Of a DNA stretch of 64,000 bases, positions 1-64,000 are shown one piece after another. Positions within the stretch are counted from its first letter, which is position 1. Every line of letters begins with the position of its first letter. Made by a program: the position numbers and the translations under genes. Source of the DNA: Exophiala sp. HKRS030 (taxonomy: Eukaryota; Ascomycota; Eurotiomycetes; Chaetothyriales; Herpotrichiellaceae). The stretch is from contig JAHWDD010000008.1 of assembly GCA_023897205.1 (NCBI GenBank), forward strand, positions 620,001 to 684,000. The letters run 5' to 3'. A model generated the notes under the pieces. The model searched no databases and was not told the DNA's origin. It saw nothing but the letters and a program-made list of their open reading frames with translations.

Positions 1-827
1 TCATCAGCGTAGACTACAGACTGTATAGCACATCCGCAAAATGGTTCTGCTCGAATCCATGCTGACACGACCAAGGGCTCCCGAATACAAGTTTCCCCGG
101 GGGATTGAAGATTGCTGGGAAGCACTAGAATGGGTACCACCAATCTCGGCATCTGCCAATTCTCGCCAGCTGACTGTGACAGACATTCAAGAACCACGAA
201 GCTTTGGGCATCGACTCCACCAAGATCATCATGGGAGGGAGTAGTTCAGGTGGTCACACAGTATGCGCACGCTTTCTGTCGCTGAACAGAACGGCTTACT
301 AAATCACTACTAGACCGCCGTCCTTTCTCATCGTGTCAAAGATGGCCGGTTCCCGATCAAAGGCTCCATCATGAGAATACCCTCCGTTTGCCATATAGAT
401 CAGTATCCTCCCCAGCTTGAACTCTACAGCCTGGAGGAGCTCAAGGATGCACCGCTACTATCTAAACGCTCGATGGAACTATTCTACGGCTACTTGGACC
501 CGCCCGATACATCAGACCCGGAAGCATCTCCTCTTCTCAATTCATTGTTCAAAGGGCATCCGCCCACATATATGCAGGTAGCCGGAATGGACCCCCTGCG
601 CGACGAAGGCTTAGCTTACGCGGATAAACTACGTGATGCTGGGTAAGCAGACTCATCTTGTCTCGAGGAGGTGCCATCCTGCTGACAACTGTAGCGTGCC
701 GGTGAAGGTCGATGTTTACCCCGGGCTACCACACGCATTTGGGTATTTTCCAATGCTCTCTGCGGCTAAGAAGAACGGTGACGACTTGGTTGCTGGGATT
801 GATTGGCTACTATCCAAAGCTTCATAG
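1..827 (+). CDS. alpha/beta hydrolase (HSL/esterase type), 5' end cut by window
   Basis: Likely a carboxylester or lactone hydrolase. Five exons can be read: 1-22, 76-133, 183-260, 314-642 and 695-827. The introns are 49-53 nt; the first two carry CTGAC and the third a CTAA-type branch point. The spliced protein reads ISVDYRL-APEYKFPRG, the usual segment after the oxyanion region, then the nucleophile elbow GGSSSGGHT, the acid motif MDPLRDEG and the catalytic histidine in GLPHAFGYF. All triad elements are therefore present; the upstream HGGG oxyanion motif lies outside the window. It is transcribed in the same direction as the SDR at 1202. Substrate cannot be told; the neighbouring BVMOs suggest an ester or lactone, which is inference. 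Confidence 0.88.
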
Positions 828-1201
828 ACTGAAAAGCATCGACGCCTGTTCAAAGCATTGCAAACTAGGTAGAGCTTAGAATAGGATCTCTCAACCATTA
901 AGATGCCCACTGTTTTTGCAGTCCTCATCCAAGTAGCTAACTTTACAATGTCAATAGTATAGTGACACCTTCCCTGCCATTGGGGAGAAATCCACGCTCC
1001 AAGAAGCCGGTGTCGATTCAAGGCTACCCCACACAACTGAATGCTGCTCCATATACTCATCCGGCAAACTTCCGTGGCTATGTGCGTGATTATCTGCCGG
1101 GTCGCCGTCGTCTTATAAAAGGACGGGGCAGGGGCAAACGTTTACCTCGCACCTCAGCAAGGTCCATCGTCCTCGTCTCTTCGACCTCATTTTTGCTTAG
1201 A
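828..1201 (+). promoter_or_regulatory. promoter region of the SDR at 1202, with TATA box
   Basis: This is the gap between the first hydrolase and the SDR. TATAAAA at 1114-1120 lies about 82 nt before the ATG at 1202, a normal distance for a fungal core promoter. I see no gene here; a longer open frame from 962 only shadows the SDR. Confidence 0.5.
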
Positions 1202-2276
1202 ATGCCTCATTTCAATGCCAGGGTATGCGCCCCAACTAATTTGAAGGACAAGGTTTTCGTGATTTCTGGTACGCCCATCAGTATTTCCCAATTCTGCGGC
1301 AGTGCCGGGAAAATTAGCTCACGTTTTCTCCTCAGGAGGCTCAACCGGAATCGGTGCGGCGACCGTAGAGCTCATCGCCTCCCTCGGCGGGAAAGTCGTT
1401 TTTGGAGATGTCAACAGAGATGCGAGCGAGGCTCTGATAAGGAAACTCAAGAACCCGGACATCCACTTCCGCTTCTGCGACGTCCGTTCCTACGGGGATG
1501 TTGTGGCACTCTTTCGTGACACCCTGTCCCTGTTCGGTCGAGTGGACCACGCCGTTGCAAATGCTGGGGTGATTGAGCAAGGAAATTGCTTTGACAAGTC
1601 TCTTACCATTGACACCGTCAGGCAAGAACCTACCACCCTGGTATTGGATGTTAATCTCAAGGGCCTATTCTATTTCTCCCGCGTGGCTGCAGTATACATG
1701 GCTCACGAAAAGGGCGTGGAGGATGATAGGAGCCTGACGTTGCTGAGTTCAGCTGCCGGGTTTATCGAAAGTCGGAATTTATTCCTCTATCAAAGCAGCA
1801 AGCACGGAGTTTTGGGTCTACTACGGACGTGTAGATTGGCGTTCCCGGATGGCATGAAGGACGTCAGGGTGAACGCTCTGTGCCCTTCCTTTGTGAGGAC
1901 CGCAATGACCAAGGATATTGCGAGCGCTTGGGACAAGGCAGGACTTCCCGCCAACGAGGTGGAGGATGTGGCTAATGCAATTGCTATGATGGCAGCCAGT
2001 GACAAGACTATCGCTCCACGCCTTCTTGAAGACCATGTCGGTGCTACTGGTGTTCCCCTGAGCCAAATGAAAAGCTACGGTGCGATGGAATGGGGTGCTG
2101 TAGAGAGTCGGGTTGGGCTGACAGGGAGAGCTTTTTATGTTGAAGGCGGAGTATGTTGGGATATCGAAGAAGGACTGGATAAGACCAGACCCCTCTGGCT
2201 AGGACAACAGCCCAACGACCAGATTGCTCAGGTGCAAAGTCTGATGCGAAAAATTGGGTATCGGGAGAGAAACTGA
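1202..2276 (+). CDS. short-chain dehydrogenase/reductase (335 aa)
   Basis: An NAD(P)-dependent oxidoreductase, probably interconverting an alcohol and a ketone. Exons are 1202-1268 and 1336-2276. Splicing restores the nucleotide-binding motif SGGSTGIG (residues 22-29), which the intron interrupts. Further classical SDR landmarks are ANAG (97-100), the catalytic serines near 160 and YQSSK (174-178). Length exceeds the usual 250-280 because of a roughly 60-residue C-terminal extension rich in charged residues after FYVEGGVCWDIEEG. The ATG at 1202 was chosen because the N-terminal beta strand (LKDKVFVISG) follows directly and a TATA box sits upstream. It belongs to the BVMO-rich island; its substrate is unknown. 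Confidence 0.9.
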
Positions 2277-2363
2277 CATGGGATCCGGTTGTTAGAATTT
2301 AGCCAGGAGCAATGTATGACAGATTGGGTACTGTCGATATGCCAACAGAGACTACAAGTCACT

Positions 2364-3559
2364 CTACTTTGACTGGCGGTTGTGTTCATCTATAAAGACC
2401 TCACTCGCCGTCAATCCGGCGTCGCAATCCGGGCCGTTGAGCCTGCAAAATCCATGTTTCGAACCCGGGAAGATGGAGAGCAACGTGTCATTGCAGCCCA
2501 TATGCCATTTTATGCTTGCAAATAGGCTGTCATCGTACAAACAGTCATCAGTGCCTACAACGAATATCGCCGGGGGCAAATTCGTCCAGTCAGCCTGAAA
2601 GAGTGGAGATATCTCTGGGACCTGTCGATTTCTAACGTTGCTGAGCCAGGAGTTGGCAAAGTTGACCATGTCGACTGGGCTCAAAACCAGATTGTCCTTG
2701 AAGGCGCGGACAGAAGGTGTCTGGTCCATATCTACCGACAGTTAGGCACTACTTTTAAGAGGGAAAAATTCTCACTCTTACCAAAGCATCCGTAGTTGAA
2801 TACAACAGCATCAAGCTGCGTCCGAACATCAATCCCCCTGCTGCGCAGCGCGAACACAGTAGTCATGGTGAGATGTGCCCCTGCGGACTCGCCTCCAATG
2901 AGGCGCAAGGGTCCCAGCTTTTCCTCAACTTCAGGAGTAAGTAGATATAACGTTGCATCCAAACAATCGTCCACCGGTGCTGGATAGGGATGCTTTGGTG
3001 CCAGGCGGTATTCACAACTGGCAACGGTGTATCCTGTGTTACATGCTATGCGGTACAACGTCTCGTCTTCGATGTCTGCAGAGCCGACGGTCCAACCTCC
3101 TCCGTGAATATGGAGATACACCCCTTTCGACCCTCCATTTGAGGCCGAGGCCGGCTTGAAGACGCGCAAGTAGACGCCTTGTGCCCCGGTAGAAGATGGG
3201 AAAGGAATGTTCACTGCAATGTCATCAAGACGCTTCCGAGCTGGCCAGCCACCACCACCGTATTTCATCTGGTCACGGAAGCGTTGCGCACCCTTCTCAG
3301 AATAGGGTTCTTCCAGCTGATACCAAGGGATCATCGTATTCCAGATTTCCCTTAGAGCGGCGTAGAACCCTTCATTTGCTTTCCTCTCTTCCGCCGTCCA
3401 TTGATGGACGCGGATCTTTAGGTCATTCATGTTCAAACCAGGTCGCAGAGTCTGTGTTGCTTGAAATGCCGCTGATATCGAGAACAAAATGCAGGTGCGG
3501 GAGACCAAAGATTTTATGAGACAGCGCCGTTCCCCCCTCATATGGTCCAATCTAAACAT
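2364..3559 (-). CDS. alpha/beta hydrolase, HSL family (381 aa)
   Basis: Predicted esterase or lactonase. Two exons on the minus strand, 3559-2782 and 2731-2364, are separated by a 50-nt intron (2732-2781) that joins FNYGCF to DMDQTP. The HGGGW oxyanion motif is at residues 152-156, the nucleophile elbow GGESAGAH near 222-229, the acid in VGTDDCLYDD (about 321) and the histidine in SKHGF (about 352), so a full triad is visible. The first ATG (3559) gives a hydrophobic, poorly conserved-looking head; the ATG at 3430 (MNDLKIR) is an equally plausible start giving 338 residues. It is convergent with the SDR on its left. Confidence 0.88.
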
Positions 3560-3952
3560 CCTCCGTGCGCTCCCACAACTCCAGCCTCGGCCCAGAGCCG
3601 CTTTCCGTGTCTAGCAGTCCCATCTTCCGAGTCAGACAGAATGTCTCACAGTGAAGTTCATATACCTCTAGCCAACGACCTCGGGCGGTATCACGGCCAG
3701 GACCTAAACAGACAAAGCTTTTGGAAAGCTGAAAAGGCGTTTTCATTCTACACGACAGTGCTAGTCTTGCTCTACAAACAAGTCATAACACGGCCTTAAC
3801 GTTTTATCATGGACCGATTTCACAAGCGCCCATACGTAAGCGCACGGCTACATCAGACAAACTACGTGGAAACGAATAGAAATACGGCTGTGGTTGCCTT
3901 TGGCACGGAGGAGTCCGGGGCGTGAAGTTATCTAATTGAATTGTTGTCTTTT
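3560..3952. other. intergenic, upstream of the hydrolase at 3559
   Basis: It lies between two minus-strand genes and should hold the hydrolase promoter. An 85-codon open frame on the plus strand has no family resemblance. No convincing site was seen. Confidence 0.4.
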
Positions 3953-5023
3953 TTAACCAGAGATCTGCCCTCTGCGTTCAAAGCCTTGGTCAGTGAGGTC
4001 TCTTCATGAGCGGTGCAGAACTTACCCATCTACCACTAGACCATGACCATACATATAGCTACTCAAATAAGAGACTAGGTACACGATCGAATTTCCAATC
4101 TCCTCCGGCTGCCCAAGCCTGTTGGCAGGGATTTTCTGTAGCAATGCTTTGCGATATTCATCAGTCAACGCTCCTCGGAGCAAAGGAGTCTCAATGAATC
4201 TGCAATTCTGTTAACAGAGGGAAACTCGCTCAGCAGGAGGCCCACTACCCGGGACAGATGGCATTGATGCGTATTCCATGGCTTGCGTACACCCGTGCAT
4301 CCTGTAGGAATATGCTTGTCAGGTAAAGTACAAGTTACTGTCATTCAAGAGTGACACACCGTTTTGGTCAAGCCGACGACACCGTGCTTCGCGGCACAAT
4401 AAGCAGTAACAGGACTCGCACCAGAAGCACCAATCAAACCCAGCACTGACGCGACGTTGACGATGACTCCTCTTGATTTCACAGGGTGGGAGCTGGGCCT
4501 GCCCCTTGTCAGCATCTCTTCATCTGGTGAGACAGTAAACCCAGCATACCCAGTCGGGCGGAGTTCCTGCTTGACCATCTGCTGGATCTCCGATCGTTGA
4601 CAAAGCCACACGCCGTTCAGATTGACACTGATGAGACGTTGCCAGTCCGTCAAAGTGACGTCCTCGGTCTTTCCGAGAGGACCAGAAATGCCAGCATTAT
4701 TGACTGCATAGTCGATGCGACCAAATGCAGCCACCGTTTTGTCGACAGCTTCCTTCACAGACTCTTCTTTGCTCACATCGAGCTCGATGAGCAGGACATC
4801 CACGTGTGAGGGCTGCGAGGTAAGTGCGGCCTTTGTCTCCTCCAGTTTATTCACGTCTAAGTCTCCCAAGGCGAAACTTTGGACCCCATGTTGAGCCATA
4901 CATAGGGCCGTAGCCTGTCCGATACCTGGGCTTTGTCAGCTCCCACCGACTTCTGTTTTGGAGAGTCTAAGTACCGGAGCCCGCTCCAGTGATGAAGGCG
5001 GTACCTTGCAACAGACTCGACAT
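3953..5023 (-). CDS. short-chain dehydrogenase/reductase, five exons (286 aa)
   Basis: Classical SDR. Exons read on the minus strand are 5023-4975, 4925-4360, 4301-4249, 4199-4026 and 3971-3953, with four introns of 49-58 nt. All five are needed: the first supplies TGAGSGIG (residues 12-19) with the intron inside it, the third gives HGIRINAICPG, the fourth the IETPLL lid and the LGQPEEI segment, the last completes VDGGQISG. NNAG (92-95), the catalytic serine (176) and YCAAK (192-196) are intact. A roughly 30-residue insertion (about 135-166) precedes the serine strand, as in many fungal SDRs of this type. It lies head-to-tail with the BVMO at 5374-7125, so the pair may act together on an alcohol/ketone. 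Confidence 0.9.
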
Positions 5024-5373
5024 ATTTGCGGTGCAGGTGAGCTTTGCAGGCGGAAGGTTCGGGTATCGGTAGGACAATAAAACCAGTTCGCAGTTTCTGC
5101 ATATTATAAGACATCAACGGATACGGGTCCGAAATGTCCGACTCCCGTACTTTTGGGGTAGACGGCAATCACAACCCGGGTTGACGAGGGTGCGCATTAT
5201 GCATATAGGAGTGGTAGAGGTCCCATTGAACTTTATGGTAAAGCTTTGGGCATATGTGCACATATGCACACCCCAAGAGAACCCTTTCACTCCTTCCATG
5301 GCCCCTCGTCTCCCAACGACCCCTTTACAGCTCTCAAGGCAAGATCAGAGGTGTTTACATCCGTAACTAAACT

Positions 5374-7125
5374 CTATACCCTAATTTCCGTCTTAAACCC
5401 GGTCCATTGCTTTTGCGCCTCCTTGCACGCCTTCTCGTAGACATCGAGGCCGGCAAGGTAGTTCAGTTGCTCTCGTTTCTTTCCAGGAATATTGGCCCCC
5501 ATATACCAAGAGTTTGTCAGGGGAAACAGCGTCTTCGAGTTCATTTCCTGGATGTCATCTGCCCACTTCTCGGCCGCCTCCGGCGTGGCCTCGATGGTAT
5601 CTATCCCTTCTTTCTTCATCTTGGCCAGTGTCGACGCTACCCAATCTCCCTGGACCTCCACAATGGTTGTACCGTTTGCTAAGGCCGTGGGCGCTGTTCA
5701 GATTAGCTGTTTGCACCAAAGACATCATGAGGAATCAGAGCAGCCGACCTTGAGGACTGTAGACCATGAACATATTGGGAAAACCGGGGCATGTCATTCC
5801 CAATTGTGTCCGCACCCCATCTTTCCATCTCTCCTTCATATCGAGACCGTCCACGTCTCTAAGGCCCATACTCGTAAAGCTTCCGGTGATCGCGTCGTAG
5901 CCGGTGGCTAAAATAATGACATCAAATTTACGCAATTTGCCATCAGTCGTGACGATGCCCTCCTTGTCAAACCTTTCGATGGGTGTCTCCTTGAGGCTCA
6001 CAACATGAACATTCGGCCTATCGACAGACTCATAGTAGTCTTGTTCCAAGCTGGGCCGCTTCGTCCCAATGGGATGGGGCGGTACTTCTGGCGCAAATAT
6101 CTCCCGCTTTCTGGGGTCGGTGATTCGCGCTCTCACTTTCCTCTTCCAAAAATCATACATCAGGTCGTTTGCTTTTTGGTTCACAATATAATCGTTGAAG
6201 CCTCCGATGCTGAAATTGAAGCCACCGCGTGACCAGAGCTCCTCCCAGCGTGCTTCTCGTTCCTCGGGAGACACATCCAAGACACCTTTCCCATCGGCCC
6301 AGTAACCAAGGCCGGACTTGGAGTTGCGAGCAATGTTGAAAATATGAGGGTATATACCCCTGTTTGCATTTTGTTCTTCCGGCGTCAACTTACGTTGTTT
6401 CATCGGGAAGGCCATGTTCGGTGTGCGGACGTAGAGGGTTAGATTGGCCGCTTTCTTGGAGACTTCTTGTGTGATCTGAATTCCGGTGGCACCTATGGTC
6501 ACATTAGAATATTCCATCTTGTGCTTAGTACGGTTGTAGTACCTTGACCCACGATGGCGACGTCCTTTCCTGCGAAGTCAAATTCGCCCTTGGGGAAATC
6601 TGCTGCATGCAAGAGCGTGCCTTTGTAGTCTTTGATGCCCGGGAAGTCTGGAAAATGCTTCTTGTACGACGAGCCCGCCGCCACAATCAAGTATTTGCAT
6701 CTGACTGTGGTATTTTGAGCAGTCTTGACCACCCACTCTTTGGCGGGGACATCGAACTCGCTCGAAATCACTTCCCGTTCGAACGCAATATGATCGTAGA
6801 GGCTGAGGACAGAGGCTACGTAGTGGAAATACTCTCGCAACTCCTCGTGTCCGGGGAATCTTTCGCTCCAATTCCAACCCTTCCACACTTCATGCATACT
6901 GTACTGGTAGTATGGAACCTCGGAGTCCACCCGCGCTCCAGGGTATCTGTTGTAGTTCCATACGCCGCCGAGTTCCTTGCTAGCTTCAAGTAACTTGGTG
7001 TCGATTCCAGTTTGGCGAAGTTTGTACAGAGTATAAAGCCCACTGAAGCCTCCGCCAACAACCAAAGCCTCCACTTCAAGATTTTTGGCGGCGTGCCAAT
7101 CACTGGGCTCAGCGATTGATCCCAT
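5374..7125 (-). CDS. type I Baeyer-Villiger monooxygenase (548 aa)
   Basis: A FAD- and NADPH-dependent monooxygenase of the cyclohexanone monooxygenase group, expected to insert one oxygen next to a ketone. Exons on the minus strand are 7125-6543, 6492-5749 and 5693-5374. The FAD Rossmann motif GGGFSG is at 24-29, followed by GGVWNYNRYPGARVDSE. The second Rossmann motif GQGATG (193-198) is split by the first intron, and ATGYDA follows in the C-terminal half. The BVMO fingerprint region reads YKGTLLHAADFP (168-179): the central histidine is kept, while the consensus F is Y and the W is F. The start at 7125 (MGSIAEPSDW) was chosen because the longer frame has no ATG. Substrate unknown. Confidence 0.92.
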
Positions 7126-7758
7126 TTTTTTGATTGGAAGAACAGTTTTGGAAACGTCAAGCGACAAAGGCTGGAGAGAAATCGAAGACCAGTGTAGATA
7201 CAAGGCGCCAATGTATATCTGGTGCTTCTTCAGCCAAGTGCTCAAATTCCCCGGTTATGTATGGCTGTCATGACTCGTTGTGCTCTCGTGAGTGTCGGAT
7301 GTATCCGGGACCACCTCGAACTATCATCTTTCCTCCGGCAAAGCAACTGCCGATTCGGTGCGATTCAGGAGGGATTCGGCTCTCTGACTCTGCCCTCGTG
7401 TCATTCCACTGATCCCCATTCCCCGCGCAGAATCCACATTTGATTTTAGAAAGGCTGGTCCCATGGCGTAAAGTGGGGAAGAACTTGTTAGTGAATTTTG
7501 CTTCACGGGTCTTTTTCTTGGGATATGGACACAAGCAAGATACCACCCCGACGACCTGGCTACATAGAAATTTATTCAGTTATAAACAATAGCTCATTCT
7601 GTTGACTCTATTGCCTTGATGGGCCTCGACACCTCTACTTCGGCGCAAGGAATTCCTCATTTCTTGACGATGGAGGCGTAGACCTTGTCAATGATCGGAG
7701 GCTGGGCTCGTCAACCCGCTCAGGCTTGAATACATCTCCATGCTTTCTCCCAGATGTC
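7126..7758. other. intergenic between BVMO start and downstream end of the next SDR
   Basis: Promoter of the minus-strand BVMO. It includes CTCCGG near 7334 and GGGATTCGG near 7372; the second also occurs before the BVMO at 41554. A short stretch near 7640-7690 reads like a protein end on the minus strand but could not be spliced to the neighbouring SDR. Confidence 0.35.
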
Positions 7759-8601
7759 TTACTTGTTCACTTTCGAATTGAGCCATTGGAAGAGGTTGGC
7801 AGCCCCCGATCCAGCCCCCATTCCTCCATCGACCGCCAGCACTAGTGATTCTAAGTCTTGCCATTTTCTCTTTGGAATAGGATCCAACTTACCTTGACCG
7901 CTTATGAAAGATGCCTCGTCGGAGGCCAAAAAAAGTGTCGCATTTGCAACTTCAAGTGGTGTGCAGCCACGCGACAGTGGGATGCTGCTGAGAAGAAGTG
8001 CCTCGGCATCAGGCGCAGCACGGAATGCTGCAGTCATCGGTGTGATCATGTACCCTGGGGCGACACAGTTCACGCGGATATTCTCATGCCCATGGTCCAG
8101 AGCCAGGCATTTCGCCATGTTGATAATTCCTGCTTTTGCGGCGCCATACGACGAGTTGCCAGAATCCCCACCAAGACCTGACGCGCTCGCGGTGACGACG
8201 ATGGATCCGCCGCCTCCCTTTCGCATCTGGGGGATGGTGACCCGAGCGAGATAGAACAATGCATTCAAGTCGACATTAATCATGTCTTGATAGTGCTTGA
8301 CATCCATATCTTCGATCAGACTCAGCGGCGTGAATCGTCCGGCATTGTGAAATAGAACGTCCAGTCTGCCAAACCTCTCCAGGCAAGTCTTGACTGCCTT
8401 CTCACAGTCCTCTGGAACTCCCACGTCACATTTGGCATAAGTAGCATTCGAACCGAGTTTTTCCAAAACAGATCTCTCCTCGATATCTGTAACGAATACC
8501 TTGGCTCCTTCGTTCACAAACGATTGGCATGCCTCTAACCCAAGGCCCGAGGTTCCTCCCGTCACGAAAACAACCTTGCCAGTAAACCGTGAGCGCGACA
8601 T
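7759..8601 (-). CDS. short-chain dehydrogenase/reductase (263 aa)
   Basis: Classical SDR with TGGTSGLG (14-21), HNAG (85-88), catalytic serine near 139-141 and YGAAK (152-156). Exons on the minus strand are 8601-7893 and 7841-7759. The 51-nt intron (7842-7892) is a multiple of three and free of stops, so an unspliced reading inserts 17 residues into the C-terminal FISGQ-VLAVDGG motif; splicing restores the family consensus. The ATG at 8601 is used because the longer frame starts at a TTG. It is divergently arranged with the cytochrome b5-FMN dehydrogenase on its right. Confidence 0.9.
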   Translation of the reverse strand: MSRSRFTGKVVFVTGGTSGLGLEACQSFVNEGAKVFVTDIEERSVLEKLGSNATYAKCDVGVPEDCEKAVKTCLERFGRLDVLFHNAGRFTPLSLIEDMDVKHYQDMINVDLNALFYLARVTIPQMRKGGGGSIVVTASASGLGGDSGNSSYGAAKAGIINMAKCLALDHGHENIRVNCVAPGYMITPMTAAFRAAPDAEALLLSSIPLSRGCTPLEVANATLFLASDEASFISGQGKLDPIPKRKWQDLESLVLAVDGGMGAGSGAANLFQWLNSKVNK

Positions 8602-9415
8602 GTCGATGATGCACTCGAATGAAACAGCTCGCGAAAGGGTCAATGTCTCTGCTTAATCGTCGATGTCGGTCAATCCCACCTCCAGCAAACAGAGGTTGGG
8701 TTCACGGCTGGAATACATTGGACTCATCTTGTACGCCTTTGGATCTCGGAAAGTTGCCGGCTTTCGTCCCATTTGTACGAGTCATGTAGGATGGCCCAAT
8801 CATTAAACCCTTTATGATTGTTGGACTTCTCAATCAGTGAGGCCGTCGGTAAAAACCATAGCCCGCGGCGATCGGTAGATCTGCATGGCCAGGAAAATAG
8901 CCGACTGTAGCTGACTTGCACCCTCACATCGTCCTTTCAGCTTCGACGGACTTTTCGGAGCTTTGAAACCCTCGTTCAGAATCTGTGTGTACAGGACTTC
9001 TACTCAGCCGGTGGCAATATGGCACTAGACCCATGGCAATACGACATGCGGAGGAAACTGCACTTCTACGGCATTATGACCAGCTCGCCAAGGAAGGTAC
9101 TACCGAACTAATAAGCCTTCGCATTCAGTTGAGGTTGTTCCTTGATTTCTGGAGGGGTACGAGCCCATATCGGAGAGGGTCCTAATTTTATTGGCGCGGT
9201 TCTGGATTTTCCGTCTTAACCAGGCTCAATGCAGTAAGGATGTTTCAAAAGCACGCCATGCTCGGCATCGATTCTTGTTGGAATGATAGAACTGCATTTG
9301 ACTGCTCAGAGGTGTCGGTGTCCCTGTGCATCGGACATCCAAGTAGTGGCGCCTACTTCATATAGGAAGTTGCTTGGCTGCTTGCACTTGCAACGCATTC
9401 CGCATTACGAACGAA
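8602..9415. promoter_or_regulatory. divergent intergenic region between SDR (-) and FMN dehydrogenase (+)
   Basis: About 0.8 kb that must hold both promoters. Open frames here are under 70 codons and resemble nothing I know. No clear TATA box or repeated operator was recognised. Confidence 0.4.
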
Positions 9416-10997
9416 ATGTTGAGCACAGCGGAAGTGGCGCAACATTGCTCGAAAGAGTCCTGCTGGGTCATAATCTCGGGGCATGTGTATGACCTGACTG
9501 GGTTCTTAGATGAGCACCCAGGCGGTGCGGTCGTCATCCTGAAATATGCTGGAAGAGTATGATAGAGAAACACAATACCAGACCTGTTCTCATTCGGTGG
9601 GTAGGACGCAACCATGGCTTATGAGCCCTTACATCCGCCAGGCACGATCGAGAGATACCTCAGCCAAGGTGAGTGCGTTACTTTTCCCATACCTGCAGAA
9701 TTGCTGACTAAACTAGAGCAACATCGAGGGCCCGTAGCAGTTGAGGAGAAAGGCGACACTAAATTAACAAGAAAATTCAGGGAAGGAGGCCCAATTCCTC
9801 TGATGCTATGCATGAACCTCGACGACTTTGAGAAAGCTGCGCGTAAATCTATCTCAGCTCGCGCTTTTGTGTACTTTCATTCGGCCGCCGAGGACCTCGT
9901 CACATTCCAGAACAACAGGGCAGACTGGTCCAAAGTAGCCCTCCGACCGCGCACGCTCCACAATGTGGCCAAGATAGATATGAGCAGGAGAATTATGGGA
10001 TGCAACAGTTCTCTGCCCTTTTTCATCGCCCCAGCCGCAATGGCTCGGCTGGCTCATCCGGACGGGGAATTTTGCCTTGCCAGAGCCGCAAAGCAATACG
10101 ATATGCCATACTGCACCAGCACATACTCGTCAGTCTCTCACGAAGAGCTGGCCCAGTGTTTACAGCAAGGCACAACCGGAGCGTTGTTGTATCAACTGTA
10201 CGTCGCCAAAGACCGGGCGCGGACCACAATGCTCATTCGAGAGGCTCGAAGGCTTGGATTCATGGCACTTTTGATCACCGTCGATACCGCCGTCGGAGGC
10301 AAGAGAGAAGAAGACGAACTTTTCCAAGCAAAAATGGCCTACGAGGCCGGGGACGAGAGTGTCCCGCGACCCACTTGTGCTAGTCCAGGCGAAGAGGCGC
10401 CTATACTTCGTGGAGCTCATTCCTCAACATTAAACTGGGATGACATTTCGTGGATCCGTCAAGAGTGGGAGGACACAGGGCCGATTTATCTAAAAGGTAT
10501 TCAATGTGTTGAAGACGCTGAGAGAGCGATGAGCGCCCACGTGGACGGAATTTATCTTAGTAACCATGGGGGAAGACAACTGGACACCACCTCCAGTGCT
10601 CTGAAGACACTCTTGGAGATCAGGGCTTTCGCCCCTCAGGTGTTGGAAAAGTTGGAGGTGTACCTTGACGGTGGTGTTCGACGAGGCAGCGACGTGATAA
10701 AGGCTCTTTGCTTGGGTATCACTGCCGTAGGTGTGGGCAGGCCATTTATGTACGCACTCGGCAGCTACGGCACCGATGGCGTGATGAAAGCTGTACAAAG
10801 TAAGCTGCAGGAGCTCGACAATCGTAACCCTATCGAACTGACCTTGTACAGTCTTGAGTGACGAAGTGGAAAGTACCATGAGGCTCATGGGTGTGACGAG
10901 CTTAGCCCAGCTGAGCGCTGACCATGTCAATGCACGCATACTCGAGAATGAGTTGCCTGCAAAGCTGTCAGCGTTCCCCCACGCTCATAAGCTGTAA
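9416..10997 (+). CDS. cytochrome b5-FMN 2-hydroxyacid dehydrogenase (flavocytochrome b2-like, 477 aa)
   Basis: Expected to oxidise a 2-hydroxy acid such as L-lactate to the 2-keto acid, passing electrons through its own heme. Exons: 9416-9556, 9605-9668, 9717-10799, 10852-10997. The N-terminal cytochrome b5 domain carries HPGG (34-37), with a likely second ligand in EPLHPP (57). The FMN barrel has IAPAAMARLAHPDGE, the lysine in IYLKG (328) and the active-site histidine in SNHGGRQLD (352). Two introns (9669-9716 and 10800-10851) look coding: the first is in frame, and the second hides the true C-terminus LSDEVESTMRLMGVTSL, which is family-typical. I see no obvious mitochondrial presequence, so location is open. 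It could process hydroxy acids released by the neighbouring hydrolases, which is inference. Confidence 0.92.
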
Positions 10998-11809
10998 CGA
11001 AATAGAAGCTCGACTTGAGGCCCCCCAAGCTCTGAAGACCACGACCCTAGGATCATGTCACAGAGAATTTTGAGCTACTGTGAGTTCACGTGGGACATAC
11101 CAGGTTTGTTCGGAATGCAGTCCTTTCCAGGTGAATTTGATGCTCGGCTCGTCGAAGCGTATAGGGGTTGGGGTAGTCTCAGGCGTAACGTCTCGCAATA
11201 TTATCGCTACATGGCTAATCCTGAAATGTTGGTCGTTAGCTTGCTGAATTGGTTTCTCGCAAGAATCTCGTGGATCCCTTCATCGTGGTGAAACTATCAC
11301 CAGCTTATGTGTTGTTGTAGTCAAAATAATGTGCCTCCTGCCTCAGGGTGCCTAGGCTCGAGATATACCACATGTGCGGTTTCAGTGCTTCCCGAGGTGT
11401 AATCTTGGTAAGGCTAGCTACCAGAACCGTGGCCGTCCGGGCATGGCCTGGTGGCTACGTGGGGTTGGTCACTCGACCCCTGTTGAGAACGAATCACAGC
11501 GTCCCAGATTGACGATACCTGCCACCTCCGAAGGCGCAGCTCAGCCGTGGTGGATCCGGCGAACCTGTCGGGGGGATTCTGGGGTAATCGGCTTCTCGCT
11601 TTCCCCCGCTCTCCATCTTCTGGTTTTCCTCCTCAGTCAGAATTCTCTGCCTGCAAGATCGACCATCTGTTTTGGAGGACACTTCGCCGGGTTTGCAGAC
11701 TGCTTTTATCATCGAAATCCGTGAAACGATCGACGTTGACCTTTTGTCCCTCAAATTGATATCCGCAACCCGGGATATCCATCAGTCTTGACGCGGCAGG
11801 TCGGCTATC
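10998..11809. promoter_or_regulatory. intergenic, upstream of the Zn2Cys6 regulator
   Basis: About 0.8 kb upstream of the regulator. A 78-codon ATG frame at 11055-11291 lacks any recognisable feature and is not called. No repeat or clear operator noticed. Confidence 0.35.
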
Positions 11810-14396
11810 ATGTCCTCACCCAGGAACGCACCCGCGAGAGGGTCACACCACCAGCGCTCAAGAGCATCAATAGCTTGTATGACATGCCGTAAGAGGAAAG
11901 TCAAGGTGAGTCAGACCAGCGCTCCCGATGTGCTGGACACTGACAACTCTAGTGTAACGTCCAGTCAATGGAAAGCGGGCAGCCGTGCAGGCTATGCTGT
12001 ACCATTGGAGCTCAATGCACCGTCAACTATGATGACAACCGGAAGATGTAGGACGACCATGCTCGTGCCGACAGACACTCGACTGACCACGGATAGAAAC
12101 GCGTCCAAAAAACACGTCCGCCGCCTGGAGGAACGACTGGAGTTTCTCGAATCCACCATCCGCAACCTCCAGGGGTCGGGAGAAAGGAAGAACTCTGCGC
12201 AACCAGCGGCCATCGATGGCGAAGAGCTGTCTAGAGTGAGCTCTGCATCGAGCAGCGGCAATTCTACACCTGCCGTGGCCACCGACGACCAAGCTAATCA
12301 AGAAATCTCAAATGGTTGGTGTTCCTGTCGAAGGTGGTCGATTGAGACGGACCTAACACTGTAGACAGAGCTCAACAACAATAAGGATCTTGACGCATGT
12401 GCAATTTCAAAGACACCGACACTGGACGTACATCATGATTTGGAAAACGCGGTCTGCTCACTCCCAGAGCCCCAAGACGTATCGATGGATCAAGTTGAGT
12501 TGTGTGATTCGGATCTTATGTTCCACGACATCACTGGTGAGATTCATCACCGTCCAGACGGAGTAGACTGTTTCTGACCCTGAAAGTACCTGACATGGGC
12601 GACATTAACGTCAGTTACTGGCATCAGGATGTGTTCGAAAGACCCTCAAGCCTGATCGAGCAGATGCCAGGACATGTTCCCTTGGAGGGATTGCCCGGCG
12701 GCACCGTTCCTGAGCAGCATGTCGACATGTTTCCAGGGCATTGGCTTCACACAGCTCCAAGGGAGCCTTGTCTGACGCAAGCAAATCCCGTGGAGAATAC
12801 TGCCGAGTTCAAGCAGACGTACCTCCAAAAATGGTGGAAGTTTCAGGACATGTCCATATATCTTGTGGACCCCAAACTTTACATGACTGCGTACGAGCGA
12901 GGTGTCCGATCTCAACACTATTCCGAGTTCTCGCTGAACGCACTGCTGGCGTGTTCAATGCGTCTCGACAAGTCCGAGTCAATTCGGAACTTGAGCCGCG
13001 CGTACGCCGAAAAGGCCAAGAGGGAGATTCCCCGGGAACTGGAGATTCCTACAATGTCTACCGTTCATGGGTTCTGCCTGCTGAGTGACTATGAGTGCAC
13101 GAACGGCAGCGAAAATCTCGGCTGGATCTACGTCGGTATGTCAATTCCCCCCTCCCGCGTCGGTTGGTCGCCCTTTAATATGGAACAGGCATGGCATGTC
13201 GGCTCATTATTACCCTGGGACTACATCAAGATTGCTCTGAACTGACCAACTCTGGATTCCTCACCAAGGAAGATGCACTTGCTCGGCAGCGAATGACATA
13301 TGGCGTCTTTGTCTACGAGCAGACTTGGAGCCTTTTCCTGGGCCGTCCTTCGTCTCTGAAAGCATCCCATATACAGCATCCGTTTCTGCCCTCTGGGTGC
13401 TCCTCATATCAAGCCCATTTACTCGCTGGCTGGGTCGACTTGTGTACCCTGATCCGAAAGGTGGTCAATACTTGTACTTGCATCAAACATCATTTTCAAT
13501 CCTGTTTGCCAAAGTGCAAGCAATTGGAGGAAGCACTCCGATCGTGGGAACGAAATTTGCCTCCTGAACTGGCCTGGAGTGGCAAAGACCCCGTGTCGTG
13601 GCCGCCTTCCCTCTGCGCTTTATACATGCAATTCTGCAACATCCAGCTTCTGCTGCACCGAACGGTCAGTTCGTGCCAACGGGATTTCCGGATGCCAGAC
13701 CTAGACGCATGGCCGTACAGCCGACAAGACTCGCGCAAGATCATGCACGAAAATGCGGTGAAGATAGCCCAAACATTGGAGGTGCGACGTCTCGCCTTCG
13801 AAGACTGGGGATTTGCCACGCTTATGCTCGACATCATCTTCACGGCGGCTAGCACTTTGATTACGTGCATGGCGTCCAATGGCAATCAAAAGAGTGCGCT
13901 GAGTGACCACAAGTGTCTAATAGGCGTCCTCGGGGTCTGTGAGGGCTTGCAAACCAACTACCCCGTGGTCAAACGCATGGTCAGCGTCCTCAATTCCATG
14001 TTGGAAAGCACAGGCCTCGAAAGTTTCATCTGGAGAGGACGCGTTGAATCGGATTCTGGTCGGAACGAGGCCAGCCCTTCCGAGTCCATATTGATAAAGG
14101 GACAGAGGGCACTCAGTTGTTCAAGTGGTAGCGCGGCACCGTTCGACCCGCTGCGTTGGTGTGATGCCAATGGGAACAGTGAGTCAGATCATGAAGCCAC
14201 CGTCTTCGTCGAGCACCAAGCAAAACCGTCAAGCCAGCCGATAGCCGGACCTGCCACTACCCAGCAGCCCTCAGTGATTGGCGAACCTTCTGAAGAGAAC
14301 CCTTGGTTCTTCCCTGAGCTGGATGGCAATGCGTCTACTTATCCAATTTCAGACATGGTGACATCTGCACAGCTGAACTGGAAGATGGTGACTTGA
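11810..14396 (+). CDS. Zn2Cys6 binuclear-cluster transcription factor (777 aa)
   Basis: The only regulator inside the BVMO island, so the best candidate for its pathway-specific activator. Six exons: 11810-11905, 11953-12047, 12097-12314, 12369-12536, 12587-13135, 13189-14396. Splicing assembles the zinc cluster CX2CX6CX10CX2CX6C at residues 24-55, the first intron falling right before the third cysteine. A leucine-rich coiled coil (HVRRLEERLEFLESTI) follows, as expected for a dimer. The large middle region from the fifth exon on matches the fungal-specific transcription factor domain (YVGMACRLIITLGLHQD, YEQTWSLFLGRPSSL). The third and fourth exon borders are less certain than the others. It should act in the nucleus on CGG-containing sites. 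Confidence 0.88.
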
Positions 14397-14496
14397 AACA
14401 AATTTCATTTTTGCAGCGGCGACGTACGTGTGGTTTCGATGCTACCATTCTCTGTACTGTTGGGTGTTGAGGCCCGCCCTGTGATAGTGGCCGGAG

Positions 14497-14882
14497 CACA
14501 AGCATTGCAGCTCGGACTGGGTTGATCTTGGATCCAGAGTTGGGTGCTGTATCACAACTCGACGACAGAAATCCTCGCCATTTGTACCAGGTTCTGGATA
14601 TAGCTCGCTACTGTATCGATGAAAACGTGAGCATTATAGATGGAGTGCGCGTGGCCGAAAGAGAACATCCATCGTGAGTGCTCGAGATGTAATACCAAGT
14701 TCTCCGTTTTTCGGCGACGTCCTGAGGTCACATGGCTGCAACAGAAGGAGGCCAGTCGCCAGCATAAGTCCAGCTGGTCTACTATTTGGAAAATCGAATC
14801 TGACGAGTTGGTCCTAGGAGAATATTATAGCGGTTCACCAGGCATGCAAAATGTGACTACATCACCTGCGGGCGTCGCCTGA
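14497..14882 (+). pseudogene. unrecognised coding remnant or small spliced gene
   Basis: The stretch 14497-14673 reads as protein-like sequence (LDPELGAVSQLDDRNPRHL, then DIARYCIDENVSIIDGVRVAE) with no preceding ATG in frame. A second frame to the stop at 14882 reads KIESDELVLGEYYSGSPGMQ. A GTGAGT donor at 14674 with an acceptor ending at 14755 would join the two frames, so this could be a real gene whose first exon I missed, or a truncated relic. The family is not recognised. It follows the regulator gene by 100 nt and is not part of it. Confidence 0.35.
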
Positions 14883-15167
14883 CCAATGGCCCAAAGCTAT
14901 CTAGAATACGCTACATTGTTGCACACTAAGAGTATTCATGTCCTCGTCCCAGAGAAGATACTAAGAGTGGTTTCTATGGACGGTGTCGACCTCTACGGGT
15001 CTCGATAACCTGTCCGTGTGAAACGCAGGCAAAGCCGGTGTTGGGGTTACATTGCGGACCTTATCAACAAGACTTGGAGAATATTAGGTCTGCCATCACA
15101 AATATATCGAACTTGCTGGGATTGATTCCAGGGCCGGCGACAAGGCGGATGCCTTTCTCGGTGCCAA

Positions 15168-16931
15168 TCAATCTTTGACATCGGCAAGGGTGAAAGTGTC
15201 CCACTCTCTCCAGTCGATTGACCTCAGTCTCCACCAGAGATTCCAGATATTCCGATGATGAACGATGCTGTTATGACCTTCCGAGTTATTGTGATAGCTA
15301 TTACAGGAGGCATTTTGGGACACCAGAAAACCAATATTCTTCTGAATTTCGTAGTTGTAGGACTGTTCAAATTCCGCATTCGGCATGACGCCAAACTTGG
15401 TACCATGTGTACTTCTCGCAAAGATCTCTTTCACGATGCGAGATGTATAGTCAGAGGCCACTTCGTTCATTTCGTGATGAACGGACGAATATGTGTTGGC
15501 GTTCGGCCCGTTGCAATAGAAAAAGTTGGGGAAATTGGTCGTCGCAACGCCATATATTGCGGATGGGTGAGCTTCCCACTGTCTTTGTAAGTCAACGCCT
15601 CCCTTCCCAATTATTATCTCATGCTGAAGATATTGGGCCAGATTGAAACCTGTAGCAAAGATGATGACATCAAACTCTCGTCGGAGCTCTTCACCGGTCT
15701 CACGGTCGATGGAAGCTATCCCAGTTTCGGTGAACGTAGTGAGGCTCTCTTTGACGACGGTGCAATTAGGCTTGATGAGAGAGGAGTAAAAGTTGTCGAG
15801 GAAGAGCGGCCTCTTGCAGAAAAAGTCGTAGTCTGGTCGAAGAAACGCTCTCAACTTTTCGTCTTTTACCTGCTCCTCTAGGAACGCGTGAGCTCTGTTG
15901 GTAAAGACTTTATTGAGGTACGAGCCCTGTGTAACCACGGAATAGCCAAAGATCCACTGTTGAAGCATGGCGAGGCTCCGCACAGTCTGTGCGAAGAAGG
16001 GAACATGTCTCATACTCCACATCCACGCCCTACGATATCGGTCAGCATATGTAGCGAGATTTGGACCGGTCAAGTCTTACGATGAACGTGGAAAGTCTTT
16101 TCTCGGAAGCACCATAGGCGGCGTTCGCATGTACACGGTTAGATGGGCGGCTTGATCAACGATCTCTGGGATGACCTGCCCGGCACTGGGACCACAACCT
16201 ATCACTGCCACTCGCTTGCCGGCCAGACTGACCGTGTCATTCCATCGAGAGGTATGCCAGTAATCACCCTTGAAGGTCTGCAGACCTGGCGTCCTGCCAA
16301 ATTTTGGTCGGTCGAAAGCCCCCACGGCATGGATCAAGACATCCGCTGTCCAATGTTCTATTGTTCCGTTTGTCTGGTTTTCAGCCTCGACCCTCCAGAC
16401 AAACCGCGTCTCATCCCAGACACACTGTGTCACGAATGTTTGAAACTGAACGCATCGCTGTAACCCGAGATCATGCGCCATTCGTACGTAAAATCGAGCG
16501 ATCTCATCCCGAGTAGCGTAAAAGTGAGTATACTCTAAACCGCGGTTAGAAGAGGATATTCATCAGTCACTAGTTGTGTGATCAGGCTAACCAGTGTTGA
16601 TCATGAGTTTGTTCGTGTACTGCAGTGCGGGCACATCGCAAGCACAGCCAGGGTATTTATTCTTCTCCCACACTCCTCCGAAGTTCGTTTGTACGTCAAA
16701 CATGACCATATCATCGAGTGCAACCGCTTTACGCTTGAGCAGAAGTGCTGCCTTGGTGATGCCTGATACACCAGCGCCAACAAGGATGACCTTCTTGTGA
16801 CCCCTGCTCACAGCATGCTTTGCAGACTCGATGGACACTACGTCCACACCATTTAATTGGGCGTAGGAACCTTGCTGGACCGTTCCGGCCGTCTTGTCCT
16901 CGAGGGACTCTGCTGTTGGTGCTGCTGACAT
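15168..16931 (-). CDS. Baeyer-Villiger-type FAD monooxygenase (551 aa)
   Basis: Flavin monooxygenase of the BVMO family. Minus-strand exons are 16931-16592, 16534-16081 and 16029-15168. The FAD motif GAGVSG is at 52-57, followed by GGVWEKNKYPGCACDVPAL, a variant of the usual GGTWYWNRYPGA block. The fingerprint FKGDYWHTSRW (201-211) is intact and the NADPH motif GCGPSAG is at 226-232. IIFATGFN marks the C-terminal FAD part. It is a close paralogue of the gene at 41554-43377: the same total length, a 454-nt second exon in both, and matching first two intron positions. It is divergent from the intronless BVMO at 17471 and could share its promoter. Substrate unknown. Confidence 0.9.
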
Positions 16932-17470
16932 CTTGTCTAGATTTCAGCTAAGTATGAACGAGACGACAATCCTGAAAATATTACTTCTGGATCGTATTGA
17001 GATGGAGAGCATCCCACTGAGTGCATGCCGTAACTATTACAGATACCAGATCAAGGGACATTTTAGTTCTTCTGTGCAGTCCACGCAGTCTCGGCTGCAT
17101 CCTACTGTTTCTCTAACTCCTGGTACCGGATTGATGGCCCAGTCGGAAAATATTGAGCCGCATATCGACAATGGCCGTTGTTACCAGACAGGACGTTTGA
17201 AATGGCCGGATGTCCTGGTCCCGCTTTGAACCCATTGCCGCCGTTTTAACGAGTTGGATGGTGGGCCTGGCACCTGGGGTGGACTCTAGAAAATGGCGGC
17301 TTTCATTCTCCGTCCCTTGGCTGCTTGGCATCGGGAAGAGCGTATTTCCATGGCCCGGACCATATCAAGACAAAATAGCTTCCTAGCCACAATGTGTCCG
17401 CCCGGGCAGTAGACAGTGGCCAAGAATAGACTGAATTTCGAGAGCCTACGGGACACGTTTGTTTGGCTTT
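16932..17470. promoter_or_regulatory. divergent promoter between two BVMO genes
   Basis: About 540 nt separating BVMOs transcribed away from each other, suggesting co-regulation. GTACCGGATT near 17123 is a possible Zn2Cys6 half site, but no palindrome was found. No gene was seen. Confidence 0.4.
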
Positions 17471-19174
17471 ATGGTGAAGATGGCGCTCCAGACTAATGGC
17501 ATGAATGGTGCTGATCATACTCGTAACAATGCCGTCAGCGGCCACGCGAAAGACATCGACTACAACAAGGATGTGTCCTATGCAGCCGTTGTCATCGGTG
17601 CTGGATTTGGCGGGCTTCGCATGCTGCACGAGTTCCGCAGGCTTGGATTATCGACGAGGATAATTGAAGCCGGCACTGATGTTGGTGGGACCTGGTACTG
17701 GAATCGCTACCCAGGAGCACGAACGGACAGTGAGAGCTGGAGTTACATTATGAACTTCTCCCAAGAGCTCAGGACGGACTGGGTGTGGAAGGAGCGTTTC
17801 GCGCCCCAAGCAGAAGTGCTGAGCTATCTCCAACATGTTGCCGACCGGTTCGACATGCGGAAAGACATCGATTTTAAAACTCGTGTCAAGTCAGCCCATT
17901 ATGATTCGGAAAAGAACATTTGGAATGTTACAACTGTGGGTGGTACTCAGTACACATGCCACTTCCTCATTACGGCCACTGGCCCTCTCTCGGCCACCAG
18001 AGATCCGCCGTTCCCCGGGCTCGATTCCTTCAATGGGGGGTGGTATCAGACATCCAACTGGCCTAAAGGAAAGGTCAACTTCAAGGGCAAGCGTGTGGCC
18101 GTGGTGGGCACAGGTGCCACGGGCGTTCAAGTAGTCCCGATAGTTGCGCATGCCGCAAGCTCGGTCACAGTATTCCAACGCACACCGAATTATGTCCTAC
18201 CCGCTCGGAACGCCCCTTTGACAGATTCTCAGCTTGAGGAAATTAAGGATAACTACGACGCTGTCTGGGCCCAGGCTAGGGGCCAAGTATTTGGATTTGC
18301 GATGCCAACAATAGGCCGCATGATTGCGGATGTGAAGGATGACCACGAACATCAACAGATCCTCGAGGCTGGGTGGGAGTCAGGCGGGTTTCGTTACATC
18401 TTTGAGACCTTTGACGATCTCCTGCTGGACCAAAAGTCCAACGATGCGGCGTCGGAGTTCGTCCGCAGAAAGATCAGGACAATTGTCAAGGATCCAAAGA
18501 CAGCAGACATGCTTTGTCCCCAATACCCCCTGCTGGCCAAGCGACCTCCTTTGGGTCACTTCTACTACGAGGCGTTCAACCGTCCAAATGTGAGCCTCGT
18601 CAGTGTGGCCGACGATCCTATTCAGGCGATTACCCCTAACGGCCTGCGCACTGGCGCCCAGGAGTTTGAATTTGATATCATTATTTTCGCCATCGGCTTC
18701 GATGCTGTCACCGGCGCGCTCAATCAGATCGATATTCGGGGCGAGAAGGATCGATCGTTGCGGAAAGAATGGGCCACACGGCTCGAAACTTGCCTGGGGA
18801 TAGGCGTCCCTGGCTATCCTAACATGTTCATGATATCGGGCCCGCAGGCCCCATTCGCAAATATCCCTGTCATCATTGACAACACTGTGGACTGGATTGG
18901 CAAAGCAGTGACGTTCATGAAAGACCGTGGCTGCAATCGTATCGAGCCGACCCAGAAGGCCGTTGACGCTTGGTGTGACCATGTCAAGGCGACCTTTGAA
19001 GCGACCCTCCTGGCAACCGCATCTATGCAAGCCCGTTCTTGGTATATAGGTGCGAATGTGCCCGGGAAGCCTTTGAGCGTCCTCTTCTATTTCGGCGGTC
19101 TCGTTCAATACTTTGCTCATTGTCAAAAGGAGCTTGAGGACGGCTTTCCTAGCTTCGAAATGTCCAGAGCATGA
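17471..19174 (+). CDS. intronless Baeyer-Villiger monooxygenase with altered fingerprint (567 aa)
   Basis: Cyclohexanone-monooxygenase-like in layout: GAGFGG (43-48), GGTWYWNRYPGARTDSE, the second Rossmann motif GTGATG (about 213-218), FQRTPNYVLPARN, and the C-terminal block GPQAPFANIP. Two otherwise conserved positions differ. The fingerprint reads FNGGWYQTSNWP (187-198), with glutamine (193) where BVMOs have histidine. The FATG[YF] motif reads FAIGF (406-410), isoleucine replacing threonine. No intron is present, unlike the other four BVMOs of the island. The ATG at 17471 is the first in frame; 17480 is also possible. It may be a true BVMO with changed gating, or may act as a flavin oxidase or hydroxylase. 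Confidence 0.9.
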   Translation: MVKMALQTNGMNGADHTRNNAVSGHAKDIDYNKDVSYAAVVIGAGFGGLRMLHEFRRLGLSTRIIEAGTDVGGTWYWNRYPGARTDSESWSYIMNFSQELRTDWVWKERFAPQAEVLSYLQHVADRFDMRKDIDFKTRVKSAHYDSEKNIWNVTTVGGTQYTCHFLITATGPLSATRDPPFPGLDSFNGGWYQTSNWPKGKVNFKGKRVAVVGTGATGVQVVPIVAHAASSVTVFQRTPNYVLPARNAPLTDSQLEEIKDNYDAVWAQARGQVFGFAMPTIGRMIADVKDDHEHQQILEAGWESGGFRYIFETFDDLLLDQKSNDAASEFVRRKIRTIVKDPKTADMLCPQYPLLAKRPPLGHFYYEAFNRPNVSLVSVADDPIQAITPNGLRTGAQEFEFDIIIFAIGFDAVTGALNQIDIRGEKDRSLRKEWATRLETCLGIGVPGYPNMFMISGPQAPFANIPVIIDNTVDWIGKAVTFMKDRGCNRIEPTQKAVDAWCDHVKATFEATLLATASMQARSWYIGANVPGKPLSVLFYFGGLVQYFAHCQKELEDGFPSFEMSRA

Positions 19175-19406
19175 GATGAAGCGGTGCGAAGTAAATCTGG
19201 GGCAATTCCAGAAGGGTACAGTGTTACACAAGATTGCGTATCATTCGCCGTAGGAACCAAAGTGGCACATCTTATGCAGCGAGAAGAATCGAGCAGTATA
19301 TGAATCAAGAGAAAGTCAAGTCATCAACATGTTTTTCCACCATTTGTCGCAAGCTGAACCCGCAGAACTATGCGGTGGCGATCATCTCGAAATATCCTGC
19401 TGCCTA

Positions 19407-20557
19407 TCAATCGGTTCGGATACCAAGACGCTTTCTTATATATTCCAAGACAATATCATCCGCCTCGCCCTCGAGTTTGGCGTCTGCAGCCAAACCGCCA
19501 AGTACAAACGTATGCACAGCACCTTCACCACAGTAGCTCGTGACATCAACTTCGTCTGCTCTACATTGCGCAATCCACATTTTTGAGTCTTCCTGGTACA
19601 CTTCTGCACTACCGTAGGAACAAAGGTGCCCGGGAATCCCCTTCAGATTAGTGTTCAGGGCAAGGGATATGTCAGGATCTGCTGGATCGCGCCCGTCGCC
19701 GGCAAGTACTTGAGCCATCTGTTTGGTACCATTGCATGTGCCGTCACCATAGACAAAATCGACATCTGCATAGGCAGAGCTTGCGGTTTTTGAGAGCGAG
19801 GGATCAAGCCAAGCAGAAATCAAAATGGACGCGCCAGGCCGCGGAACTTCGCCATGGTCCCGCAAATAGACCAAAAGGGCGGCAACGAGGTTTCCTAAAC
19901 ATTGGAATCAAATCTACACTTTCTAGAGCAGCACACTTACCACCAGCAGAGTCACCGGCCAAGACGACCCTGCTTGGAGGTACTTTCTCTACCTCTCTAA
20001 GATGCTCGTAAGCAGCAACCGCTGCATCTCGCTGGGCTGGGTATGGTCGTTCGACAGACAATGCTGTTGCGGATTGGATCAGCGCGGAACAAAGCATCAT
20101 AGCACCTGTGTAACTTACGGTACCGCAAGGAGACAATTGCCAGATGATATCCCATCTCTGCTGCTTTTCTTCGCCATCGTTGAAAGGTCACGTAATATTG
20201 CATTGGTTCTCCAATGGCATAACCTCCACCATGGAGATAGAGCACTACTGCATCGTATTGTTTCAACGCTCTGTTCGGGTTGACATCGACTTCATACGCG
20301 TGCCAACCTTTGCCGTCAAATCGTCTAGCAGATGCAAAGGCTGGTGGTGGTGTGGAATAGATGAACTGGTAATGCTTCAGGAAGAATATCTTGAGGAGGA
20401 GAGACTTGAGCGCAGTGACAAGGTTCGTGGGATGGGACAAGGGCCGCGTTGATAGTCGGCCGAGGATGAGAATCCCGGCGTGAAGTATGTACACGGCAAA
20501 GATACAACAAAACTTTGCAGGACGCTGACGGACATAAGCCCAGTTGAACGCTGTCAT
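19407..20557 (-). CDS. membrane-anchored alpha/beta hydrolase (349 aa)
   Basis: Predicted esterase or lipase. Exons on the minus strand are 20557-20119, 20063-19941 and 19894-19407, with introns of 55 and 46 nt. An N-terminal hydrophobic helix (about 15-34, KFCCIFAVYILHAGILILG) should anchor it in a membrane, probably the ER. HGGGYAIG (109-116) forms the oxyanion hole. GDSAGG (183-188) holds the nucleophile and is split by the second intron. AEVYQED and GEGAVHTF near the end carry the acid and histidine candidates. The ATG at 20557 is used because the longer frame starts at GTG. The layout resembles steryl-acetyl hydrolase-like fungal esterases, but I cannot assign a substrate. Divergent from the AtuA-like gene. 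Confidence 0.86.
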
Positions 20558-20844
20558 GGTGGCAGGCGAGTAAATCAGCTCTTGGATCCTCAGAAAGTTC
20601 ACAAGAACGATGATGGAAGATTGTCACTTATGACCTTCGACCTACCACCCAAATTGGGCCCATCCCATTGAAAACGAGCAACGGAAAAAGAATTCCGTCT
20701 CTAAAAAAATCAGGGTTAGCTCAGCCCGTAGTTCACAGGTCGTGCTTTTCCCGTGCAAACAAATACAGTAACGCACCTGTAAATGGGCTGATAGTCTGCA
20801 GTGTTGCAATCTCCAGGATCTTGGCCATTAATCAGGACGACAGG

Positions 20845-22814
20845 ATGAGTGAGGCTAATACTGTCACCAATGGCCACCATCGCCGGCCTGTTCGCATCGC
20901 CAATTGCAGCGGTGCAGCATCGGACCCAGGCTTCCAGAGGTATAGACAGGCCACCGCCGGGCCCATAGATGCTATTACGGGTAGGCAGCCATTGGGTCGA
21001 ATGCGGTGTTGTGCTGACAGCTTCAAGGTGACTACCTGGCAGAGATGAATCTAGCACAAAATTCCCAGGCGTACCGTGCTGGCACCCATTCAGGCTGGGA
21101 GCCCACCGCCGAAGACGGTCTGATGCAGACCCTCTCCATAATTGCGGATAAACGAATCAAGGTTGTGATCAATGGGGGCGCACTCAATCCTGGCGGCCTG
21201 GCCAAGAATGTAGCCCGCGAGGCTGAAGCTAAAGATTTGAATCTGAAGATCGCCTTTGTCGAGGGGGACGACTTTTACGACCGCGTGGATGAGATTCTCA
21301 GCCCGGCATACCACCTCCAACACTTGGATTCCGAGAATTCGCACCTCTCTTTGGACAGCCATACGGACATTCTTAGACGAAAGAAGAGTATTGTATGCGC
21401 GAACGCCTATCTGGGGGCGCGCGGAATCATCAAGGCGCTCGAGCATGGCGCAGACATTGTTATTTGTGGCAGGGTCGCCGACGCATCACCGGTCATCGGC
21501 ATAGCAGCTTGGTGGCATGGCTGGTCTTTGACAGATTTTGACCTCCTGGCTTCGGCTCTCATCGCTGGCCATTTCATCGAATGCTCTGCTTATCTGACGG
21601 GTGGGAACTTCTGCGATTTTGAGAGATACCCTCTGCAAGACTTGATTGACGTTGGATTGGGGATTGTTGAGGTATTCGGGGATGGCACTCTAATCCTCAC
21701 CAAGCATGAAAGCCTGAAAGGCATCGTGAACGTGGACACGGCCACCAGCCAGCTCCTCTACGAACTGCAGGGCCTCCACTACCTCAACAGTGATGTTATT
21801 GCGGATCTGACAGGGATAGAAATCCTGCCAGCTGGAGACAATCGTGTGCTTGTAAGAGGGGTGACGGGCCTCCCGCCACCCTCAACTACGAAACTTGCCA
21901 TCTTCTACGTCGGAGGATACCAGATCGAGATGACGGTGAATGCCACCGGCAGTAATGCTTTGGCAAAGTACAATTTGATGAGGGCACAGTTGGACTACGG
22001 CATGAAAGCCCGGGGTATTGACAAGAAGTTGGAAACTTATGAATTCCAAGTGTATGCGCTCCCAGAACAGGACGCCGACACACAAGAAAGAGGCACATCA
22101 TACTGCAGGATATTTCTACAGGCGCCGGATCCAGTGATCCTGAAAGAATTCTCTTTGGTTTTTCGGTGGTTTGCGATGCAGCACTTCCATGGTATGCACT
22201 GCACCAGTAACATACGAAATCTCTCTCCTCCGCCGAAGGAGTTCCTTGTCTACTTCCCCGCCCTAGTACCGCAGACCGACATCAAAGAGCAAGCATTATT
22301 CGTTGATAGCAAAGGCAACATCGTGAACAAGTATGCAGCAGAGCCACTAGAGCAAACAAGTGTACTTGGACCCCGACCGAGTCACGAAACAGCGAACAGT
22401 ATTGAGCTGGCATCATTCGGAGAGACTGTCCGGACTTCCCTGGACGCTGTGGTCCTGGGTCGATCCGGAGACAAAGGAGGAAATGTCAATCTTGGTTTAT
22501 TTGTCCGTGAGAGGGACGAGTACGACTGGCTCTGCTCGTTCATGACCATAAAGCGCCTCGAGCAACTCATCGGTCAAGACTGGCGTCCTGAGTACTGGAT
22601 CGAGCGTGTGGAGATGCCCAAGATCAGGGCCGTCCACTTTGTTGTCTATGGTATCCTCGGGTGTGGGGTCAGTTCATCTTCCAGGCTGGACTGTCTTGGG
22701 AAAGGTTTTGTTGACTGGATCAGAGCGCGGCATGTAGACATGCCTTGCCGTTTTGTCCACCGTTACCAGAATCCAGGTAGTAGCCGTGGACAAAACGGCA
22801 TCCTCCCAGCCTAG
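20845..22814 (+). CDS. AtuA-like protein (DUF1446 plus C-terminal ferredoxin-fold domain, 640 aa)
   Basis: Exons 20845-20980 and 21028-22814; the 47-nt intron sits in the conserved DAITG-DYLAEMNLAQ segment. The N-terminal domain opens with RIANCSGAASDPGFQ and contains GWEPTAEDGLMQTL and VINGGALNPGGLA, hallmarks of the AtuA/DUF1446 family. After about residue 520 the second, AtuA-like ferredoxin-fold domain begins (LGRSGDKGGNVNLGLF, ending GVSSSSRLDCLGKG). In Pseudomonas, AtuA belongs to the acyclic terpene utilisation cluster, though its reaction is not settled. Its presence among BVMOs and hydrolases suggests that the island handles terpenoid or branched acyl compounds, which is inference. 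Likely cytosolic; no signal or membrane helix is seen. Confidence 0.88.
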
Positions 22815-23164
22815 CTTTGATCAATGTCCAGAGGAGTCTAGCATCGTTTTTGCGACGTCGGAATTGAGACCGTCTGGATCTCAGGCCTTACGCGGCTGTC
22901 CTAATCCTTCGCTGAGCCAAATGTTGCGCCCAGATATGAGCATAATCATAGCCAAGCTCCGCTTTCCGGGGCCCCGATTGACAAACCGGGGTAGTCGCAC
23001 CTGCGACGCCGTCAGACGGCGAGGGCTTTTCCGCCACTCGAGATTGACTTCAAGCTGGTGAATATTTGGAACATCTAGGTGAACACGTTATTGCATCTGA
23101 ATTTCCTCTGTTCCTCTCAATCCTCGCAGCTTCTGCCCTCGATCAGTCTGGACCGCTAACTGAC
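22815..23164 (+). promoter_or_regulatory. promoter of the sugar-type transporter with three stacked palindromes
   Basis: Within 22972-23021 lie three adjacent inverted repeats. CCCCG/CGGGG has arms at 22972-22976 and 22987-22991. GTCGCA-CC-TGCGAC spans 22994-23007. CGCCGTC-A-GACGGCG spans 23007-23021 and is perfect. The last contains CCG-N5-CGG, the arrangement bound by some Zn2Cys6 dimers. They lie about 145-190 nt before the ATG at 23165. Confidence 0.45.
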
Positions 23165-24825
23165 ATGTTCGTCCAAAACCCGAATTCCGTCATGGCCGTC
23201 CCCGACCTTTCCGAGCGCTTCGAGCAGAAGTCTCGCACCAAACCGTACCTCATTTTCCTAATTGTCATCATGGGCTTTGGCTCTGCCTCTTATGGCTATG
23301 CATCCTCGATCATCGCAACTACGTTGTCTCAGCCGTCATGGACTCTCGATATGGGGCTTGCAACCAAATCCAACGCGAATGCCTTGATCGGTGCGACCAA
23401 CGGCATGTTCTATGCAGGCGGATTTTTTGGTTCCCTGGGTGCTGGATGGGTATCGGCAGAGTATGGTCGAAAGATGGCCGCTATTGTTGCATGCGCCATG
23501 ATTATTGTGTTCAGTGCTTTGATCACGGCTTCACAAAACATCGGCATGTTTATTGCATTCCGATTCTTGACCGGCGTAGGGGCTGGTGCCATCATGGCTA
23601 TCATCCCTGTCTGGGTGGCCGAGGTGTCTCCGCCCAAAGTTCGAGGCGCCCTGGTCGTAGTCCATGCGGTCATGGTGAACGTTGGCTATGTCGTTGCATC
23701 CTATGTGGGAGTGGGATTCTACCATTACAAAGGTGGAGACATTGAAAATGTCTGGCGAGGTCCAATGGGGTTGTCGCTATTTTTTCCAACGCTCTTCCTC
23801 TGTGGTGCTTATTGGCTACCAGAATCGCCCCGGTATCTGGTCTCGAAAAACCGGATGGACGAAGCATGGGCCGTCATTCACCGCCTGCACTCAGACGCCA
23901 AAGATCCTACGGACGAATTTGCCAGACGAGAGTTTGTGCAGATCAAAGCGCAAATGGAACTCGACAAGACGTTCACCCCACACACTATTCTCCGAAGCTT
24001 CGTTGATAGTTTCACAAAGCCGTCCCTCCGGACGCGCTCCATCCTCACCATCCTCATCGTCTTTGCTCAAATGAGCTCGGGGGCGGTGGTGATCAACAGT
24101 AAGTCCAGCAGCTATCCTACCAGCAGAACACACTGACACTGTGGCCAGACTACGGGGGTTTGATATATTCGAATCTTGGCTACGAGACAGCAACCGTCCT
24201 GCAATTTCAAGGTGGATATCAGGTCGCAGGTCTGGTGATGAACTGGGTCCCTATGCTTTACGTCGACCGCTTCAAACGTAGCACGCTACTGTCAATTGGG
24301 TTCGCCGGGTCTGCGATTGCTGTCATCATCGAGTGTGCTTTACAAGCGAAGTACCTCAATACGACTGACCGTGAAGGACTGGCTGGCTGCGTTACAGCAC
24401 TCTATCTCAGCATTACTTTTTATGGTCTCTTTATTGAGGGCCCAGGATTTGCGTACGTCACCGAGATATGGCCTACTCAGCTTCGCGGTCAAGGTTTCGC
24501 TATGTCGATAGCTGTGTACAACCTCACCTGCATTCTCTGGCTCCAAGCTGCCCCCACCGCATTCGCCAACATTGGGTGGAAGTACTACATCATCTTCATA
24601 GTCATTGGTGCAATAGCAGCAGCAGCTATGCTATTATTTTTGCCAGACACGCTACACAAGCCCCTGGAAGAAATTGCTGCTTGCTTTGGAGACGTCGACG
24701 CCGTCGCCGTGAGGCAGACAGACCTGGACCACGAATCAACCTTGGAGCCTAAAGGAGGGGGTTTACATGTGGAGGGCGCAATTTCCAGTTCCAACGAATC
24801 AGTTACGGCCGAGAAATTAGCTTGA
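23165..24825 (+). CDS. MFS transporter, sugar-porter type (536 aa)
   Basis: A twelve-helix carrier of the plasma membrane. Exons 23165-24098 and 24149-24825; the 50-nt intron falls inside VVIN-NYGG. Sugar-porter signatures are present: AEYGRKMAAI in loop 2-3, PVWVAEVSPPKVRGALV (PVYxxEIxPxxxRG type) and PESPRYLVSKNRMDEA after helix 6. The ATG at 23165 is the first in its frame; MAVPDL 9 codons further on is an alternative. Members of this family carry sugars but also other polyols, acids and aromatics, so uptake of the island's substrate is possible. It follows the AtuA-like gene in the same direction. Confidence 0.88.
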
Positions 24826-25557
24826 TAGATTTATGTCGAGGTCTCAGGACAAGGTTGGCGATTGCACCCAGAAAGTGCCGAAGAGCACTCCGGTCGACAC
24901 AGGCTGCAGCACCTACTACAAGTCCCTGTCAATAGCATACTGTGTGATCAATGCCGAATCTTTTGACAGTGTGTCCATTGTGAGCTTGCCAAGTCTGTAA
25001 GGTCTTCAATTAGATTCACAAATCTTTTCAAACTATAGTGTGGTACGAGGTGCACGCCTTCTTGGCCCCTCGTCGGCCAATCCGGACAGAAACGCGGTGC
25101 ATGAATGACCTACCAGACCACTCTCCTAGACACAATCTTGCAAGTTGGAGCACATCTCGATATACGCATTCTTCGTCTGCGCAAAGTATATGACTCGGCA
25201 CAGAGAGGTAACAGTGCCGTTTTCGCCGGCACGGATATGCCGACACCCGCTAAGCTCTCCCGTGCGGGCTCAACTCGGAATTGATCGATGCTGCGAAGCA
25301 TTACACGATGCCTCAGCATCTAATCACTTTACTATGCAGGACGAGGCGACTACGAATAGCTCGGATCAGAGTAACGACTGGATCTGACTTGTCTCTTGAT
25401 CTGTGCTGCCTAAAGACTCTGCCGAGTTTGTCTGTACAAGCAAGCCCGCCTGGGGCGCATTTTTCGGCTCCAACGAGAAGGATAGCAGCTTCGCATCCCA
25501 AAAAAACCAACTCCTTTGAGAAGACCTGCTCAGTTGAAAAGGGAAGGGATAGCGACG
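24826..25557. other. intergenic upstream of the bacterial-like SDR
   Basis: About 0.7 kb with no gene that I can support; frames of 60-130 codons on both strands have no family features. It should hold the SDR promoter. Confidence 0.35.
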
Positions 25558-26310
25558 ATGGGAGCACTAGACGGAACCATCGCAATCATCACTGGGGGAG
25601 CACGCGGAATGGGCGCATCACACGCCCGTGGTTTTGTCGCCGAAGGAGCCCGAGTCGTGATTGGAGACGTGCTTGAGAAGGAAGGAGAAGCACTCGCAGC
25701 TGAACTGGGAGGCTCTGTCCTCTTTGCGAAACTCGACGTGACCTCGGACGAGTCGTGGAAGGCCATCATCTCGCTGACCGAAGACAAATTCGGACCCGTG
25801 GACATTCTCATCAACAACGCCGGCGTCGTCTTGTGGAAACCTTGGGAGAAGATCAAAACTGCCGAGTTCAAAAGAGTGGTCGACATTGATTTGACGGGCC
25901 CATTCATCGGCACACGCGAGGTCATCCCATCCATGAGAAAAACAGGCAAGGGGGGGCTCATTATCAATGTTTCTTCTACTGCTGGGTTACAAGGCTTTGC
26001 ATATACGTCCAGCTACGTCGCATCGAAGTGGGGTTTACGCGGCTTGACCAAAGCAGCTGCTTTGGAACTGGCAACAGATGGCATCCGGGTTGTGTCGGTA
26101 CATCCCGGTGCGATAGAGACGCCAATGACCGCCCAAGTTACGGAAGAAATGTACTCTCAGCAGCCCATTCCACGCATGGGTACCACTGCCGAAGTCACAG
26201 CTTTGATGGTCTACCTCGCCGCTCATGCCACCTTTAGCACAGGCTCAGAATTTGTTATTGATGGTGGATCCGTGCTGGGACCGATCGTGAAAGTCCCAGT
26301 GGAAGCATAG
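25558..26310 (+). CDS. intronless, bacterial-looking SDR (250 aa, hydroxysteroid-dehydrogenase-like)
   Basis: A compact classical SDR: TGGARGMG (12-19), NNAG (86-89), catalytic serine (139/140), YVASK (153-157) and the C-terminal FVIDGGSVLGP. The head MGALDGTIAIITGGARGMGA and the block GDVLEKEGEALAAELGG look like actinobacterial 3-alpha/20-beta-hydroxysteroid dehydrogenase-type SDRs, not like the other fungal SDRs here. It has no intron, while the other four SDRs of the island all do. It may oxidise a cyclic or steroid-like alcohol to the ketone a BVMO would use. Acquisition from bacteria is an inference that needs a phylogeny. The ATG at 25558 was chosen because the longer frame starts at TTG. 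Confidence 0.9.
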   Translation: MGALDGTIAIITGGARGMGASHARGFVAEGARVVIGDVLEKEGEALAAELGGSVLFAKLDVTSDESWKAIISLTEDKFGPVDILINNAGVVLWKPWEKIKTAEFKRVVDIDLTGPFIGTREVIPSMRKTGKGGLIINVSSTAGLQGFAYTSSYVASKWGLRGLTKAAALELATDGIRVVSVHPGAIETPMTAQVTEEMYSQQPIPRMGTTAEVTALMVYLAAHATFSTGSEFVIDGGSVLGPIVKVPVEA

Positions 26311-26541
26311 ACACAATTGGTGGTGAATCGGACAGTTGTTCCCTTTCTAGATGGAATCACTCAGCTGAAGTGGTCGATTTTCGTGAGTTCAGACGAGTAT
26401 ACTTAAGTCAAAGCCTTCAACGAGTGATATTTGTTCCTGACCATCGTGCATTTTGAAATTGAAACAAGCCGCTCCTTTGAATTGTGGAATCATCAGAACG
26501 CTTTCCACAATCATTTCGTCGTCCACGTCATCTGTTACCGT

Positions 26542-27389
26542 CTAATGACTCTTACCGTCACCAATTCCCAGGGGATGTACATCAACCATTTGTGGATGCG
26601 CGGGTTTGTCCTGCCTTTCCTTTTTCGCTTGCAGTCCAGCAAGGCTCAGACCGGTTTCGCACTCTTCGTCCGTTGTGTCAATAGCTTTGAGCAAGCAGTA
26701 GACTGTCATGGTTGTCCCAATCCCAACTGCCGCCGCACCCGTCCAGAAGGTGAAGCCTCCATTCCAGGCAAAAGCGCCGCAATAAACGGCGTGAAGCGCA
26801 AGCCCGCCGTAGAAGCCGCAAGGCCAGATACAACTGGCCAAAGCGAACCAGCGAGGAAACAGTGATCGAGGCCGTTTGTCCATCCAGATGGCATAAGAGG
26901 AGGCAAAATTTCCCGAAACAAACGTCACAAATGGAATGACCAAGATCATCCAGCACATGTCGTTCAAGAGTAACATAATCTCTGGAGGTCGATCCAGGCG
27001 GTAGGCGGCAATGCAGAAGAAGAGCGATGGTAGTGTTATGGGTGTACGCCGATATGCCGCCACTGATGGTCTGGGTTGCAACCATGGCATGAGAGCAGCC
27101 TGGGATGCGAGACATCTGCGCTGAGATCTCAGCTATGAAGAGACAGTAGAACACGCCCGTGAATTGCATCAGAGCTGCTCCGCCTTTGGAGTCGGATTCA
27201 TGCTTTTTGTAGTGGGCGATGATCTCTTCTGGCGAGGCGCGTGGAGGAATGGGTGGTAGAAAGAGTCCCGTTATGAAGATGAAAAAAAGAAAGGCGATAG
27301 GACTACTCCACACGCAGATTTTACCATACGTCCTGGTCGAAGCCGTTGTGTAACGCCTCGTCGTATTGCAGGCCTTTTGCCATATACAT
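26542..27389 (-). pseudogene. multi-pass membrane protein gene broken by two frameshifts
   Basis: Read on the minus strand, the gene starts at ATG 27389 (MYMAKGLQYDEALHNGFDQD) and meets TAA after DVW. Coding sense resumes one base off as SSPIAFLFFIFITGLFLPPI to SGGISA, then shifts again by one base near 27040-27060 into LPSLFFCIAAYRLDRPPEIM, which runs to the stop at 26542. No GT-AG pair of normal size bridges either shift. Hydrophobic stretches suggest four membrane helices, with the Asp/Pro-rich loop RASPEEIIAHYKKHES between the first two. The family seems to be an unnamed fungal membrane protein. Either a pseudogene or two single-base sequence errors. Confidence 0.55.
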
Positions 27390-28150
27390 TGAGCTCGTTC
27401 CAATTATCGGGACGCGGGTTATCGTTGTGTAGATCCAATACGTGCGAGTGTTGGGTACCCATCATGTAATAACGAAGGCAGCACAGCCTGGCCTGGTGGA
27501 GGAGCATGCTAACCTCTCTCTCCTTATATACACAACTATCCCAAGATGGAGCGGAGGGAGACTTTTGTCTAAGCAGCAGCGCACCAGCCCGCAACCGTGT
27601 CAATCATATTCCAAGCCAGGATGGCTACAACTTGTTCTCTTGCGCCCTCTTGAGTGATATGGCTGACGCCAAGATCAAGGTGTCGATGTCAGCGCCTTGC
27701 AGCGATTATCGTTCAGCGGAAGTCAGGGTACCGTGAGCTTTGAACCAGGTACGCAAGCGTACACAAGCTCTCCTCTACATGGCGAGAAAGCCGCTAGAAA
27801 GATGGCAAAGCATGCGGTATTCTGCCCAAGACGAGAGCAGACCTCTGTGTATGAAGAGACGATGCATCCCTGGTAGAATTGATGTTCGCGTTCGTTGGGG
27901 CTTGCAGGAAACACCCAAACTCAGCATTACGGGTCTAGAATGCCGATCAAGGACTCTATCGATAGTAGAGATTTTGACTCAGCGGTGGCCTCCAAACATT
28001 CGGCTATTTCTTTCCCGTACCGATTCTCCCGACGCATCTCGCCTGTGAGATGTGAGCAATCGAGATCTACTAGAACGTCAGGATATATTCAGAGCAGTCA
28101 TCACTTGCGTCAATATTGCAAGAAGTACCCTTTCCTTGAACCCGATCAAT
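27390..28150. promoter_or_regulatory. divergent intergenic region
   Basis: Between the broken membrane gene (-) and the hydrolase (+). Short overlapping frames on both strands show no family resemblance. No clear site recognised. Confidence 0.35.
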
Positions 28151-29059
28151 ATGTCGCCGGAATCGGAGATCCTCACGAAGCTGTACGGCGAAATCAAACT
28201 CTCGCTGACGGCGAGGACCGATTTGAGCATTCCAGAACAACGAGCCATTTTGGAACGTTTACATGAAGCTGCTTCGGAGCCTATCGATGTTATATACGAG
28301 AATTGCACTTGCCCAGGAACAACGAGGCCAGCGATCTGGTGCAAACCACTGTCGGCGGAGCCCTCGACGGTAATACTGTATCTTCACGGAGGTGCTGGCT
28401 ATGCTGGCTCACCTTCGAGCCACAGAAAACTCGCGGGCCATTTGGCTAAAGCAGCTCGAGCGCATGCATTGGTTTTGGATTATCGCCTCGTGCCGGAGCA
28501 TCCTTTCCCAGCCGCCCTGGATGATATTTCCCTTGCTTATCAGTGGCTCTTGGACACAAAATATAAACCGAGTCAGATCGTGTTTGCTGGCGATTCGGCG
28601 GGTGGAAACTTCGCCATATCATCTGTCTTGAAAGCCAAACAAGATGGCAAGCCTCTCCCTGCTGCTGTGGTTACATTTTCCCCCTGGGTCGATATGGAAG
28701 TGACGGGGCAATCACAACACTTCAATGCCGACAAGGACGTACTTACACCGCCTGGCGTCGGCCCGCTCATATGTCAAATGTATCTCGCCGGTGAATCGCC
28801 CAAGAATCCTCTCGCAAACGCTCTCTATGCCGACTTTGAAGCAATGCCCCCTATGCATATCTCAGTCGGAGAGTGGGAACTTCTCCTCAGCGACGCGACC
28901 CGGCTCGCTGACAGAGCAAAGGCTGCTGGTGTAGACGTCGTTTTAGAGATAGCTTCAGAGATGCAGCACGTCTATCATTTCATGGCTGGAAGCTCTCCTG
29001 ATGCAGATGGGACTATCTTGAGAGTTGGGAAGTGGCTCCAAGACAAATTTGACCATTGA
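28151..29059 (+). CDS. alpha/beta hydrolase, HSL family, intronless (302 aa)
   Basis: Predicted carboxylesterase. HGGAGYAG (79-86) stands for the oxyanion motif, with A replacing the third glycine. DYRLVPEHPFPAALDD (110-125) and GDSAGGN (147-153) are typical of hormone-sensitive-lipase-like enzymes. The acid is probably in VGEWELLLSD and the histidine in EMQHVYHF near the C-terminus. It has no intron, in contrast to the three other hydrolases of the island. The ATG at 28151 is the first in frame, the longer frame starting at GTG. It reads towards the BVMO at 29658, 600 nt away in the same direction, so an ester produced there could be its substrate (inference). Confidence 0.88.
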   Translation: MSPESEILTKLYGEIKLSLTARTDLSIPEQRAILERLHEAASEPIDVIYENCTCPGTTRPAIWCKPLSAEPSTVILYLHGGAGYAGSPSSHRKLAGHLAKAARAHALVLDYRLVPEHPFPAALDDISLAYQWLLDTKYKPSQIVFAGDSAGGNFAISSVLKAKQDGKPLPAAVVTFSPWVDMEVTGQSQHFNADKDVLTPPGVGPLICQMYLAGESPKNPLANALYADFEAMPPMHISVGEWELLLSDATRLADRAKAAGVDVVLEIASEMQHVYHFMAGSSPDADGTILRVGKWLQDKFDH

Positions 29060-29657
29060 CAAGTCAAGCACACAGCTTGCAGACTAGAGACCGAGTTGTC
29101 GGTTGGGATCTTGTTAGTCATTTGGAGATAGACCTGCCGTGACGTAGGGAGTGTAGATAACAGCTGCAAGCCTCTTCCCTGCTGTGCATTGGGGAGCAGT
29201 TTCTCAGGAACTGTATATCCCTGACTGACCATTCCGATGTAAAAGCTTGTGGTCGGTCTTTTAACCTGGTTTTCTGCGGCCAATAACTACCACTGTTGTA
29301 GATTGGGCTGGACATAGAGCACGGCACTTGAGCGCTTAGAAAAGGACCATTTCCTTCCAACAGTATAACCTGTCTTACGGTTGATGTATCAGGACCTGGG
29401 CCCGGTAAGTTGCTTTCGGAAAAGTAACAAGGCTGTCATTCGAATGCTTAGACAGTCCGGAGCTTTCATCGCTCCGGCCCAAGGATCTCCCCGCCAACAT
29501 CGGCAATGGATTTCCCGAGGTCACGTGGGAACATGACCTGTGACCGGAGCGATTGTCGATGTCAGGCTCACAGGGTCTAACGCGTATTTAATAACCCCAG
29601 AATGCGATGTCGCTACACCTGTGATGAGGAAGCATTTCCACACTGCAAGCTGCCACA
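29060..29657 (+). promoter_or_regulatory. promoter of the long BVMO: 10-bp inverted repeat and E-box
   Basis: ATCGCTCCGG at 29468-29477 is mirrored exactly by CCGGAGCGAT at 29544-29553, with 66 nt between. CACGTG sits at 29522-29527 between the arms. The distance to the ATG is about 100-190 nt. These are candidate sites for a Zn2Cys6 and a bHLH factor respectively; binding is not shown. Confidence 0.45.
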
Positions 29658-31623
29658 ATGATTGAAGTCGGGGTCGTAAACAACGAAACACTGGCCGTTC
29701 CCACGGGGGAGATCAAAAAGCAAGCAAGAGAAAACCATGTTGCCCTTGAGTTTGATCCTGATTTCCTCAAAGCGAAGTATATTGCCGAGAAGGATAAAAG
29801 AATCAAGAATGGCGGCCTGGAGCAGTTCAAGCTGGTCCGAGACCATAAGAGCTTGCTCAAATTTGTCGACGACCCTTACGTGAAGCCAGGATTGACGCGC
29901 GAGCCTATTAAGCACCTTTACGACTTCGTAGTCATTGGTGGTGGATTTACCGGCGTCCAAGTCGGAGCATGTCTCGTGCAGCAGGGCGTGACGGATTTCT
30001 GCATCATCGAAAAGGGCGGGGATTATGGTGGAACATGGTGAGTTGATATCAATCTTGGCTTCTTGGTGGTACTGGACTGACCCTTTGTGATCTAGGTACT
30101 GGAACAGATACCCCGGAGCACAATGCGACATAGAGTCATATATCTACATGCCATTGTGCGAGGAGTTGAAGGTTATGCCCACGGAAAAGTATGCCCGCGG
30201 TCCAGAGCTTCAAAAACATGCCAGGACCATCGCGGACCATTTCGGGCTTCAGGAACACACGCTGTTCCAAACTATTGTTAAACGACTCGCCTGGGATGAT
30301 GACGCTGCTGTGTGGATCGTCGAAACCAATAGAGGAGACCAGATTCAAGCGAAGTGGATCGTTCAAGCCCCGGGACCTCTTCACACTCCCAAGTTCCCAG
30401 GTGTTCCAGGTATCGAGCTCTTCAGGGGCAAAAGCTTCCACAGTTGCCGCTGGGACTATGAGTACTCCGGCGGCACACCTGAAAACCCAGAGTTGACCAA
30501 GCTCAAAGACAAGCGAGTCGGAATCATTGGGACCGGAGCCACAGCCATTCAAATTGTGCCCAACATTGCATCTTGGGTGAAAGAACTCTACGTCTTCCAG
30601 AGGACACCTTCCTCAGTAGACGTCCGAGGCAATAGACCAACCGATGCTGAGTGGGCGAAGACTCTCACTAAAGGTTGGCAAAAGTACCGTATGGAAAACT
30701 TTGCCACTCTTGTCTCGGGTGGCCATGCTGACGAGGACCTGGTTGCTGATGGCTGGACCGACATCCTTCGGTCACTGGCCGGGTTCTATGGCACCGGCAG
30801 CGATGCAGAAGACCCCGCTGCAGTGGCTGCGAAAATGCAGCTGGCTGATTTCAAAAAGATGGAGTCCATCCGTCATCGGGTGGACAGTCTTGTCAAAGAC
30901 CCCAAAACGGCCGAGGCCCTCAAGCCGTGGTACAATCAGTTCTGCAAACGTCCTTGCTTCCACGATGAATATTTGCAGGCCTTCAACAATCCAAATGTCC
31001 ACCTAGTGCATACAGATGGCAAAGGCGTTGATCGAATCACAGAAGAGGGCATCGTCGCAAACGGTGAGGAGACGAAACTCGACTGTATCATCTATGCCAC
31101 GGGATTCGAATTCGCCGGTGACTTTTCCGGTCGCTTCGGCGTTGAGGTTGTGGGAAGAGGAGGTCAAACTTTGTCCCAGAAGTGGAAAGACGGGGCGTCA
31201 ACCTTCCATGGCTGGTCAACTCACGGCTTCCCCAACATCATGACCCTGACACCGCTTCAATCTGGATCGATTCCGAATTTCACTCACAACGTGGTGTTCA
31301 TGATGCCTCACCTGGAATATCTAATTCAACAGTGCAAGAAAAAGGGCATCAAGACAATGGAGCCCTCCATCGAAGCTGAAGAGGCGTGGGTCAAAGAGAC
31401 TGTCGCGCTTGGGTCAGCACGCGGTGACTTCTTGAAAGAGTGCACTCCAGGTTATCTTAACGACGAAGGCGTTGTGAACGAGTCTACGCTTAGAAACCAG
31501 CCCTACGGAGGTGGTGCACCAAAATTCAATCAGCTACTCGGTGACTGGAGGAAGGCTGACAAGCTTCAGGGCATGATCATTACCTATGAGGACAAAGTTC
31601 GTGATGGATCTGAGCACCGTTGA
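29658..31623 (+). CDS. Baeyer-Villiger monooxygenase with long N-terminal extension (635 aa)
   Basis: Exons 29658-30037 and 30096-31623; the 58-nt intron lies inside YGGTW-YWNRYPGAQCDIE. About 90 residues precede the FAD motif GGGFTG (94-99), a feature of the larger BVMO branch (phenylacetone/cyclopentadecanone monooxygenase-like relatives). The fingerprint FRGKSFHSCRWD (236-247) is fully consensus, GTGATA marks the NADPH fold, and YATGFEFAG follows. The C-terminal part (SGSIPNFTHNVVFMMPHLEY) is typical of that branch. Of the five BVMOs here this has the most canonical motifs and is the best candidate for true ketone oxygenation. It is followed in the same direction by an SDR 295 nt downstream. 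Confidence 0.93.
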
Positions 31624-31918
31624 CTTCGGATCCCGAGGGCGATAGTAGCTTGACCTTGAACGATGCTCGTTGAAAGAGACTTTGCTGTCCGTACCTCGTA
31701 TTCATGACTTTAAGACCCATAAACTTGATGAAACACACCAGGGGAAGCGGAGAGCCGTCCGGGCGGCAATTCGGCCCGTTGATATCAGAATGTAGAGCTG
31801 ACTTTGTTTTCTTCACTTGCGCAATGTGCATATATCAACACGGTAACCCATCTCGTCAACGGATAAACACCACAACTTCCATGCTACACCAGAGCTACTC
31901 TCTACAGGTTTTGCCATC

Positions 31919-32984
31919 ATGAGCAACGCCCAGTCCTCCAAGGCTCTTGCTCCCAGCCTTTTCAAAGGCCGTGTCGCGATTGTTACAGGTGCGGGATCGC
32001 CCTATGGCATCGGACGCTCCATCGTGCTGCTACTCGCCCAAGCAGGTGTAGATGTCGTGTATGCAACGGATCTGAACCTGGGAAACATTTCGTCCCTGCA
32101 AGAAGCTGTCAAGAAAATCAATCCGGCCTGCGTGGTCGAAGGACGTAAACACGATGTGGCGTCCGAGGAGAATACTCTGCAGATCTTGAAGGAGGTGGTC
32201 AAGAAGCATGGCAGGTTGGATTTGTACTTTGCGAATGCAGGCTTCGCAGACGTCCGGTAGGTTGCACGGAGCACAACAAGCTGTGGCCAGAACTTGTCAC
32301 TGATGCAATACAGAAACATTAACGATTTGACAACAACCCAATACGAACGTGCAATGGGCGTGATGGCGACGTCCGTCTACTACGCCATCAAGTACGGTAG
32401 TCAAGCACTAGCTGTTACTTCGCCTTCCAAGCCAGTTTCAGGAGGCAGTATTGTGGTCACAGCGTCCGTAGCCGGCATCATGGGTCTATTCTCGGACGTT
32501 GCCTACTGTAAGTTGAAGAGAAACTCCCGGTAACGGGGATCTGTTATGACTAACAACTATACGTCTCTCAGCCACAGCAAAAGCCGCTGCTATAGGGCTA
32601 GTAACCCAGGGTGCGGTCCAACTTTCGGCGAGTAATATCCGGGTCAACGGTGTCGCACCTGGTGCAGTGCAGACCAGTCTCATCGTCAACGCGCCTCATG
32701 CTCAGGAGAAGACAGAATTCAATCTGGTCATGAGCGAAACGGAAGCGAAGCAGGAGTTTCAAAAGTACATCGACGTTTTGGGCGTGGAAGCCCAACAGCA
32801 ATATTCCTACAATCGAGTGGCACAGCCAGATGAGATTGCTCACATAGCAGTCTTCTTGGCTTCCGACTTGTCTTTAGCTGTCAACGGTCACATCGTCGTG
32901 GCAGACAGTGGCAAGACGAAGGCCGCACTTGGAGAGTCTTATATCGGGCCGGTTCCTCCGGTGAAGCCGCTTGAGTTATCATGA
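31919..32984 (+). CDS. short-chain dehydrogenase/reductase (314 aa)
   Basis: Exons 31919-32256, 32314-32507 and 32572-32984. The nucleotide-binding motif is TGAGSPYGIG (23-32), two residues longer than usual. FANAGF follows near residue 106. VTASVAG supplies the serine, and YSTAK (177-181) is created only after the second intron is removed. The tail ends KPLELS. It lies 295 nt behind the long BVMO on the same strand; the pair fits alcohol-to-ketone-to-ester chemistry, though only position supports that. Three exons and the ATG at 31919 agree with the protein alignment pattern. Confidence 0.9.
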
Positions 32985-33979
32985 ATGGCATAATGGGCAA
33001 AAAGCAACATTAGTGCTACATCTGAAGACCTCCCGTCAGTCGCGATGGACACGTCAAATAAAATAGATGAAAAGAGTGGGCAGTGCCCACTTTATTTCAT
33101 AGGGATTCAAAGCCTCTTTGCGTACATACGAAGCAAGAATACCACATCTATTCTCAAGCTTGCAGTAGCACTACTTCGCCCTCATTAACTGCCAACATGT
33201 TTCTACAAGCTCTGAGCTTCCCGGCACTGGAATACCCACTCTAGACGAAGATGTCAGATAACCGTGAATTCAGGTTGACCGAAATACTGGCTAACACATA
33301 AGCGAATCCGATGATGCCGATCAATTCGCTGACGGCACCACTAAACCGGCCTCATATTCCCGGTGCAAATTAGTCTAGGCGGCTTTTCTGGCTTCCCCTC
33401 GGGTATTTATTCAACCCGGTCTGACTAGATGAGGCCGGACGCGAAGAGAAACCACAACCGGTCGCCGAAAATTCCCAACATCAAAGGATCAGAGGGAACT
33501 CAGCTGCCTACTCCAACCTCAGATTCACTCGTTTATCGCGTTAAGAGCGGCCAATACCCGAAATAGATTGGAGTGGGACCATGCTGGAGTCCCCAGATTT
33601 GCCTACATGGTACCCGCACTGGAAAGGAAACCATGGCTGTGTATACCCTCAGTATATCTTTTTGTGCTGTTATTGGCCCCGACTACTCATCAAGCGTGGC
33701 CAGAATATCCCAGGTCTCGTTCCCGGGACGGCATGTGCACGGCTTCTATTGTACGGCCTCTGTATCGGAGAGATGATAAATTAGGTTGCAGATAGCCATC
33801 TACTGGGAGCTGGCACGTATAAGTCCACATCTTGTCTCTGCTCCGTTACCCCACAATCCTCCACTGCTGAACTTTGAGTGCGGAGGAGAATCATCTGCAT
33901 CGCATTCAGACCGTTTCGCGCCCCTCCTTCGGAGTTCATTATCAGGATCAATCCGAACAACCAACTTCAATTCGCCGGA
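32985..33979. promoter_or_regulatory. intergenic, with a 32-nt hairpin and promoter of the TRI12-type carrier
   Basis: About 1 kb. A near-perfect palindrome at 33067-33098 centres on AGTGGGCA-G-TGCCCACT (33075-33091) with imperfect outer arms, 90-110 nt after the SDR stop. CGG-N10-CCG at 33347-33362 is a possible Zn2Cys6 site upstream of the transporter. Three overlapping 67-75 codon frames near 33570-33795 have no features and are not called. Confidence 0.4.
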
Positions 33980-36091
33980 ATGGATACTCCTTCAAAAGAA
34001 GCTGCAGCTGTTGAGCAGTCTTCCATCGTCCAGATCGAGGACGCAAAGGGCGACGGACGATCAAATGAGGAGGATATTTTGATCGTGACCACTGAAAACC
34101 CCTACGGTGAAATCAACTTTATTGGGACTTTCATCGCCATCGCGCTCTCTATCATCGGCGCATATGGTGGTTGGGTCATGCCTGCAACCTCTCTGTCAAA
34201 CATCAACGCGGATATCGGTGCGTCGCTCGCTCGTGCTTCTGTGGTCTCCATCTTTGCAACTGCTCGTGAAGAGGTCGCTGACAAACCCATACCTGTAGGT
34301 CCGTCTGCCGATATCAACTGGGTGGCGCTCGTGTGGACGCTCTGTACTGGTATAGGCTTCACCCTTGTGGGCAGGCTTTCCGACATCTTTGGTCGACGGT
34401 ACTTTTTCATCGCTTCCGCCGTTCTTGCAACCATCGGGTGCATCGTCGCCTCTCGGGCTCAGACAGTCAAACAGCTGATTGGAGCCAATGTTCTAATCGG
34501 CCTGGCAGCCGCTGCCCAGTCGTCTTTCAACTATGTGGTATCGGAGCTTGTTCCTGTAAAGCATCGGTTCTATGCCCTTTTCTTGATCTACTTCGCTGGT
34601 ATCCCGATTATGGCATTTGGTCCGATTTGGGCACGGCTCTTTATCACACAGACTGGACAAAGCTGGAGATGGATTTACTATATGATGATTATTCTCAGTG
34701 GGTCTTCTCCTCCAACCGGTCATGATATCCACTGACGCACTAGACTTTGTCAATGTCGTGTTGTGGACGACGTTTTACCATCCACCAGACTTTGCCCATC
34801 TGCACCGAAACAAATCAAAGTTAGAAGAACTCAAAGAGATTGACATTGGCGGCATCTTCCTCTTCACTGTCGGCTTGCTTCTTTTTATCATGGGCTTGTC
34901 CTGGGGGGGTGTTCAATATGCTTGGACGTCGGCTCATGTTCTCTGCACAATTATCATCGGCGGTGTACTGGTGATCGCGTTTGTGTTCTACGGTACGTAC
35001 CCTTCGAAAAACTGAAGACCAACTCTGACCATCGTCAATAGAACTCTACATGCCACTCAAACGTCCAATTGTACCAATGCACCTTTTCAAGAATCGAGAT
35101 TACTCAGCGCTGATCGTTGTGACGACGGTGGGTGGCATGATGTATTTTTCCATCAGTGGTAAGGACTAGCTTCTATGATCCAAAGTCACCATGATGTCGA
35201 CCTGACCAAGGTTCAGCTATCTATCCAGCGATGGTTTCCACCATTTTCACGTCGAACATCGTATATGGCGGTGTCCTCTCCACCAGTGTCACGGCCGGTA
35301 CAATCCTCGGCCAACTGATCGGCACCGCAACAGCGGTTGTTGGCGGCCATATGAAGCTGAAACTAGTGGTGGCCTGTGTCCTTATGACGGCCTTCAACGG
35401 CGGTGTTGGAGGCGCAGAACAGAGTAAGGCTATTGCTACTACCTTGAGCTGTCTAGGTGCTATCATGGTTGGGATTCTCGAGGGTTATGCCTGTGGGCTC
35501 GTCACCATCGTTATCGACGACCAGAAGGAGCTCGGTGCCGCTGGGGGTATATTCGGCAGCGTACGAACCCTTGGATCAGTGGTGTCAAGTAAGCTCCCCT
35601 GTCATCTGTCTTCTGGTCACTTGCAGTTTCTGTGCTCCTTTCGGCCTCCGAAACTTGGAATTGCTCTAACTTTTCGTACAGCGGCTATATTCACTTCGAT
35701 CGAGAACAATAAAGTCTCCCAGCATTTTGCCAACGATGTCGTCCCTGCTCTTATTCGAGCCGGGCTAACAGCCTCCTCGGCCGAGTCATTCGTCGGAGCA
35801 TACACGGCTGGTGACGTCGCCGCACTTCAGAAAATCCCCGGCATCACAGACGCCATCATTGCTACCGGAACTGCAGCAATTAAGCAGGCTTATTCAAAGG
35901 CCTTTTCGATGGTCTTTCTAGCCAGTATTGCTTTCGGCGGATGTGCCATCATTGCAGCCTTGTTTGTGCCCAATGTGGACGACAGGATGACGCATGATGT
36001 GGTTCGCCGACTGGAAGCGAGTGGATTGGGAAGATTAGGAGGCAAGAAAAGCAGTAATGCTGCCGCAAACGATGCTGGGAGCAAGGCTTGA
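33980..36091 (+). CDS. MFS transporter, TRI12/fungal efflux type (594 aa)
   Basis: A 14-helix-class fungal efflux pump of the plasma membrane. Six exons: 33980-34217, 34299-34697, 34744-34992, 35042-35158, 35217-35588, 35682-36091. The first (81 nt) and last (93 nt) introns are multiples of three and stop-free, so unspliced reading is possible; removing them gives NADIGPSADINWVALVWTL and VVSTAIFTSIEN, the expected family sequence. GRLSDIFGRRYFF is the loop 2-3 signature. A TRI12-like fold is recognised from the N-terminal GPSxxINWV block and the LFYHPP-like segment after helix 6. It probably exports a substrate, intermediate or toxic product of the island, which is inference. Confidence 0.9.
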
Positions 36092-36821
36092 TGTGTCTGA
36101 ATTGGTAACAGAATGACCCAGCTTCGTACTTGCGCAACGTGCCGATGAAGAGTGAGCCAGTATAACATCTTGACTCTCGACACCACTACTATTTACAATT
36201 ACAACAAGGGGACATTGACAATGATTTTGAGTTTTACTTTGCGATAGGATCGTATCTCTTCGTGCTGAACGCTTGGCACATAGACGACCTTGGGAATCAC
36301 TACTAGAAAAACCCTTCCGTCCAACTATTTGCTCCACCCCTGTGATACACGATAAATCTCAACTCGAGAGCTTTGCTGCTTGTATCTCTATAACGGGCTG
36401 AATGGCTGAACGAAATGCCAATGGGACACGGCCGGCGTAATTTCACGCTACTCATCGTCCTGCCGGTACCGTATCGTTTGCTGGACATTTCATACAATCA
36501 AGCCTGATTCGATCTTGTTCAGTCTGATGTTCAGTTATCTCCGCTCCTTTGTCCACACAGTCTTCTGTCAAAGTTCTGGGATAGCTACGTTAGGCCGTTG
36601 TCTTGTGAAAAAGAACGGCCCCGAGCCTGCAGCCAAGTTTGGGGGCCTCTCTCTAGATGCATGACTGCCGCTCGGAAGTGAGATATCCGCAGGACTTAGG
36701 ACCGGCTATCCGTCTATGCCGAGCCTTTTGATATCAATCTGGTGTCAGTCCAAGAAGGAACAACAGGATCCTGCGTTGCTGAGCTCTACAAAAAAGACTG
36801 TCCACATGTCCAAACAGCAAG
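36092..36821. other. intergenic between transporter and dioxygenase
   Basis: About 0.7 kb with no supported gene. It holds the dioxygenase promoter. Nothing regulatory was recognised. Confidence 0.35.
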
Positions 36822-38045
36822 ATGGCCGAGAAGCAAGCAGTAGGCTCCATAAACTCGAGAGAGGGAGAAACACTCAAGTACACATACCCTCCAGAAACCA
36901 AGGCGGACCGTGAGTACCATGTGATCCAGATGTTAATATCCCACGGCTCACCTGGCTGCAGTGGACTATGCAGACCTCGTGGCATTGGACCTTTCTTTGT
37001 TTGACTCCCCTAGGGGGGTTGAACGGCTGGCCGATCAACTGAAGAACGCCGTCGAGAACACCGGTACGTAGAGTCTTGGCTGGCAGTACTACAGTAAGCC
37101 TGGACTGACTGGCTTTGCCTAGGGTTCTTTTATATCACCAACTTTGGACTCTCCCAGGCAGAGATCGACCACCAGTTTGCGATTGCCAAGGAGGTCTTTG
37201 ATCTACCTCTGTCAGAAAAGCTCAAGTACGAAGCCAATCTGGAAATGGATGGCTACGTTGGCTATAGGCCTTCGGGAAATCGTGAACTTGTACCGGGAGT
37301 TTTTGACAACATTGAGGTATATGGCTTTGACCAGTTCAATTCCTATCGGAGGCGTCGAGAGCTACCTCCTGTCGTCGAACAGAACCTTTCCAGTATAGAA
37401 AAAGTATCGCGACATCTTCACATCGAAGTCGGGGGCAAGTTGCTGCGCTTGATCTCGATCGTGCTCGGGCTCCCGGAGGACTACTTTCTTTCGAGACATC
37501 GCTACGACCACAAAGGGGGTTGCAATTTGAGATACCTCAAGTATGGGGCGAGATCGGCCGAGGAAGTGGAGAAGCTTGGTGAGACGCCCTCCGTTCGTGG
37601 CCACACTGACTTCGGCACGTTGACGTTCCTTCTCCGGCAACCGGTGGCGGGGCTCCAGGTCAACACACCAGACGGGCAATGGAAGTATGTCAAAGCTCAC
37701 CCGGCAAGTATTACCGTCAATGTTGCGGACATGATGGATTTTGTCACTGGGGGCTACCTCAGGAGCAGCGTCCACAGGGTGCTGTCACCGCCCGCGGATC
37801 AGGCACGCCTGGACAGAATAGGGGTGGTGTACTTCTTGCGATACGAAGACGACGTGGCGTTACGCCGAGTCGATAGTCCCATCCTGAAGGACTGGGGCTC
37901 CAGGTCTCGGCTGGGCGAGGCGAGTGGAATCACAGCCGGAGAATGGGTCAAGGCACGAACAAGTGACAACGCCAAAATGACGGCCATCTACCTCAATCAC
38001 GAGCCCCAGGTCGCGGGTGGTATCAAGGTCAAGAACTACGCGTGA
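36822..38045 (+). CDS. 2-oxoglutarate/Fe(II)-dependent dioxygenase, isopenicillin-N-synthase type (370 aa)
   Basis: Exons 36822-36909, 36962-37063 and 37123-38045. The N-terminal DIOX_N part reads NTGFFYITNFGLSQAEID after splicing. The jelly-roll core carries the iron ligands H224 and D226 (GHTDFGTLTFLL) and H281 (SSVHRVLSP). R295 (DRIGVVYFLR) is the likely 2-oxoglutarate anchor, in an R-x-G context where R-x-S is usual. A hydroxylation, desaturation or ring modification of the island's compound would fit, but the substrate cannot be read. Its 2-oxoglutarate requirement is met by central metabolism. It has no neighbour closer than 700 nt. Confidence 0.9.
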
Positions 38046-39218
38046 GTCAGTGTGGATGAAGTTTTTCTGTTAGCAGTTTATGTAGCACAGGACGATGAAA
38101 AGCCGGTCCGGGGGAAGAAGGAGTACCTATACCTCGAAAGATTGGATCCCTGTCTGATATGAGACGCCTCTGTGGGCCCCTTGTCATGTTTTTGGACTGC
38201 AGCTCTTCCTTGGACACCCTCGGCCACAGCTAGTCTATTCTTCAGTGAGCTGGCCCTCGGATGACCAGCTATGCCTTTTTGACCTGAGGAATGACTGGGT
38301 ACTTTGATTTGCAGCTGTAGCATTACAATACCGAAAGCGGATTTTGGAGCCTGGAAGGATGATACATCACCGGCATAAGGGACATCCTCTCATACCACCG
38401 AGATTGTACCCAAGTAGCCTGTTCAATTCTCCCCAGGGGGCTGCTCGGAGAGCAACCGGTCCATTTTGGGAACATACCTGCATCACTGTTATCCTTCGCC
38501 TTTGCTTTGCCGTCGCACCTCATCCTCTCGCCTTATCTACTATTGGTCACACGAGAATCTTCAAGACCCGGCGCCCCAGTCTTCTACGGAGGCAGGAAGC
38601 TCATTCGAGTGGAAAATACGCCGATCACGGTGCACTATTCGGCTACTGGCAACCGAATGTTCGTCGCACGGGCTTTAGCATGAGCACGCCGATGATATGG
38701 CCAGGACCGTCGGCTTGACTGCTGCGTGCTTGAAATACACTACATACGGCTTCGGAGCAGCCTACTATTCGCGGCCACTGCGTCGCTGCATTCGAGACTC
38801 GCAAATACCCGCTCACTCATGCCGGCTCTCCAAACCTAGGGGTGGTATACAGCATGTACCTGTTGTCCTGTACCAACGATTGGCATATTCGCAGGTTGGT
38901 GTGACGGCCTTATCCGCCAAGAGATCTAATGATTCCCTGGTAATCGCTGACCATAGGTTTCCATCGGAAGATTGAAGGAAATCCGAACAAACTGTTATTC
39001 GTATTCTCCCCTTCGTTGTCTGATTTAATCTCTGTCACGTGAAGCATTTGCTACAGCCTACCACTAGAACATGTTGCTTTCTGCCTCAGGGCCTGTCGTC
39101 AACATGGTCCTATATACCACGGCGGCCAACAGCCCCCACAGCGTCCAAGATTACACTACCTCCGCATCATCCCATGGATTTTGGAAGTGTCAAAACATTG
39201 CTACTGCGGGTGCGAGGC
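38046..39218. other. long intergenic stretch between convergent dioxygenase and transporter
   Basis: 1.2 kb between the ends of two convergent genes. It has several open frames of 70-125 codons on both strands with no recognisable motif, so I see no gene. It may hold a decayed gene that I cannot identify. Confidence 0.35.
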
Positions 39219-41125
39219 CTAAGAGGTTTTCTCTTCATTGACAATTTCCTTGCGATGATAGACTCTTCGGGGAACATACCCCGTCAGGTACTTGTCGACA
39301 TCAGTCAAACATACGGCTGCAATAACAGCGACAAGGCCAACCGCCAAGGCAGCATAGTAGACGTAGGCGTAGGCTGCAGCTTGGGCGTACGCCGAAGCAG
39401 ACGTGACCGCCACGATGATGGCGAAGTTGATACCTTCGACGCTCTGGAAGGCCGATGCCGTCCCAGCGGCTATCGCGGCGTATAAATCGGGGAGTGAAGA
39501 TTGAGGGAGACCAGCCTCTATCGCCGCTGGTGTGACGTATTCCGGAAGCATCTGGGACACTTTGCTGCTCAGGATCGCGATGTAAATGGCGGTGAAGATG
39601 GATCCAGCAATGTTCCGATTCGCACAGCAGACGGCTAAAACCAAGTCAGTAGGTGCTGTCGTATGAGCTCAAAGGAAGCTCACCAAAACCAACCCCCAGA
39701 TCTTCGTCCGGCAGGATATACTGCACCATCAGGGTTGAGGCGATTTCCAACCATCCTGTGGTTAACGACGTGAAACACATCAGGGCGATTGCAGTAGTCA
39801 GGTTGTCAGGATTGCAGACTGAGACTGCTCCACTGAAAGCCGCCATCCAGCAAGCGCCAAAAATGACCTTCCACTTGACCTTCCTGTGCCAGGTGGTCAA
39901 TGGAGACAGGATCAGAATGCCAACGAGATTGCTGAGACTGATGATGTTGGCAAGCCAGCCCGACTGCTGCCAGGTCAGGTTTGCCCCGTAGATATTACTG
40001 ACTTCTGTGGGCCAGACGATGTTAAGCGCCGTATACGAGGTGCCAGAAGTAGCCGAGAGAATGGCGCAGCAGGTGAATCCCCGGAGATCCTTGTAGAGAC
40101 GTAAGGGTATGATTGGATATTGCACGCCCGAATATGCTTCCCATAAGCAAAAGGCGACCATGGTGACGAAACCAGAGATTAGGAGGCCTAGGATCGTGGC
40201 AGATTGCCACGGGAGAGGTTGGCCTCCCCAGGCGACTCCAAGGAGGAACAGGCAAAGACCCGCAACAAGGAGGAAGAGCCCCACGAAATCGATGTTTTTG
40301 ATCTCGTCCAATCGCCTGCGCTCCGAACTGTGAAGCATCTTGAACGTTGGAGGATGATAGAACAAGCCGAAACAGCAGAGGGACAGAGCTGTTTGCAAGG
40401 TCAGCACTGTCATTCACATGAGAAAGATGCGGTCATCTACCGTTCAGGATGATTCCGATGTAGTATATCCATCGCCAGGTAGAGACGTGCACAAGGCGGA
40501 CGGAGAGGTACGCTGAAAAGTTCAGCGGAAGGATGCAGGCATTCATGATCATTGTGACCCAGAACTTGTACTTATTTGGGACAATTTCACCGAGGAGCAG
40601 GGGATACGATGCGGCGATGCCTGAGCCCAGTCCGAGGAGAACATTGGCGCCGATCAACTGGTTCATATTGTGTGCGGTCGCTGCGACAATGCCGCCAATC
40701 AAGCTGATCAAGTTTGCTCCGACTGCAAAATAACGTCGACCAAAGCGATCCGAGAGTCGCCCAAAGACGAGCAGACTGATAGGTTGGCAGAGACTCCAGA
40801 CAATGGAGAACAGGCTGGAGTTGCCAGTGTTTTTCATGTCGGCACTAATGGTGGTCAAGACAGCTGCTGGGCCGATGAACATCCAGTAACTTCCGCAGAC
40901 AAAACACGCGACGGAGAAGACAGTCCCAACAATGGGAGGGCTCCAAAAGTAGCGACTTGGGAGATCTGCCATGTCTGACGAGAGTGCGACCGAGCGTTCA
41001 TGGTCGATGGCCTTCTGCTCCTCTACGGTGAGATGGCGTCCGCCGGCGCGTTGGTATTCAGCCTCTACATCCCCGGTCTTGGTCTCCTCCACGACATTTT
41101 CCTGTGCTTGACTGGGTTGCGCCAT
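39219..41125 (-). CDS. second TRI12-type MFS transporter (601 aa)
   Basis: Minus-strand exons are 41125-40441, 40388-39684 and 39634-39219, with introns of 52 and 49 nt. The loop signature is GRLSDRFGRRYF. LFYHPPTFKMLHSSERRRLDEIKNIDFVG after helix 6 is the TRI12-like linker also seen in the transporter at 33980. The final helix region ends with a basic tail. The ATG at 41125 (MAQPSQAQENVVEETKTGD) starts a hydrophilic cytosolic head of about 45 residues; the longer frame upstream is non-coding in character. It is divergent from the BVMO at 41554 across 428 nt, so import or export may be co-regulated with that enzyme. Confidence 0.9.
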
Positions 41126-41553
41126 GGATTTCTGCTTGGGGCGTCCTGTTCCTGAGCAGTCACGGTTTGTAGATTGAACTGGTGACTTGCAACTCAGAAA
41201 GCAAAGAGGTTTTGACCCCGATAGTGTGAGCTTTCCAGGGACGCAGAAGTCAACGAAAGGGTAAGCCGAAGTCCTCCAAAAAAGGTTATCAGCAATTAGC
41301 AGATTGCCTCGCCGATTATCTCCCCGTGCGGTGAAGGATAATGGGCCCGATGACTGAGCTTCCGATCGAGGACGACCAAAGCTAGCGCGAACTTGCATTC
41401 TGGAGACGGGAATGTGTCCGGTGAGAAACTAGCAAATCACGGTAACCACTACCCGAGCGGGATTCGGAGGATATTTATGCTATCGAGCCAAGGAAGCCAG
41501 GGACCTCATCCAACAATCTTGACAAGTAGCAGATACGAACCAAGTCAGCAACA
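41126..41553. promoter_or_regulatory. shared divergent promoter of transporter and BVMO
   Basis: 428 nt between two start codons. TATTTA at 41472-41477 lies about 77 nt before the BVMO ATG. GGGATTCGG near 41459 is repeated before the BVMO at 7125. Common regulation by a cluster regulator is inferred only from the arrangement. Confidence 0.5.
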
Positions 41554-43377
41554 ATGACTGAAAGCGAGGAACATATCTCAGACCATCTCACTGGGGACCG
41601 GGGAAATGTCGACGGGAATCTATATGCCTCGATGAATGGAGTACACGCTTCAGCCATCGAGAAAGCTCACCATAGCGTTGATCGAGGGCATAAGAAAGTC
41701 GTTGTTGTGGGGGCTGGGGTGGCCGGCATAACTCAAGCCGCCACCCTCCTCAAAAACGGCGCCGTCACACTCCCAGACCTACTCATTTTCGACGTGTTGG
41801 GCGGATTCGGCGGAGTTTGGGAGAAGAATAGGTACCCTGGGTGCGCATGTGATGTGCCAGCTTTGATGTATTCAAGCCGGATGATGATCAACACTGGTAA
41901 GGAGGTCGTGTATAACCCTCGCTATCCCTACTGATACGTGTGACAGAGTACACCCATACTTACGCGACACGGGACCAGATTCAGATGTTCTATGACCGCA
42001 TGGCCCGTTCGTACAGCCTCGAAAAGTGTACTCAATTCAGGACCTTTGTTAAATCGTGCAGGTGGGACGACGACAAATTCATCTGGCATGTCGAGACCGA
42101 GAACCAAGGCACCAGAAATCTGGAACACTGGACGGCCGATGTTGTCGTCCATGCTATCGGAAACCTGGATCGGCCCAAGTTTGGAGGCATTCCTGGACTG
42201 GAGGACTTCGACGGTCCCTATTGGCACACGTCCGCTTGGAGAGACGATGTTGATCTAACGGGGAAAAAGGTGGCCGTGGTTGGGTGTGGTCCCAGCGCCG
42301 CTCAAATCATTCCAGAGATTGTGGACAAGGTGGAGCATTTGACAGTCTACATGCGGACGCCGCCAATGGTTTTGCCGAGAGAAGACTATCGACATTCTGA
42401 GTGCGTTTCCCCGACACCTTTGGTCACCCAAGCATGATGCGACTACTAACTTGCCGTAGTGCCTTTATGTGGTGCATGAGACACTTGCCCTTGTTCGCCA
42501 TCGGCGTGCGCTTTTTGGAGATCTTGAAAGGGTACATCTTCGGACAACTTCTCGTGACCGAAGGCAGTTGGCTGAACGAGTCCTTCACCAACAAGGGCCT
42601 TGCCTTTCTCGAGCAACAAGTCCAAGATCGGAATCTGCGAGAGCTCCTGCGGCCGGACTTCAAATGTAAGACCCCTGCTGTGTCTCCGATGCTGATCGGG
42701 AGCTGACGTGGGCCATGGCGACAGTTCTCTGCAAGCGACCGCTTTTTTTAAACAGCTTTTATCCGTCCTTGATGAAACCAAACTGCACACTGGCGAGAGA
42801 AACGCTCGTTCGTTATATAAAGACCGGCGTCATATCCCGGGATCGAACGACAAATGAGGAACGCCGGCGGGACTTTGATGTTATTATCGTCGGCACAGGC
42901 TTCAACGTGTCGCAATTCCTCGACCACGAAGAAGTCACCGGTCGCCAGGGAATAGATCTTCAGGAACAATGGAAGGCCTTTCCCTCCAGTATTTACGGCG
43001 TCGCAACCTCAAATTTCCCAAACTTCTTCTACTGCAATGGACCAAATGCCAACACCTTCTCATCCAACATTCACGACATCAATGAACTGGCGTCCAAGTT
43101 TGTCTCCATGTGCGTCAAGGAGATATTCAGACGTGGAAAGGACGGTAGGAAATTTGCCATGATGCCAGAGTCCACATTCGAACGTGAATACAACGAGGAA
43201 ATCCAACGTAAACTCAGCAACATTGTCATGCAGAATCCCAATTGTGGAAATTCTACCGTCAAGGACAAGAACAACCACAACACAGTTCTACATCATCGAC
43301 ATATATTGGTCATGAAATGGAGACTCCGCCACATCAACTGGAAAGAATGGGTCACTCTGGAAGCAACCACATCATGA
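41554..43377 (+). CDS. Baeyer-Villiger-type FAD monooxygenase, paralogue of 15168-16931 (551 aa)
   Basis: Exons 41554-41896, 41947-42400, 42460-42665 and 42725-43377. GAGVAG (53-58) binds FAD, GGVWEKNRYPGCACDVPAL follows, and the fingerprint FDGPYWHTSAW (202-212) is intact. GCGPSAAQ marks the NADPH fold; the FATG motif reads VGTGFN. The protein has the same length as its paralogue, the 454-nt second exon is conserved exactly, and a third intron (42666-42724) is present only here. The C-terminal segment SIYGVATSNFPNFFYCNGPNAN is nearly identical in both. Duplication within the island, with later intron gain or loss, is the simplest explanation. This is the last enzyme gene of the island. Confidence 0.92.
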
Positions 43378-44026
43378 GAGTACAAAACCACCCGGAGAAC
43401 CATAAAAGCAAAATCTGTGACACATGCTCATCAGACGCACATGGTGTTTGTGTTTGGATTGGTCCCCATCTTCAATAGACATGCGTAGAATTACAGACAC
43501 TTGAAAATAGCCCCAATGCTCACTTTGGCGAAAATAGAGCTCAAATAATTCATGCTATCATTTACCTCTCGATTTTTCTTAGGAGTAAGATTTTGGGCGC
43601 CTAGACGGGCCTATAAAAGGAGTGGCTGAGGCTAGTACAAGGTCTCGACTTGTAAAGACTGTCCGGCGGAGAACGCCGCCTAGGTGGCCTCTAGACCGTC
43701 TAACACTTCATCAATCCTTCGTGGTCAGACTGGCCACATTTCTCAATGCTTGATCAGCAATTAAATGTTTCTGCCTGAGTCCAGGATGACGCTTAAATCT
43801 CAACAGCCTCCCACCTCCTCTTCCCTCCATCCCTTGTGGAGGGGCCAGAAGTTATCATGCATGATATGGAGTTTTGATCAGATATAGCCGCTGTCCTCGC
43901 CGTTCGACTGTTTTACCGACGTATTGTTTATGATCGTGGTCCTAGCCATTCATTAATGTATTGTTCACATGCACTCAGTCAGCAGCTTGGTCGGCTTAGT
44001 GACAGTGACACAAATAAATTCAAAAA
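43378..44026 (+). promoter_or_regulatory. island edge and promoter of the coiled-coil gene
   Basis: About 650 nt, AT-richer than the flanks. TATAAAAG at 43612-43619 is a good TATA box but lies 400 nt before the ATG at 44027, which would imply a long leader. No gene seen. Confidence 0.4.
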
Positions 44027-45589
44027 ATGTTTCGAATCAAGGAGGCCATTTCCGGCCTGACTGTTAATCACAACAACAGCCATCCACCTGAGCCTGAATT
44101 CGATGAAGATATATCAGATGAATTGGCGGATCAAGTTACACCTCTGGCCAGCACCGCTGTAGCTACCGTACAAGATGCCATGCTTCTCCCGTCTGCGGCG
44201 TCTTGGTTACGAGACGAGGAAGGTGTTGGCTCAACAAGGCACAGCCGCGCTTCTTCAATTGTTTCGACACGGACAAAGTACTCTACCAATTCAATGCAGG
44301 AGGATGCGCGGAGTATCAATATCGATGTCGGTGGACAACGTTTCAGAATTAGCCGGGATGGCTCGACCATTACCAACGATGACCCTCCACCGTACGCACC
44401 GCCGGCCGAAATGATCCGCTTCTTCAACGCCGAAGACATGGCGGAAGGAGACATTGTACGACACCCTCAAAACATTGATGATTTTGATCCAGGTGCTAGA
44501 AGCGTCACCCCGCGGTCCAGTGTCGCCGCCCTCAACCTCGAACCTGGTATGAGGGCCAATATACTAGACCCTTTAGAATTTGACATGCTGTCTCCTCCGG
44601 TGGTCAGTGGCCAGCGTGGCCAGCGCTCATTGTCTGTAAGCCTGGTCGAGAACTCGGAGCAAGACGGAACCCCTCGTGCTCGCAGGCCATCTTACGACGA
44701 CACGTCAGATACTCCCAGAAATAGGACAACATCTCGCCAGGCGGACCTGCCTCCTACAGGTAGTTCTATCATGCCTTCACGGAACCGTCGAAGAGGGCTC
44801 TTTAGCCGCCTGCCGCCTCTGGATACCTCCGGGAGCAATGGAGGTACAACAACCACAGCTGGGATCCAACGACAAGGACGGTCCCTGACCAGATCATCAG
44901 ATGGTCTTGCTCAGGTCCGATCAGCGGGCGCTATACTATCGACTGGACCGGAGCTCCGCGCGCGGCCGCGATCACCAGACTATATCGGGAGGGGTGCCAA
45001 TGCAAGGTTTCCCCTCCCACCTGGGACACAAACAATGCAAAGTTCGGGTCACATGCATGAGGATCATGATCCCGCTCCTCCTCCTCCTCCTCCGTCGCAG
45101 CAACTGTCAGTGATGGGGATCGGGGATAATGACGATCTCAGAGGCGGCAATGCCACACCAAGTCACACGCCCTTACCCATGGACACTGAGAATGACATCA
45201 GTCTTCACTATGCGAAGATGATGAGAAAACTCGACTACACGCATCGCAAAGTCTTGCACACCAAGGACAAGGAAATGGCCGAACTACGCGAGAGGCTGCA
45301 CGAGAAGGATACCGTTCTGCGGCAACAACTGCGGGCCAAGGACTTTTTGATCGAAGATCTGCGGAAGAGACTGTCCAACCTGGAGGAGAACGTCGAGGGT
45401 ATGCTCGAGAGAGCGAGAAACGAGGTCGAAGACGTCTGGGAATCGCGCTGGAAGGACCGCGATTTCCACCTCCGGGAGAGGATGCGCCGCATCGAGGAAG
45501 ATGCCCAGACGACCGTGGAACGAGCTCGAGCCGATCATGCGTCGTCGTCTGGCGATGGCAACAGCGATAGTTCCCTCACGCCTAGTTGA
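44027..45589 (+). CDS. unrecognised low-complexity protein with C-terminal coiled coil (520 aa)
   Basis: Single exon, ATG at 44027. The family is not recognised. The first 380 residues are rich in S, R, P, D and G and look disordered, with a PPPYAPP stretch (a PPxY-type WW ligand) near residue 124 and a run of seven prolines before SQQLSVMG. From about residue 390 to 505 there is a highly charged, heptad-like helix (MRKLDYTHRKVL, then MAELRERLHEKDTVLRQQLR, ending RMRRIEEDAQTTVERARADH), which predicts a long coiled coil. No signal peptide or membrane helix. A cytoskeletal or scaffold role is possible but unproven. Codon use and organisation look like ordinary fungal core sequence. Confidence 0.75.
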   Translation: MFRIKEAISGLTVNHNNSHPPEPEFDEDISDELADQVTPLASTAVATVQDAMLLPSAASWLRDEEGVGSTRHSRASSIVSTRTKYSTNSMQEDARSINIDVGGQRFRISRDGSTITNDDPPPYAPPAEMIRFFNAEDMAEGDIVRHPQNIDDFDPGARSVTPRSSVAALNLEPGMRANILDPLEFDMLSPPVVSGQRGQRSLSVSLVENSEQDGTPRARRPSYDDTSDTPRNRTTSRQADLPPTGSSIMPSRNRRRGLFSRLPPLDTSGSNGGTTTTAGIQRQGRSLTRSSDGLAQVRSAGAILSTGPELRARPRSPDYIGRGANARFPLPPGTQTMQSSGHMHEDHDPAPPPPPPSQQLSVMGIGDNDDLRGGNATPSHTPLPMDTENDISLHYAKMMRKLDYTHRKVLHTKDKEMAELRERLHEKDTVLRQQLRAKDFLIEDLRKRLSNLEENVEGMLERARNEVEDVWESRWKDRDFHLRERMRRIEEDAQTTVERARADHASSSGDGNSDSSLTPS

Positions 45590-46279
45590 CCGAGTACCTC
45601 TCTCTGTGAAACTCATCGCTGGGCATACTGTGTGGAGCAATCCCTGCCCGGCCAGAGAGGAGGAGAAAGAACGAGTGGAACATGCCAAACAGAATCGAGA
45701 CATCTACTGGCATGTCCTGTACAAAGCGAGCATTACCCGATCATGCGCGATTGCTCTTCCAATAACCATACCTTTCGAGAGGTCACCTAATCGGCGGAGC
45801 CCTACCCAGGTCCAATTGCACCGGCCCAAATAACGATCCACGGGCCGATGAAACCATGGAAACTGAAGTCATGAGGAATGAATTGACCCCATCCACCTCC
45901 TCCAACCGTATATTGGATCTGTCCGTGCTGCCAGAGGTATCAGAAAGTGTCCAGACACCTCAAAGATTCGAGGAACCATATGTCGCGGATGAATGGAAAG
46001 CGACACCAGTGACAAAACAAGAGCACGCCCACTTGAGGAGTGCAAGGGACGCGAGAGACAACCTCGGCGTGATCCGAGAGATGCTTGTTAGAGGGAGTTG
46101 TGTCAATCTGTCATGCAGTCTCTGGCTGCAGACTGAAATCGCGTCCCAAACTCACATCATCAGGGAGAACGGCCTGTTGACCGACAGATCCCACATGGCA
46201 CCACGCTGATGACAGCACACCAGTACCTGCATACTTGAGAGTACAACATCCAGGAATTAGTCTCAAACTCTCCTTGGCA
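45590..46279. other. intergenic; one 117-codon frame of doubtful status
   Basis: The frame at 45856-46209 begins with ATG but has no recognised domain. It directly precedes the LINE relic and could be decayed transposon sequence. Nothing else was seen. Confidence 0.3.
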
Positions 46280-46985
46280 TGGTTTGTGAGCTTTAATTCC
46301 TCACGACGCCGGATACGATGACCACATTGCGGGAAGGACGGGGGGGTTGACGATCGACCTGACCCCTGGTATCGAGGAAGCGGCATCCTGTACCGTTTAC
46401 TCTCGAGTCGACAACAGTTGAGATTGCGATTCTGATCATCTTCCCATCTCCACCGTTATTGCTTAAGACTGGCACCTGGCTACCACGGATGAGAAGTGCA
46501 TGTGCACCAAAACCGGTTTGCCAACACTTCGACAGGTCACTGTGGAACATCTCGCTACAGAGCCCAGGGCCACGGAACTCAAGGATCGACATGATATTGA
46601 TGAATACATCGAAACGATCATTGACGCTCTTCGTAATGCCGTCGATGCCTCAACGCCATGGTCCGATTCATCACCGCACTAAGTGCCAGGCACTCAGCCA
46701 TAGTGCTAAGACATTTCTGCCACGAAGTCCAGCGATTACGTCGTAGATGGCAACAGACGACACCCGAAGACCACTACGAAACCTGCCGGGAGGCGCGCAG
46801 CAGAAAAAAGAGACGACACATCCAGAAGATCTCATGGGATGAGGTGGCAGTTGTTGAGAACCCTCAAGTTCTCACACTGGACTACTTTGGTTGTTGCAAT
46901 TTCGAGGAGCAAAAGAGATTGACGAATCTTTGCAAGGGGAAAATTGATAATAAGTACAGATCGTACACTACCCTGCTTTAGATCT
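46280..46985 (+). mobile_element. degenerate non-LTR (LINE) retrotransposon fragment
   Basis: Read on the plus strand, the segment shows the end of a LINE endonuclease domain: TIDLTPG, then SDHLPISTVIA, the SDHxPI motif. The linker to reverse transcriptase follows (ELKDRHDIDEYIETIIDALR, with VDASTPWSD) and then EVQRLRRRWQQTTPEDHYET leading into the REARSRKKRR-type basic segment. Three in-frame stops interrupt the endonuclease/linker part and the frame changes before the RRRWQ block. The reverse transcriptase proper is missing. This is an old, truncated copy of a Tad/I-like element, not an active one. Confidence 0.6.
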
Positions 46986-47020
46986 CTTAGGAACTTTGGA
47001 TGAGAATGGAGTCCTGAGTT

Positions 47021-47049
47021 AGGTACCTACCTACCTACCTAAGGTAGGT
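47021..47049. repeat. CCTA tandem repeat ending in a palindrome
   Basis: ACCTACCTACCTACCT is followed by AAGGTAGGT; ACCTACCT-A-AGGTAGGT at 47033-47049 is an 8-bp perfect inverted repeat. It lies just 3' of the LINE relic. Confidence 0.7.
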
Positions 47050-47752
47050 GACAGTACGCAGGAGATGCCCAGGCTTCAACGACAACATAACGTTGGTGTG
47101 TTTGGTGGGCTATTTAGAGCTTAGGGAGACGCCCAAAAACAGTTCAAACGACCCCTCCGGGGGGCCATGTTGTTAGATTGTTTCACCAACAGCAAGGTCG
47201 TACCTAGAACCAACACCCGTTCTTCCCAACATGATCACTCCGATGAATTCCCTTTCAAAGGAACTCTGCAAAGTGATTCGAATTCACGCGTTGAGATTGA
47301 TTGTTATGAAGGACAATGCCAAAACTATTGGCCTAATTGTCCCTTGTCCGGAATTGCAAGCTAATTGGAAGGTATACCTCTCCAGAATTGAACGGGGTTC
47401 GATTGTGTCCTCCAGCTACCTGTCTCAACGATCAAGATGAATCGGCCTCCGGCGAGCCCCTTGATACTCTGTACCAAAAGAATGACCAGGTAACCCCGAA
47501 ACCCCTTTTGCCCGCCCAAAAAAACCAAAGGTCAAGTGAGTCCCTGCGCACAATTACCAAGATTTTTTTGTTTGTTTCGTGTTGCCTTTAACCATACACA
47601 CACACAGCACACAACACCAAGGCAAAGAACCATTTTTCCCGATTGCTAACTATCCACCCCCGGCAAGACCATAGAACCTGCACGGCAGCCCGCACCGAAG
47701 GATCGAGAGGTTGTAGTACCTCTAGTCTGGAGGGGGGTTATCGATTAGCCTC
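47050..47752. other. intergenic
   Basis: 0.7 kb without a supported gene. It contains a short CA-rich run near 47595-47610. Frames of 60-84 codons have no features. Confidence 0.35.
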
Positions 47753-48169
47753 TCACAGGTGGCTTGCCAGGGTCTTGGAAAAAATCATACTTGCACCCAG
47801 TGGGCTGAACACCTGCTCTTCTGGGTAGGCCTCACGTCGCGTCTCTTCCTGCTGGAACAGCTCTTTGTCGGCCATGGCTGCCCAGATGGCACGCCAATCG
47901 TGCAGCGTGGGTAGATCCTTTCTGTCCACTTGGAGTGGTGTCACACCCTTGAGGTGACACGAAAGGCACACCTTGTACCAGTCGAGGGTCGGGGGCTTTT
48001 GGTGGAGGATGATGGGGACGTTGTCGCACCACATGGTGCAAGGTCGCAGGAGGGCCTCTTCACACTTCTCCGGCGTTGACACGTCCGGGACACCATTCGT
48101 GTAGGGCGCCTCGTCCTGGTGCCCACACTGATAGTACACCACCACACCAGGTCTCCACCATTGACACAT
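47753..48169 (-). CDS. small Cys/His-rich hypothetical protein (138 aa)
   Basis: Single exon on the minus strand with ATG at 48169 (MCQWWRPGVVVYYQCGHQDE). Cysteines and histidines are spaced C2, C15-x-H17, C36, C44, C48, C68, C71-H72, suggesting one or two zinc-binding sites. There is no signal peptide or membrane helix. The type, a short fungal protein opening with a CxxW...YxCGH pattern, is familiar, but I know no function. The longer frame that starts at 48505 has a TTG start and is unlikely to be translated. Confidence 0.6.
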   Translation of the reverse strand: MCQWWRPGVVVYYQCGHQDEAPYTNGVPDVSTPEKCEEALLRPCTMWCDNVPIILHQKPPTLDWYKVCLSCHLKGVTPLQVDRKDLPTLHDWRAIWAAMADKELFQQEETRREAYPEEQVFSPLGASMIFSKTLASHL

Positions 48170-49239
48170 GTTTGGTTGGGTAAGGAGGAGGGAATGAAGT
48201 GATGATGACTGAGGGAAGATTGTGAAACTTGGGGGGTTTTCGTTTGGATCTGTCTCGGCTCGTGTTGGAGAGAGATGGAAAGTGTGCAGATTGGGAAATC
48301 GGGGCTCGAGGAGTGAGACCAGTTGAGAATGGGCTCCTGCCTCCTCCTTTATGGGCAAAATACTTGCAGCTGAAAAATGCCCGGCCCCCCCGATCATCCC
48401 TTGCATGGCACGAGTAGGAGAAGGCTGCACATCTACCAAACTAAATTCCAGGGGCTTAACTTCGGATGCAGAGTCACGGCGCTCCCATTGCATATCAACA
48501 ACCAATACAGGGCCAGCTGCGCGACCAGGTAGACATATGAAGGGGGCAATGATCCGAGGTTTGGAGGTGTTGGGACGAGATGATGTTCGCGTATCGATCG
48601 TTGTCGTCAGACCGGAGCTACTCTGTAAACACCAACATACCCTATGTAGCTAACCAGAGTAGGCAAAGGGTTTGTGGATCTCCCGATTCTTGAGGCTGGC
48701 TGGAGTCCACCGTTTTGATGCTTGTTGGGTGGGCTGTCATAAGGAGAGGCCGAGGACGAGAATCACAGTTAGAAACGGGCATTGGGGCTTTGACAGGTAC
48801 TACTAGTCTGTGTGGACTGGAAGACGGTTTCGGCCACTCCACTCCCCTACATACATTGTTGGGCACATGCTGGCGACTGGTGACTACTGCCAGGCACGCC
48901 TGCGTTCCCCCAAATGACTCAAGCAGCCCTTCGCTGTGCCCCGGATCTGTACTTACTAGTTTTATTAGTTCCTTGAGTTCCGGTAGTTATTTCCACCCCA
49001 CAGAATGAGTCTCTCTCTGTGGCTTAGAATCTTAATACGGAGTACTGGTCGATTCAATGAATTACTGAAACTTTATATTGCCAGCGCTCACTGTTTGGTT
49101 TCCTACCACCAGCAGCTTGCTCTTATTACAAGGGCGTATATCTGGAGGGACAATTTTGGCAGACCTTGGGAGGGAGATTGTCCAAGGAGTACCATTGTAT
49201 GACGAGTAGATGCTATCTATCAGATTCAGACCTCTCGCG
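48170..49239. other. intergenic; one copy of TACGGAGTA
   Basis: 1.1 kb without a supported gene. The first part is presumably the promoter of the small Cys-rich gene. The 9-mer TACGGAGTA at 49036-49044 recurs, in one orientation or the other, at 57252 and 61563. Confidence 0.35.
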
Positions 49240-50300
49240 GGCATCTTCCTACAAGGGTTTGGCAACATCCTGCTCACGTCTGACCCTTTGCGTAGGTGAC
49301 ATTGGCTCCTCTTTGATCGTCCAGTCAAACACGTTATCACGCCCAAAACCTTCACGTCGAAAGAGGTCATCAAACAAGCTGCGCAGGTATTTTGTAGTCT
49401 GGCTTGCGCTTCTCGCCTAGCCCGCGGATATAGGTCAGGTATGTGGCAAATTCCACGGGCAGACCCTCGCACAGGACTGGGCGCCTTTATACCCTGCCAG
49501 GGAAGTGACCCTCGTAGAGAGTAAAATGCTATGTACGCCAGCGATTCAAGGTCGTCGCGCGGTGATGAATCTACCCGTCACAGAAGGTTCAAGTTAGCTT
49601 AGTCGCGTCGATCACTCTCAAAAAATAGGTACCGTGACGCGACAGAACTTACTTGACGTCCACATGGGCATTGATGCTGGCGTAGCGACAGATGCCGATC
49701 AAGCGAAACCGTGGACGTGCCGCTTCCTGAGAACTGGACGCGACCTGGACACCGGCTCTTCCCTCGGGACTCGGGGATTCAGCTTCTGAGTATTCCATCC
49801 GGCGGCCGGCGAGTCCGAAGACGATCATGTACACAATGTTGCCCCTCACACCGGTGCCCAAGACGAAGTTTTCTGGCTTGATATCACGATGGATACCTCC
49901 CTCCAGATGGAGAGTTTCCACCCGATAGAGAAGTTGACGCATGAGCATCAACGTGGTCTTCAGGGTGAATCTGTTGCCACACAATCGAAAAACATAACAG
50001 TTCGAGCACCGCCGCACGGAAATCATCCTTGATACCATAACAGAACACTCGGGGAAACACCGACATAATCTATCATCTCTTCGAAGATCCACTTCTCTTG
50101 CTCCAAGAACTTTGCTGCTGTGCGATGCTCGAGTTTGATGGCCACCCCTTCGCCTGTCTCAACATCGCGCCCTACGGGAATCCCCCCTCTATTTTGTTGG
50201 GCTGTCCTACTTACCGAGATATACCAGTCCAAACGCCCCCGGAAGATATTCGCTGACAAATTTGGTAGCGCCCACCCAGGCGGATCTCTCGCAGAAAGCG
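49240..50300 (-). pseudogene. casein kinase 1 (Hrr25-like) pseudogene
   Basis: On the minus strand the pieces of a CK1 catalytic domain appear in order: LGGRYQICQRISSG and FGLVYLGRDVETGEGVAIKL; then YGIKDDFRAAVLELL; then FTLKTTLMLMRQLL, IHRDIKPENFVLG, YMIVFGLAG and CRYASINAHVDVK; then [20 protein letters not shown] and [11 protein letters not shown]; and finally [19 protein letters not shown]. They lie in different frames, with one-base shifts near the glycine loop, before IKDDF and at DYK-YL. The segment that normally reads LLGPSLEDLF is deleted. The DFG aspartate is replaced by valine (VFG). The HRDIKPEN catalytic loop is kept. A GTAAGT intron remains in the glycine-loop region. This is a decayed kinase gene. 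Confidence 0.7.
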
Positions 50301-50848
50301 TTGAACAAATGGGTCGTTCGTTGCACGTATCAAGATCGGTTTTTCTGACAGCTGCAAGATCGCTTTGCTCGAATCAACAAACAGTTGGACTCTTCATATC
50401 ATCTTTTTTATCCCGATCACAGAGTCCGTCCTCCATACTTTCCCCTCCAACTTATCACGGGGCATTGTCCTCAACGAATGTTCCATGTCGTGGAGGGGCT
50501 GCTAAAAATGCACTCTGCGACAGGAAGTTTGGTTAGCCAATCATGTTCTCAGCCACTCAACAACATGTATCCGATCAAGTCTGGTTGTCCAGTCATGTTC
50601 ACTTCAGAGGTGCAGTCTGTGAGATTGTCGTTATCCAACAAAGCTAAGCCTTTTCCGTCTTTAGGAAATAGGTTGGTACAGTACAGAGTTAGCAGGCCGA
50701 ATTCATCTTCTGCTAGACTTCTTGGAATTGAAAGCGGGCGAAAGAACTCCAAGACTCGAAAACTTTATTGTAAATTGTTATTGTTATTCATTTCGTCTCT
50801 CACAGTATCATGCTATCTGATTCCATCGCATCGAATTAGACGGAACAA
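50301..50848. other. intergenic
   Basis: About 550 nt between the kinase relic and the 3' end of the Dal5-type transporter. No gene or clear element seen. Confidence 0.35.
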
Positions 50849-52888
50849 TCACCAAACGTAACGAAAGTGCTATCGTAGTCAGCGGGTGCAAAACATGGCT
50901 GAACTGTAACGGACTTGGGGGGACTTATATACTTACCAGGTTCTGCTTGTCCGTCAAGTCCTTGAAATCCGTATCGGCATGTACCCTTTCGCCGGCAGCA
51001 GCATCGCGAGCATCACGACGTTTGTTCTCGTAGAAACACGATACCATGTAGAGAGCGATGGTGATAAGAGAAAGGATGTACGAGCCCAGGATGGCACCGA
51101 AGCCCAGTGGGTACAAAGGTGCCTGGTTAGGCTTGAAGAATTGAGGGCCGATGATGTTCGAGACCGAGTAGGACACAAACATCATTGCATTCACCACCAC
51201 CTTCTTGGAATGACCCTGGGAAAGAGATTAGCAAAAACGGTCGAGGGCCAGAGAGTTCCACCAAGATCATCAAGGACTCACAGCAGTGTTTGCTCCGACA
51301 AGACTCAGGCCCACGATGTAGGGGCCCAGGTAGAAAAAGGACATGAACAAAGCCGCCAATCTTGAGTGATAGGCCGTCAAGGGGAGTGTGTACAGGAACG
51401 TGGCGGAGATCAGGCCGACGATGATGCCGAACATCATGATGACGCCTCGGACATGGTATTTCGGTAGGTACTTGGCGGCAAGGAACACGGCTCCGTTACA
51501 AATGTAGCTGGAGGCGGTCTGGACAACGCCATTTGGAATGGTCAGGAGGGCAGAACGCTGTGAGCTGTATCCGAGGCCCTTCACGATTAGAGGTGAAAAA
51601 TTCGTGAGACCTCCATTCGGAACACTGATCCAGATGTTGAACAAGAACATGAGCCAGACTCGGATGTCGAGGAATGCTTCAAAGAATTGTTCCTTCTTGA
51701 ATGTTTTGTTCTCAATGCCTGGTCAGACGGTCAATACATCTGTGTATACCTTAGCACTGCATGCAAAATAGCTTACCCGTCTGATTCACTCGAACGCGAT
51801 CAATGGCAATTGCCTTTTCCCTCTCATTCAAGAACTTTGCCTTGACAGGGTTGTCCGGGAGGAATATACCAACAACAAGGCCGTATGCAAACGTCATGGA
51901 ACCGCATATCCAGAAGAAACTCTGCCAAATATGGAAATGAGTGGTCTTGATGAAACCGATACTGATGGAAAAAGGATATGGTCAGCACTATCCTGTATTG
52001 TCAATGCATGCTCACACAAGACTCACGCATAGCCGATCGGTCCTGTCAAACACGTCGAGAAACCAGTGTACATCAAGCCGTAACGAAGTGCTTGTTCCCT
52101 GAATACGGTCAATGTTTATAGCCTTCGCCTACAGGCCTTGAAAGAGATCACTCACGGTCGGGTATACCACATTGAAAGTATCAACATATTCGAAGGGACG
52201 ATTGGCGCCTCCAGCAAGCCGAGTAGGAAGCGACATGCCATCAACTGGGAGAAACTGTTGACGAAGCCAGACCCTATCAACAGCACCCCCCAGAGCATCA
52301 TGGCAATAGAAACCGTCTTCGCGATGGGAAGCTTCTGCAGGATGGATGCTGAGGGAAAGCACCAGACAAGATAACCGAACTGAGAAGGGGGCCGTCAGTG
52401 GAACCGAAATCGCATCTCAACCTAGGGGATCATGGACAGTGTATGATGAGGCGGTGCTAGCAAAATACACTCGATCTTCATTCGCACTCATCACCCGTGT
52501 GTCGTATGCAATCAAGTATGCAGCTCGAACTTACATAAAATATCGAACCGATCCATGAGTATTGATCCCCATGAAGGTCCAAGTCTTTTTGCAGGCCATA
52601 AAGCGCAGCTGTACCATGGCTGACTTTGTCCATGGCAGGCAGGACAACGTTGAACCACAATATTGGAATGAGGCGCAAATCGAGCTTCCATCGTAAGCGG
52701 CGAGCTTCCCTTTCCGTGTAGCCATCTCCTCCTTGGAAGATGTCGGCAAACTCGGCACCGACGTCTTCTTTGGCCAAATCGTGATGAATGTGTTTGTCTT
52801 GGACGTTGTAAACCTCGCCCACCTTGTTGCTATCCACAGTATCGGACGGTTGTATGGTCGACATAGTCGAGTCGATCTTGTCCGTCAT
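50849..52888 (-). CDS. MFS transporter, Dal5/anion:cation symporter type (523 aa)
   Basis: Likely plasma-membrane uptake of an organic anion such as a carboxylate, vitamin or allantoate-like compound. Seven exons on the minus strand: 52888-52535, 52379-52156, 52098-52027, 51961-51777, 51718-51282, 51215-50937, 50869-50849. Introns are 57-67 nt except the first, 155 nt. Family landmarks: RLRWKLDLRLIPILWFNVVLPAMDKV in helix 1, ACRFLLGLLEAPIVPSNMLI, WYTRPEQALRYGLMYTG, and the C-terminal NLHFRYVW, which only appears when the last intron is removed. The ATG at 52888 (MTDKIDSTMSTIQ) is the first in frame. It is divergent from the Zn2Cys6 regulator at 53827, a typical transporter-regulator pair. Confidence 0.9.
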
Positions 52889-53826
52889 GGCTACTGAAAT
52901 GATACAAGTAGTAGTGTAAATGTACAACTAATCGGCATCTCGCCCGCGCAACATGAATCATGGTGGTCTTATATCAAATACATAATCGTCATGGTGAATG
53001 GGATCATGTCGATAGCATATTCAAGCAGGGGAGGTTGGATTTCGTCGTCTCTCGGACTTTCGCAAAATGAGACCCGACAGGCTCGGTAGGCCTGGATGTG
53101 CCGGCGCCATTAGTTCAGAGGAGGCTTCTGATCTTCGAAAAGAAATGTGGGGGGTGGCCATCTGCTGATAAGAAGGGGACGGTGGCCCTGAGAGAGGAGA
53201 TGCCCATGTAGATAGCCACGGTTGAAACGGAACGAAGATAAAGGAAAATCAGAAATGAAAGATAGCTAGGATACTAAGTAGTCGTCGTGAAGTGATTCAC
53301 ATGTGCACACTTTTGTCCTTTGAACGTAGGTAATAGATAGCCTGAGGTTGGGCATACTTCTGAATGATAGAAACACGTACAGCTACTAGGCGCAAACAAC
53401 CAACCCCAGGTAAAGACTGTGCTTCCAGGCACAGCTAGGCGTAGGCTCTGGAAGTTGCACGCCTGCAGGCTCCGCTGTCAGGGGGGATCCAACGCCTAAG
53501 GCTGTGAATCTTAGGCGTCGAAAGTGCCTTTTCCAAGGGCTCCGCGAGGGCTCCGCGAGGGCTCCGCGAAATCGGCCAATGACGCCCAGGTATGTCCACC
53601 CCGCCTTTGTCGTTCCCACTAGGGCCTGTCTTCTCCGCGTCATCACCAATGATGGACAATTTCATTATCAAACTAGCTCCACGAGCGCAGCGGGAAGAGA
53701 GAACGGCGAGACTCAATATAATGGCAGCATCCATAGCATCGCACTTTTGACTCTCCGACAATCTCGAGCGCTGACTACCACTTCCCCCTATGCCGATCTT
53801 GGTCGTGGATCTCTATCAGCGTGATT
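52889..53826. promoter_or_regulatory. divergent region of transporter and regulator, with hairpin and 11-bp tandem repeat
   Basis: 0.94 kb. An inverted repeat ACGCCTAAG/CTTAGGCGT (9-bp arms) lies at about 53490-53518. Just downstream, the unit GGGCTCCGCGA is repeated three times in tandem (about 53538-53570). Open frames here overlap the repeat and are not called. Confidence 0.5.
53538..53570. repeat. three tandem copies of an 11-bp GC-rich unit
   Basis: Unit GGGCTCCGCGA, three contiguous copies, in the divergent promoter region 250-290 nt before the regulator ATG. Confidence 0.75.
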
Positions 53827-56352
53827 ATGGCCCCTTCGGAATCGTATCTGATCCCAGGAGATCGCGACTATCGCTCCGATGGAACGTCTCTATACCCTGC
53901 CAAACGGCAAAGGATCCTGGCTTGCAAGCGTTGCAGGCATCGTAAACAGAGGGTACGTTGTCTCCCGCCATCATGAGACATGTGCTTTAAGCACGAAAGG
54001 CGTGAACACGCGAGGTGCCGTCCCACTCGGATAAGACGTGCGAGGTGGTCATTGATCGTTTCCTTGCAGAATCGCACTCGGTGGTGTGCGAGCATTTCCC
54101 GTCCCCTGTCCCTAACAATCTTTCGTGATGTTCTTCAGATACTAAGTAATTCTGTCAGTGTGACGGAGACGGAGAGAATCCATGCTCCAACTGCACAAAT
54201 GCCAACGCCGAATGCTTTCCCACGGAGCCCACGCTCACTCGAGCGCGATACAAAGCCGATTATGTCCAATCTCTAGAGAGACGCCTGGGCCAGCTCGAAC
54301 GCCTTCTCCCGCATGAAACTCCATCTCAAGAGGACCGGAGCGCAAATGAGATCACCACTGTTCTTCCTCAGGGAGAAGCCTCTCGGCCCGTGGGAAGCAG
54401 CAATTCTTCCAACTTAAGGGTAGAGAAGAGTGTATCTCCGACACAAACCCATCAGTCTCACAATACTCACATGTCGACTTCAGGTACTTCGGCATCTCCG
54501 TCGACGAATGCCTTCCAATCGCTTACCAGTGTTCCACATCCTCTTCCTCGGCGGGAGAGCAATATCATAGGCCTCGTGGCCAGTCTACCGTCCGCTCATC
54601 TTCAACAACAACAACAAGAAGTGTCTTCATCCATCACTCTCGAGCATTACCTGAACCAGTTGGCGGTGTGGCCAGACGGAAGTATCCCTTCAGAAATCGA
54701 GGAGCACCTCATCAGCGTGTACTTTGACAAATGTAACCGACGATGGCCGTTTATGGTGTGGACTACTTTCTATTCGTGGCATACTCGCTGGAAGAACAGA
54801 TCGCGAGAAGGACCGTATCATGACGAATGGCAGGGGTTCTTCGTGAACATGTTGTTTGCTGTCGCCTTACTCCTCGACCCGAAGAATCCGCTGATCGTTT
54901 CACACACCTCCCAGACGTTCTACGAACAAGCAGTCAACAACTACCTTCCAGCGGTCTTGAGACAGCCTAACCACTTGCTTCACGCTCAAGCGTACCTCAT
55001 GATGTCCTGCCACGCTTTGTTCTCACCATCAGCGGAGCAGATCTCGCTCATGATATCATCGGCGGTCCGATATTGCATCGTGGCCCGATTTCACCTGGTT
55101 GAGTCAGAGCCAGAACCCACGGATGCCGCCGCCAGGTTGGAGATACAAATGAGGAGGAGAGTGTTTTGGGTTGCATACGGTCTCGACAGGCTGGCGTGTG
55201 GTGTCTTGCGTCTGCCATTCTCAATATCTGACGACAATATAACCGTGCCGCTTTTCGACGATGTGGACGATGCCGGGCTTTTACAATCTCCCCGGATCCC
55301 TCAAGACCCGAAAACGTCAGTTTCCTCGGCCTTACACCGAGAGAAATGCTTCCAGATTCAATCCGAGATCCTGAATGTCACCATGCGGGCCGATTTTTCA
55401 AAGAACTTTGACTCACTGTCTGACTGGAGATCTTATATCCTGTCAAAATTGGAGCACTGGAGAGCCCAATTGCCACAAGCCGCCGATACTGACACAACAA
55501 GCCCCACCGACGAGCGATGGATCTTGATAGTGTACAACCACTGTCTTCTCTATCTCTTCATCCCCTCGAAATGGAACGTCCGTGGACCGGCCGGTGACTG
55601 GTCGGTCAGAGCCAGCACTCAGACAATATTGATATTCCGCAAATTTCAGGGCTACCGAACCGTCCCTCATCCTATGCTTGGAGTGAGTTCTCACCGGTGC
55701 CGCAGAGAGCCACCTTTTTCGGATCACAATCGGTGTCCATTGCTAACGCGCACTCACATAGTTGATCAGCCAGTTTTCCATCGGCATCACCCTCCTGTAT
55801 TGCCTCTGGGCGACTCCTCCAAAGTTCCGTGCCGAACCTTACAACTCCAAGAACGTGTTTGAGGCTGTAAGAGCCTGCTCTAACAACCTGGCCATCATAA
55901 CCGAGAGGTGGGAGAGCACGAAAGACCTCGCAGACATATTCGAGCTCCTCGCGACGGAGATTCCTTTGGCCGAGACAATGTCGCACAACGGCGAACGCGC
56001 AGTCAGCCGCGTCAGCCACGAAGCCGCCGAAGAGATTCATTCGAAGCTGCCTCATGTGAAACAGTTGGTGCTCAATCGGGAGATAATCCGCATGATAGAA
56101 GAGATGGCAACTGAAGACTTCCCACGTGATGACGAAGATGCAGTAGCGGTGGGATCATCATACCCGGGCGTGACGGACAATCTTTCCATCAGTGGTGGGC
56201 CAGCCGGAACTGGGCAGACGTTGTTCACAAATGGGCTCCCTTTGTATCAGTTCCCGAGTCAATACCTTTCCAACGACAGTTTTGTCGACAGTTTCTCTCC
56301 CGGACAAGCGCTGGAGTTCCCTGGTAGCTTGTCCGGGTTTGATGTTTTTTGA
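53827..56352 (+). CDS. Zn2Cys6 transcription factor (746 aa)
   Basis: Exons 53827-53952, 54159-55682 and 55762-56352. The first intron is unusually long (206 nt) and splits the zinc cluster, which after splicing reads CX2CX6CX7CX2CX6C (residues 33-61: CKRCRHRKQRC, then CSNCTNANAEC). A coiled-coil linker follows (QSLERRLGQLERLL), then a Ser/Thr/Gln-rich region. The fungal-specific regulatory domain spans mid-protein (SVYFDKCNRRWPFMVWTTFY, RRRVFWVAYGLDRLACGVLR). The second intron joins PHPMLG to LISQFSIGITLLY. Its divergent position suggests control of the Dal5-type transporter at 52888. Nuclear. Confidence 0.88.
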
Positions 56353-56535
56353 AAGAGAAGAAGAAGGAAACAAAGCCCACGATTTAACATGCGATCTCTG
56401 CCAGTTTCTCCGTCTTCGCCTGGACACGCTTCGAATCTCCTAGAACGTGATCTGCTGCGTCTCTACCATTGGAAGACGGTTAGGAATCGTACAGCAGCAA
56501 GAGATGCCAAAATACCTTGCTGGCAAGCAGGCCGA

Positions 56536-57115
56536 CTAGCGTGTGACCTGCAGGGCCCAAGCCTTCAAAAACAATTCTATATGGAACACGCCCTGCTCAC
56601 GCTTCTTGTGTAGTGTCTCCCCCATGATGGTCTCGTCGAATTCCGGGTGACCTCAGAGAGGGATGATCTTGTCGGGAAGATACATTCCCTGCACCGAGCA
56701 ACGAGGGGTCGAGTCTCAAGCGCGCACTCCAACAGGACATTCAACTACAATGTCCTGACGTGAGGACTGCAGATTCTGTGTTGTCGGCGAACAAAAATTT
56801 CGCCAAAAGGACAGCCTGGCAACAACAAAAGAGGTCCTCGACATTCGAACCGAACGTCAGTCTTCGCGCGACTCACCAGTTGCTCTTTGCCAAAGAGGGA
56901 TGTCCCACAAGACTCAGGTCTGCCGGCACCATGGATCCTTCCCAGCCAGGAATATTGATAGCCACAGGGACGTCAAGGGGTCCCGCGATGATATGGTGTC
57001 CGAAACAACGGCAATAGTCTCGAAACGTCGTTTCGTAATGGCCAATTAGATGTCCTCGACGAGCTTGTTGATCCGTGGATCATAGAGGGATGCGGAATGT
57101 TCTGACGACACGCAA
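56536..57115 (-). pseudogene. class I glutamine amidotransferase (GATase-like) pseudogene
   Basis: Minus-strand reading gives, in order, YDPRINKLVEDI-stop-LAITK; CFGHHIIAGPLDVPVA with the nucleophile cysteine and WEGSMVPADLSLVG; QDIVVECPVGVRA-stop-DSTPRCSVQGMYLPDKIIPL; stop; and GHPEFDETIMGETLHKKREQ. These match the fungal GMP-synthase-like amidotransferase layout, with catalytic C (CFGH) and H-x-E (HPEF). At least three in-frame stops and a frame change before CFGHH break it. The N-terminal third is absent or unrecognisable. Two of the stops are TGA that a single C-to-T change could make from CGA, compatible with RIP-like mutation but not proof. Confidence 0.7.
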
Positions 57116-57798
57116 GAAGTAAGCAAGCTGGTGGAGCGATGCGCATGACTATCAGAGACTCAGTCACAAGCATCTTCATGTACTCTGAACTTTGAACCCT
57201 TACAAAATATAATTTACATGTTCGCTTCCGTACCGGAAGCGGACGGACCTTTACGGAGTACAAATTACAGCGGAGACTCGGAATTACTCCCTAGTGTTCC
57301 AGAACCTCAGCCGCAGTGATGATATTCGACTTGAACATCGAAGATTTATTGAATAACCCCTAGAAGAGTCAGCATAGGAGCAGAGTTAGTTCTTGTACAC
57401 GAATTCTATCTGCAATTGCTACCTAGATACGTGTACCATTATCATATTCATGCTCATGCTTTGCCTCGCCTCATGAAGCCTTCTCCGCAACTCAGAAGAT
57501 CCTTCCTGGTAAAAAGCCTCAACTCCAAAGACAAAGATGCTGATTGGCTCCTTCCACTTTCCAGTCATTTTAGAGTAATAACTGCGTCAACAACCAACCT
57601 TCCAAACTTCAGTTTCTTTTCTCCCTTTTATTCTTTGCAGTCCCTTCGCAATCATTCCCTCTCCCCTCTTATTCTCTGTTGTTCCTCAATCTCGTGGCTG
57701 AAGGAGGAAAATCCCCGCTGTTGACTCAGGAACCTCACAAAACCGTCCCATTTCCTATGGATCATTCCTTGCTGTATCACTAGCTTGCCTTCCACATC
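57116..57798. promoter_or_regulatory. upstream region of the oxoglutarate dehydrogenase gene
   Basis: It contains the 9-mer TACGGAGTA at 57252-57260 and pyrimidine-rich tracts at 57600-57700 common before highly expressed fungal genes. No gene seen. Confidence 0.4.
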
Positions 57799-60700
57799 AT
57801 GTATCGTTGCGCCACCGGGAAGCTCTCCCTGAGAGCTGCCCAAGCTTCAAAGTCATACGCTACCTCTTCCGCCTCCCGCTCCCTTGCCGGAACCCGCCAG
57901 AATGCGTTGATCGCTGGAAGAAAGCCTTTGGCCGTAGTGCCTCGGAGCTCACTGCAGCGCAGGAGTTATGCCATGACGGCCGAGGACACCAACAAAGGCG
58001 TCGTATGTCGCACTCGTGTCCAAGACTGGAGTTTATGTGCATGAGCTAATATCTTTTGGCAGGACCCGAACGATTCTTTCCTCCAGGGAAACACTGCCAA
58101 CTACATCGACGAGATGTACATGGCGTGGAAAGAAGATCCCTCCTCTGTGCATGTCTCATGGCAAGCGTATTTCCACAACATGGAAGAAGGAAAGATGCCC
58201 ATTTCTCGAGCCTTCCAGCCCCCTCCGGGTCTACTATCACAAGCCGAAGGGGCAGCGAGCATTGCGCCGAGCGCAGTTGCCGCAGGGGGAGAAGACATTA
58301 GCAAACATCTCAAGGTCCAATTGCTGGTCCGAGCATACCAAGCGAGAGGTCATCATAAGGCGAAGACTGATCCTTTGGGTATCCGTGGTGAAGCCGAGGC
58401 CTTTGGCTACCGCCGGCCTAAGGAGCTGGAGCTCGACCACTACGGATTCACTGAGGCAGACCTGGACCAAGAATTCAGTCTGGGACCGGGTATTCTCCCG
58501 CGTTTCGCTACTGAAACAAAACAGAAGATGAAGCTCCGCGACATCATCGCAGCCTGCGAAAAGACCTACTGTGGTTCGTATGGCGTCGAATACATCCACA
58601 TCCCAGACCGCGAGCAATGCGACTGGATCAGGAACAGAATCGAAGTTCCCACCCCATTCCGGTACTCTGTCGACGACAAGCGACGTATTCTCGACCGTTT
58701 GATCTGGAGTTCCAGCTTTGAGACCTTTTTGGCCACAAAATACCCCAACGACAAGCGTTTCGGCCTCGAAGGTTGCGAATCTCTGGTCCCCGGGATGAAG
58801 GCCATGATTGACCGAAGTGTCGATTATGGCATCAAGGACATCGTCATTGGCATGCCTCACAGAGGAAGATTGAATGTCTTGAGCAACGTGGTCCGTAAAC
58901 CCAACGAGTCGATATTTAGTGAATTCTCAGGAACCACCGAAGCTAGTGACGAAGGTTCCGGCGACGTCAAATACCACTTGGGTATGAATTTCGAACGGCC
59001 TACGCCTTCCGGCAAGCGAGTGCAGCTTTCCCTTGTGGCTAACCCATCGCATCTGGAAGCCGAAGATCCGGTGGTGTTGGGGAAGACCCGTGCTATCCAG
59101 CATTACAACGACGACGAAACCAAACACCAAACAGCCATGGGCGTACTGCTACATGGCGATGCTGCCTTTGCTGCCCAGGGTGTTGTGTACGAGACCCTCG
59201 GTTTCTATGCACTGCCCGCCTACTCTACCGGTGGTACTATCCACATCATCGTCAATAACCAAATCGGTTTCACGACGGACCCTCGTTTTGCTCGATCTAC
59301 TCCTTACTGTTCCGACATTGCCAAGGCAATCGACGCTCCAGTCTTCCATGTCAACGGTGATGATGTTGAAGCCGTTAACTTCGTCTGCCAACTCGCCGCA
59401 GACTGGCGCGCTGATTTCAAAAAGGATTGTGTTATTGACATCGTCTGCTACCGAAAGCAGGGTCACAACGAAACTGACCAGCCGTCCTTCACTCAGCCAC
59501 TTATGTACAAGCGAATTGAGTCCATTAAGCCTGTTCTCGATAAGTACGTCGCGAAGTTGTTAGAGGAAGGCACCTTCACCAAAGAGGACATTGAAGAGCA
59601 CAAGAAGTGGGTGTGGGGAATGCTCAATGACAGCTTCGACCGCAGTAAGGATTATCAACCCACTGGCAAGGAATGGTTGACCTCAGCCTGGAACGGGTTC
59701 AAGTCACCCAAAGAACTTGCCACTGAAGTTCTGCCTCACCCACCAACTGGTGTTCCGTCAGATATCCTCAAGGAGATCGGCGGCAAGATCGGCTCTGCTC
59801 CCGAGGGCTTCAATGTTCATCGTAACCTGAAGCGTATCCTCGGCGGCAGAAAGAAGGCGGTCGAGGATGGCAAGGGCATCGATTGGGCTACGGCCGAGGC
59901 TCTTGCTTTTGGCACTCTTTGTTTGGAAGGTCACCATGTTCGCGTGTCCGGTCAAGATGTTGAACGTGGTACCTTCTCTCAGCGTCATGCGGTGCTCCAC
60001 GACCAGGAAAACGAACAGACCTGGACTCCCCTTAACAACTTGGCCAAGGAGCAAGGCGCCTTCTCCATCTCGAACTCGTCTCTCAGTGAGTTTGGTGTGC
60101 TCGGGTTTGAATATGGCTATTCTCTATCCTCGCCGAACGCGCTTGTGATGTGGGAGGCTCAGTTCGGCGACTTTGCCAACAATGCCCAGTGTGTTGTTGA
60201 TCAGTTCATCGCATCTGGCGAAGTGAAGTGGCTGCAGCGATCTGGTCTCGTCTGCTCCCTGCCTCATGGTTACGATGGACAGGGACCCGAGCACTCATCG
60301 GGTCGTATGGAACGATACCTCCAACTTTGCAACGAGGAGCCCCGGGTGTTCCCATCATCTGACAAGCTGGACAGGCAGCACCAAGACTGCAACATGCAGG
60401 TTGCGTACATGACCTCGCCCGCCAATTATTTCCATATTCTCCGTCGACAGATGAACCGACAATTCAGAAAACGTAAGTCTCTTTCATTCCATCTAGATCA
60501 CAAGTATCAGCTAACGATGTCTAGCGTTGATCATTTTCTTCTCGAAATCGCTTCTGCGTCATCCTATTGCACGATCCGACCTCGAAGACTTCACTGGCGA
60601 ATCTCATTTCCAGTGGATCATCCCCGATCCAGAACACGGTAAAGGCATCGCCGAGCCTGACGAGATCGACCGCGTCGTCATCTGTACCGGTCAGGTCTAT

Positions 60701-61063
60701 GCTGCGCTGTCTAAGCATCGTGCCGACAAGGGCATCAAGAACACTGCCATTACTCGCATTGAACAACTCAATCCCTTCCCTTGGCAACAACTCAAGGAAA
60801 ATCTTGACACCTACAAGAACGCGAAGACCATTGTGTGGTGTCAAGAAGAACCCCTCAACGCTGGTGCTTGGAGTTTCGTCCAACCCCGTATTGAGACTCT
60901 ACTCAATCAGACGGAACACCACAACAGAAGACATGTCATGTATGCTGGGCGCGATCCTAGTGCGTCTGTCGCCACAGGTCTCAAGGCTAGTCACGTCAAG
61001 GAAGAACAAGCATTGCTCGAGGAGGCGTTCCAAGTCACGCAGGACAAGCTGAAGGGCGAGTGA
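57799..61063 (+). CDS. kgd1: 2-oxoglutarate dehydrogenase E1 component, mitochondrial (1,050 aa)
   Basis: The thiamine-diphosphate E1 subunit of the 2-oxoglutarate dehydrogenase complex of the citric acid cycle, decarboxylating 2-oxoglutarate and passing succinyl to E2. Exons 57799-58002, 58063-60472 and 60525-61063. The N-terminus is rich in R, S and A with no acid residues for about 50 positions ([20 protein letters not shown]), a good mitochondrial targeting peptide. [22 protein letters not shown] opens the conserved N-domain. [10 protein letters not shown], the GDAAFAAQG cofactor region, [13 protein letters not shown] and [17 protein letters not shown] mark the catalytic part. [19 protein letters not shown] and [11 protein letters not shown] mark the C-terminal transketolase region. 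Length matches fungal orthologues. A conserved core gene and anchor for synteny. Confidence 0.97.
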
Positions 61064-62010
61064 CTGGCCGGACATACCATGAGTGATGGCGTGACAGGTG
61101 CGACTGTTGTCCTATGAACACGTCTCGACCTTCTCAATGAAGCAGAAGAATTCTTGAGGGAATGATGAGGGCGGTCAGAAAGAAAGGCATCGAAAAGCTC
61201 GTATGTTGTACTACGGCAAGCTGCTGGGGACATCATCATTCACATGATATGCATGGGTGGAAGTCAGAATGATGGTCAGCATACGGTCGATCAGTCATGT
61301 TCCAAATGCAATTAGCTCTTGTGAGTCAGTGTTACCTAATACTACTCGCTCAGTGTTTGAGATGGGTGGCTGTTGATGGTGATGATGAGATGGTGGAGGC
61401 AGTGGTACCCAGTATCCCTTACTACTGAAATAGTGTTTGTCCCGTTATATCGATATTCCTGAGCATTCAGCTTGAGAATCAAAGAAGAATAATGAAGTAC
61501 GAAAGCACTGCTGTACATGTACCCCGTACGTGGATACTTGTCCTTTCTTTTTTTTCCGGAACTACTCCGTACATACCTTACTACTCCGCCGTACTTTTGT
61601 GAGAGACTTCAGTGACTTCATCGCGCCTGACTTTCGCCCCACGCATTTCACCTGCGCTCAACGAGTTCCGCAATATCTCAACACACTACTCATTCGCCCT
61701 CAACAACACTTTATCACAGTGATTGTCTTGCCTCTCTTTTTGAATCTTGACATTAACAGCGATACTTTTCCGTCTTCACATCTATTGCTTCACCTATCAT
61801 TTTCAGCTCAGTGTGTTTGACATCTGTTTGACACTGCTTTTATCATATCACCCTCAACTCCGGGTCTCCCCAGAAGCAATGCATCAAATCACGCTTTGCA
61901 GTTCCAAGTGATACCGTTCTCTTATCCAGCTTTTGAGCTGCGAATTCCCACGGAACCCCCTATACGAAGCTTCCTGCCCAAGGAAAAGCACTCGGAGCGT
62001 GTTTGCAGGC
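61064..62010. promoter_or_regulatory. intergenic between oxoglutarate dehydrogenase and acyltransferase
   Basis: 0.95 kb holding the terminator of one core gene and the promoter of the next. TACTCCGTA at 61563-61571 is the reverse complement of the 9-mer at 57252. Pyrimidine-rich leader from about 61600. No gene seen. Confidence 0.4.
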
Positions 62011-64000
62011 ATGGACGGAGCAACAGAGAAGCCTGTCAAGAATGTCCGCAGAAGCAAGAAGAAGCGAGGAAATGAAAAGCTGATACCATGGCTATATGAC
62101 CTGGTCCTCTGGGTAATGTCGGTCTTGATCGAACTGTTCTTCCGCGAAGTACATCCACGCGGAGCATGGAAGGTGCCACGCACTGGTCCCGTCATTCTCG
62201 TGGCCGCTCCACATGCCAATCAGGTAAGGGCCCTGACCCCCAGACAGGAACAATCACTAAGTGGTGCCAGTTTGTCGATTCCCTGGTCCTCATGAGAATC
62301 CTCAAGACCGAAGCGAGAAGAAGGATATCATATTTGATCGCAGAAAAGTCCACACATCGGAAATTCATTGGAACATTGTCCAAGGCCATCGGTGCAATAC
62401 CAGTCGGACGTGCGTTGGACAAAGTCAAGACTGCTAAGGGCAAGGTCTTCCTGCCAGACCCAGACAATGATCCTACCCTGGTCCGGGGGATTGGCACCGA
62501 CTTCCAGAATGGTCAGTTCGAAGTCGGCGGTCTGATTGTCCTGCCCAAAGTGCGCGGCCAAACACCTAGTACAGAGATTGCCGAGATCCTTTCCGCCACC
62601 GAACTACGATTGAAGAAACCCTTCAAAACGCAAGAAGCCTTGGAGTCCATCACAAGACCTGCCTCAAACGAAGAACCCTCTCCCGGTTGTTCATTCAAGG
62701 TTGCGCCCTTCGTTGACCAGACAAAGGTCTACAATGCTGTCTTTCAGGAACTCGATGCTGGTGGCTGCATAGGAATCTTTCCGGAGGGAGGTAGCCACGA
62801 TCGGCCAGATCTTCTACCTCTGAAAGCAGGTGTTGCGATCATGGCTCTGGGGGCAGAAGCAAATCATCCAGGATGTGGTGTAAAGATCATTCCCATTGGC
62901 ATGAATTATTTCCACGCACATAAATTCCGGTCTCGAGCAGTGATTGAGTTTGGTCATCCCATCGAGGTACACCCTGATCAAGTTGCAGCATACAAAAGTG
63001 GTGATCGCAGAAATGCAGTGGGGTCCCTCCTTGAAACAGTATACCAAGGTCTTTTAGCCGTTACGCAGGCCTGCCCAGACTACGACACCCTGATGCTTGT
63101 ACAGGCAGCGAGACGATTGTACAACCCCTGGGGCAAGAAACTTCCTTTGCCTCTGGTGGTTGAGCTCAACAGACGCCTTGTCAAGGGTTACACCAAATAC
63201 CAAGATGACCCCAGGGTGGTGTCTGTCAAGAAGGATGTGCTCAACTACAACCGCCAACTTCGTGCTCTCGGGATCCGAGACCATCAGGTCGAATGGGGCA
63301 ACGCAGCCAAACGTCCGTGGTGGCTTGTGTTTGGGACGCTAAGCTACAGACTCGGCGAGCTATTGGTGCTTGGTGTCGGTACTCTTCCTGGCCTGGCCAT
63401 GTTCTGGCCTGTCTTTGTTACCACCAAAGTCATCTCGGTCAAAAAGTCTCGAGAAGCACTTGCTGCATCGACAGTCAAGTTGCAAGGTCGAGATGTCATC
63501 ACCACCTGGAAACTTCTTGTCGCCATGGCTTTTGCACCGGCGTTATATGCCTATTACACCATTATTGTCTCCCTGTGGCTGGTATACAATCGAAGAGGTG
63601 GCTATTACACCTACCAAGTGCCGCGGTGGATGGTGGCTCGGACATATGTGCCAGACTTTGTCCCCATGTGGCTCTTTGCAATCTCCTTCCTGATCCTCTG
63701 TATCGGCATCACTTTTGCGGCGTTGCGAATTGGAGAGATTGGTATGGATGTGGTCAAATCTCTTCCGCCACTCTTCATTGCTCTCAACCCTCGTTCCTCG
63801 AGTCGAATTGCGCGACTCAGAGTGACCAGAGCAGCATTGTCCGTCAAGGTCACTGACCTCATCAACACGCTCGGGCCCGAAGTTTTCCCTGATTTCGACG
63901 CTGAACGTATCGTCGCTGATCCCTATAGGGAAGGTGCATATCAGTCCAGTTACAAGAAGATGCCAGAGGAACCTCAGATGCTGGACGGCGGCGAGCCCTC
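62011..64000 (+). CDS. glycerol-3-phosphate/dihydroxyacetone-phosphate acyltransferase, 3' end cut by window
   Basis: Catalyses the first acylation of glycerolipid synthesis at the ER membrane. Exons 62011-62223 and 62271 to beyond 64000, giving at least 646 residues. A basic head precedes the first membrane helix (WLYDLVLWVMSVLIELFF). The acyltransferase block I reads APHANQFVD, completed only after the 47-nt intron is removed. The later block IFPEGGSHDRPDLLPLKAG has the EGG(S/T)HD signature of the fungal SCT1/GPT2/GatA group. VKIIPIGMNYFHAHKFRSR is also family-typical. Two or more further helices (GELLVLGVGTLPGLAMFWPV and others) lie in the C-terminal half. Which paralogue (SCT1- or GPT2-like) cannot be told from this part alone. 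Confidence 0.93.

Follow-up and report, generated by a model that had tools for sequence, protein, structure and literature searches.

Gene clusters in fungi are mostly read as biosynthetic, and a dense run of BVMO-type monooxygenase, hydrolase and SDR genes in Exophiala sp. HKRS030 raises the question of whether such a locus might serve degradation and, if so, by which route. Only a minority of fungal BVMOs have an assigned natural role and, to our knowledge, fungal AtuA proteins lack one. Here, we analysed the window (64,000 nucleotides; contig JAHWDD010000008.1, positions 620,001 to 684,000) and its surroundings. Coordinates are window positions, negative values lie to the left of the window, and C8 is the contig carrying it. 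Gene models were built in this analysis and supplemented by family searches.

Gene content and extent of the island

Five BVMO-type genes, all recognised through PF00743, lie in 1..43377: g28 (5374..7125, reverse strand, 41.8 bits), g32 (15168..16931, reverse, 60% identical to the BVMO at 41554), g33 (17480..19174, forward), g39 (29658..31623, forward) and g44 (41554..43377, forward). Among them are four HSL-type alpha/beta hydrolases with PF07859 matches, at 1..827 (forward; model starting at -292, match at C8:619916-620646), 2488..3430 (reverse; C8:622445-623115), 19407..20557 (reverse; C8:639503-640061) and 28151..29059 (forward; 179 bits, C8:648373-648978). Five SDRs are found by Pfam: two by PF00106, at 1202..2276 (forward, 106 bits) and 25558..26310 (forward, 189 bits), and three by PF13561, at 3953..4899 (reverse, 123 bits; model incomplete at its 5' end), 7657..8772 (reverse, 204 bits) and 31919..32984 (forward, 130 bits). 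There is one AtuA-like gene with a C-terminal ferredoxin-like domain (20845..22814, forward; PF07287 442 bits, PF23544 60 bits), one 2OG-Fe(II) oxygenase (36822..38045, forward; PF03171 56 bits) and one Zn2Cys6 regulator (11810..14396, forward), for which the splicing made here gives a complete zinc cluster and relatives were found. The three MFS genes comprise a sugar-porter type (23165..25000, forward; C8:643276) paralogous to the C6 module transporter, a TRI12 type (33980..36091, forward; PF06609 46 bits, 48% identical to its left-half paralogue) and a third (39219..41125, reverse) assigned solely by 31-32% identity to TRI12-type paralogues, the value to g41 being 32%. The initial annotation had reported the same families in the same numbers. 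It had also called the gene at 9614..10997 (forward; PF01070 339 bits) a flavocytochrome b2-like dehydrogenase; the FMN_dh domain bears this out, while the cytochrome b5 domain is absent in Pfam, leaving an FMN-dependent alpha-hydroxy-acid dehydrogenase type with a 50% identical paralogue at C8:602007.

The left limit of the cluster had been placed at position 1, which is simply the window edge. Similar genes run about 54 kb further left, and by gene models and family searches the island spans about 98 kb, from -54.4 kb to +43.4 kb, twice the length originally given. In total it holds eight BVMOs, two AtuA genes and three PF04199 hydrolases. Its left half contains, by profile, an AtuA, two TauD, the three PF04199 genes and the second FMN_dh; by Pfam, two SDRs, an AMP-ligase, an HpaI aldolase and an enoyl-CoA hydratase; and, by similarity and motif, three further BVMOs, in addition to MFS genes. 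Four more regulator-like models lie there, one paralogous to the window regulator, two recognised by reading only and one a weak bZIP match below its cut-off. AtuA, FMN_dh, TRI12-type MFS, sugar porter and Zn2Cys6 regulator (g17/g31) each have paralogues in both halves. The right border is the point where the island families end; one MFS-like and one regulator-like model, identified by reading, follow at 50.8-56.4 kb, ahead of KGD1. On its two sides, the island is flanked by KGD1 (Pfam) and by REV3 and chitin synthases (by reading).

Search for a scaffold synthase

The initial annotation held that no PKS, NRPS, terpene synthase or P450 lies in the cluster, and that a scaffold synthase immediately left of the window would turn the locus into the tailoring half of a biosynthetic cluster. 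None was found near the island. The sole PF00109 match on C8 lies at 1.98 Mb, about 1.3 Mb away, and a 194 kb scan returned no ketosynthase or P450 heme motif, a scan that an intron-split motif would escape. For NRPS, a single motif searched over the same 194 kb gave one doubtful NRPS-C match at +88.9 kb, and for terpene synthases none was seen on reading the gene models. The locus thus presents contiguous enzymes with carriers and a regulator, and with no scaffold synthase found by these searches (one motif for NRPS, reading for terpene synthases).

Divergence of the BVMOs

Type I BVMOs carry a fingerprint of the FxGxxxHxxxW type together with FAD and NADPH Rossmann motifs. With permissive patterns, the first GxGxxG and a fingerprint-like match are present in all eight island BVMOs. 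The second Rossmann motif is found by pattern in six; in g5 it is seen by reading (GSGATS), and in g28, where one intron was misplaced in the first model, an alternative intron boundary restores it. The fingerprint F, H and W are all present in five (g5, g23, g32, g39 and g44), while in g33 the H is replaced by Q, in g10 the W by F, and in g28 the F by Y and the W by F. By their motifs, the eight are assigned to type I, with putative ketone-to-ester or ketone-to-lactone activity.

Among the eight proteins, at least four divergent groups can be told apart (22-60% identity between members), a spread consistent with several substrates or several steps. The comparison with type I BVMOs of known structure covered g33, g39 and the g44/g32 pair. 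It places g33 with the CHMO/PAMO/STMO group and g39 with 5mq6 (polycyclic ketone monooxygenase), which scores 453 bits, the second-best structure reaching 263. By contrast, the g44/g32 pair is far from CHMO, PAMO, STMO and 5mq6 (best 161 bits, with the F. pedrosoi relative P0122 as query). Locus tags of g44-type BVMOs in other fungi are not adjacent to the AtuA tags listed, and among the matches listed no near-identical g44 was present for E. oligosperma LTS17.

Module copies in the genome and AtuA-regulator linkage in Exophiala oligosperma

The genome is that of a black yeast close to Exophiala oligosperma, which provides the best named match to the island and in which the spacing between AtuA and regulator is identical. 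The two genes are linked in a second E. oligosperma record (LTS17), where LTS17_001080 is 100% identical to the AtuA at 20845 over 589 aa, and apparently also on a metagenome contig. Within the genome, modules stand alone at two other loci. Outside the island, BVMO, AtuA and PF04199 genes adjoin each other more often than under circular shifts, a null that leaves aside the general clustering of metabolic genes; BVMOs showed no such enrichment with FMN_dh or TauD. Sugar porters less like the module carrier lie near BVMOs in 9 of 41 cases against 1.9 expected, and the contrast between the two sugar-porter groups reached only p 0.06.

AtuA as a predicted lyase

The island AtuA contains both the AtuA and the AtuA_ferredoxin Pfam domains and, in the structural comparison, shares its fold with citramalate lyase (PDB 9evf), to which no match was obtained at the sequence level, even using a 27-sequence profile. 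The citramalate lyase has two chains, whereas fungal AtuA is a single chain. From the fold, fungal AtuA is probably a C-C lyase. A lyase step that breaks a C-C bond and releases acetate has been attributed to AtuA (PMC4847356) and, elsewhere, to LiuE (PMC4097962). AtuA-like lyases are also listed among the genes of the thn operons, which serve ring cleavage of naphthalene (PMC12016498). The bacterial Atu/Liu pathway for acyclic terpene utilisation shares the AtuA family protein with the island; however, the island AtuA is partnered by BVMOs, and no geranyl-CoA carboxylase was recognised on reading the island models. Parts of the proposed module occur many times in the genome, which has 25 AtuA loci, including four recognised by weak matches. 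A BVMO or cyclase lies within 15 kb at 12 of the 23 AtuA loci outside the island (one of the 12 being weak), while FMN_dh and TauD are both absent within 15 kb of AtuA in 16 loci. At 80 bacterial AtuA loci, an enoyl-CoA hydratase is present in 41, a BVMO in 3 and a cyclase in 1, so the substrates of AtuA may instead be CoA esters in a different route.

Candidate regulatory sites

Eighteen intergenic CGG-N10-CCG or CGG-N11-CCG sites, to which no strand is assigned, lie at 5124..41456, starting at 5124, 5163, 7336, 9197, 17144, 17207, 17297, 20682, 25227, 27717, 27930, 28001, 29501, 33333, 33347, 36673, 38640 and 41440. Sixteen more lie left of the window, and sites precede 27 of 44 models across both halves. 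The two spacings were chosen after inspection, and neither alone (17 sites each) exceeds the maximum for a single spacing in shuffles (17) or with random half-sites (21), whereas their sum does. The N7 spacing is likewise raised (15 versus 5.6). Some direct and everted arrangements were raised in the first scan, in which divergent promoters were counted twice. No enrichment was seen at the C7 and C2 loci, where 3 sites lie in 8.8 kb (p 0.42). From this pattern, the island looks to be partly under shared Gal4-type control through these candidate sites. Candidates for binding them are the regulator at 11810 and its Zn2Cys6 paralogue at about -14.5 kb.

Discussion

Based on the data reported here, we lean, with somewhat better than even confidence, towards a model in which the island, with its roughly 98 kb, is a catabolic super-cluster that arose by accretion of a module, is largely under shared Gal4-type control and degrades alicyclic or terpenoid compounds. 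Counting against it are the choice of site spacings after inspection, the lack of site enrichment at C7 and C2, the rarity of BVMO and cyclase at bacterial AtuA loci and, in other fungi, g44-type BVMO locus tags that do not adjoin the listed AtuA tags. A degradative multi-BVMO cluster, as initially proposed, is supported by the lack of a scaffold synthase in our searches, the AtuA-regulator linkage and the Zn2Cys6-type site in many promoters. Which class of compound is degraded, in what order the enzymes act and what reaction AtuA catalyses are inferred here as follows. The module would comprise an MFS carrier, an SDR, a BVMO, a hydrolase (HSL type or PF04199 "cyclase") and AtuA. The carrier would import an alicyclic or terpenoid compound, the SDR would oxidise an alcohol to a ketone, the BVMO would convert the ketone to a lactone or ester, and the hydrolase would open this to a hydroxy acid. 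AtuA would then cleave a tertiary 3-hydroxy-3-methyl (or alkyl) acid in a retro-aldol reaction, yielding acetate and a new ketone that could feed the next BVMO round. Final breakdown of the fragments would fall to the FMN_dh, the TauD/2OG oxygenases, the AMP-ligase, the enoyl-CoA hydratase and the HpaI aldolase. As copies accreted and diverged, the module would have given rise to the island. Several successive cleavages of one substrate had been suggested as one option, and the divergent BVMOs do fit several steps or substrates; however, the island resembles a set of accreted copies, with the module also standing alone at two other loci, rather than simply one chain.

The same lone modules, together with the divergent BVMO groups, the five regulator-like models and several different kinds of carrier in 98 kb, and the general tendency of this genome to group oxidoreductases and porters, would also suit a hot spot at which independent catabolic mini-clusters with separate substrates came to lie side by side, sharing neither pathway nor regulator. 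This reading is possible but rather doubtful, as the CGG-N10/11-CCG sites run through both halves and paralogous sets are common to them. The TRI12-type, efflux-like carriers raise a different option, namely that the island inactivates plant or microbial lactones and ketones and is not used for growth, and two BVMOs of Grosmannia clavigera have been implicated in terpene detoxification (PMC8120277). We consider this unlikely, since AtuA, the HpaI aldolase, the AMP-ligase and the enoyl-CoA hydratase indicate that substrates are degraded fully, to small acids, and the sugar-porter family suggests import. TRI12-type pumps, BVMOs and 2OG oxygenases, the latter two being common tailoring enzymes, could also belong to a biosynthetic gene cluster, as its tailoring half; against this stand the distant ketoacyl-synthase match, the outcome of the 194 kb scan and the flanking genes, and we regard it as very improbable.

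Returning to the catabolic super-cluster, the closest known system is the terpene-responsive cluster of Grosmannia clavigera, likened here by its description. It is reported as a 30-gene cluster with a specific response to terpenes and a potential role in terpene metabolism (PMC3680317), so the locus can be called undescribed only in part. Both clusters belong to ascomycetes; over its 98 kb, the present one holds eight BVMOs, two AtuA and three PF04199 genes. In Aspergillus terreus, BVMO, SDR and CoA-ligase genes lie beside a 3-hydroxyanthranilate cluster, and some are up-regulated by salicylate (PMC7842363). This fungal catabolic combination of BVMO, SDR and ligase resembles the island; however, one BVMO is mentioned there and the substrate is aromatic.

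Going further, we tentatively speculate that AtuA supplies the C-C lyase so far missing from a general route by which fungi unzip methyl-branched alicyclic (terpenoid) skeletons, with the island as the largest accretion of SDR, BVMO, hydrolase, AtuA and carrier and as a single CGG-N10/11-CCG regulon. The promoter motif makes the extent of this regulon testable by a single experiment. The module may serve as a map to further terpenoid and alicyclic degradation routes, with relevance for bioremediation and lactone biocatalysts. Together, the BVMO-AtuA module and the AtuA reaction predicted from its fold would offer a testable answer on the roles of both proteins.

Extent and content of the island

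The window lies at C8:620001-684000 (C8 being contig JAHWDD010000008.1) in an assembly of 59.8 Mb and 50 contigs. Genes were modelled with a purpose-written predictor, the exon ends being approximate, and families were checked by Pfam and by profile searches of the genome. These analyses bear out the content that the initial annotation reported for 1-43,377, namely five BVMOs, four HSL hydrolases, five SDRs, an FMN_dh dehydrogenase, an AtuA protein, a 2OG oxygenase, three MFS carriers and one Zn2Cys6 regulator. The BVMO at 5374-7125 required a different intron border from that in the first model, and a short minus-strand reading frame inside the island (26542-26958) has no Pfam match. The actual extent, however, exceeds that reported: the island covers ~98 kb, from -54.4 kb (left of the window) to +43.4 kb, and the final run placed 44 gene models in it. 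Its left half holds three more BVMOs at -37.6, -27.1 and -3.3 kb and, by profile search, AtuA at -49.1 kb, TauD oxygenases at -42.5 and -22.8 kb and PF04199 "cyclases" at -41.0, -28.8 and -24.5 kb. It also contains an AMP-ligase, an HpaI aldolase, an enoyl-CoA hydratase and two SDRs (all by Pfam), a second FMN_dh found by profile, the start of which reads as cytochrome-b5-like, and MFS and four regulator-like models.

Beyond approximately -54.4 kb, a PHD-finger gene and two chitin synthases were recognized by reading. To the right of 43.4 kb follow a gene without a Pfam match, small models, one MFS-like and one regulator-like model (by reading), and then KGD1 (by Pfam) and an acyltransferase and REV3 (by reading). 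The right border was thus placed where the enzyme families of the island end. The absence of PKS and P450 noted initially also holds, as the single ketoacyl-synthase match on C8 is at 1.98 Mb and neither a P450 heme motif nor a KS motif was found in the 194 kb scanned.

By identity, the eight BVMOs form at least four groups: the left-half g5, g10 and g23 (37-46%); g32 (15168-16931) and g44 (41554-43377; 60%); g28 (5374-7125) and g33 (17480-19174; 33%); and g39 (29658-31623) alone. g39 is nearest to 5mq6 (453 bits vs 263), g33 is close to CHMO, PAMO and STMO, and P0122, a relative of g44, is distant from solved structures.

Related modules elsewhere in the genome

After merging exon hits, the genome contains 25 AtuA loci (four weak), 33 PF04199, 31 FMN_dh, 43 TauD and ~101 BVMO/FMO loci. 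We compared neighbours within 15 kb on contigs C1-C8, island excluded, with the expectation from 2000 circular shifts. AtuA lies near 7 of 76 BVMO loci (0.75 expected; no shift as high), and neighbours were likewise enriched for BVMO-cyclase (6/76 vs 1.02; 2 shifts), AtuA-cyclase (3/16 vs 0.21; 2 shifts), cyclase-FMN_dh (4/23 vs 0.32; 2 shifts) and cyclase-TauD (4/23 vs 0.53; 13 shifts). Outside the island on these contigs, BVMO-FMN_dh (2/76; 560 shifts) and BVMO-TauD (4/76; 185 shifts) were not enriched within 15 kb, and none of the 16 AtuA loci has FMN_dh or TauD within that distance. Counting every contig, a BVMO or cyclase lies within 15 kb of 12 of the 23 AtuA loci outside the island, one of the 12 being a weak AtuA match.

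Reading of the sequence gave two compact modules. The one at C6:2.102-2.114 Mb comprises AtuA, a cyclase (52% to g11 of the island), an SDR (below the score cut in a later run), a sugar-porter MFS and a BVMO, with an aldehyde-dehydrogenase-like piece alongside; the one at C7:4.992-5.002 Mb comprises AtuA, MFS, SDR and BVMO. Of 23 members of the module's porter subfamily, 12 lie near these genes, counting the query's own locus; for less similar porters the figure is 13 of 48 (p 0.06), and the effect is therefore partly one of general clustering. A second large island, of which 10 kb were read, lies at C2:5.2598-5.3043 Mb. It combines BVMOs and FMN_dh with two TauD and three PF04199 genes, and its porter shares 48% identity with that of the C6 module. 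Among the matches listed for the 41554 BVMO, BVMO and Abhydrolase_3 domains occur together in P0159 and P0167, and BVMO and SDR domains in P0206. Around the best 80 bacterial AtuA loci, we found enoyl-CoA hydratase (41), SDR (16), AMP-ligase (16), HSL (3), BVMO (3) and cyclase (1).

Candidate regulatory sites

CGG-N10/11-CCG type sites are bound by Zn2Cys6 dimers. The intergenic DNA of the island (31.8 kb) holds 17 N10 and 17 N11 sites, compared with 0 and 4 in flank intergenic DNA (39.5 kb) and 11 and 4 at eleven other 10-kb loci (58.1 kb intergenic). The 34 sites exceed 200 dinucleotide shuffles (mean 11.7, maximum 21) and 2000 random placements of half-sites (mean 13.6, maximum 28). Of the 44 island models, 27 have a site in the 700 bp upstream; the corresponding counts are 1 of 24 for flank models (p 2e-6) and 5 of 30 for control models (p 1e-4). 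The two spacings were selected post hoc, once 21 spacings had been viewed in three arrangements and then 26 inverted spacings; some direct and everted arrangements were raised too in the first scan, and N10 or N11 singly (17) is not above the highest single spacing, which was 17 in the shuffles and 21 with random placement. At the C6 module, a locus chosen before the motif was seen, 8 sites occur in 6.4 kb (p 2e-4), while the C7 and C2 loci jointly are not enriched (3 sites in 8.8 kb, p 0.42). By type of site, we regard the island sites as candidate Zn2Cys6-type sites. CGG-N7-CCG is also raised in island intergenic DNA (15 vs 5.6 in shuffles) and is perhaps a candidate site of a second regulator.

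Relatives and possible duplication traces

Across 589 aa, the AtuA frame at 21045-22814 shows 100% identity with Exophiala oligosperma LTS17_001080. Between the regulator at 11810 and LTS17_001084, a single residue differs once gene-model differences are set aside. From these two proteins, we infer that the source is E. oligosperma or a very close relative. Both tags are listed with a 2,303,833-base contig, and their spacing matches the window, where three genes separate AtuA and regulator. In AtuA exon 1 (20845-20980), the window has R where LTS17_001080 has M, which one base could explain; thus, the window probably represents another strain or copy than the LTS17 record. A near-identical 41554 BVMO is absent among the LTS17 matches listed, which may reflect either a strain difference or an annotation gap.

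Outside Exophiala, two metagenome proteins come first among the AtuA matches listed (71% and 67%); for the metagenome relatives of AtuA (71%) and regulator (49%), the longest contig has an identical length of 186,929 bases. Of the named relatives of AtuA outside this genus, the nearest listed are Adineta (bdelloid rotifers) and distant yeasts at ~55%, above the listed Pezizomycotina AtuA (~46-51%), a pattern that would fit either patchy descent or transfer. Fonsecaea pedrosoi has a full-length regulator relative (54%; contig 731,655) and the closest relative of the 41554 BVMO among the matches listed (80%; contig 483,577); the two contigs may belong to different assemblies. Among the 120 matches listed for each of AtuA and BVMO, adjoining locus tags were seen in no other fungus.

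C8 carries second copies of KGD1 (C8:2904921-2907451 vs window 58114-60642; 76% DNA identity) and of REV3, named by reading (C8:2586245-2591318 vs L015:181-5286; piecewise 70-77% DNA identity). Two reports give E. oligosperma draft genomes of 33.2 Mb (PMC8032472) and 42.4 Mb (PMC9671001), compared with 59.8 Mb here. Do these second copies and the genome size reflect an old hybrid or a whole-genome duplication? Two BVMO-AtuA pairs on C3 (2448866/2457281 and 7302093/7310461), both spaced 8.4 kb, are possibly a further duplication trace.

Proposed degradative function

The initial annotation proposed a degradative cluster. We find this reading well supported, the alicyclic or terpenoid substrate class being putative; the genes may serve a single pathway. 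Of the leads, a putative role of AtuA as a lyase coupled to BVMOs is the most interesting.
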